Of a DNA stretch of 64,000 bases, positions 1-64,000 are shown piece after piece. The notes under the pieces were generated by a model, which was not told where the DNA came from, made no database searches, and saw only the letters and a list, made by a program, of their open reading frames with translations. Each line of letters begins with the position of its first letter. Positions within the stretch are counted from its first letter, which is position 1. The position numbers and the translations under genes are program-made. The DNA lies in assembly GCA_036245805.1 (NCBI GenBank), contig BTRK01000004.1:44480907-44544906 (forward strand), written 5' to 3'. Origin of the DNA: Pristionchus mayeri. Taxonomy: Eukaryota > Nematoda > Chromadorea > Rhabditida > Neodiplogasteridae.

Positions 1-3000
1 CTCTACAGTTAGATATATGATTCTCCGAACTCTTCCTTTATCATCTCTACTCCTGAACAGCTCGATGTTTATGTGTGTTGAGTAGTTCATATATGCACGT
101 ACCTGATACCAATCCACGACGTATACTCCCAAGATGGGATAAATCTCCGATAGCCAGTGACTAGAAATGGATGTTAGACTGTTTGGTTCTTCTGGCTTTT
201 TAAACCTCCTCCACATTTCGATAGCACAATGGAACGCGCGATGAGTCAGCCTGATCCCTTTAGGCTGCCCGGTTGTGCCAGAGGAGTAGTAGAGCAGGCA
301 CTCGGCATCAGCCGACACTGGAAAGGAAACGTCATCAATTTAGCATTCATAATTATATTCTCCGTGATTTATTATACAATGTAGATGTATGTGCATACAA
401 TTCACAAGTTCCTCGAATGGTTCGTGTCGAATCGTCTCCTCAAAATCGATCACTCCATTCGGCAGCGGATTCGCATAAGAACGGACGCAGATTATCGTCT
501 GATAGGGTTTGAGATTAGGTCTACCCTCTCTTAATTGCCTCTTCAACTGTTATGCACTACACTTTCGCTGTGTTATGTTATATCGTTGTGTAATCCCAAC
601 CTTGACTGACGGGCACGGCATTCGCCGCCTCGAGAACCATGCTTAGAAAATGCTCAGACACGACGATGACTGAGGAGGAAGAGTCGCGCAGCTGACAGGT
701 CGTTTCATCCAAAAACAAAAGCATTATTCTCAAGTCCCAGAACTCGCACAGACTCTTGGAGCAGTGTGGTTGTTCATAGTAATTGCATATATGTCAGTAC
801 TTTTGATCGCATGAAATACCGGTACTTACACAACTTGAACGCCGTACTGGCTCCTACCACTGAACCTCCCGCAGCCCATGTGCCGAGATGTAACACCGGC
901 CATCTAAGACAACATTTTTTTAACAATTCACATTAGCATATTGATAAATTCGATAGGCAATATTCAACTGAATGAATCTGTAAAGTGTACGACATACTCG
1001 ATCGAATTCGGGAGGGCAATAGAGACTCGATCGCCGGTTTTGAATCCACGTGAAGTGAGAAAGGCAGCGAAGGAGAGGGCCTGCAAGAATCACAACTGTG
1101 TACGCCAAACCAATTCATGAATATATTATTAATATCAGATGGTCGAATGTATTTGCATTGAAGCAAATCCACCGTGAAAGATTTCACTTGTAAGAGCTGA
1201 TATTCTTGTTGGTAGGTCAGCGCGCGCTCCTGATTATGTGATTCGATCTGGAATATACAGTATCGATCATAAGTATTCGCCCAAAATTTCGGAGCCCTAT
1301 AATTTTTGAACCGATTGCCCGATCAGTTTGAAATTTTAACTGTAGATAGGTAATTCATCGGGGAATGCGATGCAATTATAGGTAATTCATGTAAAGTGTT
1401 CGCTCTTGCATAGTGAAGACGTAACAACAACACACTTTTTCGAAATGGATTATTTCCTCGGAGAAATTTTTCGTGCTTACCGTACTTTCTGAGGATTGAG
1501 AAGTGCCGTAGGGCTATCCAGAAAACAATTTTCAAGTTGCTGCGACTTCGCACCAAGCTGCTGCAGCCGCTGCAAATTCGATGTTGCAAACTCATAACTT
1601 TGGTTCTAGGCAAGCTAGGAACTAGTGCAAAGAAGAAAAATAATCCTTGTTATGATCCTAGATGATCCTGAAAGTTTGGTATCGATCGCTCATTATTTGC
1701 CCTCAAGGCATACAAAAGTCACTTTTTCTGATGCCCCGACTTTGGCCGAGTACCGTTTCAATGCCGAATTTGCATAAAATGTGATTCCAGCATAGAAATG
1801 TGCAAAAACCATCGAACAATCGATTCCCAACTTTTGGTAGGGTTAGCTACACTTTCCAGACCGTGGCGTTCGATCTTAAGACGCGCGCTCCTCTCGCGAG
1901 TACATCATTTCCCTACACGGAGAGATAGTGGAGAGGGAGCGGTGTGAAGAGAGACGCGCTCATTCTGAGAGGAGCGCGCGTCTTAAGATCGAACGCCACG
2001 GTCTGTAGCTAACCCCACCAAAAGTTGGGAATCCATTCTTCAATGGTTTTTGCACATTTCTATGCTGGAATCACATTTTATGCAAATTCGGCATTGAAAC
2101 GGTACTCGGCCAAAGTCGGGGCATCAGAAAAAGTGACTTTTTTATGCCTTGAGGGCAAATGATGAGCGATCGATACCAAACTTTCAGGATCATCTAGGAT
2201 CATAACAAGGATTATTTTTCTTCTTTGCACTAGTTCCTAGCTTGCCTAGAACCAAAGTTATGAGTTTGCAACATCGAATTTGCAGCGGCTGCAGCAGCTT
2301 GGTGCGAAATCGCAGCAACTTGAAAATTGTTTTCTGGATAGCCCTATGGCACTTCTCAACCCTCAGAAAGTACGGTAAGCACGAAAAATTTCTCCGAGGA
2401 AATAATCCATTTCGAAAAAGTGTGTTGTTGTTACGTCTTCACTATGCAAGAGCGAACACTTTACATGAATTACCTATAATTGCATCGCATTCCCCGATGA
2501 ATTACCTATCTACAGTTAAAATTTCAAACTGATCGGGCAATCGGTTCAAAAATTATAGGGCTCCGAAATTTTGGGCAAATACTTATGATCGATACTGTAT
2601 TCAATAAGGTTGAAAAAAAATGTTCAGCCCTTGTCCGTATTCTTTCATAGATTATAAAGAGCGAGATGGCATGTGATTTTGAGAGAGTCAGGCGAAAAAA
2701 GCGTTACCATAGCTCGCTTATGAGGGAACTTGGCAGCGTGCACTTTCAGAGATCGGACAAGTCGTCTCACGAGTGTCTCATCGGGAATCTCTAGTGGACG
2801 GCATGGCGATTTTGTGATTTCCTGAAAATTACAATTTTTCTGTAGATGTATTTTCATTTCTCTGTTCGGAAATAATCTCCAGTAACCTAATAAAGCATAC
2901 GAACTCGAAATTGCCGTCAACACGGTCAGCTTATCGCCGTAACATCATACGATATTTTAAACATTAAAATGTTATAAATAACACTCACATTATCTAGCGT

Positions 3001-3054
3001 AGATCTCCATGTTTCCAAGTACGAAGCGTTCTGCGAAACGGGCAATCGAGCCAT
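1..3054 (-). CDS. Acyl-CoA synthetase-like adenylate-forming enzyme, N-terminal part (runs off the window)
   Basis: Exons read by eye (high to low): 3054-2989 (ATG at 3054), 2821-2708, 1247-1188, 1080-998, 903-830, 691-611, 546-399, 317-103. The translation carries the P-loop-like AMP-binding motif YYSSGTTGQPKG, preceded by RGFKTGDRVSIALPNSIEW and by QLRDSSSSVIVV-type sequence, all typical of the ANL superfamily that activates carboxylates as acyl-AMP and loads them onto CoA. The exact substrate cannot be told. The catalytic C-terminal half lies outside the window. Most junctions have consensus sites and consistent phase. The 830/691 junction does not: the strong donor GTAAGT leaves phase 1 while the next exon needs phase 0, so either a micro-exon or a 1-bp lesion is present. 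Intron 2 holds a 1.34 kb palindrome. Family assignment is firm, substrate unknown, intactness uncertain. Confidence 0.8.
1258..2597. mobile_element. 1.34 kb foldback element with Tc1-like ends (CAGT.., TA duplication)
   Basis: The first ~640 bp recur as the reverse complement of the last ~640 bp with scattered mismatches; the loop lies near 1900-1970. Ends are CAGTATCGATCATAAGT and its complement, flanked by TA on both sides (1256-1257, 2598-2599), as expected for Tc1/mariner targets. The two mirrored 96-codon ORFs lie in the arms and show no known domain. It sits in intron 2 of the acyl-CoA synthetase gene, so the pre-mRNA would contain a very long hairpin. Likely a non-autonomous element. 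Confidence 0.85.
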
Positions 3055-3474
3055 CACTAATGTGTTGCGCTCGAAACGCTCGCCCTTCACCGTTCGTTTT
3101 GCACGCAACCACACCCTTTTTTACAACCAATCTCGTCTCGCTCAAAACTATTGACACTTTGGTACACCGAAATGTACGTGGTTGGCACTGCCGAGTGCAT
3201 GAACGTGTGATTGCCGAATTGTACACTACTTTGGACAATTCATGAATTCGTTAATTCGAAATCACTGAACTATGAACAAAAGTGTAAAAAGTAATTTGCG
3301 TAGAAATAACAAATCATCTGGATTAGGAAATTTATTCCAGTTGTCACCAGTCGATGAGAAAATTTAGATTCAACTTCAAATTGTTTATCTGAGAGCAGGA
3401 TCGTGTAAACCTTCGTAAAAGTGTGGTTGATGCCGTATGCATAAATGCATTGGTTTTTGGAGTTGGATTATATA
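3055..3474. other. Intergenic, acyl-CoA synthetase 5' flank and F-box 3' flank
   Basis: Contains the upstream side of the acyl-CoA synthetase start and the downstream side of the F-box relic. The open frames near 3000-3240 on both strands have no recognisable domain. I see nothing else. Confidence 0.4.
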
Positions 3475-4997
3475 TTAAAATGGGGTTTTAATCATTCCTC
3501 GCATCCTGTTCCAATCTTCTCTTCTCGAAACATGCTTGATTTGTAGAGATTCTGTGTTAACTGAATGATAATGTCAATATGGATTGTACGGTTACCGCTG
3601 ACCGTACACTTCATAGTGATTGTTAACAAGTAACTGTTTCCGATCTGCATCATTGATAATTGAATACGGAAGATACGGATCGCACGAAATGCCAAGTATA
3701 ACGTCCTTTCGGAATGCCCTTGAGTTCTGCAATAGAGATGCCAAATCGGCTCGCACTCTCCTCGTTTCACACGCTCCCTCGTTATGTCTGACCGGCGAGA
3801 GAACGTGTGAAACGAGGCGAGTACGCGCCGATTGGGCATCACTATTCTGTAATCACCTATTTTTAAATGTATATTTAATTAAATTAAATAGTTTTTCGGC
3901 TGATGAAATTGGTTTTTCGTCGAAGTTTTATTAGCGCTAAATTGATGCTTGTGAAGTATCAATGAATCATTAACACACTCGAATATAATTCGAGAAACAT
4001 TTTCATTAGATAACTGGAATAATATTACCTCAACGACGGATTCAACGATGTAATTCGTATGTCTTAGATATCCTCGATAATGCGGATTGATAATGAATAA
4101 CGCATTCAACTTTCTGCCAGTGAACATATCCACAATGACTGGTGCAAATTCGAAATGTTGGACTCCGAAAAAATAGGCTGGAGTTTCCTTCATTTCGTGG
4201 TTTTCTTCTTGACAAATTATGAGAGATGAAACTAGGGCTGACAAATCGAGTAGAAATTTAACTGTAATGCAATATACACGATTATACACGATGCAACAAC
4301 ATACACTATTTTTAATTATAATGATATGATTTCACCATGGTTTGCAAGCGTGACTTCCTCCACATTCAGTTCTAGTACCTCGACATGATGATGTTCGAGT
4401 GTTTGCAATAACATCGCTCTGTCAAATATCCAATACCCATGTGAAATAAATACAACAACAAACACAATAAAAACAACACCAAAAACATACGCCGCGTCGT
4501 CCGTTAGTTCACGATATGAAAGTCGTAGAATATCGATTCGAGTGTCAGATAAATGCCTTGATAAAGTTTCTCTTTCCAGAAGAGTTGAGTCAAAGCCAGC
4601 GTATGGAACGGATGGCGAAATTGTTTTAAGCAATTCAACTGCAATGAATTACATGTCATTGTAGCTAAAATTTGTATTGCCAAGAGATATGCATTTACAT
4701 TACATATGATTTCCTTTGAAATATATGTCGTCACCTGGCATTGCGTTCCTGACTTTTTCAACAACAGACATTAGTTTTTCGGCATCGTGGTGGTTGATTG
4801 ATTGCAACAATAAATTGCTCAAATATTCTCCTAATAATTTAATTATTTTTTCAGTACATACGACGCATAATCCGTAAAAGTTTGAATTGAAAATCGAAGG
4901 GTTTCGGTTCGTAATATCTCCAGTTTCTTCAAGAATGATGTTACGAGATCCAAACAATAATATAGATCTGTAGGCGACAATCTTGCAAGCCATTGAG
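3475..4997 (-). pseudogene. F-box family paralog lacking its F-box exon
   Basis: Exons matching family exons 2-8 follow one another: 4997-~4892 (exon-2 type, ACKIVAYRSILLFG), ~4836-4745 (HHDAEKLMSVVEKV), ~4633-4500 (TRIDILRLSYRELTDDAAY), ~4430-4335 (VEVLELNVEEVTLANHG), ~4262-4033 (exon 6, FGVQHFEFAPVIVDMF), ~4018-3930 (exon-7 position), and a last exon ending 3475 with ESLQIKHVSRRED, the family's SIKH-type tail. Splice sites look usable. The F-box exon expected upstream is absent: that position holds a palindrome (5066-6359) and then the 3' end of the next copy. An F-box-less protein could not dock on SKP1, so this is probably a relic or the 3' half of a broken gene. Confidence 0.6.
3737..3840. 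repeat. Short hairpin MITE, family 'CACACGCTC'
   Basis: Near-palindrome from GATGCC to GGCATC with core TCGTTTCACACGCTC and a loop containing TGACCGGCGAGAG. Close relatives lie at 42174-42283 and 53750-53858 and looser ones at 27508-27621 and 29111-29155. Lies in an intron or just inside the 3' part of the F-box relic. Confidence 0.8.
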
Positions 4998-5065
4998 CTG
5001 AACAAATGTGCTACTTATTTTTTCCTAATATATTTGATGGCAATATAATATGTACTGTACATTAA

Positions 5066-6359
5066 GAGACCCTCCACCAGAGAACGTAGCTGGTCCACGG
5101 ATGGCCAAAAATTCGATATTTCCCATGTTTTTTTCTGAAGTGTAGGCCGCGAGTCTAGAGGTCGATGTTGAAAAAGTTTCGGACACCCCCCACTTTTGGG
5201 GTCGAAAAATTGACGCAATATGAAAAAGATATGCTCGAATAAACTATTTTTTGGAGGGTTTTATGAATATTTCAAAATTTTACATTGTTTGGGGTGTTTT
5301 CATTGTGATTTTCGGAATCTACATCATAAATTACGTATATGGAGAAATTTTCAGAATTTTATAAATGGACCATATCTTCGAAATTATGTCCAGAACTTCC
5401 CAAATCAAGGCAATTTCTCGAATACGCCGTTGCGCAACGTGGTTTTTTGTTATTTGCGCCCATAGGGCCTCTACATATCTTAAAATAGTTTTAAATATCT
5501 CACACATGAGTGTAATTATATGCTTGAATGTTCAGTTCTTCCTGAAAAACAAAATTCCAAAATCTCAAAATTCGGATTTTTTTGCTCGAATTTTTTTTCG
5601 AAAAAATCATAACATTTTTAATTCGCATTTTCATGATGTATAGTGTCGAAAATCGTTACCTACGGGTCAAAATACCCTATAAAATATGCAACCAGCATAA
5701 TTTGGCGAAGTCGACTTTTTTCATGCCACAGACTGGGCTGAAAAAAATGAAATTTTAAAGTTCCTCGAATTTTTAGTTTTAACTTTTCCAAAATGAAGAT
5801 AATGTTCATATGTGTCCTTTTTGAGTATTTAAGGATCGGTAGAGGCCTCTTTGGGCGCAATTAACGACATTGCGTAACGACGTATTCGAGAAATTGCCTT
5901 GATTTGGTAAGTTTTGGACATAATTTCGAAGATATGGTCCATTTTTAAAATGCTGAAAATTTCACCATATACGTAATTTACGATGTAGATTCCGAAAATC
6001 ACAATGAAAACACCCCAAAAATTGTAAAATTTTGAAATATTCATAAAACCCTCCAAAAAATTGTTTATTCGAGCATATCTTTTTCATATTGCGTTATTTT
6101 GCGCTCTAATAGCGAAAAACGTTTTCTACAAGGGAACATGCGTCAGGAAATGTATATTGCATATAATTCCGAAGAAGTCAATTTTTCGACCCCAAAAGTG
6201 GGGGGTGTCCGAAACTTTTTCAAAATCGACCCCTAGACTTAGTTATTGCTCCCGTCAATCAGCACTCGGGGCCTACACTACATAAAAGAAGTATGGGAAT
6301 TATCGCATTTTTGGCCATCCGTGGACCCTGTTTTTTTACGTTCTCTCGTGAAGGGTCTC
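5066..6359. mobile_element. 1.29 kb palindromic element with TTAA target duplication
   Basis: Arms of ~600 bp mirror each other (for example the stretch reading CCCCAAAAGTGGGGGGTGTC near 6190 and its complement near 5190). Ends GAGACCCT.../...AGGGTCTC are bounded by TTAA at 5062-5065 and 6360-6363. TTAA duplication is the habit of piggyBac-type transposases, but the ends do not begin with CCC in the classical way, so the superfamily is open. No transposase is encoded. It separates the two halves of the F-box array and probably landed in an intron. Confidence 0.8.
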
Positions 6360-6377
6360 TTAAATTTATTTCACCAC

Positions 6378-9087
6378 CTGGATTTGCGACCACAACTTGC
6401 TTAACACTTAGCTTTAGATTTGTTACGCTACTATTTCGGATTGTTTGCAATAAAATCTTTCTGAAAATAATGGAATATCCATATTTTTTTTGCAAAATAT
6501 ACGCTGCATCCTCCGTTAGTGCACATATGGAAATGCGTAGACTATCGATTCGAGTTGCTGAGAGTTGTTTCGAAAGAGGAGTCCCTTGCGGGATATCGGT
6601 TTCCGAATAGTCCAAACCGAATAGAATGTCAACTGAAACATAAACAAAAACTTACCGGATAATGGTCACTCATAGGGATCTATTATGATCTTGGAATACC
6701 ATGAAATGCATATTGTGCCACGTACCTTTATCGGAATTTTGCATTTGATCAACACAAATATTAAGATTTTCCACCTCACGATCTTCCAGTATTTGCATCA
6801 GAACTTTGCTGAAAACGTGTTTGAAGTTGTTCTAATTGTATGGAAAAACGAACGCGAGATCTTCTGTAAGATCCCGAATCGAAAGTTGTGTTTTCTCGAT
6901 CCTTGATCCATTTAGAAGGGTGAATAACATATCCATTGCCGTTGCAGCAGATTGTAAATCGATCCTATATTTCTGCAGTGGATAATCGTTTCGAGATTTA
7001 TTGAATATAACATTATACAATGTAATGTATCAGGTATGCAATGAGCTGAGATGTTTATTTATTTAGCGGCTTAGCAAACCGGAAAACTACCCGCAACGCA
7101 AATGCAAATTGTCCAAAAAGATAAGTCTGTAATATCATATCTACCTGAATTCGCAATTGTGATAATTGTCTTCCCAACACTCATGTAAATCACAGGCATC
7201 ACGAGTCAGTGGAGCTGTGTGGGAAAAATTTCCAACTTTTATTTTTTTACTTTTAAAAATTTCCAATCTGGGTCTCAGGTCTCAGAGCCGTCATTTAGGA
7301 ATTTTCCGGTCTTAGATCCGGCTCTACCATAAATCGGCTCTCAGATGAGTTAGAGAGATGGCTTTGGGCTCAAAAAACGCGGAAAAATATAAGGAACAAC
7401 TTTTCTGTTTTGACTCAAGCTGTACAATAAAAAATGGAAATGCTGTGATAGAAAAACCGCAAATGAGGGGAAAAATGAGTGATTTGAGATATTTCTTGAA
7501 TAGGCGATGCAATTTCTGCTGAAAAACTCAGAGATCGACAATGTTCGAAAAATCGATTTTCACAACCTCCATTTTTTCCAAGTTTGTGCATTTATAAGTA
7601 AGCACATTGAAACGTACATCCGTGATAAATAATTATTATATTTAATAGGCTCCGACTAGTGTTCAAATATGGTACAATTGATAGCTATAGAGTTGCGAAT
7701 CGTTTGTTTTCTTCACTCGAATATGTGTATCCGGCAGTGCAAAAACTAATCAAAATTTGCTTTCCGCTGAAATATTGCGGCTACCGACCCGCATTGAACA
7801 TCTAAAATCTTATTTGGAATATATTAGACAGAAAAAAGCTTCCATAACATCAGTATCCCTTCTTTTGAAATATTCGATTTTTTTCTAAACGTGAAATCTT
7901 CGATATTTTTAGAAACGTATATTGAGTACATTTATTGGCATTTTCATACTAAGGGGATATGGTCGTGATTTTAGATGCTCAACGCGGGTCGGTAACCGCA
8001 ATATTTCAGCGGAAAGCAAATTTTGATTAGTTTTTGCACTGCCGGATATGCATATTCGAGTGAAGAAAACAAACGATTCGAAACTCTTTAGCTATCAATT
8101 CTATATATATTTGAACACTAGTCGGAGCCTATTAAAAATAATAATTATTTATCACGGATGTACGTTTCAATGTGCTTACTTATAAATGCATTTCCAGTTT
8201 TTACTGTACCGCTTGAGTCAAAACAGAAAAGTTGTTCCTTATATTTTTCCGCGTTTTTTGAAGCCATCTCTATAGCTCATCTAAGTGCCGATTTATGGTA
8301 GAGCCGGATCTGAGACCGGAAAATTCCGAAATGACGGCTCTGAGACCTGAGACCCAGATTTTTTGGTAAATTGGTCCTAGTATATGCTTCCACCATAATA
8401 TGATCGAAATCAAAAAATAAAAGTTGGAAATTGTTCCCAGTGGGGGTATTTTTCACCCACTGACTCGTGATACGAGTGATATACATATATTACGGGGAAC
8501 GAACAGACAATGACCAAAATTCAACTATGATATAATATTTACTCACCGTCGAGTACATCAGTCCCTTGCTCTTGATGCAGAGTAGCATGGAGTCTTGAGG
8601 ATGACTTATTATCAATCTTAGAGGAATGAGTTTGTCACTAATATCAAATTCATTCTGAAATTTAATGAAAAGTTTGGCCAGTGCCTCCGGGTTTTCCTGA
8701 AATTTTGATTTTTTTTCTTTCACCCATTACTTAAGCACGTTGTTAGCAGCATCGTCAACTGTTGTGATAGTAATCTCCTCGATAATCCCCTTCATATGCG
8801 TTTTCAGTACATACTCGTCTGCGCGAATTTTGAGAGTATGTGATGTCTGGAATAATCCAACTCATAATCAAGCAGATCCATTGGGGTTTTGGAAGCCAGC
8901 TCGGCAAATTTCGAATTTTCCGATGGTACTCGATGTATCCTGATTAGAGGAGTGATATAATGACATTTACCTTTCTCAGGTTGTATATTGACTTTGGTGT
9001 GTATTCGATTATCATCCACACAAGGTCCGCTGGCAAAACCTCGAATTGCGCCAAGAACTCGGCTTCTTCTAGCTCCGTAGTCACCAT
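6378..9087 (-). CDS. F-box family gene with duplicated exon 4-5 pair and no exons 6-8
   Basis: Exon 1 (9087-8971, 39 codons) encodes an F-box (LPADLVWMIIEYTPKSIYNLRK) and ends at GTAAAT. Further exons: ~8939-8842 (DLLDYELDYSRHHILSKF), ~8663-8553 (LIPLRLIISHPQDSMLLCIK), 6972-6854 (LLNGSRIEKTQLSIRDLTED) and 6808-6726 (83 bp, LMQILEDREVENLNICVDQM). A second exon 4/5 pair follows at 6632-6503 and 6460-6378 (also 83 bp). Introns keep family phases. A 1.27 kb palindrome occupies the intron between 8550 and ~7200. Exon 2 does not join exon 1 in phase with the obvious acceptor at 8940, so its start is uncertain. The gene stops where the TTAA palindrome begins; exons 6-8 may once have been those at 4262-3475. 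F-box proteins recruit substrates to SCF ubiquitin ligases. Confidence 0.6.
7200..8469. mobile_element. 1.27 kb palindromic element in an F-box intron
   Basis: Arms from CACGAGTCAGTGG (7200) to its complement (ending 8469), matching over ~600 bp with mismatches (for example AATATTGCGGCTACCGACCC near 7780 and its complement near 8005); loop about 7830-7950. AT lies on both sides, which may be target duplication or part of the ends. No transposase seen. Confidence 0.75.
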
Positions 9088-9541
9088 CGTGACACCTAGA
9101 AATATGGGTACTGTTCTCTAATGAAACAATGAGTAAAACATGGAAAATTTAGAAAACATGATCGAAAGATGAAAACACCCCTTGAAAGAGGGTCGCGAGA
9201 GAATATGAGTCAATGATAAGAGAGGAAAGATAGCATTTAATAGCTCGCCCGCACCTGTCATCCTTGCGCAATCATGTTATCGGCTCGTACCGACATGCAC
9301 TGGGCACATCACGCGTAGAATGATAGTGTAATACTTCATAATGTGTTTTTCATTTGGAAAATAATCTCTCCAAAATGGAGATCGAATAAAACGTAAAGTG
9401 AAAGGTGTTTGCAATATTTATTAATGAAAACTGATAATAGGTTGATCAACATAATCTGGACTTAATGGACGAATAACGTTATATCGTTGTGATCTTACTC
9501 AAGTAGCCATTGAAGGTATATCGTCTGTTGTTTTTCTACTA
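9088..9541. other. Intergenic stretch between two minus-strand F-box copies
   Basis: AT-rich; no coding exon, hairpin or repeat that I can support. It should contain the promoter of the F-box copy starting at 9087. Confidence 0.4.
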
Positions 9542-10854
9542 CTAATTGATTCTCGAAGAATGTCTAATGCAGAGATATGATGAAGATATATGATTTGTAT
9601 AAAAGTCAATCCTGTAGTCCGATACTTCGTAACTTTCTTTGCTTCCGTAGTGATCACAAGTCATCGTGAGCCAAACTTTCTTTTCCAGGCTGGGCAGAAC
9701 CTTGAAAGTAACACAATTTGTGACCATTTTAAATAGTAAGGCAAATATATACCTTGATTAAATTATATGAACTCTTCTTGCTAAGATACGGCCATTGCGA
9801 TCGATTTTCTATGTAAATTTTGTCCACTTTTTTCGAAAACATATTGATAATAATAATATCCCAATCGGCGTTTAGTATTCCGAATAGATATGGGCTCGTC
9901 CGAGAGAGAGAAAATACGGGATGTTGATAAATTTCAATGGAACAAACGAGAGATGAGAATTGAAACAGCATTTCGGCTTCAATTATGTAATACACTTAGT
10001 TTTTTTTGCTTTAGATCATACCTGGATCGGATGACAAAACTTCTTTTACTGACAATAAGAGACGATTGACATTATGAGTTCTCACTTTCTCCAAAATAAA
10101 TACACTTCAAGTTTAGATTAATAATGTAATATGTATGATTAACTCACGCAATATTATCCTTCAAGTTTGAATTGAATACTTTTATTTTGCCAATTGTGAT
10201 CCCGTTTACTAGTTCGAATACAGTCTCAACTTCTCTACTCAGACAATTGAAATGATGTATCCAGTCTTTCCTGCGGTCAATGCCATCTATGAGGTGCTTC
10301 GGAGGATTTCGGACCAATCTTTGTTCGAAGAGGAGCGATTGACTTTCGTTGACACTTATTGAGAGGATGCAATCACTTCCCATTCTCAATATGCTAAAAG
10401 GTAGTTTAGGCTCAATAATAATTCTCAATTGTTCTTGATTGATAATTAAAATGCGCAATTTATAAATATTGGGCGCAGAACTTTTCATGGTACATTCCCC
10501 GACCAACCGTCTACATGCGCGTGATGTCTGAAAGATCGGTGATTCATATCATACATATACAATAAGCTGAAAAATGATATCGTTATTTACAAAATGAGTG
10601 TCATAAATACATTTAAACGTCAAATTTATTAAATACACTGGTCGGATGAGAACTATGACGGCATGCTGCGTTTGATATATCAAAGGCGAAATGAGGTCAT
10701 AGTTTTCATCCGTGTGTCTAATACACTTACTGATCTGAGAGCGGAAGGTCAGTCAGGAATATATTTTAGAATTTCCATCATAATATCGCTTGGCACGACC
10801 TCGATTGGAGACAGTCTTATTCCGACAGAATACGGATTTTATTCGTGACAACAT
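9542..10854 (-). pseudogene. F-box paralog with frameshifted F-box exon
   Basis: Exon 1 (10854-10731) starts MLSRIKS like the intact paralog at 56014. A frame change then occurs before the F-box core (EVVPSDIMMEILKYIPD), and TGA at 10751-10749 replaces the Ser codon found in the paralog. Exons 2-4 are fused into one open exon (10527-~10148, SRACRRLVGECTM ... FELVNGITIGKIKVFNSN). Exon 5 (~10110-10022) reads ILEKVRTHNVNRLLLSVKE, exon 6 (~9975-9765) FGILNADWDIIIINMFSKK, and the last exon LPSLEKKVWLTMTC ... CIRHSSRIN stop at 9542. The body is open while the F-box exon has two lesions. Either this is a young pseudogene, or an alternative start gives an F-box-less protein. Confidence 0.75.
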
Positions 10855-12470
10855 TCTGAAAATTTAGGAAGAATTATCATAGGAAGAATTATTATCGGAC
10901 ATTACGCTTGCGATGATCATAATAGCGCGCTTATTTACAGCATATTTGCGATAAACAATGACAAGAATTGCATTGGATAGGAGCGAGAAATAACCTCCAG
11001 AACATGGGAGGTGTTTGTGTGAGAATCGGTTAATGGACAGTGCATTCCCGTCTAAAAGATAGTATGGTAAACGAAATTTGTGCACCTTGGTAAGTGCTAG
11101 AGGGCCTGAGTCACAGAACCTAGTACTTGCCAAGGTGCAAAATGCCGATTAATCGTATAGTTTACAAATACCGATAACGGTAGAAATGAATGCTGACGAA
11201 TATTGCTAAATTAAATGTGAATTTCTCGAATTGGAACAATGTCCTGTCATGAATTTCTCGAATTGGAACAATATCTTGGCAAAGAAGGTTTTACGCCAAC
11301 CCCAAATGTTTTGCCATGGAAGTAGTGTGATGTATACGTTGGGTTGAGGAGAATGAATATACCTTCGCCTGGTAAATATGGGGGAGAGATAATCGCTGAC
11401 GAATGCCAGTTGCACTCGCGTGTTTATTTGCATTTATTGACTTTGCTGACTGGCAATTTGTGAATAATCTAAGGTGTTCTGAAAATCAGCAGTGATAAAT
11501 AGATCAGTGTAATTTGATGTAGATGTGTGTCATCAAGCCATCTATCATTCTATCATTCATCTATCATTCTATCTATCATTCATCAAGGGCAGGTGGATCT
11601 ATCATTCTTAATATGTGCAAATCTGCTCGTGTTATCTTCGTTTCACACGCTCTCTCGTCGGTCAGAGAAATATAGAAAAATTTCAAAAAAGAAGAGACAA
11701 TGAGATATCATTTTCGAGAAATGAAGCCTGAACTGTAACATAGTTCAAAGTAAAATTTGAAGGAAGTGAAGTAGACAGTACGATAGAGCTCGACAAATTA
11801 GTGGGGGTCACTCAGAGGTCAATGCTGCTCTATCTCTCTCTGGAATTAAGATAAGCGCTCTTAAAGTGGGAGCAGCCGAGATCCGACCTGGTGCTTGGAG
11901 CCCCAACATGAAATATGCACAATGAGACTTTGGGGGAGTGTCAAGCATGACTCAGTCAGAGGGATTTCGCATCCTTCGACCGAGGCACAAATATAGAGGT
12001 GTCAAATAATGGCATCAATAATGCCACTAATTTGAAATGGCGGTGGAATGAAGTTGTTATGAATCATTTACGAACGTCGATTCATCTTTCCTGTTATCAG
12101 TACCTTTTGCTCATGCAATCTCCGCTCGTTTTCTTTTCCCTTCGACTCCTCACTACTTTCATTCAGGACCCGTTTCACTGCACAAGTCATTTTCTACGTC
12201 GTTCCTAACGATTTATTTTCAATCAATATTCATCAGACAATTGAGTGGCTTGATGATCGGACTGCCAATTCACACGAAATCTACACATGACACAATAAAT
12301 ATCAATTCCAGGCGGTGTTGTACCAATACAACAATACCGCATATAATTTAGCGAGCAGCCCTCGAGTCCATGGGTCTCATAATTGAATGGAGAAAACTCG
12401 TAATTTTGAATACATTAATTTCCGATTGTGTTCAGTGAGCCTCGCACGAATGTATAAAATAGACTTTGCA
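10855..12470. other. Gene-poor stretch with small repeats
   Basis: Small inverted repeat 11083-11140 (GCACCTTGGTAAGTGCTAG and complement). Tandem copy of GAATTTCTCGAATTGGAAC at ~11219 and ~11250. Simple repeat of CTATCATT units at ~11540-11610. Half of the hairpin-MITE core (GTTTCACACGCTCTCTCG) at ~11638-11655. A dispersed block at ~11785-11830 (GACAAATTAGTGGGGGTC) has a relative at ~41830. The open frames here have no recognisable domain. Confidence 0.5.
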
Positions 12471-12474
12471 TGGT

Positions 12475-12760
12475 GACGTAACCGGTTATAACAGTTTGCT
12501 CGTAACAGGTTACGAAAACTCATTCGTAACAGTTTACGAATCAAGTGAGCGGTTACGAGAGTGGGTGCGACAAATCTTTCAAATATGTTTCATAGCAAAA
12601 AGATCTCAATGCCCCAAAAATCGTGCTCAATTTCGTAACCGGTTACAAGATAAATAAATAACCAGTTACGAAGCCGCTTCAATAACAATGAAAATTAAAA
12701 TGAGTGGTTGGAAAATTCGATCGTAACTGGTCATTTTGTTACTGAACTGTTACTTTTCAA
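12475..12760. promoter_or_regulatory. Cluster of GTAACCGGTTAC-type palindromic sites upstream of a TTL gene
   Basis: GTAACCGGTTAT (12478), GTAACAGGTTAC (12502), GTAACAGTTTAC (12526), GCGGTTACG (~12550), GTAACCGGTTAC (12635), ACCAGTTACG (12661), GTAACTGG (~12723) and two further GTTAC motifs lie within ~290 bp, ending ~140 bp before the TTL start codon. AACCGGTT is the known core site of Grainyhead-type factors, which control cuticle and epidermal genes in animals. Binding here is inference; a degenerate satellite is the alternative. Confidence 0.45.
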
Positions 12761-12895
12761 AGTCTAGTATAAAACGGTTTACGCCAACTCGTTTGACTTT
12801 GCGAGCTCGGCAAAATTTGATTTTGGATTTGATTTGCCTGACTCAATTAACTTTACATATAAAACGATGACTATATGTCTTTTCACCATCTGTAA

Positions 12896-13701
12896 ATGAT
12901 AAAATATGGCTCAGTAGTAATCATTCTCACGATGATTTGTATCACAGAGCCAAAGATGCAGGTATGTAGGAGATGCTTAACTAGATTTCGAGAAACAATG
13001 CCACGGTATCTTCATTATATGAGCGCTGTCGCCGTTCGTCAAGCCGAAAGAATGTGTGCAATGTAATTGGCCCAATTAAATTCAAACGTTTTTTTTTCAG
13101 GGAGTGAGCGTACAAGGAATTATACTCTGCAACGGCCGCCCTATGGACAGCATCTGGGTTGAATTGTGGGAGAAAGACTCCGGTTAGTCGTGTATTTCGA
13201 ATTTCGAATTTGTTTTTTTAATGGGAAAATGATATCTCAACATTAGACTGCAGAATAATATGAGCTACTGAAAATGGCTAATATATTGGCTCCTAGTTGG
13301 CTCGGACGACAAGCTGTCGGAGGTTCTCACGAACAAAGCGGGAGAGTTTTTTATAAGAGGAGAAGAAAATGAGGTAATTTCATACTTTCACGCAGAGTGA
13401 AAAATCTTAATTGGAAATGAATAGCGAAAAATCTCAATTGTATGTAATCCAGTTCTTCTCCATCGAGCCCTACATCAAATTCACTCACAGCTGTGGCGCA
13501 TCAATAAAACAAATACAGGTATTTGTAAGCATAAAACCTGGTACGATATAATACAAGCACGAATGAGGAAACTTTTGTAAATTATTTAACAAGAAAGCGA
13601 TACATAATTTACAGAGATGCATGCGCAGGACTGAATTCCCGATTCCAAAGATGCACGTTTGGACTGAAGATTTTAAAGCGGATATCTACGATATCGGGTA
13701 A
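12896..13701 (+). CDS. Transthyretin-like (TTL) secreted protein, copy 1
   Basis: Five exons: 12896-12961, 13101-13182, 13297-13373, 13453-13518, 13615-13701, with clean donors and acceptors and a 125-residue product. It begins with a hydrophobic signal peptide (SVVIILTMICITEP). The mature part is GVSVQGIILCNGRPMDSIWV, then ELWEKDS, DDKLSEVLTNKAGEFFIRG, EPYIKFTHSC and IPKMHVWTEDFKADIYDIG, then TAA. The V.G...CNG.P...V.V.L.EKD opening and the GEF..G pattern are hallmarks of nematode TTL proteins, small secreted beta-sandwich proteins. One member in Caenorhabditis elegans bridges apoptotic cells to a phagocyte receptor; most are uncharacterised. Copy 2 at 44907-45789 has the same exon sizes except exon 1. 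The tail is short for the family. Confidence 0.9.
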
Positions 13702-14198
13702 GTTATGTACTATTTGTATGTTGTTTCCGGCCATTAATGAATGGACTACATTATAATTTCTAGCAATTACATCTTCATCAATTACATCGATTTCAGTCGC
13801 GTAAATCTCGATGCTTTTCGCCCGGGTGAAATCGAACACTGTGGAATGGCCTGAATATTCTGATAAATTTTTGAGAGAAATGGTGATGATGTCCCTAGAG
13901 TTGCAATGCATTGTCAGATTTATTCCTGATTGCATCATGAGTTGAAAATGCATAATCTTTGTTTTTAAACAGATGCATGCTTAATATACTGACAAATTTT
14001 GAGCGCGGATGCACTTTTCAACCACTTTTCAACCAGCTCGCCTGCAGACGCGATGCGGTCGTTTCGAAAATAGAGTCAATTTGAATAGCCTTGGAACCCC
14101 TTCGTAGTCCTCCCCTTTCCGACGTTTCAATTGTTTATAGTTATTTGAATATGCATTTACCCTACTTAATGCATTTTTAATAGTGCTCAATTTTAAAT
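13702..14198. other. Spacer between TTL copy 1 and the F-box copy
   Basis: Contains a block at ~13795-13840 (TTTCGCCCGGGTGAAATCGA) whose inverted counterpart lies at ~44705-44745 beside TTL copy 2. This supports a shared ancestral duplication. The minus-strand open frame spanning it is not recognisable. Confidence 0.5.
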
Positions 14199-16143
14199 AT
14201 GTCGAAACGTCAGAGCAGCAAGGGTGCTAATTCTGCTCACAAACGGGCGAAGCAAACGGAAAAGCCGGACAATCAAATCTCCCAAGCGCAACAGTGCGAC
14301 GATTCTCATCAACTCTCTCAAATAGAGCGATTACCCAAGGACATAGTGTGGATGTTGATTGAATATGCACCGGAAACTGTTCTTGAGCTCCGATTGGTTA
14401 GTTAGTTTTTAACAGTATTAAAACGTTCCGTAAATATTAGTTGACCACCTAAGCCGCGAAATCTCCGAGCCTGCTTTTAGTACTGTATTTATTATACTAT
14501 TAAAGGTGTTGTAATTTACATTCGTGCGTTTAATCATCACCACATGCCATAGAGGTTCTAGGAATTATGCGGATGGAAAAATTCCGCGAAATAACTTAAT
14601 GTTTCGTTCCACTTCCATAGTCTTGTACTCGGCGTAGGGCATATTTTCTGCTAATCTTATACTACCAGATGTGAGACATTTAAATTGTGCTATTCAGACC
14701 TCCCTTATGCTTAGAAATCACGTCGATGACTACGTGAGAAAGTCTGTAACAACTCAACTCGTCAAGGGCTTAACAATCGACGTGAGGAAACCAATGGTGA
14801 GTATCGACGAGAGTAAAAGAAACGGCTCCACGGTATATTCTTTTGTTGAAATCTTGATGCATATCCCAATAGACATGATATCTGATATTTGCGGTGATTT
14901 TTAACACCACATACACCTAATGCCTTATCAAGTTCATACCTTTCAGAGTACATTGCGCGAGCCATTGATATGCTCTTTGCAAGTCCATGCAAATAAGCGA
15001 AATTTGTTCGAGCTTCGCATCAAAAGGGATGATGTACTCGCCGGAGTGATCAAAAGGCAGCCACAAGGACGAAATATGGTCGATGGTGTCCGAGTGTTTG
15101 GGAATATATGAATTATGCACCAATCATCTCACCCCTCGCTCTCGGTGGTAGTTCGCTGTTGATTCCTCGCAATTTGTTTTTCTTTGTGTTCGCGGTAAAC
15201 TCAAATAATAACTGCTTGATCACGTGCGCGCGACGTCTTATGTACGTTCTTATTCAAGAAAAAACAATGTTACAGTCGTACAAGTTCCCGTTCGAATCGA
15301 TGGAGAAATGTGAGGCTATTATGGAGAATTTGAAAATTTCAATGGAAATCAAGTCGAGGAATTGAGAATAAATTGCGACAGTATCGCATCACCATATTCA
15401 TCGGATGCAATACTAACTATTTTCAACGGAATCCGTGTTAGAAGGCTAACCGCTGAACTGCAGTTTATCAAAGATGATATATTGTAAAATAATTAATCAA
15501 TATTAAATCATTTTTAAACATTTAATTATAACCCTACAATTCAGAGATCTTCTTATCACTCCAATGCTTCGAAGAACTTAATATACATGTGGTTCATGTC
15601 CATTTTTCCAATCCGAGTAAGAGCCTCTGAATGGGTACTGACATTATCAAATTTACAGGGAAATTTCTCATGAACGTTTTTGCACAATTGACATCTATCC
15701 GCATTAAAGAGCTCAACTATCGAGATAGCACAAGTCTGATTGGAATTCCGAATGATGACTGGGTGACGCTCATTATGGACATGTTCACTATGAAGCTGGA
15801 CACATTGCGCATAGAGAATGATCCACATCCAAAGTATCTCACCCTTGAGTGTATCGACTTGCTGAAGAAAGTATGGATTTATGAAATGTTTAAAATATAC
15901 TTCATAATCAGATATAGTGATATGTACGTTCAGCATTTACCACAACTCGGAAAGAAAGTGTTGTTCGACTCATCGTGCTATAATCTGTTTCCGGATGGCT
16001 TAGACTACATGATCAATGACCATCACATTAAAGGTAACGTATTTCTCAACAATTTATTATATTCAAACAATTACAATTCAGCTGATGTTCGCCCCTTCAG
16101 CATCAAACATTCGTCGAGACTAAATGAACCTGATATTGACTGA
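14199..16143 (+). pseudogene. F-box paralog next to TTL copy 1, with frameshifts
   Basis: Exon 1 14199-14396 (66 codons; basic start MSKRQSSKGANSAHKRAK, then F-box LPKDIVWMLIEYAPETVLEL). Exon 2 14698-14796 (33 codons), exon 3 ~14946-15070 (FELRIKRDDVLAGVIKR), exon 4 from ~15275. Exon 4 loses frame at NLKIS (~15345) relative to the copy at 43581, then resumes as VEELRINCDSIASPYSSD. Exon 5 (~15546-15630) lacks 8 bp compared with the same paralog. Exon 6 15659-15870 (212 bp, same size as its partner), exon 7 from ~15935 (HLPQLGKKVLFDSSCYN), exon 8 ending 16143 (ADVRPFSIKHSSRLNEPD). Closest relative is the minus-strand gene at 42561-44350. Probably a pseudogene, though sequencing errors could mimic the breaks. 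Confidence 0.7.
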
Positions 16144-17405
16144 TATGTAATATTCAACACAATATCGAATTACACGATGTTCATACATGCGAAATCATTT
16201 CCTCTTTTACTATTTACAAATGTCTCAACGAATACTTACACTTTTCTGTGATTTATACTGCAGTGAGGCCACCTTTCGGCATTGGTAACTAGCGTTTGTT
16301 AGCTGAATAGGCGTAACGAGTTGTAGCAAGGCCAATCTGTTGTATATAAGTTGGTGACCATCTCATGTCAAGGAGGGAGCTCCGCTCTCATCTGCGGAGT
16401 TGAGATGGGAGCATATCGATGATAAAGTCTGTGTGTCATTGATTCCCCTCGTTTGCCGTTGACCCCTCTCCCTCGCCCACTCGTTCCACCCTCATGGGCT
16501 CGGACAATGGAACGCACCCTTGTCCCTTTCGTCTACGGATCACGCCGATCACGTGAGCTCTGATGTCCGGGCAAGCGCGTCGCTAGAACTGCCGTCGCAT
16601 GGATTCGGAAGCCGGTATCAGGGGTAGTATATCTTCCGGGACAGAATGTATCGCTACACCACTATTAAGTCCTCTTCCGTCCCTCGCACCTCAGAATGGC
16701 CTATAAGTTGATAGATGACTCTAGGATTAGGTACCGTAATCCCCTGTACAGATACCGTAACCGGCTTCCTTAATGAAATACTGTCTTTTTTAAAGATAAA
16801 CATTGCTTTACATCATAGTTTCCATTAACCTTCAAAGTTATTATAATGGTCAACCTATCAAACACATATTTAAAATGATGGTTTCATATCTGAAAAGTGA
16901 CTCTCTCGTCTCCACCACTCGAAAGAGTTGCCAGGCGTCAGAGTAAGCCTCCCATAGCCGGCGGAAGCCAAGGGGCCCCACCCCCTTGATCATAGTCGAG
17001 AACGAGAGTACAAGTGAACACTTGGTTAGAGCACCCGACACGCGATCGGAAGGTCGATGGCGCCCCCATTGGCATTCTGAGCTCCTCTAACATGTAAGAT
17101 CACAATCTCCCTCAGGAGTTTGCCAGGAAAACAAGTTTCGATGAAATATCCAACTCCAATTGCATTTCAGCGTGTGGAAGCACCATTGTTAAGTTTGCTA
17201 GTTCTAGATTAGTCGTCATTTCAGCATAAACCAGCCTAACTCGAAGCAGATGCATCCGTAGACAAAAACGAATGGCGCAACCTCTTTACATAATGGTTGC
17301 GCCATTATCTAATGCGTTGCGGTTCTCTACAGCGTTGCGGTTGTATCACCGCGTCCTCTATCGAGTCTTCTTGGCCTCGAATTTGCACATATCGTACATA
17401 TTATA
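16144..17405. other. GC-richer non-coding stretch, unassigned
   Basis: 16260-17100 is richer in G+C than its surroundings and has a TATATAAG box at ~16333 and imperfect inverted repeats (GAGCTCCGCTCTCATCTGCG near 16379). No coding exon, tRNA or rRNA is evident. It could be a solo LTR or SINE-like relic; I could not find matching ends. Confidence 0.3.
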
Positions 17406-18665
17406 TTAGGTTGGTAATAAAGTTTTGCGCGATTTCGGACCCCAAGTTTCGTATATTTTCTTTTGCTCAAATCGCCACGTATTGTCCTGATGATGATATA
17501 TAGGGACTTGTTCGACCTTTCGAAAAATGTAGTTGAAATATTCCAAGTATCTCTACTAAGCGAGAAATCAAGATCTGCGTAACTTTGAATTTTTCAGAAA
17601 AAATAAGATTTTATTTAAAGTTGTTGTACTTCGCAGATAAATTTTTAGATGGAGACTCACAAAGTTTATTAAAAAGCACTAGGCGTACACTACCTAGTTT
17701 CAAAAAGAGAGACCTGCCGAATTCAAAATGGGCTTCGTAGAGGTCAATGAAACCCGGGCACTTAGAAAAATAAGATTTCTATCGAGCAAATCACCTGTTT
17801 CGAGGATTGACGCGGGTGACCTCTACCTATGGGCGCTGTAATCAATACTTACATGGTTCTCTATTATATCAATATTTAAGAGCACACTTTCCTTTCTCAT
17901 CTAAAAAAGTGATATTTGTATCTCAATTATTTTGCAAAGAAAACGTCAAAAAACCTGACATGTAGGGTCTTCAAGCACGGCTCACCCTAGAAAAAGTAGC
18001 GGCCTCCACAATATTCCTAGATAGTGAGTGATAGGGCAAGGGTTGTTCGTTAATTTTAACAGGAAAGTACCGCCCTTCAAACCACATGTCTAGTACAAAA
18101 AAGCCTAAAGTGTGTATTTCGATGTTCTAAATTGGGCACCTAAAATCCGAAGAACCATTTTCGTGAATGGTGAGCCCCATTATCCCCCAAAGGGAATTGT
18201 GACTTTTACTGGAAAGGTAGTTCACAATCACGAATAATTGAAATCTCAAGAACTGTCGGCATAGATATAGTACTCCAAAACGTATCTTGACAAGTGCCAT
18301 TAAAACCCACATTCGGATTACTCGCATTTTTCTAATATGCCCTTTGTGGCTGGTCAGTCTCAACATCACCAGTACGATATATTCCCATCATACTTTACTA
18401 CTGTGGTTTAGATTGGGTCCTATCTCCGTTCTAAATGAAAAGCAAATCCTTTGAAAAGTCAGGTCGTTGATCAACCACATGAAGTTTGGTACATCGCCTT
18501 ATTTTTTTTCCTTGATCGGACAGATCTATGATAGTGTACTCTAAAGAGAGTATAAAAGCCCCTATCTACCACTAAAAGATCTAAGTTGATTGGACAACAA
18601 CGAACGATTGTAGATGCCAGAATGCGCTTTAGTCAAAATCGCGCAAAACTTTATGACCAACCTGA
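17406..18665. mobile_element. Mariner-like non-autonomous element, family 1, copy 1
   Basis: Ends TTAGGTTGGTAATAAAGTTT and the complement of TCAGGTTGGTCATAAAGT, with TA on both sides (17404-17405, 18666-18667), as in mariner elements. Length 1260 bp. No intact transposase frame. About 97% similar by eye to copy 2 at 19777-21042. It ends ~110 bp upstream of the F-box exon of the gene at 18776. Confidence 0.85.
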
Positions 18666-19776
18666 TATAACTTGCGTCTTTGTTTAGCTTGTTTATTTTG
18701 AACTACCGATCAAGTTGCCCCCATATCATAGATGATGATCAAATTATGATATATAATTAATGATTGTTCCTTGAGGTTCGAAAATATACAAGCGAGCTGG
18801 CGAAAACGATGTTGCGCTTGCAAAACGCCCCAAGCCTCACGATGACGATTCTACGAATTCAAACGCTGAGAGTTTGGATAGTTTCGAGAACCTATCTCTT
18901 CTCGAACAACTACCCAAAGAAATGACTTGGATTGTAATCGAATATGCGTCAGCAATCGTCCATTATCTGAAATCGGTAAGCAATATGAACAGTTCATCTT
19001 GCTTTGCAAATATGCATGTACTTGGTACGATATATTTTTCCAACATTCGTATCATGGACATTGCATTTGCCGCTATCCATTTTTTTTAGATTTTTAAATT
19101 CAGGCTTCACGCCTACTCAAAGATCACGTCGACGAACTCGCGAGAACTCTAAATATTTTCCCGTTGGTCAAGAACATAACGATAAAAATATTGAAGCCAA
19201 AAGTATAATGAAATATATCTTTAAAGAACTTTTCAGAAATATGATTTCAGAGAGTAGATTCCAAACCGCTGAAACTAATAATTGAAGTGACCGTACGCAT
19301 GAGCAAATTGACTGAGATGCGCTTGAAAATCAAGTCGGATCTCGTAAGTATAATTGAACGAGATATCAGCGGAATGTTCGCGGTTTATGTGAGTTTTTAA
19401 ATCATTTTATATATTTTTTTGCAATTCAGAAACTCGAAATTACACCTGAATGGTTGGAGAATAATGTAATTATGTTGAATCATCTCAAGAAATGTATTGG
19501 AAAACGCAATGAGAAGATCGAAATCGTGTGTCAAACAGCTAATGAACCAGTCTTGAATGATGCTGATGATAGTGATGATCAAGAGGAGGAGGAGGAACAA
19601 GATGGTCCTGAAATCGCTGATATCCCCATAGCCTCCACCTCACATTTCGTGAGCAAAATTCTGGAAGGAATCATGTACATTTTGTATTACTTTCATTTCA
19701 AACAAATATATAATTTCAAACATATAATTAATGCGTATTTTTAGTCAAAGTATTTGCTTATTTCAGCACACTACTA

Positions 19777-21042
19777 TTAGGTTGGTCATAAAGTTTTGCG
19801 CGATTTCGGACCCCAAGTTTGAGTTCGTATATTTTCTTTTGCTCAAATCGCCACGTATTGTCCTGATGACGTTATTTAGGGACATGTTCGACCTTTAGAA
19901 AAATATAGTTGAAATATTCCAAGTATTTCTACTAAGCGAGAAATCAAGATCTGCGTAACTTTGAATTTTTCAGAAAAAATAAGATTTTATTTAAAGTTGC
20001 TGTACTTCGCAGATAAATTTTTAGATGGAGACTCACAAAGTTTATTAAAAAGCACTAGGCGTACACTACCTAGTTTCAAAAAGAGAGACCTGCCGAATTC
20101 GAAATGGGCTTCGTAGAGGTCAATGAAACCCAGGCACTCAGAAAAATAAGATTTCTATCGAGCAAATTTCCCGTTTCGAGGATTGACGCAGGTGACCTCT
20201 ACCTATGGGCGCTGTAATCACTACTTACATGGTTCTCTATTATATCAATATTTAAGAGCCCAGTTGTCTCTCTCATCTAAAAACGTGATATTTGTAACTC
20301 AATTATTTTTGCAAAGAAAACGTCAAAAAACTTGACATGGAGGGTCTTCAAGCACGGCTCACCCTAGAAAAAGTAGCGACCTCCACAATATTCCTAAATA
20401 GTGAGTGATAGGGCAAGGGTTGTTCGTTAATTTTAACAGGAAAGTACCGCCCTTCAAACCACATGTCTAGCACAAAAAAGCCTAAAGTGTGTATTTCGAT
20501 GTTCTAAATTGGGCACCTAAAATCCGAAGAACCATGTTCGTGAATGGAGAGCCCCATTATCCCCCAAAGGGAATTGTGACTTTTACTGGAAAGGTAGTTC
20601 ACAATCACGAATAATTGAAATCTCAAGAACTGTCGGCATAGATATAGTACTCCAAAACTTACCTTGACAAGTGACATTAAAACCCACAGATCGGATTACG
20701 CGCATATTTATAATATGCCCTTTGTGGCTGGTCAGTCTCAACATCACCAGTACGATATATTCCCATCATACTTTACTACTGTGGTTTAGATTGGGTCCTA
20801 TCTCCGTTCTATATGAAAATCAAATCCTTTGAAAAGTCAGGTCGTTGATCATCCACATGAAGTTTGGTACATCGTCTTATTCTTTTCCTTGATCGGACAG
20901 ATCTATGATAGTGTACTCTAAAGAGAGTATAAAAGCCTCTATCTACCACTAAAAGATCTACGTTGATTGGACAACAACGAACGATTGTAGATGCAAAAAT
21001 GCACTTTAGTCAAAATCGCGCAAAACTTTATGACCAACCTGA
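19777..21042. mobile_element. Mariner-like element, family 1, copy 2, inserted in F-box exon 5
   Basis: Same sequence family as 17406-18665, 1266 bp, TA at 19775-19776 and 21043-21044. The 10 bases before it and the sequence after it read as one exon 5 (..TLLINPILPNIEVIE..), matching LLINPI in the paralog at 43321-43242. The insertion is therefore in coding DNA, and the host exon was intact when it landed. Confidence 0.9.
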
Positions 21043-21169
21043 TAATTAACCCGATTTTGCCCAACATTGAAGTGATCGAACTTTTTGTGGATGGAGTTGA
21101 TCTTTCTGATCCACGTAAGCAAGTTTTTTTGTGCATTTTATTGATATAAGTATGATGTTCTGGTGGATA

Positions 21170-22230
21170 ATATCACGCCCCTCACGTAAGAATCGACTCA
21201 AAATGACACTAGCTTGGCATTGAGGCAAAATTCGAAATTGAGATAAACACATTTTCAGGATCCACTGGACCCAACTTAGATCTCTCGGCCTTGAATAATG
21301 TGTGGGAACATTCTCCGCCGAGTTGCTGCACCGGTCGGACCGAGCACTCCAACTTTGAGGATTATTTTCTACCCTTCAATGAAAACATACTGAAAACTTT
21401 TCTTCTAGTGGTCCGGCTAATTTTTGATGCTCTATCGCCCTATCTTGACCGTTTTCGATCTTTGATCTTTAAAATTGCTCCATATTCAATGACGTATAGC
21501 TTGAACACTGCTACAAAATCACCGGATTTTTTGCTCCATCACATATAGCTTGAAAAGAGGATTCGAACAAGTATCTTGTGCTCGCATATCGAGGGAACCT
21601 AAGGGGTGTTTTGCTCTTAAAACGCTTCGGGAAGATTTGAAGTTATTTTTAATCAGCTAATCGACGTGTCATTTTGCCCTTTCGCGAACAACATTAATTA
21701 ATTTTGTGATATGTTTCAGGTTACTTCGAAAAGTTTACTAGACGACTATTCAATGCATTTCAATGGAACCTGAAACATATCACAAAATTAATTATTTTTT
21801 TCGCGATAAGTTCCCTCGATATGCTACTTGTTCGATACTTGTTCGAATCCTCTTTTCAAGGTCTATGTGATGGAGCAAAAAAATCCGGTAATTTTGTAGC
21901 AGTGTTCAAGCTATACGTCGTTGAATATGGAGCAATTTCAAAGATCAAAGATCGAAAACGGTCATGATAGGGTGATAGAGCATCAAAAATTAGCCGGACC
22001 ACTAGAAGAAAAGTTTTCAGTATATTTTCATTGAAGGGTAGAAAATAAGCCTCAACGTTGGAGTGTTCGGTCCGACCGGTGCAGCAACTCGGCGGAGAAT
22101 GTTCCCACACACTATTCAAGGCCGAGGGATCTTAGTTGGGTTCAGTGGACCCTGAAAATGTGTTTATCTCAATTTCCAATTTTGCCTCAATGCCAAGAAT
22201 GGTTCGATTCTTAGGTGAGAGGCGTGATAT
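21170..22230. mobile_element. 1.06 kb palindromic element in F-box intron 5
   Basis: Ends ATATCACGCCCCTCAC and complement (AGGTGAGAGGCGTGATAT). Arms match over ~490 bp, including the stretch GCTGCACCGGTCGGACCGAG and its mirror near 22070. Centre at ~21680-21790. The mirrored ORFs in the arms are not proteins of known type. A lone end of the same family lies at ~42083-42101. Confidence 0.8.
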
Positions 22231-22773
22231 GTTGTCGCCCTCTCAAATTAGTCAAATAGAACGATATAAATTGACGAGATTAAAGTCAAAACGACTGGCA
22301 AAATAAATTTCAGGAGGAATTCTTATCAACTTAGCCATGTAATTTTATCAAATCCGAATTCGTGATATATCATCTGAGATATCTTACTATACAAATTACG
22401 TTTTTGGAGTTCTCAACGATGATTGGGTAGAACACAGCGTGTCAAAGTGTGTTTGTCGCGGCGCCGAGCCGATCTTGAAACATAACATTTTTGGCTGAAA
22501 TGAACGATTATAATTTGAATCAACGTTTGTGAAAGATATATCAATGCTTAGCAACAAAAAATAAACAAATATTTCTAATGAAATGCATCCCTTAGGATTG
22601 TGACCAGGATGCCTCCATATCATTTTTTGATAATTTTGATAAACTTTAAAATTTGTTACATGAATTTTTCAAATTTGTATGCATAAATCGAAAAAGTTGA
22701 GAATGCACAGCAATAGGGAACCCCACATATGCAGAACTTTTTCATATCTACGTGAAGAGCTCTACAAGTTGTA

Positions 22774-25686
22774 CAGGGTGGCTGATAAATATTGCGTCCA
22801 CCTTTTGAATAATATCTCGCAAACAAATAAAATGATAATTATCATATTGCGTTTAAATATATATCAGTACCGTGCAAAACAATTACTAGACGCAGGCTTC
22901 ATGGTATCGACTGGCCTCTTAGCATGGAGGCAAAAAGTAGTCTACATTTTTACTCAATGCGCCGTTTACATTTTTCGATATATAAAATGATCTCAATGTC
23001 CATCGAAATTGCAACCGAGGTGAATATGAAGAGTAACCCTTCCACTAAGTGATAATCTTGTCAAATGCGATATGAGAGGAATCGTGAGAGAATCGACCAC
23101 CCCGCGGCGGTAGGAAAAATGTGTTCTATCTGAAAAAAAATTCAAGTATAAGTATTTCAAATGATGCTCTTTCAAACTGCGTCGTCAGAATTTTGATATC
23201 GGTCGTCATCTTCGAGATTCAGAAGGCCAAATTTGGTACTATCACTTTTTGACATTCAAATCGGGGCCACTTAAATGATCATAACTTCGTTTAAAATGAA
23301 GATAGAAGATCGTTCTTTTTTAGAAAGAAAGCTACCACCATGCTCTACAACATTATCTAGACGACATCATTCCTGGTCAGCATCATGGTGCAGGGCGGTC
23401 GGGCGGACCAAAAATGACGTATCTTTGGAAATCGGAAAAAGTTTTGGGTTATCATGTTTAAGTTTAAGTTCATACATGGAACTAATTTCACGCCAAAAAT
23501 TAGGGCAATCTGGGTATAGACAAAAAAAAAGGTCTCACTTTTGTGCGGCGACACCAAAATGAGTTCTGGAAAAGAGTACTTCCGTATCTTCAATTGGCCT
23601 GATTTGGGCTAAAAATCATTCAAAAACATCCAACAACATTCTAAGTATCTACCCCCCATGTTGTAGCTCTTCCATTGGTCATAAATGGCTACATGACCGA
23701 AATTTTGAAATTCCATATTTTGACCAATTTCAACAAGCGGGAAGAGCCCAAATGCACTAAATGGGTTTCAAATAATGTAAATACATCCCTAGAAACAGCT
23801 CAAAGAAAAAGGGCTACTGAAAAGAGGAAATTTCACCTGAAGAATACAAGGAAACACACAAAACTGTGACTCCGGTAAAAATAGGCATAGAGACTCGGCT
23901 TTTGATTAAAATGTAGAGCACGATGAGTTAAACATTTCATCTGTTGAAAGTGAGTCTCTATCTTTACGTTGACGCGAGCTACGGAGCCTGGAAGCTGGCC
24001 AGAAACGACGGGAAACGGGCCGGGGGGAGCGCTAAATAGAGAGGAGGGAGAGGGAGGTCAGGCGGCGAGAGCTCCAGACGGTTAGAGCACGCTGAAATGT
24101 TTAACTCATCGTGCTCTACATTTTTAATCAAAAGCCGAGTCTCTATGCCTATTTTTACCGGAGTCACAGTTTTGCGTGTTTCCTTGTATTCTTCAGGTGA
24201 CATTTCCTCTTTTCAGTAGCCCTTTTTCTTTGAGCTGTTTCGAGGGATGTATTTACATTATTTGAATCCCATTTAATGCATTTGGGCCCATCCCACTTGT
24301 TGAAATTGGTCAAAATATGGAATTCCAAAATTTCGGTCATGTGACCATTTTTGACCAATGGAAGAGCTACAACATGGGGGTAGATACTTAGAATGTTGTT
24401 TTGGATGTTTTTGAATGATTTTGAGCCCAAATCAGGCCAATTGAAGATACGGAAGTACTCTTTTCCAGAACTCATTTTGGTGTCGCCGCACAAAAGTGAG
24501 ACCTTTTTTTTTGTCTATACCCAGATTGCCCTAATTTTTGGCGTGAAATTAGTTCCATGTATGAACTTAAACTTAAACATGATAATCCAAAACGTTTTTC
24601 CGATTTCCAAAGATACGTCATTTTTGGTCCGCCCTACCGCCCTGCACCATGATGCAGACCAGGAATGATGACGTCTAGATAAGGTTGTAGAGCATGGTGG
24701 TTGCTTTCTTTCTAAAAAAAGAACGACCTTCTATCTTCATTTTAAACGAAGTTATGATCATTTAAGTGGCCCTTCTGAATCTGGAAGATGACGACCGATA
24801 TCAAAATTCTGACGACGCAGTTTGAAACAGCATCATTTGAAATACTTATACTTGAATTTGTTGCCAGATAGGACACATTTTTTTCCTACCGCCGCCCACC
24901 CCCCTCAAATGGTCGATTCTCTCGCGATTCCTCTCATATAGGGTCTCTGAAAACAGAGAGAGATAAATTTGATGACTTTCAGTCACGCATATGCAAAAAA
25001 CTCTCTTTTCGGAATTTCTTATTTTGAATGTTGATACCGCCGTATAATGTTGCATAGCTATTAACAGAGTCGAGTTATGAAATATTGTTGCATCAAATTG
25101 AATGTAAACGTTGAATTAATGGTAGAAGTAGGCACCTCAAAATATCGCTAAAAGCGGCGCTTCGCAGCATTTCGCAACTTATTCTGGTTCCGAATCAATA
25201 TGCCCAAGCAAATGGAATGCATTTTCACAATAAAGAATGATGGAGTATCATGCATAAAATAGAACAATTCCAATAGCTAATGTGTTCGAAGAATGCGGCT
25301 TCGAAATATTATTATTTTTTATAGAGCGCCTTTCATAATAAATAATTTTAAAGCATTTCTGAGAAAGTTCCGAGGCTCATAATATAATTGATCACATATT
25401 TATACGTGTAAATGGTTGTTCTTATTAGGAATAAATGGATGAGTCCTGTATCTAATTCCTTGCTGTAAGGCGGCATAAACTATCAGATACGTTTATGTGC
25501 CCAGAAAAGTCCAAAACAAAATACAGAAGTGATAACTCTTGAAATACTTGAACAATCCAGATCATATTTATAGGCTAATAACTTTTGTCCCTTACCAACA
25601 TAGTTACCAAATTTGATGCAATGGTGCCTACAGAGAATGGAGATTGAGAAACAAGAAAAGTGGCGCAATATTTATCAGCCACCCTG
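22774..25686. mobile_element. Nested 2.9 kb element with Tc/mariner-like ends
   Basis: Ends CAGGGTGGCTGATAAATATT and its near-complement, flanked by TA (22772-22773 and 25687-25688). Inserted in the left arm of the outer palindrome. No complete transposase is seen inside. Its middle is occupied by a further palindrome. Confidence 0.75.
23060..24945. repeat. Inner palindrome, third nesting level
   Basis: Left arm from ATATGAGAGGAATCGTGAGA (~23069) mirrors the right arm ending CGATTCCTCTCATAT (~24940). Arms ~900 bp with small indels, centre ~24030, where GGGAGAGGGAGGTCAGG-type purine-rich DNA forms the loop. May be an independent element that jumped into the Tc-like one. Confidence 0.7.
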
Positions 25687-26430
25687 TAGAACTTCGATTT
25701 TTTCAAAAATGTTGAAATATTTTGAGAAATTTGCGATTTAAGCCTTATTTTTAAAATTTCTCAAAATATTTCAACATTTTTGAAAAAAATCGAAGTTCTA
25801 CAACTTGTAGAGCTCTTCACGTAGATATGAAAAAGTTGTGCATATGTAGGGTTCCCTATTGCTGTGATTTCTAAACTTTTTCGATTTATACATCGACATG
25901 GGAAAAATGAGTTAAACTACATTTAAATTTAACAAAAATTGTCCAGAATAATAGGGAATCATCGTGGGTCATTTCATGAGAGTTATGCATTTTCAGATTG
26001 GCATATTTAAATTTCAAAGATAAGTTATGATACAGCATTCACCGATTTTTTGCTCAAACATTCACCTCTCGTATCGATAAAAATGTTATGTTTCAAGATT
26101 GGCCAAGCGCCGCTCCAAACAAAGTAAATCTAGATTTTGGCACGCTGTGTAGAACTCATATTGGAGATGTTCAATAACAAACTCGACACTCTCGCCATTT
26201 ACGCGGGCGAAAACTGGTCGTTCCTCACTCCACAATGCGCTGACTTATTGATTGAGGTCTGAATTCATTTGAAAACACATATTTCTAAAATATTTCAGAG
26301 GTTACCAAATCTCGGAAAGAAAGTGTGGATTCAGTCGTTCCGTGTTCGTTATCCGACTAAACCCGATTATACCGTTAATGAGCACCGAATCAAATGTGAG
26401 TATTATGGTTATCTTTTTTGGACAATTTCG

Positions 26431-27002
26431 GGCTCTGTACCAATTGACAGGACCCATAATACTTTCATCGTTCCATACTTTCGGGGTCCCATTATTTCCT
26501 GGTCCCAACAGTTTATGCATGAGCCAGAATATTTTCCTGGTCCGAATACTTTCCTGGTCCACTACTTTCCTGGTCCCATATTTCCTGGTCCCATACTTTC
26601 ATGGTCCCATAGTTTCCTGGTCCCATACTTTCCTGGTTCCTGGTACTTTCATGGTCCCATAGTTTCCTGGTCCCAAGATACATGTAGGCATAATACTTTC
26701 CCGGTCCAAAACTCACATGTACCTGACTGTACACATCTGAACATCTTTCCCAACAATGGGAGACCCTATCGTTGCTTACTGGGCTCCCCGCTTCGCTGGT
26801 CGCCGTTATTGGGAAGGCGGTTAAGATGTGTATAGTCAGGCACACACGAGTTTGGGACCAGGGAAGTATTATGCCCACATCTGGATGCTTTGGCACCAGG
26901 AAAGTATGGGACCAGGAAAGTATGGGACCAGTAAAGTATGGGAAAAGGAAAGTAACTTGGGACCAGGAAAGTATCATGGGTCTTGTCAATTGGTACAGAG
27001 CC
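26431..27002. repeat. Palindromic satellite of ~16-bp TTTCCTGGTCCCATAC units in intron 7
   Basis: Units of ACTTTCCTGGTCCCAT repeat imperfectly from ~26460 to 26710 and, inverted (GGGACCAGGAAAGTAT), from ~26850 to 26975. The outer arms GGCTCTGTACCAATTGACAG and complement close the structure, and an inner inverted pair (CTGACTGTACACATCT) surrounds the centre. Open frames of up to 188 codons on both strands are repeat artefacts rich in Pro, Gly and Ser. Confidence 0.85.
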
Positions 27003-27163
27003 TAATTTTGGTCGAATGCTCGGATAAAGTGAAAAGTGATTAATTTTTTCCCATACGAGAACCTAGTATCTGTGCAATATTTTTGAAGTGCAATACTTAT
27101 TTAGTTGATATGTGCAAGCTGAGTATCAAGCATACATCGCGACGAGGCCAAGATGAATTTTGA

Positions 27164-28224
27164 TTATAAAATATGTTCATTCACCTTGCGAATGTATTTC
27201 TCAAACATAATTACAGTCTGACATCGAACATATTGTATTTTGTTTTATGATTTTGCAACATTTTGATGAAAATGTATGCGTCAAAATCGAAAAAAAATGT
27301 TTTTTTTTCGGCAACAAAGGGGCGCTTACTATTGTTCGTGAACGAAATTGACTTACATTCAGAGTAAGACTCGGGCGAGACATACAAACAAATGCCAGTA
27401 GTGTGAGCTCGATACGGATGTAGAAATCGTGTGCATAAGAAAGTGCATAGTGTGAAAGACGGACATGGATTGAGAATGAGTGAGAGGCAGTGAGAGGAGA
27501 GAGTGAACTAGAGTTCGAGAAACGATGCCACGGTATCTTCATTTTACACACTCTCTCACCGCTCGACCGGTCTAGAGAGTGTGTGGAATGAAGAAACGAA
27601 GTCCCGATTTATGAACTCTAGACTGAACAGAGGTAAAGCGAGGGTAGAAGAGGTTAGTATTGCAGAACATTTATGTTATACGATTTAATTCTAAAACCCC
27701 CGCGCATTATCCATACAATTTCTAGCATGTTCTGAAATTGTTCGCCAAATGTGAGCGTTGAATTGCAGGTTTTAAAATCGGCAGATGTCGGCTTTAAAAA
27801 TTGTTGACGGTGTCTCACATAGTTGGAACTGAATTTTGACAGCAAGGTTCTGCGCTATTTGGTGAGGGACCCTAGGAGCTGTCGAAAAACGGTTTCAGGA
27901 GCAGTGGTCGTGTCAAGATCTTGGTGATCCAATTCGAATCGTACGTTCCCTGCGTTATATTGAGTGATTGATGAAGATAGCGTGTGGGGAGAAAGAAATA
28001 GGGAGGTATAAGAGGTGTACGGGGAGAAAGGGAGACATAGAGAATGATGACAAGAGGAGAGTGAAAGAGAATACAATCGGAACACGTGCAGATCAGAGAG
28101 TGCAGAGGAGAGAGATACGAATGCACATTTCAGCGGCACAATTGAAGATGTTTTGCCAGGTCTTCGAAGCATCTAGTTAACAAACGCGCGCTTTACTATG
28201 CCAATTTCAAGTAAGATAAATCAG
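27164..28224. other. Intergenic; hairpin repeat and purine-rich DNA
   Basis: Contains the hairpin at 27508-27621 and a G/A-rich strand at ~27960-28120. No coding exon could be supported. Confidence 0.4.
27508..27621. repeat. Diverged hairpin MITE (CACACTCTCT core)
   Basis: CTAGAGTTC at the left pairs with GAACTCTAG at the right; inner TTTTACACACTCTCTC pairs with GAGAGTGTGTGG. The left half (GAGAAACGATGCCACGGTATC) has a near copy at ~12990-13010, next to TTL copy 1. Confidence 0.65.
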
Positions 28225-28700
28225 AGAGTTTAACTAAAACGATTTTAAAGGAAATTGTCTACTCAAATTATCACATCATGTCCAAACCGTGCGTCTTCTT
28301 TACGTTCATGCGGGCATCTTGAAAGATTGCGCCGATCTCATTGTTCGGTGTTTTCCAATAAAATGGTTTATATGTTCATATCAAATCTCAATCCTCGCTG
28401 CACTAATAACCTTATTGAGGTGAGCATCAATGTTACATACAATCTCAGGAAATGCTGTCAATTTTCAGAAACTCCCGAAGCTCGGGAACAAATTATGGTT
28501 TGAAGCGACTTCGCAAATTGAGTGACTCGATTATACGATTAATGATCATCATGTTATAGGAGAACATTAAATTAAATTCAACAAATTTGGAACATATACT
28601 GGTAGGATAAATGTATATTTAAAAAAATTGATTAAAATAATTTTACAGCGTATGGAATTCATGTCAGTATCACACACATAAAAATATAAGACGAGTAATG
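28225..28700 (+). pseudogene. F-box family relic, exons 6-8 only
   Basis: Exon 6 remnant (NCLLKLSHHVQTVRLLYV, then a 1-bp frame change to FSNKMVYMFISNLNPR) ends at GTGAGC. Exon 7 (KLPKLGNKLWFEATSQIE, then TGA, then LDYTINDHHV) and exon 8 (YGIHVSITHIKI) follow at consensus acceptors. Exons 1-5 are missing. Nearest relative by eye is the intact neighbour at 29574. Confidence 0.75.
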
Positions 28701-29573
28701 ATGACTTTTATTATTATTTTAGAAGTTTGTCTCAATATTACTAGAGAATAATGCAGCTCACGATGTGCTGATTTCTGATAAATATTTTGAAATATATTTT
28801 CGCGTAGAACTTGTGAAAACATCAATGTGCATCAACAACGTATTTTTAGATTCAGAGTTCAACTGTGTATTTGACCTAAGCTTTTTTCGAGAGATCAATG
28901 AAACACGAACATGACTCACCATAGGAGATAGGAAGAAGGGGAGAAAGGAGTGTAGAGAGTGTGTGGAGAAAAGAGAGAGCAGAGGGAAAGACAGACGGAG
29001 AGAGGGAGAGAGGAGATAAAGATGGAGAGAGGGGAGTAGTATTGCACAACGCAAAAAATCGTCCCACTTTGAATGTCTTCCAAGGAGCAATGTTCTCGCT
29101 TTCTCCATATCACACGCTCTCTCGCCCCTCTGATCGACGAGAAAGCGTGTGGTTTTGAGAGAATCAGACGATTCCTCCTTCCAAGACGTATTTCCACAAA
29201 TGTTCAAACATATTTAGACAATTTGTTTTCGATCTGTAGCATGTGTTCGAGCAGTGCAATATTGTTTCGTTGATCTTTTCCTCATAAAATGCGTATTGAA
29301 ACAACTGTACGTAATGTAATTCGATTTCAAAATTGTTGCAATCCTCTTCCAATGGAATAGCTCGAAATAAGCACTTTAATTTAAAGTATCATCAAGCCAT
29401 TCCATTTCCGAGAGTGTTTCGTCAATCTGAATCATTGTCGTCCCTCACATCAATATTGCTTAGAGGATCTTCAATCTTGCTTAAATGTTTTTAAAAAAAT
29501 ATTATTTGTCAGTCCAATAATTGTTTTAATGCTTAAAATATGTTGTATTTCACTCAATTCATCAGGAATAACC
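28701..29573. other. Intergenic; polypurine tract and hairpin
   Basis: 28921-29040 is almost pure G/A on the plus strand (GAGAGAGGGAGAGAGGAG). 29111-29155 is a small hairpin with the CACACGCTCTCTCG core. ORFs across the tract are low-complexity artefacts. Confidence 0.5.
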
Positions 29574-31071
29574 ATGACAAATACCGGGCAAGACATAGCT
29601 GATTGTCCAAAGCGAACATCAGAAGGGGATCACGATGTCGAGATCGTTTTTTCTATTGAAGACCTTTCCGAAGAAATCATTCGAATGGTTGTAGAATACG
29701 TGCCTTGGCAATCAATGCTCTACCTACGAGCGGTCAGTTGGCAAAGTCCAGTACATCGTTAGAACCTCGATAATGGCATATCGAATTTATAGACCAGTCG
29801 ATTGTTCAAGCAATACGTCGAAGAACGTGTGTGGAAGCCGCTTTCTTATCCACTCGTCACGAATTTACATTTTCAAGTATTTCGACCGAAAAAGGTTCGT
29901 TGTGACATCATATTCCGTCATTTGTCATATTCCGCATACTTCATTTGAATTCGCAGTGTGATACTAACACAACATTATTTTTTTATCTTTTCAGAAAATG
30001 CTTGGAAAAACTCAAAGAATAAATGTTTGGGTTCCAAAAACCAATCAAATATTGTTCAATCTGCGACTGGTCACTCAATTTCAACTCGTTCGATTTGTGG
30101 AACGCCGTGCTAAGTCTGAAGTGAGTTTGAGTGTTTCCATAAACGAAGAGTACTGACATTATGCATCTGGAAAGGAAATTGTTGGGTTACAAATATCTCA
30201 ACTAAAAAATAACTTGCGTATTCCTTGCAGTGCTATAAATTCAATTATGAATCTATGGATAAACACGCAATGATGCTTGTGCATCTGAGAAATTGCATTG
30301 GAGATCAAATCGACCGTTTCCAAATTGAAAATGATGAATTGCCCGGACTCTTCCCTCTTCCTATCGATGCGCTCGAACAAATTATCGAGGGAGTCAAATT
30401 CAGGAAATTACATATATCTCAAGCAATCGTCAATGACGATGTGGCGTACGTTTTTATTTAATTTTGTTTATATATCCATCAAATTGCATTCAAATTACAA
30501 CATTAACTATCAGCTCGCTGTTGGAAAAACACGTTTTGCCAAGCCTCGCAAGTGTTTCCTTAGCTGAGTACCGACTCAATATGTCTGATCCAAGTAAGAG
30601 GAATCTGAGGTTGCAATCCCGTATTCATTTAAGGGAATTTTCTGCTTAATATTTCATCACATGCCCGAGACGTACAAATCGATGTAAATTCACGTCATGG
30701 AAAGAGATTTGACGACATTGAGTATACCGAGCTCATTATCGAGATGTTCTCGAATAAAATGGACAAACTGACAACACTTGACGTTTGGAACTCATCTGTG
30801 CTCCCTGCAAGTTGTGTTGACCTACTTAGAGAGGTGAGCATAATTTCCCAATTCAGGATCAATTTTTTTTCAGAAACTGCCAAACCTTGAAAAGAAATTG
30901 TGGTTTCTAACTCAGTCCTTGATCTATGATCTTGATTATACTATAAATGAGCATCGTGTTAGAGGTGAACACGGATTCTTGAACATATTGAAATACAATG
31001 AAAATAACAATTCTTTAGCCGAAGATAACTATGTCAGTATCAAGCATATATCTATAGAAAACGAGGAATAA
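29574..31071 (+). CDS. Intact F-box family gene, 341 residues
   Basis: Eight exons in frame: 29574-29732, 29793-29894, 29995-30120, 30231-30445, then exon 5 (80 bp, ~30513-30592), exon 6 (~30638-30835, ending at GTGAGC), exon 7 (~30874-30964) and exon 8 ending TAA 31069-31071. Exon 1: F-box IEDLSEEIIRMVVEYVPWQS followed by LYLRA. Exon 2 TSRLFKQYVEERVWKPL. Exon 4 CYKFNYESMDKHAMML ... LPIDALEQIIEGVKFRKLHI. Exon 6 YTELIIEMFSNKMDKLTTL. Exon 7 LPNLEKKLWFLTQS. Exon 8 YVSIKHISIENEE. The regular Leu/Ile spacing in exons 4-6 suggests a leucine-rich-repeat-like substrate arm, which is inference. Expected role: substrate receptor of an SCF ubiquitin ligase. Its 3' half is tandemly duplicated just downstream. 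Confidence 0.85.
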
Positions 31072-31073
31072 AC

Positions 31074-31926
31074 ATATGAGAGACTATCTGAGAGGATTCA
31101 CATACACCCGTACAGCAAAAAATAAAATTCCTTGAAAATAAGTCCCTAGGGTTACTTTTTCATGTAGATAAATAAAATCGACCTTACAAAGCCGTATGTC
31201 TGACCCCTCATTTTCTGTACTGCGCCGAAGTGGGCGGTCGGATTTTGAAATTTTTTTTGGAGCGTCCAAACTCCATAACCATATAGTTATTCTGAAATAT
31301 CTCGACGAGATAAGCATTTTTCCTGTTGGAAGTGAAGGGCCAGCTCATCAGTGAAAAAAGTTACGGACATTTGAATTTTTAAAATCGCCGACCTGAAAAA
31401 TTTTTTCCCAGCTGGGGGTTTTTGAACATTTCCATTCGATTCCTCGTGAAAAGTTACCCCAGGAACCGAATTTTCAGCTAGATCCGAATTGCAACAAGGG
31501 GTCATTTGAATCCTCGAATATGGCCGATCCATTGATTTTCGCGCCAAATTGAGTGACCACTTTTTTGAAATAGTGAGGTTTGGAGCTCTACTGATGTCCA
31601 AACGATAGAATATGGTCGATATATAATTCTTAGTTGTTTTTACGCCCTTTTAAATCATAATTCAGTCCTTTGAATATTTTGTTTGTTTTTATAAGTGATT
31701 TCATGGGTGAAAATTGCGAATTTTCGAAAATCTAGAATTGCCAAAGATACAAAGGGACAAAATATTAAACTAACATTACAAATGGATGCAAATATACTTA
31801 TTTGCTCCCCAGTGTTCATTTATGGAGGTTTAGCATTTCATTATTCTCATGTAACATCACAGCAATCTAGAGATCGCAATGAAATTTACGATTGGTCTGA
31901 TAAATTAACGATTGGTCTGATAAATT
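31074..31926. repeat. Single arm of the ATATGAGAGACT foldback family
   Basis: Starts ATATGAGAGACTATCTGAGA three bases after the stop codon of the intact F-box gene. Homologous to the arms of the complete palindrome at 54124-55398 (shared TCTGACCCCTCATT, GGGCGGTCGG, CTCGACGAGATAA). It is part of the 1856-bp tandem unit. Confidence 0.75.
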
Positions 31927-32927
31927 CACTCAATTTCAACTCGTTCGATTTGTGGAACGCCGTGCTAAGTCTGAAGTGAGTTTGAGTGTTTCCATAAACG
32001 AAGAGTACTGACATTATGCATCTGGAAAGGAAATTGTTGGGTTACAAATATCTCAACTAAAAAAATAACGTGCGTATTCCTTGCAGTGCTATAAATTCAA
32101 TTATGAATCTATGGATAAACACGCAATGATGCTTGTGCATCTGAGAAATTGCATTGGAGATCAAATCGACCGTTTCCAAATTGAAAATGATGAATTGCCC
32201 GGACTCTTCCCTCTTCCTATCGATGCGCTCGAACAAATTATCGAGGGAGTCAAATTCAGGAAATTACATATATCTCAAGCAATCGTCAATGACGATGTGG
32301 CGTACGTTTTTATTTAATTTTGTTTATATATCCATCAAATTGCATTCAAATTACAACATTAACTATCAGCTCGCTGTTGGAAAAACACGTTTTGCCAAGC
32401 CTCGCAAGTGTTTCCTTAGCTGAGTACCGACTCAATATGTCTGATCCAAGTAAGAGGAATCTGAGGTTGCAATCCCGTATTCATTTAAGGGAATTTTCTG
32501 CTTAATATTTCATCACATGCCCGAGACGTACAAATGGATGTAAATTCACGTCATGGAAAGAGATTTGACGACATTGAGTATACCGAGCTCATTATCGAGA
32601 TGTTCTCGAATAAAATGGACAAACTGACAACACTTGACGTTTGGAACTCATCTGTGCTCCCTGCAAGTTGTATTGACCTACTTAGAGAGGTGAGCATAAT
32701 TTCCCAATTCAGGATCAATTTTTTTTCAGAAACTGCCAAACCTTGGAAAGAAATTGTGGTTTCTAACTCAGTCCTTGATCTATGATCTTGATTATACTAT
32801 AAATGAGCATCGTGTTAGAGGTGAACACGGATTCTTGAACATATTGAAATACAATGAAAATAACAATTCTTTAGCCGAAGATAACTATGTCAGTATCAAG
32901 CATATATCTATAGAAAACGAGGAATAA
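31927..32927 (+). pseudogene. Tandem duplicate of the F-box 3' half (part of exon 3 to exon 8)
   Basis: Begins mid exon 3 (TCACTCAATTTCAACTCG) and repeats 30071 onward at a constant offset of 1856 bp with only a handful of substitutions. Exons 4-8 remain open (exon 7 here reads LPNLGKKLW, closer to the family consensus). Lacks the F-box, so it cannot act as a normal SCF receptor. Confidence 0.85.
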
Positions 32928-34064
32928 ACATATGAGAGACTATCTGAGAGGATTCACATACACCCGTACAGCAAAAAATAAAATTCCTTGAAAATAAGTC
33001 CCTAGGGTTACTTTTTCATGTAGATAAATAAAATCGACCTTACAAAGCCGTATGTCTGACCCCTCATTTTCTGTACTGCGCCGAAGTGGGCGGTCGGATT
33101 TTGAAATTTTTTTTGGAGCGTCCAAACTCCATAACCATATAGTTATTCTGAAATATCTCGACGAGATAAGCATTTTTCCTGTTGGAAGTGAAGGGCCAGC
33201 TCATCAGTGAAAAAAGTTACGGACATTTGAATTTTTAAAATCGCCGACCTGAAAAATTTTTTCCCAGCTGGGGGTTTTTGAACATTTCCATTCGATTCCT
33301 CGTGAAAAGTTACCCCAGGAACCGAATTTTCAGCAAGATCCGAATTGCAACAAGGGGTCATTTGAATCCTCGAATATGGCCGATCCATTGATTTTCGCGC
33401 CAAATTGAGTGACCACTTTTTTGAAATAGTGAGGTTTGGAGCTCTACTGATGTCCAAACGATAGAATATGGTCGATATATAATTCTTAGTTTTTTTTACG
33501 CCCTTTTAAATCATAATTCAGTCCTTTGAATATTTTGTTTGTTTTTATAAGTGATTTCATGGGTGAAAATTGCGAATTTTCGAAAATCTAGAATTGCCAA
33601 AGATACAAAGGGACAAAATATTAAACTAACATTACAAATGGATGCAAATATACTTATTTGCTCCCCAGTGTTCATTTATGGAGGTTTAGCATTTCATTAT
33701 TCTCATGTAACATCACATCAATCTAGAGATCGCAATGAAATTTACGATTGGTCTGATAAATTAACGATCTTAATTGATCTGAGAGATCTCTGATTTGCGC
33801 AACTCAAACGCCGAGAAATGCAAATTTTGTGAGCAAATTAGTTCATCGAAATATGTTCAAAGGAAGAAGAGTCTCGAAACAGGAACGGTATATGCTCAGC
33901 GAAAGTTCAGCGAACGAGTCTTCCACAAGTACTGATTACCCCCCGACCGTCTACACAAATATACTACGCATCTTGGTCTCACATACCTCTAGTGTCCTTT
34001 AGGAATCAATGATTTGTGTTACATGTATACTATTGTATGGGGAGTTAGAAATACAATTGTTGTA

Positions 34065-34100
34065 TTAGGTTGGTGCAAAAGTTTCTTTCTGTTTTATGCA
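34065..34100 (+). repeat. Lone mariner-type terminal repeat
   Basis: TTAGGTTGGTGCAAAAGTTT preceded by TA is a typical mariner end. No matching opposite end is found in the window. Confidence 0.55.
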
Positions 34101-35076
34101 CGAACATTTATGCATCTCGCTTTCCGTTATATCCTTCCCCAATCCAATCCCGCAGCTTCGTAATCCCACCATCTTCCGTTCCATCTTCCTGTGTGTTGAA
34201 CTTATTTGGACGCAAAATTTGCATTTCTCGGCGTAGGTATGCGCAAATCTGACATCACTTTCGTAAATTTCTTTGCGGTCTCCTAGGCTTAGATGGCTGT
34301 GATAAGACCCCCCCCCCAACCTCCATAAATGAACACTGGGGAGCAAATAAGTATATTTGCATCCATTTGTAATGTTAGTTTAATATTTTGTCCCTTTGTA
34401 TCTTTGGCAATTCTAGATTTTCGAAAATTCGCAATTTTCACCCATGAAATCACTTATAAAAACAAACAAAATATTCAAAGGACTGAATTATGATTTAAAA
34501 GGGCGTAAAAACAACTAAGAATTATATATCGACCATATTCTATCGTTTGGACATCAGTAGAGCTCCAAACCTCACTATTTCAAAAAAGTGGTCACTCAAT
34601 TTGGCGCGAAAATCAATGGATCGGCCATATTCGAGGATTCAAATGACCCCTTGTTGCAATTCGGATCTTGCTGAAAATTCGGTTCCTGGGGTAACTTTTC
34701 ACGAGGAATCGAATGGAAATGTTCAAAAACCCCCAGCTGGGAAAAAATTTTTCAGGTCGGCGATTTTAAAAATTCAAATGTCCGTAACTTTTTTCACTGA
34801 TGAGCTGGCCCTTCACTTCCAACAGGAAAAATGCTTATCTCGTCGAGATATTTCAGAATAACTATATGGTTATGGAGTTTGGACGCTCCAAAAAAAATTT
34901 CAAAATCCGACCGCCCACTTCGGCGCAGTACAGAAAATGAGGGGTCAGACATACGGCTTTGTAAGGTCGATTTTATTTATCTACATGAAAAAGTAACCCT
35001 AGGGACTTATTTTCAAGGAATTTTATTTTTTGCTGTACGGGTGTATGTGAATCCTCTCAGATAGTCTCTCATATGT

Positions 35077-35519
35077 TTATTCCTCGTTTTCTATAGATAT
35101 ATGCTTGATACTGACATAGTTATCTTCGGCTAAAGAATTGTTATTTTCATTGTATTTCAATATGTTCAAGAATCCGTGTTCACCTCTAACACGATGCTCA
35201 TTTATAGTATAATCAAGATCATAGATCAAGGACTGAGTTAGAAACCACAATTTCTTTCCAAGGTTTGGCAGTTTCTGAAAAAAAATTGATCCTGAATTGG
35301 GAAATTATGCTCACCTCTCTAAGTAGGTCAATACAACTTGCAGGGAGCACAGATGAGTTCCAAACGTCAAGTGTTGTCAGTTTGTCCATTTTATTCGAGA
35401 ACATCTCGATAATGAGCTCGGTATACTCAATGTCGTCAAATCTCTTTCCATGACGTGAATTTACATCCATTTGTACGTCTCGGGCATGTGATGAAATATT
35501 AAGCAGAAAATTCCCTTAA
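35077..35519 (-). pseudogene. Inverted F-box fragment, exons 6-8
   Basis: Minus-strand copy of the exons at ~32520-32927 (MFSNKMDKLTTLDVWNSS, LPNLGKKLW, SIKHIS). Exon 6 is cut at its start by the junction with the Helitron. Confidence 0.8.
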
Positions 35520-35522
35520 GAG

Positions 35523-38500
35523 CCTGATCTCAAGGGTCAACCCATTTGCCCAGGCGTACAAAATGATGGCCGAGGTGGAAGAGAATGAGGAGAGAAAAGC
35601 AGTCGAAGAAGGTCGGACGGCCGCTCCCGTCCGAATGATCTTTGATCCCACGACATCTAAGGATCCCCGTAGGTACAACGCGCCTCAAGCCAACGAGGTT
35701 GCCGTTGTCTACGTGGGTGAAGACGACGATGTGCCTGCCACTCGATCTCTGGCAGTGCATCCCCGAGGGGGAGGACTCACGACGATTCGAGATATCGACA
35801 AGATCTGCGATCCCCTCACATATCCCGTGTTCTTCCCCACGGGAAAGGACGGGTGGCACCCTGAACTGGAGAAGAAGCCATCGGAAAGGAAGAGGACTCG
35901 CATCACCCAGAAGGAGTATTACAGCTACCTTCTGATGGTGCGAGAAGGGCAATTCAAATCCATCCACCATGGTAGAGCCCTCTTCCAGCAATTCGCTGTT
36001 GACTCCTGGGTCAAGGTGAGTACTTCGTCGCTTAGAATTCTATAATTTTGACATTCCATGAATTTTAGATCGAACAAAATCGACTCAACTATTTCCGCTC
36101 TAATCAAAATCAGCTTCGAACCGCCTCCTACCGATCAGTACAGGTGAGAATAATGAAAATAATTTCCAAAAAGGAATTTTATGGAGTTATCAGTCTTTGA
36201 GTGGCGTGCTTTGTTATTTCAGGACTACCTTGCCGGAGATTCTGATGTTCCAGGAAAGAGGACCATCCTCCCTTCGACCCATCCGGGTAGTCCTCGAGCC
36301 ATGACACAGGATTTCCAAGACGCGATGGCCATCGTCTCCAAGTACGGCAAGCCGGACATCTTCTTTACCTTCACATGCAACCCCGCATGTCAGGAGATTA
36401 CCGAGAATCTCGAACCCGGTCAGACTGCCTCTGATCGACCTGATCTAATCGCAAGGGTCTTCAAACTAAAGGTGAGTCCAATATTTGCTGTCTCTTCTTA
36501 ATTGACTATCCTTATTTTGCGTGTCTTAGGTCGACAGAGTGTTCGACGATCTGCTCCATCGTCACAAGCTCGGCCGCGTCGTCGCATACATCGCAGTATT
36601 TGAGTGGCAGAAGAGAGGCCTCCCTCACGTTCACATTCTCCTCATCATGAGTGAGGACACAAAGCCGCGCACTCCCGAGGACGTCGACAGGTTAGTCCAA
36701 GCGGAGATTCCCGACCCCGAGACGGACCCGGAATTGTACCACATCGTCACCACGAACATGCTCCATCGACATTGCGGTGCACTCAATCCAGATTCACCCT
36801 GTATGAGAGATGGACAATGCTCCAAACACTTCCCCAAAGAGTTCCGGGACAGTACAAATCTCGACGTCGACGGATACCCCCAGTACCGTAGGAGGGATGA
36901 CGGGAGGGTCGTCGAGTACGGAGGGCACAATCTCGACAACCGGCACATTGTGCCCTACAATGTTTACTTCCTGCTGATGTACATTGCGCATGCCAACGTC
37001 GAAATCTGCGCGTTCATCGAAGCAGTGAAGTATCTCTTCAAGTACGTCTACAAAGGACCCGATCGCGCCTATCTCAGCATCTTCCGTACCGGACAGAGGG
37101 ACGGGGACGGAATCATCGTCGATGAGATCCGCGCCCATCTCGATGCCCGATATGTGTGCGCCCCAGAGGCAATTCATCACATTTTCGGATTCAAAAACGA
37201 AATGAAGTCGGACACAGTTTACTGCTTGGCAGTTCACGAACCGAACTTCCAAGAGGTCACTTTCGATCCCACCGAGCCCCATGAGCAACTACGGGCTAAG
37301 GCTGCTAAGGAGACTACCCTAACAGCTTGGTTCAAGCTGAACAAGAAGAGTGCGGAGACTGTCCAGAGTGGCGTCCTCCCTCCCTCCTTCATCGATTCCC
37401 GACAATTCTTCTACTTCGACCTCCCCACTCGCTTCACTTTCACCAAGAAGGATGGCCAATGGAATGTGCGCAAGAGCGGAACCAGACAGATCGGACGAAT
37501 GTACACTGTCCCTCCCCACGACACCGAGCGATACAACCTCCGTATCCTCATCCTCAACGTCAAGGGACCGATTTCATTCGAGGATCTCCGCACTGTTCCG
37601 GATTCCAATGGAGTGCCAGTGAAGCACCACTTTCGGAGAAGCAGCAAAGGCTCGCGGCCTTCTGAAGGACGACAGTGAGTACCTCCAGTCCCTGAAGGAA
37701 TAGGCTGGCCACTCCGTCCCCGCTGCTCTCCGATCTGCCTTCACTGCCATTCTTCTCTTCAACGAGGTCCACGACCCACTGGCACTCTGGGAAGCAATGA
37801 AGAGGGATCTCAGTGAGGACTACCGTCATTTGGGAGCAGGAGAAGAGGAGGCTGAGGCACTCGCCTACTTCGACATTGCCGATCGATTCCAAAGGTAAAA
37901 CTACTTATTCCTTACTATACATGAACAAGTACGAAATTACCTCTTTCAGGGCAGGAAACGATTTCTCCAGATTTGTTCCTGAGCCAGCCGTCCGCCCTCC
38001 ACTCAGAAATCTCCACCTAGCCAATCCCGCTTATTGTGCTGCAGAAGGCGAGAGACTCTACGCGACTCTCAACCCTCAGCAACAAGCTGCCGCTGACGCG
38101 ATTCTGGGAGTGTTGGAGGATGCATCTCTTCCCCGTCTCTTTCACATTGACGGACCGGGTGGAAGCGGTAAGACGTACCTCTACACCACACTCTACAACA
38201 TCTTCGTCGGAAGGGGACTGAAGGTGAGATTTCTGCAAGTCCACATTCTCAGTTCAATAAAACACTGCAAACATTTAGGTTGTCTGCACAGCATGGACAG
38301 GAATCGCAGCAAATCTTCTCCCTGGCGGCCGAACCTCCGCTTCTCTATTCAAGCTCAACAGCAGTAATCGATGCGAATCATCAAACCATCGAAGACAAGA
38401 GCAAGACGCCAGGGAACTCGCCGAGAATGACGTCATCATCTGGGATGAATCGTCGATGATCCCTTAGGTAAGATTCCCCTATTTATTGTTCGTTTACAGT

Positions 38501-39511
38501 ATACTACCTCCTATTTTTTTCCAGGCGGCGCTGAACACAGCCGATGCTGTTCTCAGGGACATCACCCAGATCGATCGACCATTTGGAGGGAAACTGATCA
38601 TTCTCGGTGGAGACTTCCGTCAGATTCTCCCCGTGGTGGAGAAGGGATCGAGAGCCGATCAAGTCGATGCGTGCATCAAGAGATCCCCTCTTTAGAGTGA
38701 ATTCCGATCCCTCACTCTCATCTCGAACATGAGAGTCACTTCGGGAGATACCCAATGGATCGAGTTCCTCCTCAAGGTGGGCGACGGATCGGCCAACGAT
38801 GCCGAGTCCAAGGTGACTCTCCCCCTCTCCAACATGTGCGTTGGAAACATCGTCATGAGAGTGTTCGGAGAAGTAATCGACCCCTCCACTGACCTCTGCG
38901 ACAAGGTCATTTTGACCCCAAAAAATGTGGATGTGACCCGTCTGAATGACGATGTACACGAGCGGATGCTTGGCGAAGAGAGGATCTATCTCTCGCGAGA
39001 TGAGGTCGTATCTGATGAACCATCCGATCACACCACATACCCCACTGAATTCCTCAACAAAGTGTCACCCTCTACTCTTCCTCCCCACATTCTCAAGCTG
39101 AAGAAGGGCTCTGTTGTTATGCTGCAGAGGAATCTCGACGTTTCTGCCGGCCTATGTAATGGTACCCGACTTATCGTAAAACATCTAGGTCCCCGCTCCC
39201 TCGGTTGTCGATTCGCATGCGGCGATCGAAGGGGAGATTTCGCTGTAATTCCCCGTATCGACTGTTATTATGATAAGAATCTATCCTTCAAAATTAGACG
39301 TACCCAATTCCCCGTTCGCCATTCGTATGCCTTTTCTATTAACAAGTCCCAAGGCCAGTCCTTCTCTAACATTGGCCTCTGGATCCCTTCAGAAGTGTTC
39401 TCTCACGGTCAATTGTATGTAGCTCTTTCCCGAGTTCGTTCAAAGGAAGGCCTAATTGTGCAGGCTGCTTCTAATCGACTGATCAACATTGTATTTGACG
39501 AAGTTCTCTGA
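35523..39511 (+). pseudogene. Helitron Rep/PIF1-like helicase, truncated and broken
   Basis: Exons: 35523-36015, 36069-36143, 36223-36471, 36530-37894, 37950-38223, 38279-38467, 38525-39511. The HUH nuclease motif GLPHVHILLI (~36627-36656) and the catalytic-tyrosine block AVKYLFKYVYKG (~37023-37058) mark the rolling-circle Rep domain. GPGGSGKT (~38151-38174), IIWDESS and the C-terminal INKSQGQS with LYVALSRVR mark a PIF1 family (SF1) helicase. Lesions: N-terminal truncation, a frame change near 37628, TAG at ~37708, TAG at the end of exon 6 (38465-38467) and TAG at 38693-38695 where relatives usually have Trp. The rest is well preserved, so inactivation looks recent. The enzyme would nick, unwind and copy Helitron DNA in the nucleus. 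Confidence 0.9.
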
Positions 39512-39599
39512 ATAAATTTCAAGAAGATATATCGAATTGAGATGCACGGGAACATTTGAAAACTAATCCAACTAAGAATACAGGCCAGCGTATGCCAAT

Positions 39600-39634
39600 C
39601 GATTGCGCGCGCCTTGGCGCGCGCGATCGGCTGG
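39600..39634 (+). other. Helitron 3' terminal hairpin and CTGG end
   Basis: Perfect 9-bp stem GCGCGCGCC-TT-GGCGCGCGC, extendable to 14 bp with one G-T pair (CGATT/GATCG). One base separates it from the terminal CTGG, followed by T. A spacer of only 1 nt is shorter than usual if the extended stem is counted, 6 nt if only the GC core is. Confidence 0.85.
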
Positions 39635-40258
39635 TAATCTATACGAGCTACACAATAATTGTTTTACTTCTTGATCAAAGGTTCTGACGAGTTCAGATCA
39701 ATTATATATATATATATATTTATGTTATTTCTTTTGCGAAATAACGTGTTACAAAATGAAAAGTGGAACATAGTTTAATTACGATTAAGATGATGAATAA
39801 CTGGATAATACGGGAGGTTTAACTACTCTGGGGAACTGTTTGATTCTCATTGTTCACTAAAAGCCTTGCCGCTCTTGGAAAGAAACTATTATGTCTCTAG
39901 TTAAAGTTCGATCCAGGGTTGTTGAAGTTTATGCCGTTTCGAGTGTAGTAAATTTTAAAATAATGGGGTTTTCGGTTGGATATACTATATTTGCCGCTAA
40001 GGAGATTATTGGCTACTCTCATATCGATCGCCATTCTATAAGGCATGGGGCTCATGGAGAAAATCGATAGTAGGTCATGGGTAGGTCAAGACTAAGTACC
40101 ATAACCAATCGATAGTACGGGATTCGAACGGGCAGTTGAACGACTGTAATATTGTTTTTCTTGAATAGGAACGAATACAAAACGTCGCGCACGTGATCAA
40201 GTAACTATTATTTAGTACTACACTATGATGATCTTGGTCCTGGACACGATCGTTCTCT
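39635..40258. other. Intergenic with (TA)n microsatellite
   Basis: TA repeat at ~39700-39719. A block TAACCAATCGATAGTAC at ~40101 recurs at ~59077. No gene seen. Confidence 0.45.
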
Positions 40259-40613
40259 TTATTCGCAATTATTTCGTGGAACGTCTAAATCGAGAACTCT
40301 TTTGCTTACAATCGTCTCATACAATGCGATTACATTATTGTTTTGTTCGGGAGTACGCCTCCACACATATCCGTAGGTTCTAAATATTACGAAAAAAGCG
40401 TCCATTATAATGCATAGATCGAAATCAAACGGGAGTCCACATTTATGCACGTGATTATATAACGATTGTCTCTCCGATCACCCTTACCTTTCTTCTTATC
40501 AGTGAGTAATTTGCAGAAGCATCACCTCGCCCTTTCATCGTGTTGTTCCTCCAAGAATATCGCAATGTTATCCCAAAACTTAGCTGTCTCTTGATACATT
40601 CTTCCGAGAATAA
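40259..40613 (-). CDS. Two possible exons of an unknown protein
   Basis: 40613-40526 reads VILGRMYQETAKFWDNIAIF... after a CAG acceptor and before GTGATG. 40450-40259 reads ...DAFFVIFRTYGYVWRRTPEQ... to a TAA stop. Composition is protein-like and unlike the F-box family, but I recognise no domain and the joining intron is not convincing. Could be the 3' end of an unknown gene or a transposon relic. Confidence 0.3.
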
Positions 40614-40844
40614 CTGGCAAATATTGATTTGAAGTTGAATGCTGTACTTTACCTAAAACTCCTAAGAACTGACCATATAAAACGTGCAAACGAAGATGGG
40701 AGAGAGAGCATGTTTATTACATGTATACAATCACAATCGATTACTAATCAAACTATATAGGTGTGCGGAAGTTCGGATACATATGGTTGAAAATATTTTT
40801 AAAAATCCGATCAATCATCTGACATCTCTATAAAAGATGATGTT

Positions 40845-41150
40845 TTATTCCCCGTTTTCTCTCGAAATATGCTTGATACTGAGCCAATACAATCCTTCCG
40901 AATTTTGTCCATTCGTCGTATAATCGGTACCATCGGTCGAAGTGACAGTTTCAAACCATATTTTCTTCCCAATATTGGGAAGTCTCTGAAATTAAACAAA
41001 TGTTCATGTCGAGAGTAGTGTTCACCTCTCTTAGTAAGTTGACGCCACGGATAGACAATGTACACCTCGTGATAGACACCTCGTGAGCATGTGATGATAT
41101 TTTGAGTAGGAAAATTTCTGAATAAATATAATTTCACTCTGCATTCGGTA
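40845..41150 (-). pseudogene. F-box family relic, exons 6-8, with internal deletion and lost intron
   Basis: Exon 6 reads FLLKISSHAHEVSIT then jumps to LSIRGVNLLRE, missing about 30 residues of the family middle, and ends at GTGAAC. Exons 7 and 8 are continuous (RLPNIGKKIWFETVTSTDGT ... WLSIKHISRENGE, TAA at 40847-40845), so the intron between them has been lost or never formed. Confidence 0.7.
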
Positions 41151-42173
41151 TATTTTCACTTGGAACAGTTGGAGTTATGCGAGTACAAATTAACCGGATG
41201 CATTGAATATTAGTCAGGGCGCATGTTTCGATCAGGTGACTGGATTTTATATGTATATAGGTTGTAATATGTTATTACATTAAATTTAATGTAAGTTATC
41301 AATAATTTACATTACACAATAACCGACAAAACATACGCAACACCGTCGTTAATTTCCACAATCTGATATCACAGAATTTGCAATTTCCTCCTTATTCCTT
41401 AGCTACGTTCATTTTAGTGAGAAAACAACCTGCAATTCCGACCGCTCCCTTGTCTCGTTAATCGAGAATGAATGGGATTGGCGTTACCACGCAAATGAGC
41501 TCTCCCCCTTTTGACGGGGTGTGTAGTTTAGTTAAGACATGCCAGAAACATATTTGAAATTAAAGTTCGATAGATATCCCTCCTCTCATTCTACGTTTCG
41601 ATGCGAAAAGCGCGCTATCTGCCTCTAATGAAACGACTGCAAATCAACTCAAAACTTCAAAGCTATATGACTTGCTTTCCTGAATACCACAAACCACTCA
41701 TTTTAAAGACTTCGACCTCTACTTTCCACTCCATGCATTTCGTTTGCGTCTTCACCATTAATTTTTAGAAAAGTTGCCCTGAATATAGCATCCTTCAAAG
41801 TCATTTTTATGAGTTCTGGTTTGTATACATCGATAGAGCTCAAAAAGTTAGTGGGGGTCCCTCGGAGGAAGATGTTTGCTCAAAATGAAGGGGAACTGAG
41901 ATAATCACGGTTAAAGGTCGATACCAGAACCAACGACCGACGACCAACGACCAGGGCCTTCAAAATGATCGTATGCAAACGGGTTTCTCAGGATCTCTCT
42001 GATCGAGATACACCTACCCATTGATGAAAAAACATCATGCACGGGGTTTCGGCCCAATACGAGAAATGTTCTGCTCTATTCTTAGGTGAGAGGCGTGATA
42101 TGTATGTTGACGGAGCCGCACGGACATGTAATTTCAACTAGGCATTAGCCCGAAACGACCTATCATGACAACT
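41151..42173. other. Intergenic with repeat fragments
   Basis: AGTTAGTGGGGGTCCCTCGG at ~41844 matches a block at ~11795. CTTAGGTGAGAGGCGTGATA at ~42082 is a lone end of the palindrome family at 21170-22230. The GACCGACGACCAACGACCAG repeat lies near 41935. No gene supported. Confidence 0.5.
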
Positions 42174-42283
42174 AGTGATGCCAAAACGGCGCGCGCTCTC
42201 CTCGTTTCACACGCTCTGTCGCCGGTCAGACAGAGCGAGAGAGCGTGTGAAACGAGGAGAGCGCGCGAAGTTTTGGCATCACT
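42174..42283. repeat. Short hairpin MITE, best-preserved copy
   Basis: AGTGATGCCAAAACGGCGCG pairs with its complement at the right end (GGCATCACT). Core CTCGTTTCACACGCTCTGTC with GCCGGTCAGACAG loop. Outer CTAGTGATG / CATCACTAATG suggests a short target duplication (CTA or similar). Confidence 0.85.
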
Positions 42284-42560
42284 AATGACAACTCAAATTT
42301 CTAGTGGCTGAGACGAAAGAGTCATGTGGCATATAGAACTATCAACCAATATATTTTCTTCTGATATTTGTTGGTTAAGTTACAATGCCTCCGATGACCA
42401 TTGAAGGTTACTGGTGACTGTGTTGTGAAGCAATATTTATTTTCAAAAACGCAGTACAAATCACAGAAAAGGATAAGTGTTTATTGAGGCATTATAATAA
42501 GAAAAACTATATAAATGAAACGGTTTAGCCTGTTTGTTAACCTTCGAATTATTTTACGAA

Positions 42561-44350
42561 TCAGTCAAATTCAGGTTCGTTTAATCTCGACGAATGTTTG
42601 ATGCTAAATCGGAGAACATCGGCTGAAGATACAATAATTTTAATCGTACGATTTTTGAGAACCATTTTGATATACCACGTTTAATGCGATGCTCGTTGAC
42701 CGTGTAGTCCAAGCCATCCGGAAACATGTTGTAGCACGTTGTGTCAAACCACACTTTCTTTCCGAGGTTTGGTAAATGCTGCAATGTTAAACAATTACAA
42801 CTATTCCCCCGAATATAATATATCTGATCTGCATCATTATGAATATTAAAAAAATTATTGCACGTTTAGTCCTTACATGTTTCAGCAAATCTATGCCTTG
42901 AACTGTGAGATACTTGGGATTTGAAAGGTTATTTATGTGCAGTGTGTCTAGCTTCATTGAAATCATATCCACAATAAGTTCTGCCCATTCAGCAGTGGGA
43001 ATGCCAATCAACGTTGGGTTGTCTCGATATCCGAATTCGCTAATACTGAGAGCACTCAATTGCGAAGCCACGCTCATAAGAAATTTTCCTTCAAATCGAG
43101 ATCATGGTATTATCAATTTTAACTCGAGAAACAATAATACGTTTTCTGCATTCACAACATCTAGGACTGAGAGTGTGTAAAGGATGGCAAAAAGCTGAGA
43201 TTTGGACTGTGATTTTCGAACATCGTTGCAACGATTCTTACTTGGATCAGAAAAAGTGACACGATCCACATGTAACTCAAGCTCTTTGATCTTGGACATG
43301 ATTGGGTTGATCAGAAGATCGCTGAACAACTATTGTTGATGAATATATAATAAATAAAAATATGCATCGTACATAACATCATCCTGATTCGACTGAAGAT
43401 ATAAGATTAGTCGTCTAGCGCGAATTCCGTCGAAAATTTTGAGGACTTTATCAGCTGAATATGGCGAAGGAACGTTCTCGCAGTTTATTTTCAATTCCAC
43501 CACACGATTCCCAATGACATTTTTTATATATTCTAGAATAGTTTCACTTTTCTCCATCGTTTCAACAACGACCTTATAACCCTGTAAAGATTTGTTTTTA
43601 AATTGAAAACATGTTAAAACTGTCGCAGAAAACACATGAGTTGATCGTAACAACGTGTTTTGCAATGTTAATATTGTTGTGAGCTCCCACCGAAAGCGGG
43701 GGTTAGACAATTCGTATATACCGTATTTCAAAAGACTCACATACACACCAACGAGCCTTTTCACCACTCCAGCCATATCAGGCACTTGTTTTAGACGAAG
43801 TTCGAATATGTGTCTCATATGTACATGGACTTGTATCATACAGTTAAGTGGTTCAGTGAATCTATTCTAAAAACTTGTGAACATGATACGATTCACATAC
43901 ATTTGCGTCTTGATAGATGAAATTAATGTAACGATGGCCTCAGATTATAAAATATCTTGTAAAATGATTCTCGAACTCTAGTAAATACGTACCCTTGGAT
44001 TCGTCACTGTAACTGTTAAGCTCTTGACGAGTGGACTTTTTACAAGCATTCTCACAAACTCATCGACATGCTTTTTAAGCATGTGTCAGGTCTGAAATAA
44101 AGCTCGTAGTTAGGGACACTATTTGATTACACATATAATAAGGAAACCATGGTTTCGTTTTTCGAATTCACTAACTGACCAATCTGATCTCAAGAACGGT
44201 TTCTGGCGCATATTCAATCATCATCCACATCAATTCTTTAGGCAGTTGTTCAATTTGAGAAAGTTCGTGAATATTTGGATCGTCTTTAGTTTCTTCCGGT
44301 TGTTTTGCACGTTTTGGCGGTGGAGAATTTTCACCTTCACGCTTCGACAT
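42561..44350 (-). pseudogene. Nearly complete F-box gene, one in-frame stop, partner of TTL copy 2
   Basis: Exons 44350-44180 (57 codons; MSKREGENSPPPKRAK then F-box LPKELMWMMIEYAPETVLEI), 44091-43993, 43866-43741, 43581-43373, 43321-43242, 43088-42877, 42778-42676, 42622-42561; together 1062 bp, 353 residues, all phases consistent. The single lesion is TGA at 44088-44086, second codon of exon 2, where the paralog at 14698 has TCC. Exon 6 reads ASQLSALSISEFGYRD ... AELIVDMISMKLDTLHI, exon 7 HLPNLGKKVWFDTTCYN, exon 8 RFSIKHSSRLNEPEFD. The stop could be real, polymorphic or a sequencing error; otherwise this is a working SCF-type F-box gene. It lies in the same relation to TTL copy 2 as the 14199 copy does to TTL copy 1. 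Confidence 0.8.
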
Positions 44351-44906
44351 CTTTAAAATCGAAAATGATCAACATACCTTATAAATGGTAACGTGATAAT
44401 CAGATAAATGGAAACATATTGAAACATAGGGTGATAATTATACCATTAATGGGTATTCAAATTGACTCGTACATACATTTTCGAAATAACCGCACCGCGT
44501 ATGCAGGCGAGCGTCGCGGTTGGTTCAAAAATGCATCCCAATCGTACATAATTGTTCCATATATTTATCACGAGGTTACACGTAAATCAGGCAAAAATAA
44601 TATACGTTATCAACACATGATTCACACTTCAACATCGCAATGCCGTGAGACCACCACTTTGCAATTTCTCTCGAAATTCTATAAGAATATTCAGGCCATT
44701 TAACAGTGTTCGATTTCACCCGGGCGAAAAGCATCGAGATCGACACGACTGAAAAGGAATTATTCGTTTCACAGAGATACGTTACTGGAAACTAAACTGG
44801 ATTCTATGCCTCAAAATCGTAGAAAATAGAGTAAAACTGATATTATTCAATTAAAAATAATCTGGTCCATTATGAGTGCCGGAAACCTAATAAAAACATT
44901 CATAGA
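44351..44906. other. Spacer between F-box copy and TTL copy 2
   Basis: Shares CGATTTCACCCGGGCGAAAA (~44709) with the spacer beside TTL copy 1. No gene seen. Confidence 0.45.
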
Positions 44907-45789
44907 TCACCCCATATCGTATATATCCGCTTCAAAATCTTCGGTCCAAATGTACATCTTTGGAATCGGAAAATCAGTCTTCCTGATGCATTTCTGTGAA
45001 ATATTTACTGTTTTCCTCATAAATGATATGCAGAAGTTCCCCTCATTAGTGAACTCTATACATGCACACACGCAAAACTGTCGTGGTTGTACGCTTACAT
45101 CTATACCTGTCGTTGTTTTATTAATGCTCGGCAATTGTGAGTGAGTTTGATGTAGGGCTCGATCGAGAAGAACTGGAATATGGCGTTTACATATTTTGAT
45201 ACACAATTGCTTTTTTTTCGCTATTGTGCAAGTGAGATGTTTCGCTCTGCGTGCCAATGACTGAGATTACCTCATTTTCGCCTCCTCTTATGAAGAACTC
45301 TCCCATTTTCTTCGTGAGAACCTCAGACAGCTTGTCATCCGGGCCAACTAAGTCATTAGTCATTTTCATGTGATACACGCTACGTTGCCGGAAAATCCAT
45401 AGTCAATACCAAATACCCGACTCACCGGAGTCCTTCTCCCACAATTCTACCCAGACGCTTTCCATAGGGCGTCCGTTACAGAGTGCAGTGCCTTGCACGC
45501 TCACACCCTGAAAAACATTTGCGTGTAATTGTTTTACACATTCTTTAGGCAGCTTGAGATGCGAGAGAGTTCATATAATGGAGAGACTGTGGTATGCTTT
45601 TTTCTCCTCAAGATCTGTACCATTGATAAAGAGAAGGGGTCAGGAGAGGGAAGATTACAGTATCAGGGAGTTACGGAGGGGTATACGGAATTTTTAGAGG
45701 TTGTTCGAAATCTAGGGAAGACATACCTGCATCTTTGCATCAGCAATATAAATCAGAGAGAGAATAATAAGAACTGAATCACAATTCAT
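44907..45789 (-). CDS. Transthyretin-like secreted protein, copy 2
   Basis: Exons 45789-45727, 45507-45426, 45347-45271, 45172-45107, 44993-44907; 124 residues, all splice sites consensus. Signal peptide NCDSVLIILSLIYIADA. Mature start GVSVQGTALCNGRPMESVWV, then ELWEKDS, DDKLSEVLTKKMGEFFIRG, EPYIKLTHNC, IPKMYIWTEDFEADIYDMG and TGA. Exons 2-5 have exactly the same lengths as copy 1 (82, 77, 66, 87), so the pair arose by duplication, here in inverted orientation. Nematode TTL family, presumed extracellular; specific role unknown. Confidence 0.9.
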
Positions 45790-46096
45790 AATTCACAGAG
45801 TGCGAAAAACATGAGAAAGTGGTAATTTTATAGCTAAATGCTAATTGAATTTGGCAAACAAAATACACAATCAGATTTTCTGAGTACATAAAGGTAAACA
45901 CGTTGAAGCAAATTGTTGTAATCATCACAGTGAGCTGAATACGAACATTTATAATTTGCAAATCATCAACTATCTGCATCGAACTACTAGTGATCGAGAG
46001 TAATACATAGTGCACATTGCGAATCATAGTTCACATTTCGAACATAGTGCACATTGGAACATTACATAGTGCACATTACGAAGTATGTAAACTGTC
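45790..46096. other. Spacer between TTL copies 2 and 3
   Basis: Repeats of CATAGTGCACATT at ~46008-46080. No gene. Contains the promoter side of TTL copy 2. Confidence 0.45.
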
Positions 46097-46963
46097 TTAG
46101 TCAATTTGGTACTGATACGGGGCCTCCTCCTGATTGGGGAAGAATATTCCGAGGTTGACGTAACTGCAATCAATAAAATCAATCAGATATGCACAATTAA
46201 TTGAATAGATGATTGATAATCAAAATAATAATGAGCAGGAACTCACTCCATATTGTAGGTCGTGTTCTTGTCCAGGTACTCAAATGGTACCTCGTATTTC
46301 ATAGTTCGCAGAAATATGTTCTGAAATATTTGTACAAATTGGTGTACAATTTTTATATTATTCACCTTGTCCCGATAGATTTCCCGGCACTTGGTGGTGA
46401 ACTTGATGAAGGGTCTAGATGAGGCCTTCTGGATCGAACAATATATTTTGAGCAATCAAGCCCCCTCTTGTCATTATACGCGCTGTCTATACTGGTTGAG
46501 AGGCGAAAGAGTGTGCACAATGGAGGGACCATGATAAAAAAAGAAAAGGTAAAAGGGTAAAAAAAAACATGCTAAAAGTGTCAACATTAGCCTCACCTCA
46601 TCGACGTTTCCTGTGAGATGGAAATCTCCAGACTCGTCCACAACTATCGAATCGAGCTTTTCTGAACATGCTGATTTTTCTACAGTTTATAAAGTGTTGA
46701 ATGTTGTTAAATTAAGTGATAGGGATGCAATACCACTTGTATTCTTCCATAGCTCCACTTTGGACATTTTCTTTTCCAAGCGTATTTTCCCGCAGATAAC
46801 GGTTCCACGAACATCGATGAGCTCAAATAAATGATAAATACAAAAAAATAAGTAGCTTTGAAATTCAGAGATTTCGAGTTTCCTGATTGAATGCAGTTAG
46901 ACTTACCATTGCATCAGTGAGACAGATTCCAACGAGTAATGCTAGCGCCGCGAATTTGAGCAT
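46097..46963 (-). CDS. Transthyretin-like secreted protein, copy 3
   Basis: Exon 1 46963-46907 (signal peptide MLKFAALALLVGICLTDAM). Then ~46822-46735 (LIDVRGTVICGKIRLEKKMS ... VELWKNTS), a GEF-type exon (IVVDESGDFHLTGNVDE) ending at GTGAGG near 46600, ~46445-46371 (SRPFIKFTTKCREIYRDK), ~46320-46250 (FLRTMKYEVPFEYLDKNT) and a last exon ending TAA 46099-46097 (YVNLGIFFPNQEEAPYQYQ). Six-exon plan identical to copy 4. Head to head with copy 4, starts 383 bp apart, so the two may share a promoter. Exon 2 begins after an unusual TTTGAG acceptor, as in copy 4. Confidence 0.85.
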
Positions 46964-47346
46964 CCTGATTGTTTTCACGTTTAATACGGGAACTTTTTTG
47001 TAGAAACACGAATACTGTGGTTGTCTCAGCGATAGAAATAGTGATAGGGAGAGTGATAGGGGAAACGGAAATAGGGAGAGAAAGAGTTTCAGCAAAACCT
47101 GCCTCTGCATTAAAATGAGTGGAAGAGAAAAGAGCAATCACACATCACCGTTTGAACTCGTTCCGTCTCACATCCGCTTGAAAGTTTATCTAAGATGGAG
47201 CGTGCCAGTTGCTAGACACATGTCGTCTGCATGAGCGAACTTTTCAGCCCGGGAGTTCTCTTTGACACCCCATCGCATTGCTTTTCAATGAAATTTCACT
47301 TTAAAGCAGTGGGGTGAAACCCTCTAATATGCATTTTAAATTCAGA
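46964..47346. promoter_or_regulatory. Shared promoter interval of TTL copies 3 and 4
   Basis: Only sequence between two divergent start codons. CT-rich stretches and the hexamer-like GATAGGGAGAGTGATAGG repeat on the copy 3 side. No defined motif claimed. Confidence 0.4.
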
Positions 47347-48280
47347 ATGCTCAAACTCGCCACCTTCGCACTGATGTTGGCACTTGGAATGACCGAGGCG
47401 ATGGTAGCACATTCTCCATTTACTTTTTGTCCATTTTCTCTTAATTTGATCATTGGATTATGGTATTGATAATTGATCTTTTGAGCTCATAGAAGTAAAA
47501 GGAATCGCCGTGTGTGACAAGAGACGAGTGGACGAGGGAGCAGCCAAGATTGATTTCTGGAAGAACGAAACCAGTAAGCGATCTTTGATCTTTACCTATT
47601 TCTGTACTCAGTCTTGTACTAGAGCGTATATATAGGGAAACGCTCTCACGGCCTCGTCATTCGGCACACATCATAAAGTTGATAAAGCGTGGTGTATTTT
47701 TTTCTCGAAATTTACTCGAGTGAACCATCGTAAACTTACATTTAGGCCTTCTAACTTCGATGCTAGCCGACTGTGCGGGCGAGTTCCATCTCAAAGGAGA
47801 TGTTGATAAGGTAAGACATCTGGCTTTGTTCTATGTTATTATTGCCCACCACATTCAGAACGCATCCACCAGACCATTCGTCCGGATTATTCACAAATGC
47901 AAACTTCATATCAACAAGGATGTGAGGAAGGTGCACTGATTATATTAGTAATTAGCAAAATTATGTTATGTTTCCCTCACGAAAGGGAAACTTTGGCTGA
48001 TATGTTCTTGTTCTTAAATATATTACAGACTATGATGAAATCAGTCAAGTTCGAAGTCGAGTTCCCGTATCTGGAGGAGAAGGTGTACAATATGGCGTGA
48101 GTCGATCTCGTTTTCTTCACTTCTCTTTACCTCATTTTCATCGTGTTCGAATAGCTGGAATATTCGCATATTGAACAAAACTGCCTTTACATCTTCGAAT
48201 TTATTCATTATAGGTATGTTAACCTCGGCATTCTGTACCCCGATCAGAAGGAGGTTCCGTATCAGTTCGATCTGGAGTAG
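47347..48280 (+). CDS. Transthyretin-like secreted protein, copy 4
   Basis: Exons 47347-47403, 47486-47573, 47746-47810, 47859-47930, 48029-48096, 48214-48280; 417 bp, 138 residues in frame. Signal peptide MLKLATFALMLALGMTEAM. Mature start LIEVKGIAVCDKRRVDEGAA, then IDFWKNET, GEFHLKGDVDK, RPFVRIIHKC, VKFEVEFPYL and YVNLGILYPDQKEVPYQ before TAG. Exon 2 needs the acceptor TTTTGAG at 47485, not a CAG; copy 3 needs the same, which supports the choice. The length and Cys pair fit ordinary nematode TTL proteins. Confidence 0.9.
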
Positions 48281-48801
48281 ACATTTTCCGACAATTACTG
48301 TTTGTGTGTGATACGGCTATTTCAGTATTGCTATTATATTTTTTTCCGATCTATATCGCATGTCAAACGAACAACTGTGTGTGTGCATTGTAGAGTCGAT
48401 AAATGATTCACATTCGACCCATATGTGCATTTGATCAATTGTGAAACCATTGGGTGCGTATCATAATCGCTCAAGCTTATGCGAAAGGGCTGCAATGGTT
48501 CGACTTTACCTGACATGTATGTTGAGCTATGTGCTTTGATTTCATGATCGTTGGCAGTTTTTCGTTTGGCACTTTTTCGTGTTGTGGTGTAAAATTCGAG
48601 AAATTGAGAGCATACACATCTCTTCGTTCTTGGTTCTTTTACCCTTTCCATCAATGTGATTGTTTTTTGACCGAAAGAGCGAGTCAGTTGGTTGGCACAT
48701 GTAACTTCCGCGTACGAAAAGATTAGTTTTGAGAGAACCAGTGCGCATTGGTTTCCTTCAAACATTTTGCTACGTTCATTTGTACTTGTATGCATTTCAG
48801 G

Positions 48802-50987
48802 ATGCTCAGATACGCTCTTTTCGCATTGATCTTGGGCATCAACTTGAGGGAAGCCACGGTATTAAACATGCATTTGTTTGATTACAATTTTTTAAATTAA
48901 AAAAAAGCAATATGATAATACAATTTAGGGGCAGTGCGCTATGCGTGAAAGAACGCATGGCCAAGAACCAAGAAACAGGCAATGGTTGAATTATGGAAGA
49001 ACGAAACTGGTGATTTTTTGTTTTCATTTTTTGATCTTGTTTGTTATATTGACAATTTCACCGCATCATCGAATGCTCCACCTAGTATTTTGCCAACTCG
49101 CTGACGTTTTTGCACCTTATTTACCTTTTACTATGTTATTGATATCAGCATAAGCAAACCAAAATATGTTTAATAATATGGTTTATTTATCCAGAAAAGC
49201 TCACGTATGTGCTGGTGGACGAAAATGGAGACTTCCAGATAAAGGGAACCATTGATCAGGTACTGTATGTGACTGCGAATAGATTATGAAAACTAACTAA
49301 TTATTGTAAAATAGTTTTCTTCTGACTGTTTTATTTTCTGAATTGGCTCACCATCTCTAGGGAAACGAGTGTAAACTAATACTACCTCACATGATTAGAG
49401 TAGCAAACGCCAATCTGCCCTATTCAGAATATGCCCTCGAAACCCTTCGTCAAGTTCGTGCACAAGTGTAAAATAGTCATTTACAAAGGCGGTAGGGTAA
49501 ATACATTCCATTCGTTCAATTATATCGCTCCCTTGAATACACTCGAATATTCAGCGTAGTTTTCAAAAGTTTTAAAACTAGACATTTCTAAAAAAAAAAG
49601 TTCAGCACTCCTATATGCGAACGATGAAGTACGAAATCCCGGCTGAATATCTGCAAGAAAATATCAGGTTGTGAAAAAAGTAATTGTAGATTTTTAAATT
49701 TTCGATTCTGCAATACCCCGTCTTTGGTTGCCTCCTGAATATCATATTGTTACTTGTGCTCGTTGAGTGCTTGGACACCCTTTCTATCGTGCGTAGGTTC
49801 GAGTCTATCCAATTGGTATTGAGGCCACAGTATGAAGACAAAGCTACATCGACAAAATGTTTTACTGAGTACGTTTCGGTCCAGCAATCCATGGAAAGCT
49901 AGGATAGGGCAAATATTACGTCACGTGCGAAAAGTATGGCATACGGATATCACAATACAACATGTGAACCTGGTCCGCTCCGAATGGCCTGTCAGAAAAT
50001 ACACTCATTTTTTACCTTGACCCTAACTGCACATCAACAGAAATAATTATTTTTGCCGTGCATCCGTAACTATTGATGTATCCATCTCAAATGTAGTGAA
50101 GCGAAAAGCACTTTCCATGATTAACTTAAAATTGTATTTAGGTGGGCATACAATACTCCTAGCAAAACATGTAACATTCATCATCCCGACTATGAAATTT
50201 GAACATCGAAATTCGTATATTACAAGTCTTCCATTTTCCAGGGTTGATGAAAAGCCCTAAATTTTGTGGTTAACTGTTAAAGATACTCTTTATGTATCAG
50301 TATACGACTGGACAAAGTCAGGGGATAGCTCCCTTTTGAGGAAATGTATTCATTCACCGTATACCGAATGTCGAAAATTTGACAATATTGGCCGGTATTC
50401 ATCAATACTGAAAATCTAGGTTTTCTACAAGTAAAAAGGGAAGAGTTAAAATGTTTCTCTGTGGTATGTAGCACCATAGTGTATCATGGAAGCGCACTTA
50501 TTTAGAAACCAGTCTGATTGAACCTCGAAGCAGGAAACCTTATCGATTGAGAAGTGTTTATTAGCTGAGGTATTAATTCAGTGATGTGTAAATCGTGGTA
50601 TGTTGAGGCAGGAGCGGTGTTAGACCTATTTTTCGAAATAACTGCACATGTGCTTCTCACTACACTATATCAATATGTACAGCTCTTTTCCCCCACAAAA
50701 TACGAGAGACGGGAAATATTTTTAGAAAAGAGTGAAAATATCACATTTGTCAAAACTTGGGTTTGCCGGGTATCCTAAAAGCATGAAGCAATTGGAATAC
50801 ATAAATATATTGACCAAGTATACCCCTACTATATGTTATGTGTGTTTTCCTAAATAGCCCGCTAAATGAATATGTACAATAGGATTCCAAAATAAAAATA
50901 AAATAATTTTGCAGTTACGTCAACCTTGGGCTTTTCTTCCCTGATCAAGAGGAGATACTTTACAGACTCAATTTGGACGATTATTAA
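48802..50987 (+). pseudogene. Transthyretin-like gene, copy 5, broken
   Basis: Signal peptide MLRYALFALILGINL (48802). Exon 2 (~48929-49010) shows ALCVKERMAKNQ in one frame and MVELWKNET in the next, so a frame change lies between. Exon 3 (LTYVLVDENGDFQIKGTIDQ, ~49195-49260), exon 4 (PSKPFVKFVHKCKIVIYKGG) and the last exon (YVNLGLFFPDQEEILYR to TAA, ending 50987) are well kept. Exon 5 (YMRTMKYEIPAEYLQENI) stops abruptly at 49663 where a mariner-type end begins; its usual YNM..GTGAGT tail is gone. Confidence 0.75.
49664..50910. mobile_element. Probable mariner-like insertion in TTL copy 5, right end not found
   Basis: TCAGGTTGTGAAAAAAGTAA preceded by TA resembles a mariner end and coincides with loss of the host exon. 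No mirror-image end is visible before the last TTL exon, so the element is truncated or its other end has decayed. No transposase motif recognised. Confidence 0.5.
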
Positions 50988-51405
50988 ACCATATTTTATC
51001 TCACTGCATAAGATTGAATTATTGTAATTGCAATATTCATACTGTGTACTATAGTTCGTGTATTTGAAAGCTGACGTATGTTAGATAAACAATCATTTCG
51101 GAAAACAATCAGAAACAAATCATGATTGCATATATTTTGAATTGTAGCAAATCGCAACGCCAGAGCCCAGCGCGAAGCGGCAGTTTGGAAAAGTATTGTT
51201 ACGAATGCTATTAGGCCATTTGAATTATTGCAAAGAAAACCATCACCTTTTGGGTACTTACAAATTATACAGTTGTGGCCATAATTTGCTTAGTATATCT
51301 TGCAAATGTGAACTAAATTAAGGATATGTCGCATGAGAAGGAATTGACCGACTACATGAAACTTCGAATCGCGTAAACAAGTTTAGTTGACGAAGTTCGG
51401 GAAAA
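50988..51405. other. Intergenic
   Basis: Downstream flank of TTL copy 5 and of the next F-box gene. Nothing recognisable. Confidence 0.4.
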
Positions 51406-53504
51406 TCAAATTCCGACATCAAAATGCTCCAGTTCTCTTTTCAGATGAGTGATTGTCAAAAATCCTCCACCGACTGAAATGTGCACTATTTAATTAAATA
51501 TGTGCAAATGAACACTCACATCTGATAATTTTGATGATATGATCATGACGTTTTGTCGTTGGATCGTTCCTTATAGTCGGCGGAATCGATATTTTGAACC
51601 ATAGCTTCTTTCCGAGCATGGGCAAACGCTTAAAGAATTCAATATTTGTAATAGAAATACATTAACATTTTATAACTTAGAAAAACTACAATACAATTAA
51701 ATGAAATGTACCTCCATGAGTGCGTCGGCGTCAGATTGCATACTGAAATGATAATATATTGACGTACTATTAATAAAGTTGGATTAAGTTTTATTAAAGT
51801 TCTGTTACCACGTCCTTTTTGGCGATGTCATCTGAAGCTTGTCAAGTTTCCCTCCAAACATTTCACAAATCAATGGTGCCCAATCGAACTGAGTATTTAG
51901 TTGATGAAGTTCCACTTTGAGGGAGCGGACATGCTTGGATATTTCGAGCATGAATGCCTCTGTAATTCCGAATAGTAAAACTTCTCATAGAAAATAAGCA
52001 AGCGGTATTTTCGGAAACAAAATACCTGGATCGAAGCAAATTATTTTGTCGACTTGTAGCTCAACCATTTCGACGCCATGTTCTTGAACCATGCGCATAA
52101 TATGATCACTGAATAATAATAATTATTATGAGAAATACAATATTACTTTTAACAGCACTGCACAACAGTGTTTGAGCGAAAACAGAATAACATTGAATCA
52201 CATACTGGCGTCACTCAATTGCTCAATTCGGGTAAACTTATCATCTTTTCTGTATCAAGTCATGATACAGTTTTTAAACCGAAGAGACAGAGCCTAATTT
52301 CACGACCTACCACTTACCCATTGACTTGCGAGCAGCCAGGATTGAATCTCCTTCCTGGGGGCTCATTCGTGAAGTTGCAATCATGATAATAAAAGCCCGA
52401 TTTCAGCTTCTGAATCTTTGCACTGCCGAACAGCTTCTGCAGGGCGATAAATTGCGTCGTCTCCGTGATGGACAGTACGTTGTACAAGAAAACCAATCGA
52501 ATCCGGCCTGCAAATTCGAAAGTGTTGGCTACAGTCAATTCATTATGTGGGATCGGTGAGAGGGCGGTAAGAATTTATAGTCATTGGTTGCGCAGTCATC
52601 CCTACTCTAGCCCGACCGACATTACGTCGTTTCCCGAGTATATAACTCTACCTGCTATACACTGAGCAATGCGGCCGAACGTGATCATATCGTTCCAAGC
52701 GATGCCGTATAGAATGGACTGAAATCAAAATGTGTTTTTTATCCCATACAAATTGCAAGTTTCGAGGAACTGTCCATTGAGCGTGGACAACGTGATGCTA
52801 ATGAGATCTGCATACACGGACTTAATATAATTAATAAACCTCAACAAAGAATTTATGCAACGCAACTCACAGTACTCGGAGTTGCAAGAGTGCGCGAGTG
52901 TTCAACTTTATAAACTGGAACTTTCAGCAGCAATAAGTAGAGTCGGAACAGTCGCGAGTGTTGCTTGAGGACCACTATGTCCAGTCTACACTTCTGTAAA
53001 GCTCATTAGAGTTCGTATTTTGGGAAACATATCCTGATTTTGCACTCTTTCGTAGTATTTCCCCAGAAGACTGATTGGCATTACTGTGAAAAAAAATACA
53101 GTCCGACTTTTATGTCATCATCTGGAAGATTATCACTAAATGTATCAACACAAATTGAATCCGTACATGTTCGTAGCAGCAGCCGTGTAACCTCACGACT
53201 CCAATTGGAGTAAATGATCGTAGCTGAAGAACGAAATCGTCCACTCGCGATTTCATCAATCGAGAACACTGGAATTATGACGTCATAAGTTGGCAAGCTT
53301 CCACTCTCTTCAACCCATCTTCCATTTGGTTTCAGTAATAAATCCAGGAAAGCAATACAAAACATTTGTAAGACCGCACAAACCAATGTCACCCACCTTT
53401 CGGAGACTGAATACAGATTCCGGAATATAATCGACAATCTCCCTGACGAGTTCATTCGGCAAGCCCTCGAAAGGAGAGATGCTCGATAATTGAAGGGTGG
53501 GCAT
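51406..53504 (-). CDS. Diverged F-box family gene
   Basis: Exon 1 (~53504-53398) starts MPTLQLSSISPFEG and carries the F-box LPNELVREIVDYIPESVFSL before GTGGGT. Open exonic sequence follows: ~53340-53105 (LPTYDVIIPVFSIDEIASGR), ~52722-52653 (YGIAWNDMITFGRIAQC), ~52540-52318 (FIALQKLFGSAKIQKLKSGF), ~52105-52025 (exon 5 type, VQEHGVEMVELQVDKI), ~51970-51812 (exon 6 type, FDWAPLICEMFGGKLDKLQM), a small exon (QSDADALME), ~51635-51530 (RLPMLGKKLWFKISI) and a last exon ending 51406 (LTITHLKRELEHF). The first half shows little similarity to sister genes, while the last third clearly belongs to the family. I see no certain lesion, but exon junctions in the first half are tentative. Confidence 0.55.
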
Positions 53505-54123
53505 CGCTTGATTGTTTCGATACGAATCCTGATAAATTGCACATAATTTCGCAAAAATGTGTGAAAGCATCGCTATTTTTTCAAAGCGGGAGCGAAATGC
53601 GAGTAGATGATGTGTGCGTATGATACAATGTGGGGAAGAGGCTTACAGATACTCTCGCTGCTCTTTTTCCTTGCACATTTTCTCTGCTTTTCTGACCAAT
53701 GATAGAGAGTGTGAATAGAAGATGTGTATTTGCACACACTAAGCCCATGATGAATCGAACAATCGTCTGACTCTCTTCAGTTTGCACGCTCTCTCGTCTC
53801 TCTGACCGGCGAGAGAGCGTGCAAACTGAAGAGAGTCAGATCATTGCTCGATGAATCAGTGATAAGCTTGGAATCGATGCCATGCGCAACTGCCCATCTG
53901 CACAAAGATAACTGATATATTGGTGTTGATCACTGTTGACTTTCAGATCCTCGACGATTAGCCAAAGTCAAAGAAAGCAAATATTCAGTCAATTGCAGCT
54001 GAGAAACAACCCTCTCTCTCCATATTTGTCATGTGAATACTTAATCTGAAAACACTTTTACTCTTTCCGTGGTTGATTTTGTATCGTTCAACGAGTTTGC
54101 ATTGCTGCAGAGGTTGCGATGAA
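53505..54123. other. Intergenic, carrying a hairpin MITE
   Basis: Apart from the hairpin at 53750-53858 nothing is recognisable. Confidence 0.4.
53750..53858. repeat. Short hairpin MITE
   Basis: CTGACTCTCTTCAGTTTGCA pairs with its complement; the loop TCTGACCGGCGAGAG matches the copies at 3737 and 42174. Upstream side of the diverged F-box gene. Confidence 0.8.
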
Positions 54124-55398
54124 ATATGAGAGACTATCTGAGAGAATCGACGAATTTCGCCCATGACCCGTACAACGAAAAATATATTTCCAACTTGAAT
54201 ACCTGCCTGGGGTCAACTTTTCACGTAGATCACGAAAATCGACCTTAGAGAGCCGTATCTCTGACCCCTCATTCTCTGTGGTACGCCGAATTGGGCGGTC
54301 GGTTTTTGAAACTTTTGAACGGCTCGTCCAAACTCTACACATTTATAGTTATTCTGAAAGATCTCGACGAGATAATCATTTATCCTGTTGGGAGTGAAGG
54401 GCTAGCTCATCTGTGAAAAAAGTTACAGTCATTTGAATTCTCAAAATTGTCACCCTGAAAAATTTTTCAAAAAAGGGGGGAAATAAACAATTGCATTAGA
54501 TTCCTCATGCAAAAGTACACCAGTGTACCAAAATTGAAAGAAAAACTCATCATGGCATCCAGTCAAATGGTGGACCAAAGACCTCGGACTTGAACGATTT
54601 TGAACGAACAAATCGATTTTTTGAAGACATATTTTTTAGATTGACGTATAGTGAACTGAGATGTGGAAATTCGGATTCTACGAGTGAAAACACGCCAGAA
54701 AATCTTTTTCTCGTAAAATTCTGAGATATTAAGTTTTTCGACCTCGAAAATGATAAAAATTCCCCTAAATTCCCCACAATTGGAAAACTTGATGTCGAAA
54801 AACTTGATATCTCAGAATTTTACGAGAAAAAGATTTTCTGGCGTGTTTTCACTCGTATAATCCGAATTTCCACATCTCAGTTCACTATACGTCAATCTAA
54901 AAAATATGTCTTCAAAAAATCGATTTGTTCGTTCAAAATCGTTCAAGTCCGAGGTCTTTGGTCGACCATTTGACTGGATGCCATGACGAGTTTTTCTTTC
55001 AAACTTGGTACACTGGTGTACTTTTGCATGAGGAATCTAATGCAATTGTTTATTTCCCCCTTTTTTGAAAAATTTTTCAGGGTGACAATTTTGAGAATTC
55101 AAATGACTGTAACTTTTTTCACAGATGAGCTAGCCCTTCACTCCCAACAGGAAAAATGCTTATCTCGTCAAGATCTTTCAGAATAACTATAAATGTGTAG
55201 AGTTTGGATGAGCCGTTCAAAAGTTTCAAAAACCGACCGCCCACTTCGGCGTACCACAGAGAATGAGGGGTCAGAGATACGGCTCTCTAAGGTCGATTTT
55301 CGTGATCTACGTGAAAAGTTGACCTCAGGCAGGTATTCAAGTTGGAAATCTATTTTTCGTTGTACTGGTGTATGCCAATCCTCTCAGATCTCTCATAT
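54124..55398. mobile_element. Complete 1.27 kb palindrome, ATATGAGAGACT family
   Basis: Ends ATATGAGAGACTATCTGAGA and its near-complement; arms ~630 bp, very similar to each other; centre ~54770 (AATTCCCCACAATTGG). Shares arm sequence with 31074-31926 and 32930-35074, so it represents the full-length form of that repeat. No transposase. Confidence 0.85.
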
Positions 55399-56013
55399 CT
55401 AAATGCATTGAAAAGTGAATAAATTTAAATTAATTTAACATTCGTCACAACGTATTTAATTTCATCATTTCATATGTATTTCATCTTCCGTCATCGACAT
55501 TTTCCCGACACACCTCACTCGTTGACGGGAATTTGTCACACGGGACAAATGCAACGCCAGGCATCCAAGCGCCGCGGTTGTTTCGAAATTATTTCCGCTG
55601 CCTCACATAAGAAAGTTCCTTCCCGCTCGCTGGATAGTTAGTAAGAGTTCGATGAGAGTTAGTGAAGGACAGAATTTGGGGGGAGGGAGTGTGTGTGTGT
55701 GTGAGAGAGAGATAGAGTGAGAATGAGAGAGAGATGGAGTGAGGGGAGAGTGTGGACTACCCTATTATGCGTGTACAAACATAGTATATGACTCACTCAC
55801 TTCACTATTCACCAGTGTTCTTTCGGGCTCTTTCTCTGCCTCTCTCTCATGGCATTTGCCTTTTGAGTCCCAATTGGCGATTTAACGATGAACAATTCGA
55901 ATTATTTTGTTTATCGAGCGTCTAGATATAATTTGTTTTCAAATGCGATCCGTGCCTCGTGATTGCCAATCTGACTTACAATTAACTAAACTGTTGTGTT
56001 TTCACTTTGCAGA
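55399..56013. other. 5' flank of an F-box gene with simple repeat
   Basis: GTGTGTGTGTGTGAGAGAGA-type repeat at ~55690-55740. Otherwise unremarkable; should include the promoter of the gene at 56014. Confidence 0.5.
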
Positions 56014-57705
56014 ATGTTGTCTCGATTCAAATCAAGATTGACGGGGAATAGGAATTTGTCACCACTCGAGCTCCTTCCACGAGATATGATGATTGAGATA
56101 CTCAAATACACTCCAGAATCAGCTCACACTCTCCGAATGGTCAGTTGTTTGCATGATTTATTCCAAAATACTAATCGCACATATTTTGTTTGTTGAACTA
56201 TGTAATAGTTTGCCATGTTATTTTAAAACGTATAAATGCATTTCGATTTCAATATATATATTTCACCTAGAGTGATGATATCATGCTAGTGTATGATAAT
56301 TTTATTTTTTTAGGTAAAAGGTAAGGTAAAGGTGCAGCCACGTCAAGCGATTTTACAGTCGTAAACGACTACGCTAGGTGGTGTAGTGCGGTGAGGCCGA
56401 CTACTGCTAGGATTACGTATCCCTGTTGTCTAAAGTGCTTCTAGGGAACGTTACTTTTCGCGACCGAGGTCATTACCAATTTACCTGCCCCGGAGGGATA
56501 GAGGGCTTGGTCTGCCCAGGCGGAAATATTGTGAAATATTTTTAAGATACTTTTTTTAGGTATCGCGTTCGTGTAGACAGCTTGTGGGGGATTGTGTCAT
56601 GTTAAGATCTGCTCCCAATATCGAAAAATGGAGCCTAACATTCATTCATTGTAAAGTCGAAAAGGTAACGTACCCGCTATTGTCGCAAGAGTGTGTAGAA
56701 TACATATTCATACAGTGGTATCGTTACTCTAACTATACTTTTTAGGATGTCAAATACCTTGGATGCGTCGTAACAATATGCGTGCATATTAGCCAATCGC
56801 TCGACTTTGAACATCGATTAGTTCGACATCCTCCAAAGTATCTCATTGACAGAATTGAACGCAACAAAATCAGTTCAGACATTTACGTAAGAGCTATTAT
56901 TATTATAGTATAAATCTTCACCTTTTTAGAGATACACTTTGAACTCGAATAAGATGAAATTCGACCCGTGCACTATTGGATATTTAAAAGCGACATTGGG
57001 AGGAAACATCCAGGATGTCGAAATACATCAATTTAAGTATCTGCACAAAGAAGTAAAAGCGGTCTTTGAACTAATCCAAGGATTACCAATCATGAAATTA
57101 CATGTAGTTAATTCGATATTAAGTGATGATATTACGTGAGTTGAACTTGAACACCATTCATTATTCATGAATACTCAGCGGATTTATCTTGGAGACACTG
57201 AAGTCGCATGATGTTAATCATCTCTCATTGACTGTGAAAGAAGTGCTGTCCTCTGATCCAGGTATTTTCTGAAGAAAATCCGAATAAAAAAAGCATAATT
57301 TCAGCCACATTTCTGCAGCAACTGTCCTCCCTCGTTCGGAGCATATCAATCTATCAACAACCCGTACTTTCAATCACTCGGACGAGCCGTTACTTATTCG
57401 GATTACTAAACGCTGATTGGGATACTATTATTATTGATATGTTTCCGAGAAAATTGGATAAGATTTACATCGACAATCGGGCGCAATCTAAATACCTCAG
57501 TACAACGTGTGCGGATAATTTGATAAAGGTGTATTTGCCCTATTCTTTTTATCACTAATTGATTCACTAATTGCAGGTTCTGCCCACCGTAGAGAAGAAA
57601 GTATGGCTCACGATGTCTGGCGATCACTTCGGAAGCAAAGGAAGTTATGAACAATCCGACTACAGGATTGATATATTTACAAATACTATACATCCAAATA
57701 AATGA
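56014..57705 (+). CDS. Intact F-box family gene, 337 residues
   Basis: Seven exons in frame: 56014-56139, 56560-56664, 56746-56886, 56930-57135, 57179-57261, 57305-57528, 57577-57705 (1014 bp). N-terminus MLSRFKSRLTGNRN, F-box LELLPRDMMIEILKYTPESA followed by HTLRM. Then SRSCRQLVGDCVMLRSAPNI, FEHRLVRHPPKYLIDRIERN, FELIQGLPIMKLHVVNS, VNHLSLTVKEVLSSDPG, FGLLNADWDTIIIDMFPRKL, LPTVEKKVWLTMSGDHFGSK, and stop at HPNK. The usual last exon with the SIKH motif is missing, unlike the sister at 9542, which keeps CIRHSSRIN. Intron 1 contains a GC-rich insert. Expected role: SCF substrate receptor, substrate unknown. Confidence 0.8.
56325..56530. repeat. GC-rich insert in intron 1, possible retroelement tail
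   Basis: A ~200-bp block (AGCCACGTCAAGCGATTTTA ... CCTGCCCCGGAGGGATAGAG) is richer in GC than the intron around it and has no coding frame. Its style resembles a retroelement 3' end or SINE, but no second copy is in the window. Confidence 0.35.
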
Positions 57706-58292
57706 TTTTTTGTCCGATATATCTATTACTATATCGGGCAAAAAAGCGTGTAAAGAAATTACGGTTTGCAAGTTACAATTATTCGTCGATGATATCAATG
57801 CCATCATCAGTTTATTGCACGTATTTACCATGAGGATCATTCATAGTGTCGGGCCATGCAAAAACATGGCAACATGATTGCATTAGTAGTAATCTTGCAT
57901 GCAATTGTAAATAGTTGTGTCCAATATCAGCATGATCTATCGTACATAATAAAGAATTAGATAGAAATATTTCGAATTGGTTTTAGAGATTTGATGACGA
58001 TGCGAGTAATATCACTTCACTCTACCGGCCGGTAGGTGGTGGGAATCTTACTCCCTTCGGTTAGCACCTTGAACGCGTGAAATCTTTGAATTTACCCGCC
58101 TCACAGGACGCTCAGGCATATGCAACTACTAATTGTACAAATTTGATCTCGATTCGCTTTTTTTCGGTTAGCACTAGCTGTTCACTACCGATTTTAGATA
58201 CAGGTCATTTTGTCTACGCTCTTAATTATCTTAATTGTCTCTCAATTGCCTTAATTATCTACTTGATTATTATATTGCATGTTTAAGGAACG
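57706..58292. other. Intergenic between two F-box genes
   Basis: ACTCTACCGGCCGGTAGGTG palindrome at ~58019. Otherwise nothing recognisable. Confidence 0.4.
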
Positions 58293-58624
58293 ATGTCTAA
58301 ACGTGAAGTAACTAGCGAATGTGAAAACTTTCCCAAACGCCCCAAGGCCTCAGAAGTTCCTATCGATGAACAATATGTGTCACCTAACATCATTACTACT
58401 CGAGATTCGAAGAGCCTATCTTCCATTGAGCGACTTCCTAAAGAGATCATATGGATGCTACTCGAATTTCTTCCGAAATCCATCCTGAGCCTTAGGCTGG
58501 TAATATTTGTTGTGTTTTAACGCATTGTGTTGTCAATAATTTAAAATATTCAGACCTCTCGTCAGCTCAAAAAGAACGTAGATGATTTTATCTATGCTCC
58601 AGCGAATATTTCACTCGTTGACAC
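58293..58624 (+). pseudogene. F-box gene start, cut in exon 2 by a hAT element
   Basis: Exon 1 58293-58499 (69 codons): MSKREVTSECENFPKRPKAS, F-box LPKEIIWMLLEFLPKSILSL. Exon 2 opens TSRQLKKNVDDFIYAPANIS after ATTCAG and runs into the hAT end at 58625. No further exons occur in the window; they may lie beyond the element. Confidence 0.8.
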
Positions 58625-58815
58625 TAGTGTTGTGCAAATGAACAGAAATGTGAATTCTGAACTGCCGACCGCTCGGGAAATTCGAACTGCGCGAAAAGTG
58701 AACAGCCACGAGGGGAGGGGAAAGTGAACAGAGAATGATTGGGTGTTCGAATTTGAGAGAAGAGAGTGGAGTTCAGATTAATGTGAACAGTTCACATTTT
58801 GTTCACATTTCGAAG
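58625..58815. repeat. Subterminal GTGAAC motif cluster of the hAT end
   Basis: AATGAACAG, GTGAATTC, AAGTGAACAG, AAAGTGAACAG, GTGAACAGTTCACAT and GTTCACATTT occur within 190 bp in both orientations. Short repeated subterminal motifs are known transposase-binding sites in hAT elements; here that role is inferred. Confidence 0.6.
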
Positions 58816-59590
58816 GTAATAATAAATGATACAATATATTTATTTTTCTCGATATTATTGCACAGAAAGCTTTGTCCCATGTAATACTATCAAATATAGT
58901 GAATCATAGACAGCTGTCCACGCCGGCGGCGTCGAAAGTGGGCGGCAGTGATAGTACAGTATTTCCTGATATCGTATGCAGCTACCGTAATCCCGATTAT
59001 CGTCAACTGACTCTGTTCCAAAAAAATAAAATACCGTACCCAAATTAAAAACTTTAAAAAAAGTCAAGGTCCCGTAACCAATCGATAGTACAGTACCGCC
59101 ATATTCCGTATACCACTACCGTAACCTCGATTATTGCGATCTAACTTTATTTCTAAGAAGTCGTGGTTCCGTGCACAATCAATCTGGTGTGGTGTAAGAT
59201 CGATTGTGCAGTACCCAACTGAATACCGTAACACAGTTCCTTGGATCAGATCTAGTTCCTTCTGTCAAACATTTTCCTAAAAATCCTTAATCGATAAAAC
59301 AATTATTTTTAAGTGTCCTACTGTATACCCCACTATTGTAGAGTCATCTTATGTTCGGTTAGTTTTTTTCAAAAATGTTTGACCCAAGGAACTGGATCTG
59401 ACCGACTTTTTTTTTTCGACTATTTTTCTTATTTTTTTTCTCGAAATATGTTTCAATGTTCTCTCGTAAATTACATTACTTTATTTTGTTATTTGCATCA
59501 TTGAACTTGCATAAAAAATAGCGTAATGCACAATGCTCTCTCTTCACTTCCATTCACTCTCTCTCCATTTGTGCGTTGGGCTCGGTTGCT
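58816..59590. other. Non-coding 5' region of the hAT element
   Basis: GTAACCAATCGATAGTAC repeats and an inverted repeat at 59237-59405 (AGTTCCTTGGATCAGATCTA and complement). No coding exon supported before ~59600. Confidence 0.5.
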
Positions 59591-59599
59591 CGGCGTCTT

Positions 59600-62500
59600 T
59601 TCGCCTGCCATGGCGGAACGTCAGATCTTGCTCCCAAAAGAAAGAAGAAGTTAACTTCCGGTGTCTACCAATACTACGAACATGTGGATGGAAAGGACTA
59701 CAAGTGCAAAATCTGCAATGAAATAAGAAAGGTTCGAATTTAGAAATAAATTTATAAGTTCATAAAATAAAATTTTTATAAAATTAAAATCTCTATAAAA
59801 ACGGGTTTTTTTTCAGAAACACTCTACTGGACATCTATGGAATCACATCTACGAACATGATATACAACAGAAGCCTTACGAAGAGCTACAGGTTCCGACA
59901 GTTTTTTAGTTGTTTTTTATCAGTATTTTTATTTCAGGCGGAACTTGAGGATAAATTGGCCAACATGTTCTTCAAACATAGATTGCCCTTTCGCCTAATT
60001 GAGTCAAACTAGTTCAAAGATTCCATTCGATGCATCTTCCCTCAGTACAAGTATGACGTATCACTTGTAAATTTAACAAAAAAATCAGTTCAGAACGATT
60101 TCACGACGCAAACTATCAAATGTCATACTGCCTGCAAAAGTTAATTCGGTGATGAAGCCCTTAATTGAGGTTAACATTTAATATTGACGCGCTGCATATA
60201 ATGTTTGCAGGGAGCGCAGAAGGCAGAGCATAGTGCAATGACGACTGATGAATGTAGCCGGATAGTTGGTGCAAAATTCCTTACCGTTCTATGCGTGACA
60301 ATCCATTACATAGATTCTGATTGGATATATCATGTGAGCATTATTGACTATATATGACGATGAATATTTGTTATAGGAATTTGTTCTCGCGGTAAAGCAA
60401 CTAAAGGGTCCCAAAAATGCAGCTAATGTATGCTCTAAACTGCAGGAGGTGATAAATGCATTGTTCGAAGATTAGGCCATTTTTTTTAGATTTTCGATAA
60501 GAACAACATTGCCCCAGCCATGGCATGCACGGATTCAGCAAGCGTTATGGACAAGGCGATGCGTGATCTGAACATCATGGGGTAAAAGTCGTTATAAAAT
60601 ATATAGAAATTTATATTTAAGCGTGTTCTGTCTTGCTCATCGTATTCATCTGTGTGCGAAGGCAGCAATCACTGACTCGACGAAATTGTACAATATTGTA
60701 AGACGCTGCAGACGAATTGTGAAGTTTCTAAATAAATCATCCTACGGGCGCGACTTTTTGACTGAGTGCGTTTCACTATATTTAATAAAAATAGAACAAT
60801 CAGGAGCATGGAAGAGCACGAGATTAAGAGATCAATTAGAAGCGATACTAAGCAAAGATGGAATAGCACGCTTTTGATGCTAATTTCAGTTCATGAATCA
60901 GTAAGACACTAGAATCATATATTTCCTTATCAAACCTTTAACTTTTTTCCGCTTCCCGCGATAAATGCCCTCGGAGCAAAGTTCAATTTGCCGATATTCA
61001 ACGACGACGATGAAAAAATTATGAAACAGTCTATCCAGGTTACTTAGGTGATATACTAAAGAGTATTGTACATTCATTAGATACTAAATGTATGTCTGGA
61101 TGCAACTTCCCGAGCTTGCGCTAGGACCGCGACTGCATCGATGATACTACCCATCACAAGGTATATATACTAAGCAGGGGATGTATTTCCTTTTATTTCA
61201 GCTCTATCATTACGGGAACCCTTAAAACTATCAACGATAAGAAAATCCGTGGTCCTTCGAGAGAATTTGCAATGAACTTAGTGAAGAATGCTCGTAGGAG
61301 AAGGTAACTTCGTACATTTGCTTAAATATATTTAAAATATCTCGCCACCTAGGGAGCAGTACGTCCAAGAGCGCCCTGAACTGTACTTTATGACATATCT
61401 AGATTCCCGTTGGGCATTTCATCCAATTGTGTTTATGGTAATCTTGATAACATCAGTGTTGAAAACGATCGTATTTCAGGGATCAAATGCTACCGAAGAA
61501 TGGGAGAAAGTTGAGGAAGATTTTCTCGATAGATACGGTGAGGTTCATCGGATTTGTTAGCTCTAATATTATTTCAGAATTTGTTGAACTGGATGAATCG
61601 AGTAATGAACCTGAAACATCATGTGTTGATCAAGTGAATACAAGTGACACTGCTGCATCATTCTGGGGAGATTATGAAACTGCTCAGCCGGCTGTGAAAA
61701 AGAAAAATTCATTAAAGGTTTTATAATAAGTATTGTTGAAGCAACACAACATTACAGAATGAACGAGTATCGTGGACTGATTACAAAAACCGGACGATCT
61801 GATCCAGACAAAACGCTGCCTTTCACATTTTGGAAAGATCGTATCTGACAATTTCCAATTATGTCGAAAATTGCACTGAAGTTACTCACACTTCCCTGCA
61901 CTAGCACTTCAAGCGAACGAGCGTTCAGTGTTGTGAGTCATCAATTTAAGAGCGAACTGAATACACTGTATTTTATATCAGGTTGTAACATAAGTTTTGT
62001 CGCGTCCAATCTCTTATGCATTTTAACCTCAGAAATTCTTCGAATTAATTTAATCTCAATTTCGTTATTCATCATCAGTGAGGGCCTTCGTACTCTTTCT
62101 TACGCGCTTTACTTCAGTCCTGTCAAGGCAGTTGAGGAGGCACATTAGTCAGACAAAGTTGTACTGAGATAAGGATTACAAATCATTTTCACGCATCAGC
62201 TCTTCTTGAAAAGGATAAATTATGCCGATTTTGTGTGATTTGCGTAAAGTACTACATATGTGCATAATTTTGAACCACTCACGGATAATGACAAACGAAA
62301 ATCGTTCTAGAAATGTAGACGAGTTTGTATAATGTGGATGGTTGGTGACGGTCGCGAAAACTTTCGCAAGCCGAATTTTCTTCTCAATAGATATCCAGAT
62401 CCAAATAGTGGTGGAATATAGTTCACCCAAAGTGGTCAGTATGCAGACAAAGTTTGGGGTAGATTGGGTTCTGTTGAGATAAGTGGCTCCATTCAGAACG

Positions 62501-63727
62501 ATGGTATGTAAATTAAACTAATGAAATCGGCACTTTGTTCATATTCCTACCTCGCACACATGTTCAATATCTGATTTGTTGTGTCCATCCTAACCATAAA
62601 CCCTTCCCTTACTAGTATCTACTTGGGATAAGTTTGGAAATAAATAGCTTTTGAATGACAATCTTTAATTTGAAACACCTAAACTTGCATATTTTGGAAA
62701 ATTGTGCGCGAATTGAATTAATAAAAATTCAAATTTCCCACAAGTGGAGTGTTCTTTCTCTCACTTGTTTAATGATAAATTATACCTCCATGAGTGGTAA
62801 TTGGAACGCACTTATGTTAGTCACTGTTGTTGCAATTCTGGATTCGGAAGAGTTGGTCAAGTTGGCTACGAATCAGCGGCTAACCTTACACTCAGTGAAG
62901 TATATCTTTGATTCCGCTCAACATAGCACCATATCTGGCGTATATTTTGAAAGAGCATTGACGGGGTATATCACCATGCTGTAGAAGTTTGGTTCATTAT
63001 TCATCTCTGCGAACTAGCACCTGATCAAACGAATTTAAAAAATCTGCACCAAATTTAAATCAGTTCATATTAATATTTTTCGCATAGCCAGCGTGCGCAG
63101 TTCAGCTCTACCCTATGGTTTGAATGTGCATGAACACCCCAAACATATACTAGGAGGTCAGGCATTGATAATGTTTGAGAAGTATCCTTCATGGAAATAT
63201 TGTGAACCTCCGAAATGCGACAAAACTTATGTTACAACCTAATAGATTGCTAATATCACTCAAAATCGACAGAGAAATCCACTGGGATTGGAGAATACTG
63301 AAGGGACGCTTCTTGTCTCGCTGAATATCGAAGGGAGTACTAGGTACATATTATAATACAACATTATTATATGACCTTGACAGAGAAGATAAAGTGAATG
63401 TGCCTCGACCGAAAATATTGAGACCAAGAACTGACCCGTCTTCTTCGCAAGATAGTTGTTCTTCTACGGACAGTGCGGATTCTGTTTCCTCAGTTGAAAC
63501 GGCAGTTGAGGAAGGAAGTGAATTATCAGAAGATGAAGATAATGTTAAATTTTGTATTTGTTATTAAATATATGATATATTTAAAGACGATGGAGGGGAC
63601 AATTCAGTTCGTGATGGAAATAGTGACAATGAATCAATTATGACTGACTTCTCCGATTTCGATAGGTCGAAATCAAAAAGAAAATCGAACCTCGGAGGAG
63701 GAACACCAAAAAAAATAATCAAAAAAT
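59600..63727 (+). pseudogene. hAT-family transposase with BED zinc finger, broken
   Basis: Exons in order: CKICNEIRK / KHSTGHLWNHIYEH (~59606-59892; BED-type finger, C-x2-C...H-x3-H with the preceding basic stretch), AELEDKLANMFFKHRLPFRL, ISRRKLSNVILPAKVNSVMK, MTTDECSRIVGAKFLTVLCV then IHYIDSDW (RNase-H-fold start), FCLAHRIHLCAKAAI, TSRACARTATASMILPI, MTYLDSRWAF, then LTLPCTSTSSERAFSV (hAT C-terminal dimerisation). It continues past the mariner insertion as RNPLGLENTEGTLLVSLNIE and a Ser/acidic tail with a basic end (KSKRKS ... PKKIIKK, TAG 63725-63727). Stops: TAG 60010-60012, TAG 60473-60475, TGA 61846-61848. No ATG in frame was found for the first exon. Function when intact: cut-and-paste transposition. 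Confidence 0.8.
61978..63242. mobile_element. Mariner-like element, family 2, inside the hAT gene
   Basis: Ends TCAGGTTGTAACATAAGTTT.. and its near-complement ..AAACTTATGTTACAACCTAA, with TA at 61976-61977 and 63243-63244; 1265 bp. The internal 109-codon frame (62655-62984) has no transposase motif. It separates SERAFSV from RNPLGLEN of the hAT dimerisation region, so it lies in or next to the exon junction there. Confidence 0.8.
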
Positions 63728-63914
63728 AGATATCGTATTTATTCATTATGATGATAAAGTCAGTAGTGTTGTTAGCATGTTGCTTGTTACAATAACATAC
63801 ATTGCAATTGTTGTGACCTTGTAATGTACCCAACAACGACTCGTAAGATGTAATTTTGTCCAATAGCAGTCGGGAAATACTAATAGGAGGGAAAGCAAGC
63901 AACTACTCTCCGCT

Positions 63915-64000
63915 TATCTCTAATATGAACTTTGTGGCTGATCAGTCTCAGCATCACCAGTACGATATCTGCCTATCATACTTTACTGCTGTGGTTAAGA
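63915..64000 (+). mobile_element. Fragment of mariner-like family 1, copy 3
   Basis: From TCTAATATG onward the sequence tracks 18333-18415 (GTGGCTGRTCAGTCTCARCA, CATCACCAGTACGATAT). Its left ~930 bp are absent, and it runs off the window. Confidence 0.75.

What the first reader, a model, noticed from the sequence alone, without database searches (positions are those of the whole stretch)
1258..55398. Population of kilobase-scale foldback palindromes in and around F-box genes
At least seven large palindromes (1258-2597, 5066-6359, 7200-8469, 21170-22230, 22433-26149 with 23060-24945 inside, 32482-35520, 54124-55398) fill roughly a fifth of the window. They have different ends and target marks (TA, TTAA, TAGAA), so several transposase systems seem to have produced or mobilised almost fully palindromic cargo. 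Three lie in introns of otherwise gene-like sequence, and transcripts through them would form very long double-stranded RNA.
Basis: partly seen in the sequence, partly recalled or inferred. Interest (0 to 1): 0.9.

Follow-up and report, generated by a model that had tools for sequence, protein, structure and literature searches.

The report
Palindromic transposons with self-copying arms
The window holds several ordinary hairpin-shaped jumping-gene relics, but their two mirror-image halves keep copying each other, and in one of them that copying appears to have run on into a neighbouring gene and turned the gene's end into a long perfect hairpin.

Summary
The palindromes are real (about 20% of the window). 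Six belong to well-dispersed families of nearly palindromic DNA transposons; a seventh (22433-26149) showed one other copy.

The eighth, 32485-35519, is not a TTAA transposon. It is a TA-type element (32931-35073) sitting 3 nt after the stop codon of a local gene, and its mirror symmetry continues ~445 nt into that gene's last two exons. The 1202-nt arms differ at one site. On the left the "TTAA" is, by comparison with paralogues, a splice acceptor; on the right it abuts the inside of a Helitron frame that runs on unbroken in 3 of 3 other copies read.

In two families, arms of one element are more alike than arms of different copies (0 of 20,000 permutations in each). In the TGAGAGA superfamily the interiors are homogenised, yet 25 of 26 two-ended elements keep one A-type and one B-type tip. 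The single B/B element is 32485-35519, and it alone has mirrored flanks (100% against 19-36% in 22 A/B elements).

Best reading: arms recombine within elements, and here one-sided fold-back synthesis ran through the tip into the gene. Long-TIR recombination has precedent (Galileo); outward capture of host exons I did not meet in nine topical searches. Reads and small RNAs were not available.

The parts
1255..2600 (.). E1: palindromic transposon, TA ends (TACAGTATCGATC...), arms ~600 nt, 98% alike
   Evidence: 45 matches of its left arm on the six large contigs, many in inverted pairs
5062..6363 (.). E2: palindromic transposon with TTAA at both ends (TTAAGAGACCC...)
   Evidence: 80 matches, many starting at query base 1
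7183..8486 (.). E3: palindromic transposon, TA-type ends, degenerate
   Evidence: 82 matches
21170..22230 (.). E4: palindromic transposon, TA-type ends (TATCACGCC...), arms 90% alike
   Evidence: 49 matches
22433..26149 (.). E6: older palindromic element (arms 73% alike) with TAGAA at 22428-22432 and 26150-26154, interrupting an exon of the local gene family; holds part of a young repeat (from about 22770) and E5
   Evidence: one other copy seen, C5:43873009-43873779
23070..24939 (.). E5: palindromic transposon nested in E6, TA-type ends (TATGAGAGGAATC...)
   Evidence: 48 matches
32485..35519 (.). E7: compound palindrome, arms 1202 nt with 1 mismatch; its outer part has no close match away from this locus
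32931..35073 (.). TA-type palindromic transposon inside E7; both tips are B type
   Evidence: relatives at C4:16399195-16401286 and C2:13127960-13131987
32485..32930 (+). Last two exons of the local gene, ending with stop codon TAA at 32925-32927; the 'TTAA' is read as the splice acceptor ATTTAAG|G
   Evidence: profile of three window paralogues matches 32492-32692, E 4.6e-7; comparison of the preceding intron with paralogues
35074..35519 (-). Inverted copy of the same gene end on the far side of the transposon
   Evidence: 445 nt identical; profile match 35312-35512 minus strand
35521..39511 (+). 5'-truncated Helitron (Helitron_like_N and Pif1 2B domains above cut-off); junction with E7 at 35519-35521, at most one extra or shared base
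   Evidence: three other copies run on upstream without a break
30071..33768 (+). Recent tandem duplication, units 30071-31912 and 31926-33768, 99.6% alike, carrying the gene end and the left arm of E7 twice
54124..55398 (.). E8: palindromic transposon, TA-type ends, A tip on the left and B tip on the right, spacer 45 nt

Best explanation
The palindromes are DNA transposons, apparently without genes of their own, whose two arms form nearly the whole element. SHOWN: they are dispersed; in the two families tested arms within an element are more alike than arms of different copies; in the TGAGAGA superfamily the arm interiors are homogenised while the outermost ~42 nt stay of two different types (A and B); the order of tips and spacer differs between copies. 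INFERRED: the arms recombine inside the element. Two-sided gene conversion equalises the interior but stops where homology stops, at the tips, and crossovers flip the middle. In E7 a break was repaired from one side only: the broken right side folded back on the left arm (or a replicating end switched to it), copied the arm outward through the B tip and on through ~445 nt of the neighbouring gene, and the end was then joined into a Helitron. That made a 1202-nt inverted repeat, part transposon and part host gene, with two B tips. Whether it makes hairpin RNA that silences the gene is open.
For: Arm-arm divergence 4.1% against 10.2% for random mates in E1 (15 elements, 0 of 20,000 permutations as low); 4.7% against 8.9% in E8 (12 elements, 0 of 20,000). 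Two-against-two site patterns over 105 element pairs in E1: 3838 within-element, 28 same-side, 28 cross-side; over 66 pairs in E8: 1843, 159, 121. In pairs such as L040/L047 the same-side sites are columns 21-31 and 656 and the within-element sites 238-613. Tips: 25 of 26 two-ended elements A/B, one B/B, which is E7; of 50 exact B tips in the genome the only convergent pair under 5 kb is E7. The 100 nt outside the tips mirror each other at 100% in E7 and at 19-36% in 22 of 22 A/B elements whose flanks lay in the loci. A tip left of the spacer in 7 of 10 and right in 3 of 10 E8 copies whose spacer and tips could both be read. E7: 1 mismatch in 1202 nt; gene exons in the outer arm; no close copy of the outer arm elsewhere; Helitron cut inside its frame, with no TTAA at that point in the three other copies read.
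Against: Only top-scoring copies were sampled. In E8, 8 of 66 pairs are side-dominant; one is a segmental duplication (L045/L059: 14 same-side, 0 within), others are separate insertions (L047/L049/L051) that kept side differences while moving, in the closest pairs also at columns 51-97 and 568-623, so homogenisation is episodic. Only 13 of 24 E8 arms have their own mate as nearest neighbour, against 23 of 30 in E1. Three of 15 E1 elements do not have sister arms in the tree. Several loci have other inverted repeats standing around an element at a distance (L053, L028, L068, L055, L037); I read them as enclosing elements but did not test them. A single E7 cannot show how often outward copying happens. 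The two-sided against one-sided repair step is inference.
Confidence: 0.78

Rival explanations
1. One reading: a TTAA-inserting transposon whose palindromic cargo includes gene sequence.
For: TTAA stands at both ends of 32485-35519; one old match of 68% (C6:11636909) starts exactly at its first base even when the query is longer, though an exon start would do the same.
Against: The left TTAA is the splice acceptor of an exon whose preceding intron lines up with window paralogues; the right end abuts a Helitron interior with no TTAA at that point in three other copies; no second close copy; left flank is gene, right flank Helitron. One old match (C6:50830573) crosses the left boundary by 51 nt, but that adds only about 4 bits.
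Confidence: 0.03
2. Inverted gene duplication first, transposon later: a spacerless inverted repeat of the gene end existed and a TA element landed at its exact centre.
For: The target would be a symmetrical ...CATATG... centre, which TA elements could use.
Against: A normal insertion would bring A and B tips; E7 is the only B/B of 26. The transposon arms are as identical as the gene arms, while a relative has arms 94% alike (L015/L016).
Confidence: 0.06
3. Assembly or library artefact: the inverted gene copy in E7 is a fold-back chimaera made in amplification or sequencing.
For: Nearly perfect arms; no reads to check.
Against: The inverted copy stops after 446 nt and abuts a Helitron; a third copy of the arm (30629-31830) differs from the other two at four and five sites; the other palindromes have diverged arms and cannot be such artefacts.
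Confidence: 0.1
4. Arms look alike because each element was newly made palindromic by fold-back from one end, not by later conversion between arms.
For: Also gives arms more alike than copies.
Against: It would make both tips the same type; 25 of 26 two-ended elements keep an A and a B tip, and E8 pairs change from side-specific tips to homogenised interiors. Not excluded for E1, whose tips are alike.
Confidence: 0.12
5. Cruciform or hairpin mismatch correction: extruded arms are repaired against each other without a break.
For: Explains homogenised interiors and untouched tips.
Against: Cannot copy gene sequence beyond the tip as in E7, nor flip the spacer.
Confidence: 0.2

Closest known systems
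Galileo of Drosophila (P superfamily, long TIRs)
   Same: Authors report 98-100% identity between TIRs of one copy, TIRs lengthened by copying further sequence into the other TIR, and propose break repair from a TIR as template (PMC3573991, passages; PMC4168063, section 10).
   Different: There the recruited sequence is internal to the element or a TE inserted in it; here the copied tract leaves the element and takes host-gene exons. Target duplication 7-8 bp there (PMC4168063 abstract); TA-type here. No transposase was identified here.
Fold-back inverted duplications (human, yeast)
   Same: Inverted duplication with an unduplicated spacer, often at inverted homology, explained by resection, intrastrand pairing and fill-in (PMC3907307, passages; PMC7467729, abstract start).
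   Different: E7 is about 3 kb, interstitial, with a transposon palindrome as the inverted repeat.
Tm1 foldback family of root-knot nematodes
   Same: Inverted-repeat transposon family in nematodes, with nested copies (PMC3169594, passages).
   Different: 9-bp target duplications and composite TIRs; the elements here have TA-type ends.
Palindromic non-autonomous transposons of C. elegans (PAL-type entries in Repbase; recalled, no call)
   Same: Nearly palindromic elements with TA or TTAA targets in a nematode.
   Different: I could not compare sequences; no repeat library was available.
Gene-derived hairpin RNA loci and Mu killer
   Same: Hairpin RNA from inverted duplication (abstract starts of PMC10317233 and PMC3440606).
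   Different: No RNA evidence here.

Membership tests
Long-TIR / foldback non-autonomous DNA transposon | Long inverted arms making up most of the element | tested here: met
Long-TIR / foldback non-autonomous DNA transposon | Many dispersed copies with shared ends | tested here: met
   E1-E5, E8 and the inner part of E7; E6 one other copy; not met for the outer 445 nt of E7
Long-TIR / foldback non-autonomous DNA transposon | No coding capacity | tested here: inconclusive
   Four reading frames, from E1, E5, E6 and E7, had no Pfam hit at its cut-off; frames of the other elements were not scanned
Tc1/mariner-type (TA target) | TA duplication at insertion | tested here: inconclusive
   TA at both ends of most E1 and E8 copies listed, but TA is part of the conserved mirror sequence and no empty site was compared
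Tc1/mariner-type (TA target) | Matching transposase | not tested
   Frames of a 4-kb relative were listed but not scanned against profiles, and the genome was not searched for transposases
TTAA-target transposon (piggyBac-like) | TTAA duplication, for E7 | tested here: not met
TTAA-target transposon (piggyBac-like) | TTAA ends, for E2 | tested here: inconclusive
   TTAA at both ends and copies starting there; no empty site
Fold-back inverted duplication | Inverted copy, unduplicated spacer, inverted repeat at the turn | tested here: met
   E7:
Hairpin-RNA (siRNA) locus | Transcribed hairpin with small RNAs | not testable with these tools
   No RNA data

The most novel reading that the evidence does not exclude
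Palindromic transposons are recurrent generators of gene-derived hairpins: one-sided copying between arms repeatedly runs past the tip into host exons, giving birth to loci that make siRNA against the parent gene, while the mismatched A/B tips normally act as the stop that confines arm recombination to the element.
Probability: 0.15. Interest if true: 0.85.

Novelty: new variant of a known kind. Interest (0 to 1): 0.58.

Why it matters
Why long transposon arms stay alike is hard to test. This superfamily carries its own markers: two tip types that conversion does not erase, and a spacer whose order shows crossovers. That makes conversion, crossover and one-sided copying separable by sequence alone. 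E7 shows a route by which a transposon can turn the end of a neighbouring gene into a long, nearly perfect inverted repeat, the raw material for hairpin RNA.

Tried and rejected
TTAA transposon for E7: rejected. Autonomous partner: the 4-kb relative at C2:13.13 Mb was read as a candidate; its listed frames did not look like a transposase to me (not profile-scanned), and part of it is another palindrome (L013 2884-3753). Preference of palindromes for the centres of other palindromes: suggested by E7 and E6/E5; E7 turned out otherwise, and reading the arm spacings by eye I saw one clear central insertion among about 30 arm pairs; not pursued. It is not refuted: some elements stand inside other inverted repeats (L053, L028). 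Order of tandem duplication and inverted copy in E7: five variable sites (four private to L1, one to L2, none to R) do not decide it. L012 (C4:44429370, A tip, 93% like E7) as the lost right arm: too diverged; rejected. E6 as a spliced-out new intron: read by eye, the GT and AG at its junctions would cost 4 nt of frame; not supported. Species: best named Helitron relatives include several nematodes, and mir-8364 is named in a Pristionchus pacificus paper (passages), so a nematode is likely; a local-gene search gave nothing at E 0.01.

Rows dropped: E1, 21 loci examined, 15 had two arms of at least 450 nt and were used. E8, 30 loci examined; after removing repeat views and loci without two such arms 12 were used. 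Tips: 60 loci scanned (L009-L068), 56 held a tip; 67 distinct tips were found by pattern, the window E8 right tip was added by hand because its variant missed the pattern, 26 pairs formed, 16 tips unpaired and left out. Two A/B pairs (C2:30345364 and C2:42213826) share flanks and are one duplicated insertion, and C2:30340111-30344399 may join two neighbouring elements; without these, 23 A/B pairs; other shared flanks were not checked. Flank mirror test: 22 distinct A/B elements and E7; three A/B pairs (window E8 and two spanning loci) were not in it. Spacer orientation: two of 12 E8 copies (L063, L067) left out as ambiguous; L045 and L059 are the duplicated insertion. In the alignment the tip of one arm was trimmed in L039 and L063.
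Full report
What is there. The window is a stretch of contig C4 (bases 44480907-44544906) of a 290.8-Mb genome in 73 contigs; the six contigs seen most are 40-57 Mb. The best named relatives of its Helitron include several nematodes, so a nematode is likely; the species is not identified. Inverted-repeat search and pairwise alignment confirm all seven palindromes and the nested one; they sum to 13,032 bases, 20.4% of the window.

Most are ordinary transposons. One arm of each was searched in the own genome. E1 gave 45 matches, E8 79, E5 48, E2 80, E3 82, E4 49, many as inverted pairs, spread over the large contigs. First-look candidates for these six ran from 165 to 3244 and only the best 40 were scored, so these are lower bounds. 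E6's own arm showed one other copy in a search filled by another repeat. Four element frames (from E1, E5, E6, E7) had no Pfam hit at its cut-off; the rest were not scanned. E6 carries a 5-nt TAGAA duplication and interrupts an exon of the local gene family, so it is not in an intron.

E7 is different. Its arms are 1202 nt with one mismatch. Positions 446-2590 of E7 match a dispersed family of TA elements. Its outer 445 nt do not: of 15 candidates, all scored, only the three copies at this locus match at 99-100%, and the rest are old matches of 68-90%, mostly short. A profile from three window paralogues matches this outer part as a whole exon, 32492-32692, and its mirror copy 35312-35512, each at E 4.6e-7. 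The bases in front line up with the intron that precedes this exon in a paralogue (GTAAGAG ... AG), so the apparent TTAA target is read as a splice acceptor. The stop codon is at 32925-32927 and the transposon starts at 32931. On the right, the mirror copy ends at 35519 and Helitron sequence begins at 35521. Three other copies of that Helitron, of 39 other matches found, were read and run on upstream through this point without a break and without TTAA there. E7 is therefore a TA transposon at the end of a gene, plus an inverted copy of the gene end, abutting a truncated Helitron with at most one extra or shared base. The left half also took part in a recent 1.85-kb tandem duplication, 99.6% alike.

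Arms evolve in concert. Arms were taken from 15 two-armed E1 copies of 21 loci and 12 distinct two-armed E8 copies from 30 loci, oriented by spacer. In E1 mean arm-arm divergence is 4.1%, against 10.7% between copies on the same side and 10.2% for random mates, with 0 of 20,000 permutations as low. Two-against-two sites: 3838 unite the arms of an element, 28 unite sides, 28 cross; 105 of 105 pairs are within-dominant. The E1 tree has ten of 15 elements with sister arms, two unresolved, three not. In E8, 4.7% against 8.9%, 0 of 20,000; sites 1843, 159, 121; 58 of 66 pairs within-dominant and 8 side-dominant. The pairs are not independent of one another.

Tips stay different. In the E8 copies whose tips are in the alignment (10 of 12) the first ~42 nt of the two arms are of two types, while the interior is much more alike. 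In pairs such as L040/L047 the side-specific sites fall at columns 21-31 and 656 and the element-specific sites at 238-613. Across the TGAGAGA superfamily 25 of 26 two-ended elements have one A and one B tip; the exception, B/B, is E7. Loci were brought in by an A-type or a B-type arm, but the type of the mate was not selected. Of 50 exact B tips in the genome the only convergent pair under 5 kb is E7; a partner with a mutated tip would be missed there. As a control, the 100 nt outside the two tips were compared in mirror: 100% in E7, 19-36% in 22 of 22 A/B elements. The A tip is left of the spacer in 7 of 10 and right in 3 of 10 E8 copies that could be read, which points to crossovers between arms. 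E1 has no such tip asymmetry.

Mechanism. Two-sided recombination between arms needs homology on both sides, so it equalises the interior and cannot rewrite a tip beyond which nothing is shared. One-sided fold-back synthesis has no such limit: it copies the tip and whatever lies beyond. E7 shows both marks, a second B tip and mirrored host sequence. In E1 and E8 copies the mirror symmetry ended within about 5 nt of the element ends, and within 7 nt in the related loci L020-L033; some loci have separate inverted repeats farther out, which I read as enclosing elements and did not test. The observed patterns are shown; the repair pathway is inferred. The duplicated insertion L045/L059 shows no conversion since its duplication (14 same-side sites, 0 within), and L047/L049/L051 moved while keeping side differences, so homogenisation is episodic and not tied to every move.

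Known work. Galileo papers report alike TIRs in one copy, recruitment of internal sequence into TIRs and repair from a TIR as template (PMC3573991, passages; PMC4168063, section 10). Fold-back inverted duplications with an unduplicated spacer are established (PMC3907307, passages). Tm1 is a foldback family in root-knot nematodes with 9-bp target duplications (PMC3169594, passages). In nine topical searches, judged from listings and abstract starts, I saw no report of arm copying running outward from a palindromic transposon into a host gene, nor of conserved unlike tips on homogenised arms; most subscription journals are not in the library. Verdict: real, mostly ordinary elements, with a well-marked case of arm recombination and one informative accident.

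Noticed in passing
window 53748-53858: A 111-nt near-perfect hairpin that matches Rfam mir-8364 on both strands (81 and 73 bits) and folds at -80.8 kcal/mol, z -13.3; looks like a miniature palindromic element rather than an ordinary microRNA gene.
   Followed up: partly
window 22770-23060: Part of a repeat with 38 other listed places at 97-99% identity (capped list), hence recently active, lying between the E6 left arm and E5; if E5 is inserted in it, E5 moved recently although its arms differ by 10%.
   Followed up: partly
E5 family, query window 23070-23939: In several copies one arm matches only from query base 72-80 onward (7 of 48 rows), which suggests that this family too has two tip types.
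   Followed up: no
L053 274-445 and 2769-2940; L028 176-587 and 2231-2626: Inverted repeats (94% and 89% alike) standing around an E8-type element and a neighbouring palindrome: nested palindromes, or a further kind of mirrored flank; not tested.
   Followed up: no
window 17404-18667 and 19775-21044: A 1.27-kb direct duplication, 95.6% alike, next to E4.
   Followed up: no
window 26529-26974: 16-nt tandem repeat array (ATACTTTCCTGGTCCC) present in both orientations.
   Followed up: no
window 4062, 9750, 15658, 22376/26149, 30633, 32492, 42874, 57304: Copies of one fast-evolving gene family; the F-box label rests on a sub-threshold Pfam hit elsewhere in the window, and a protein search with the 15631-16143 frame found no relatives at E 0.01.
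   Followed up: partly
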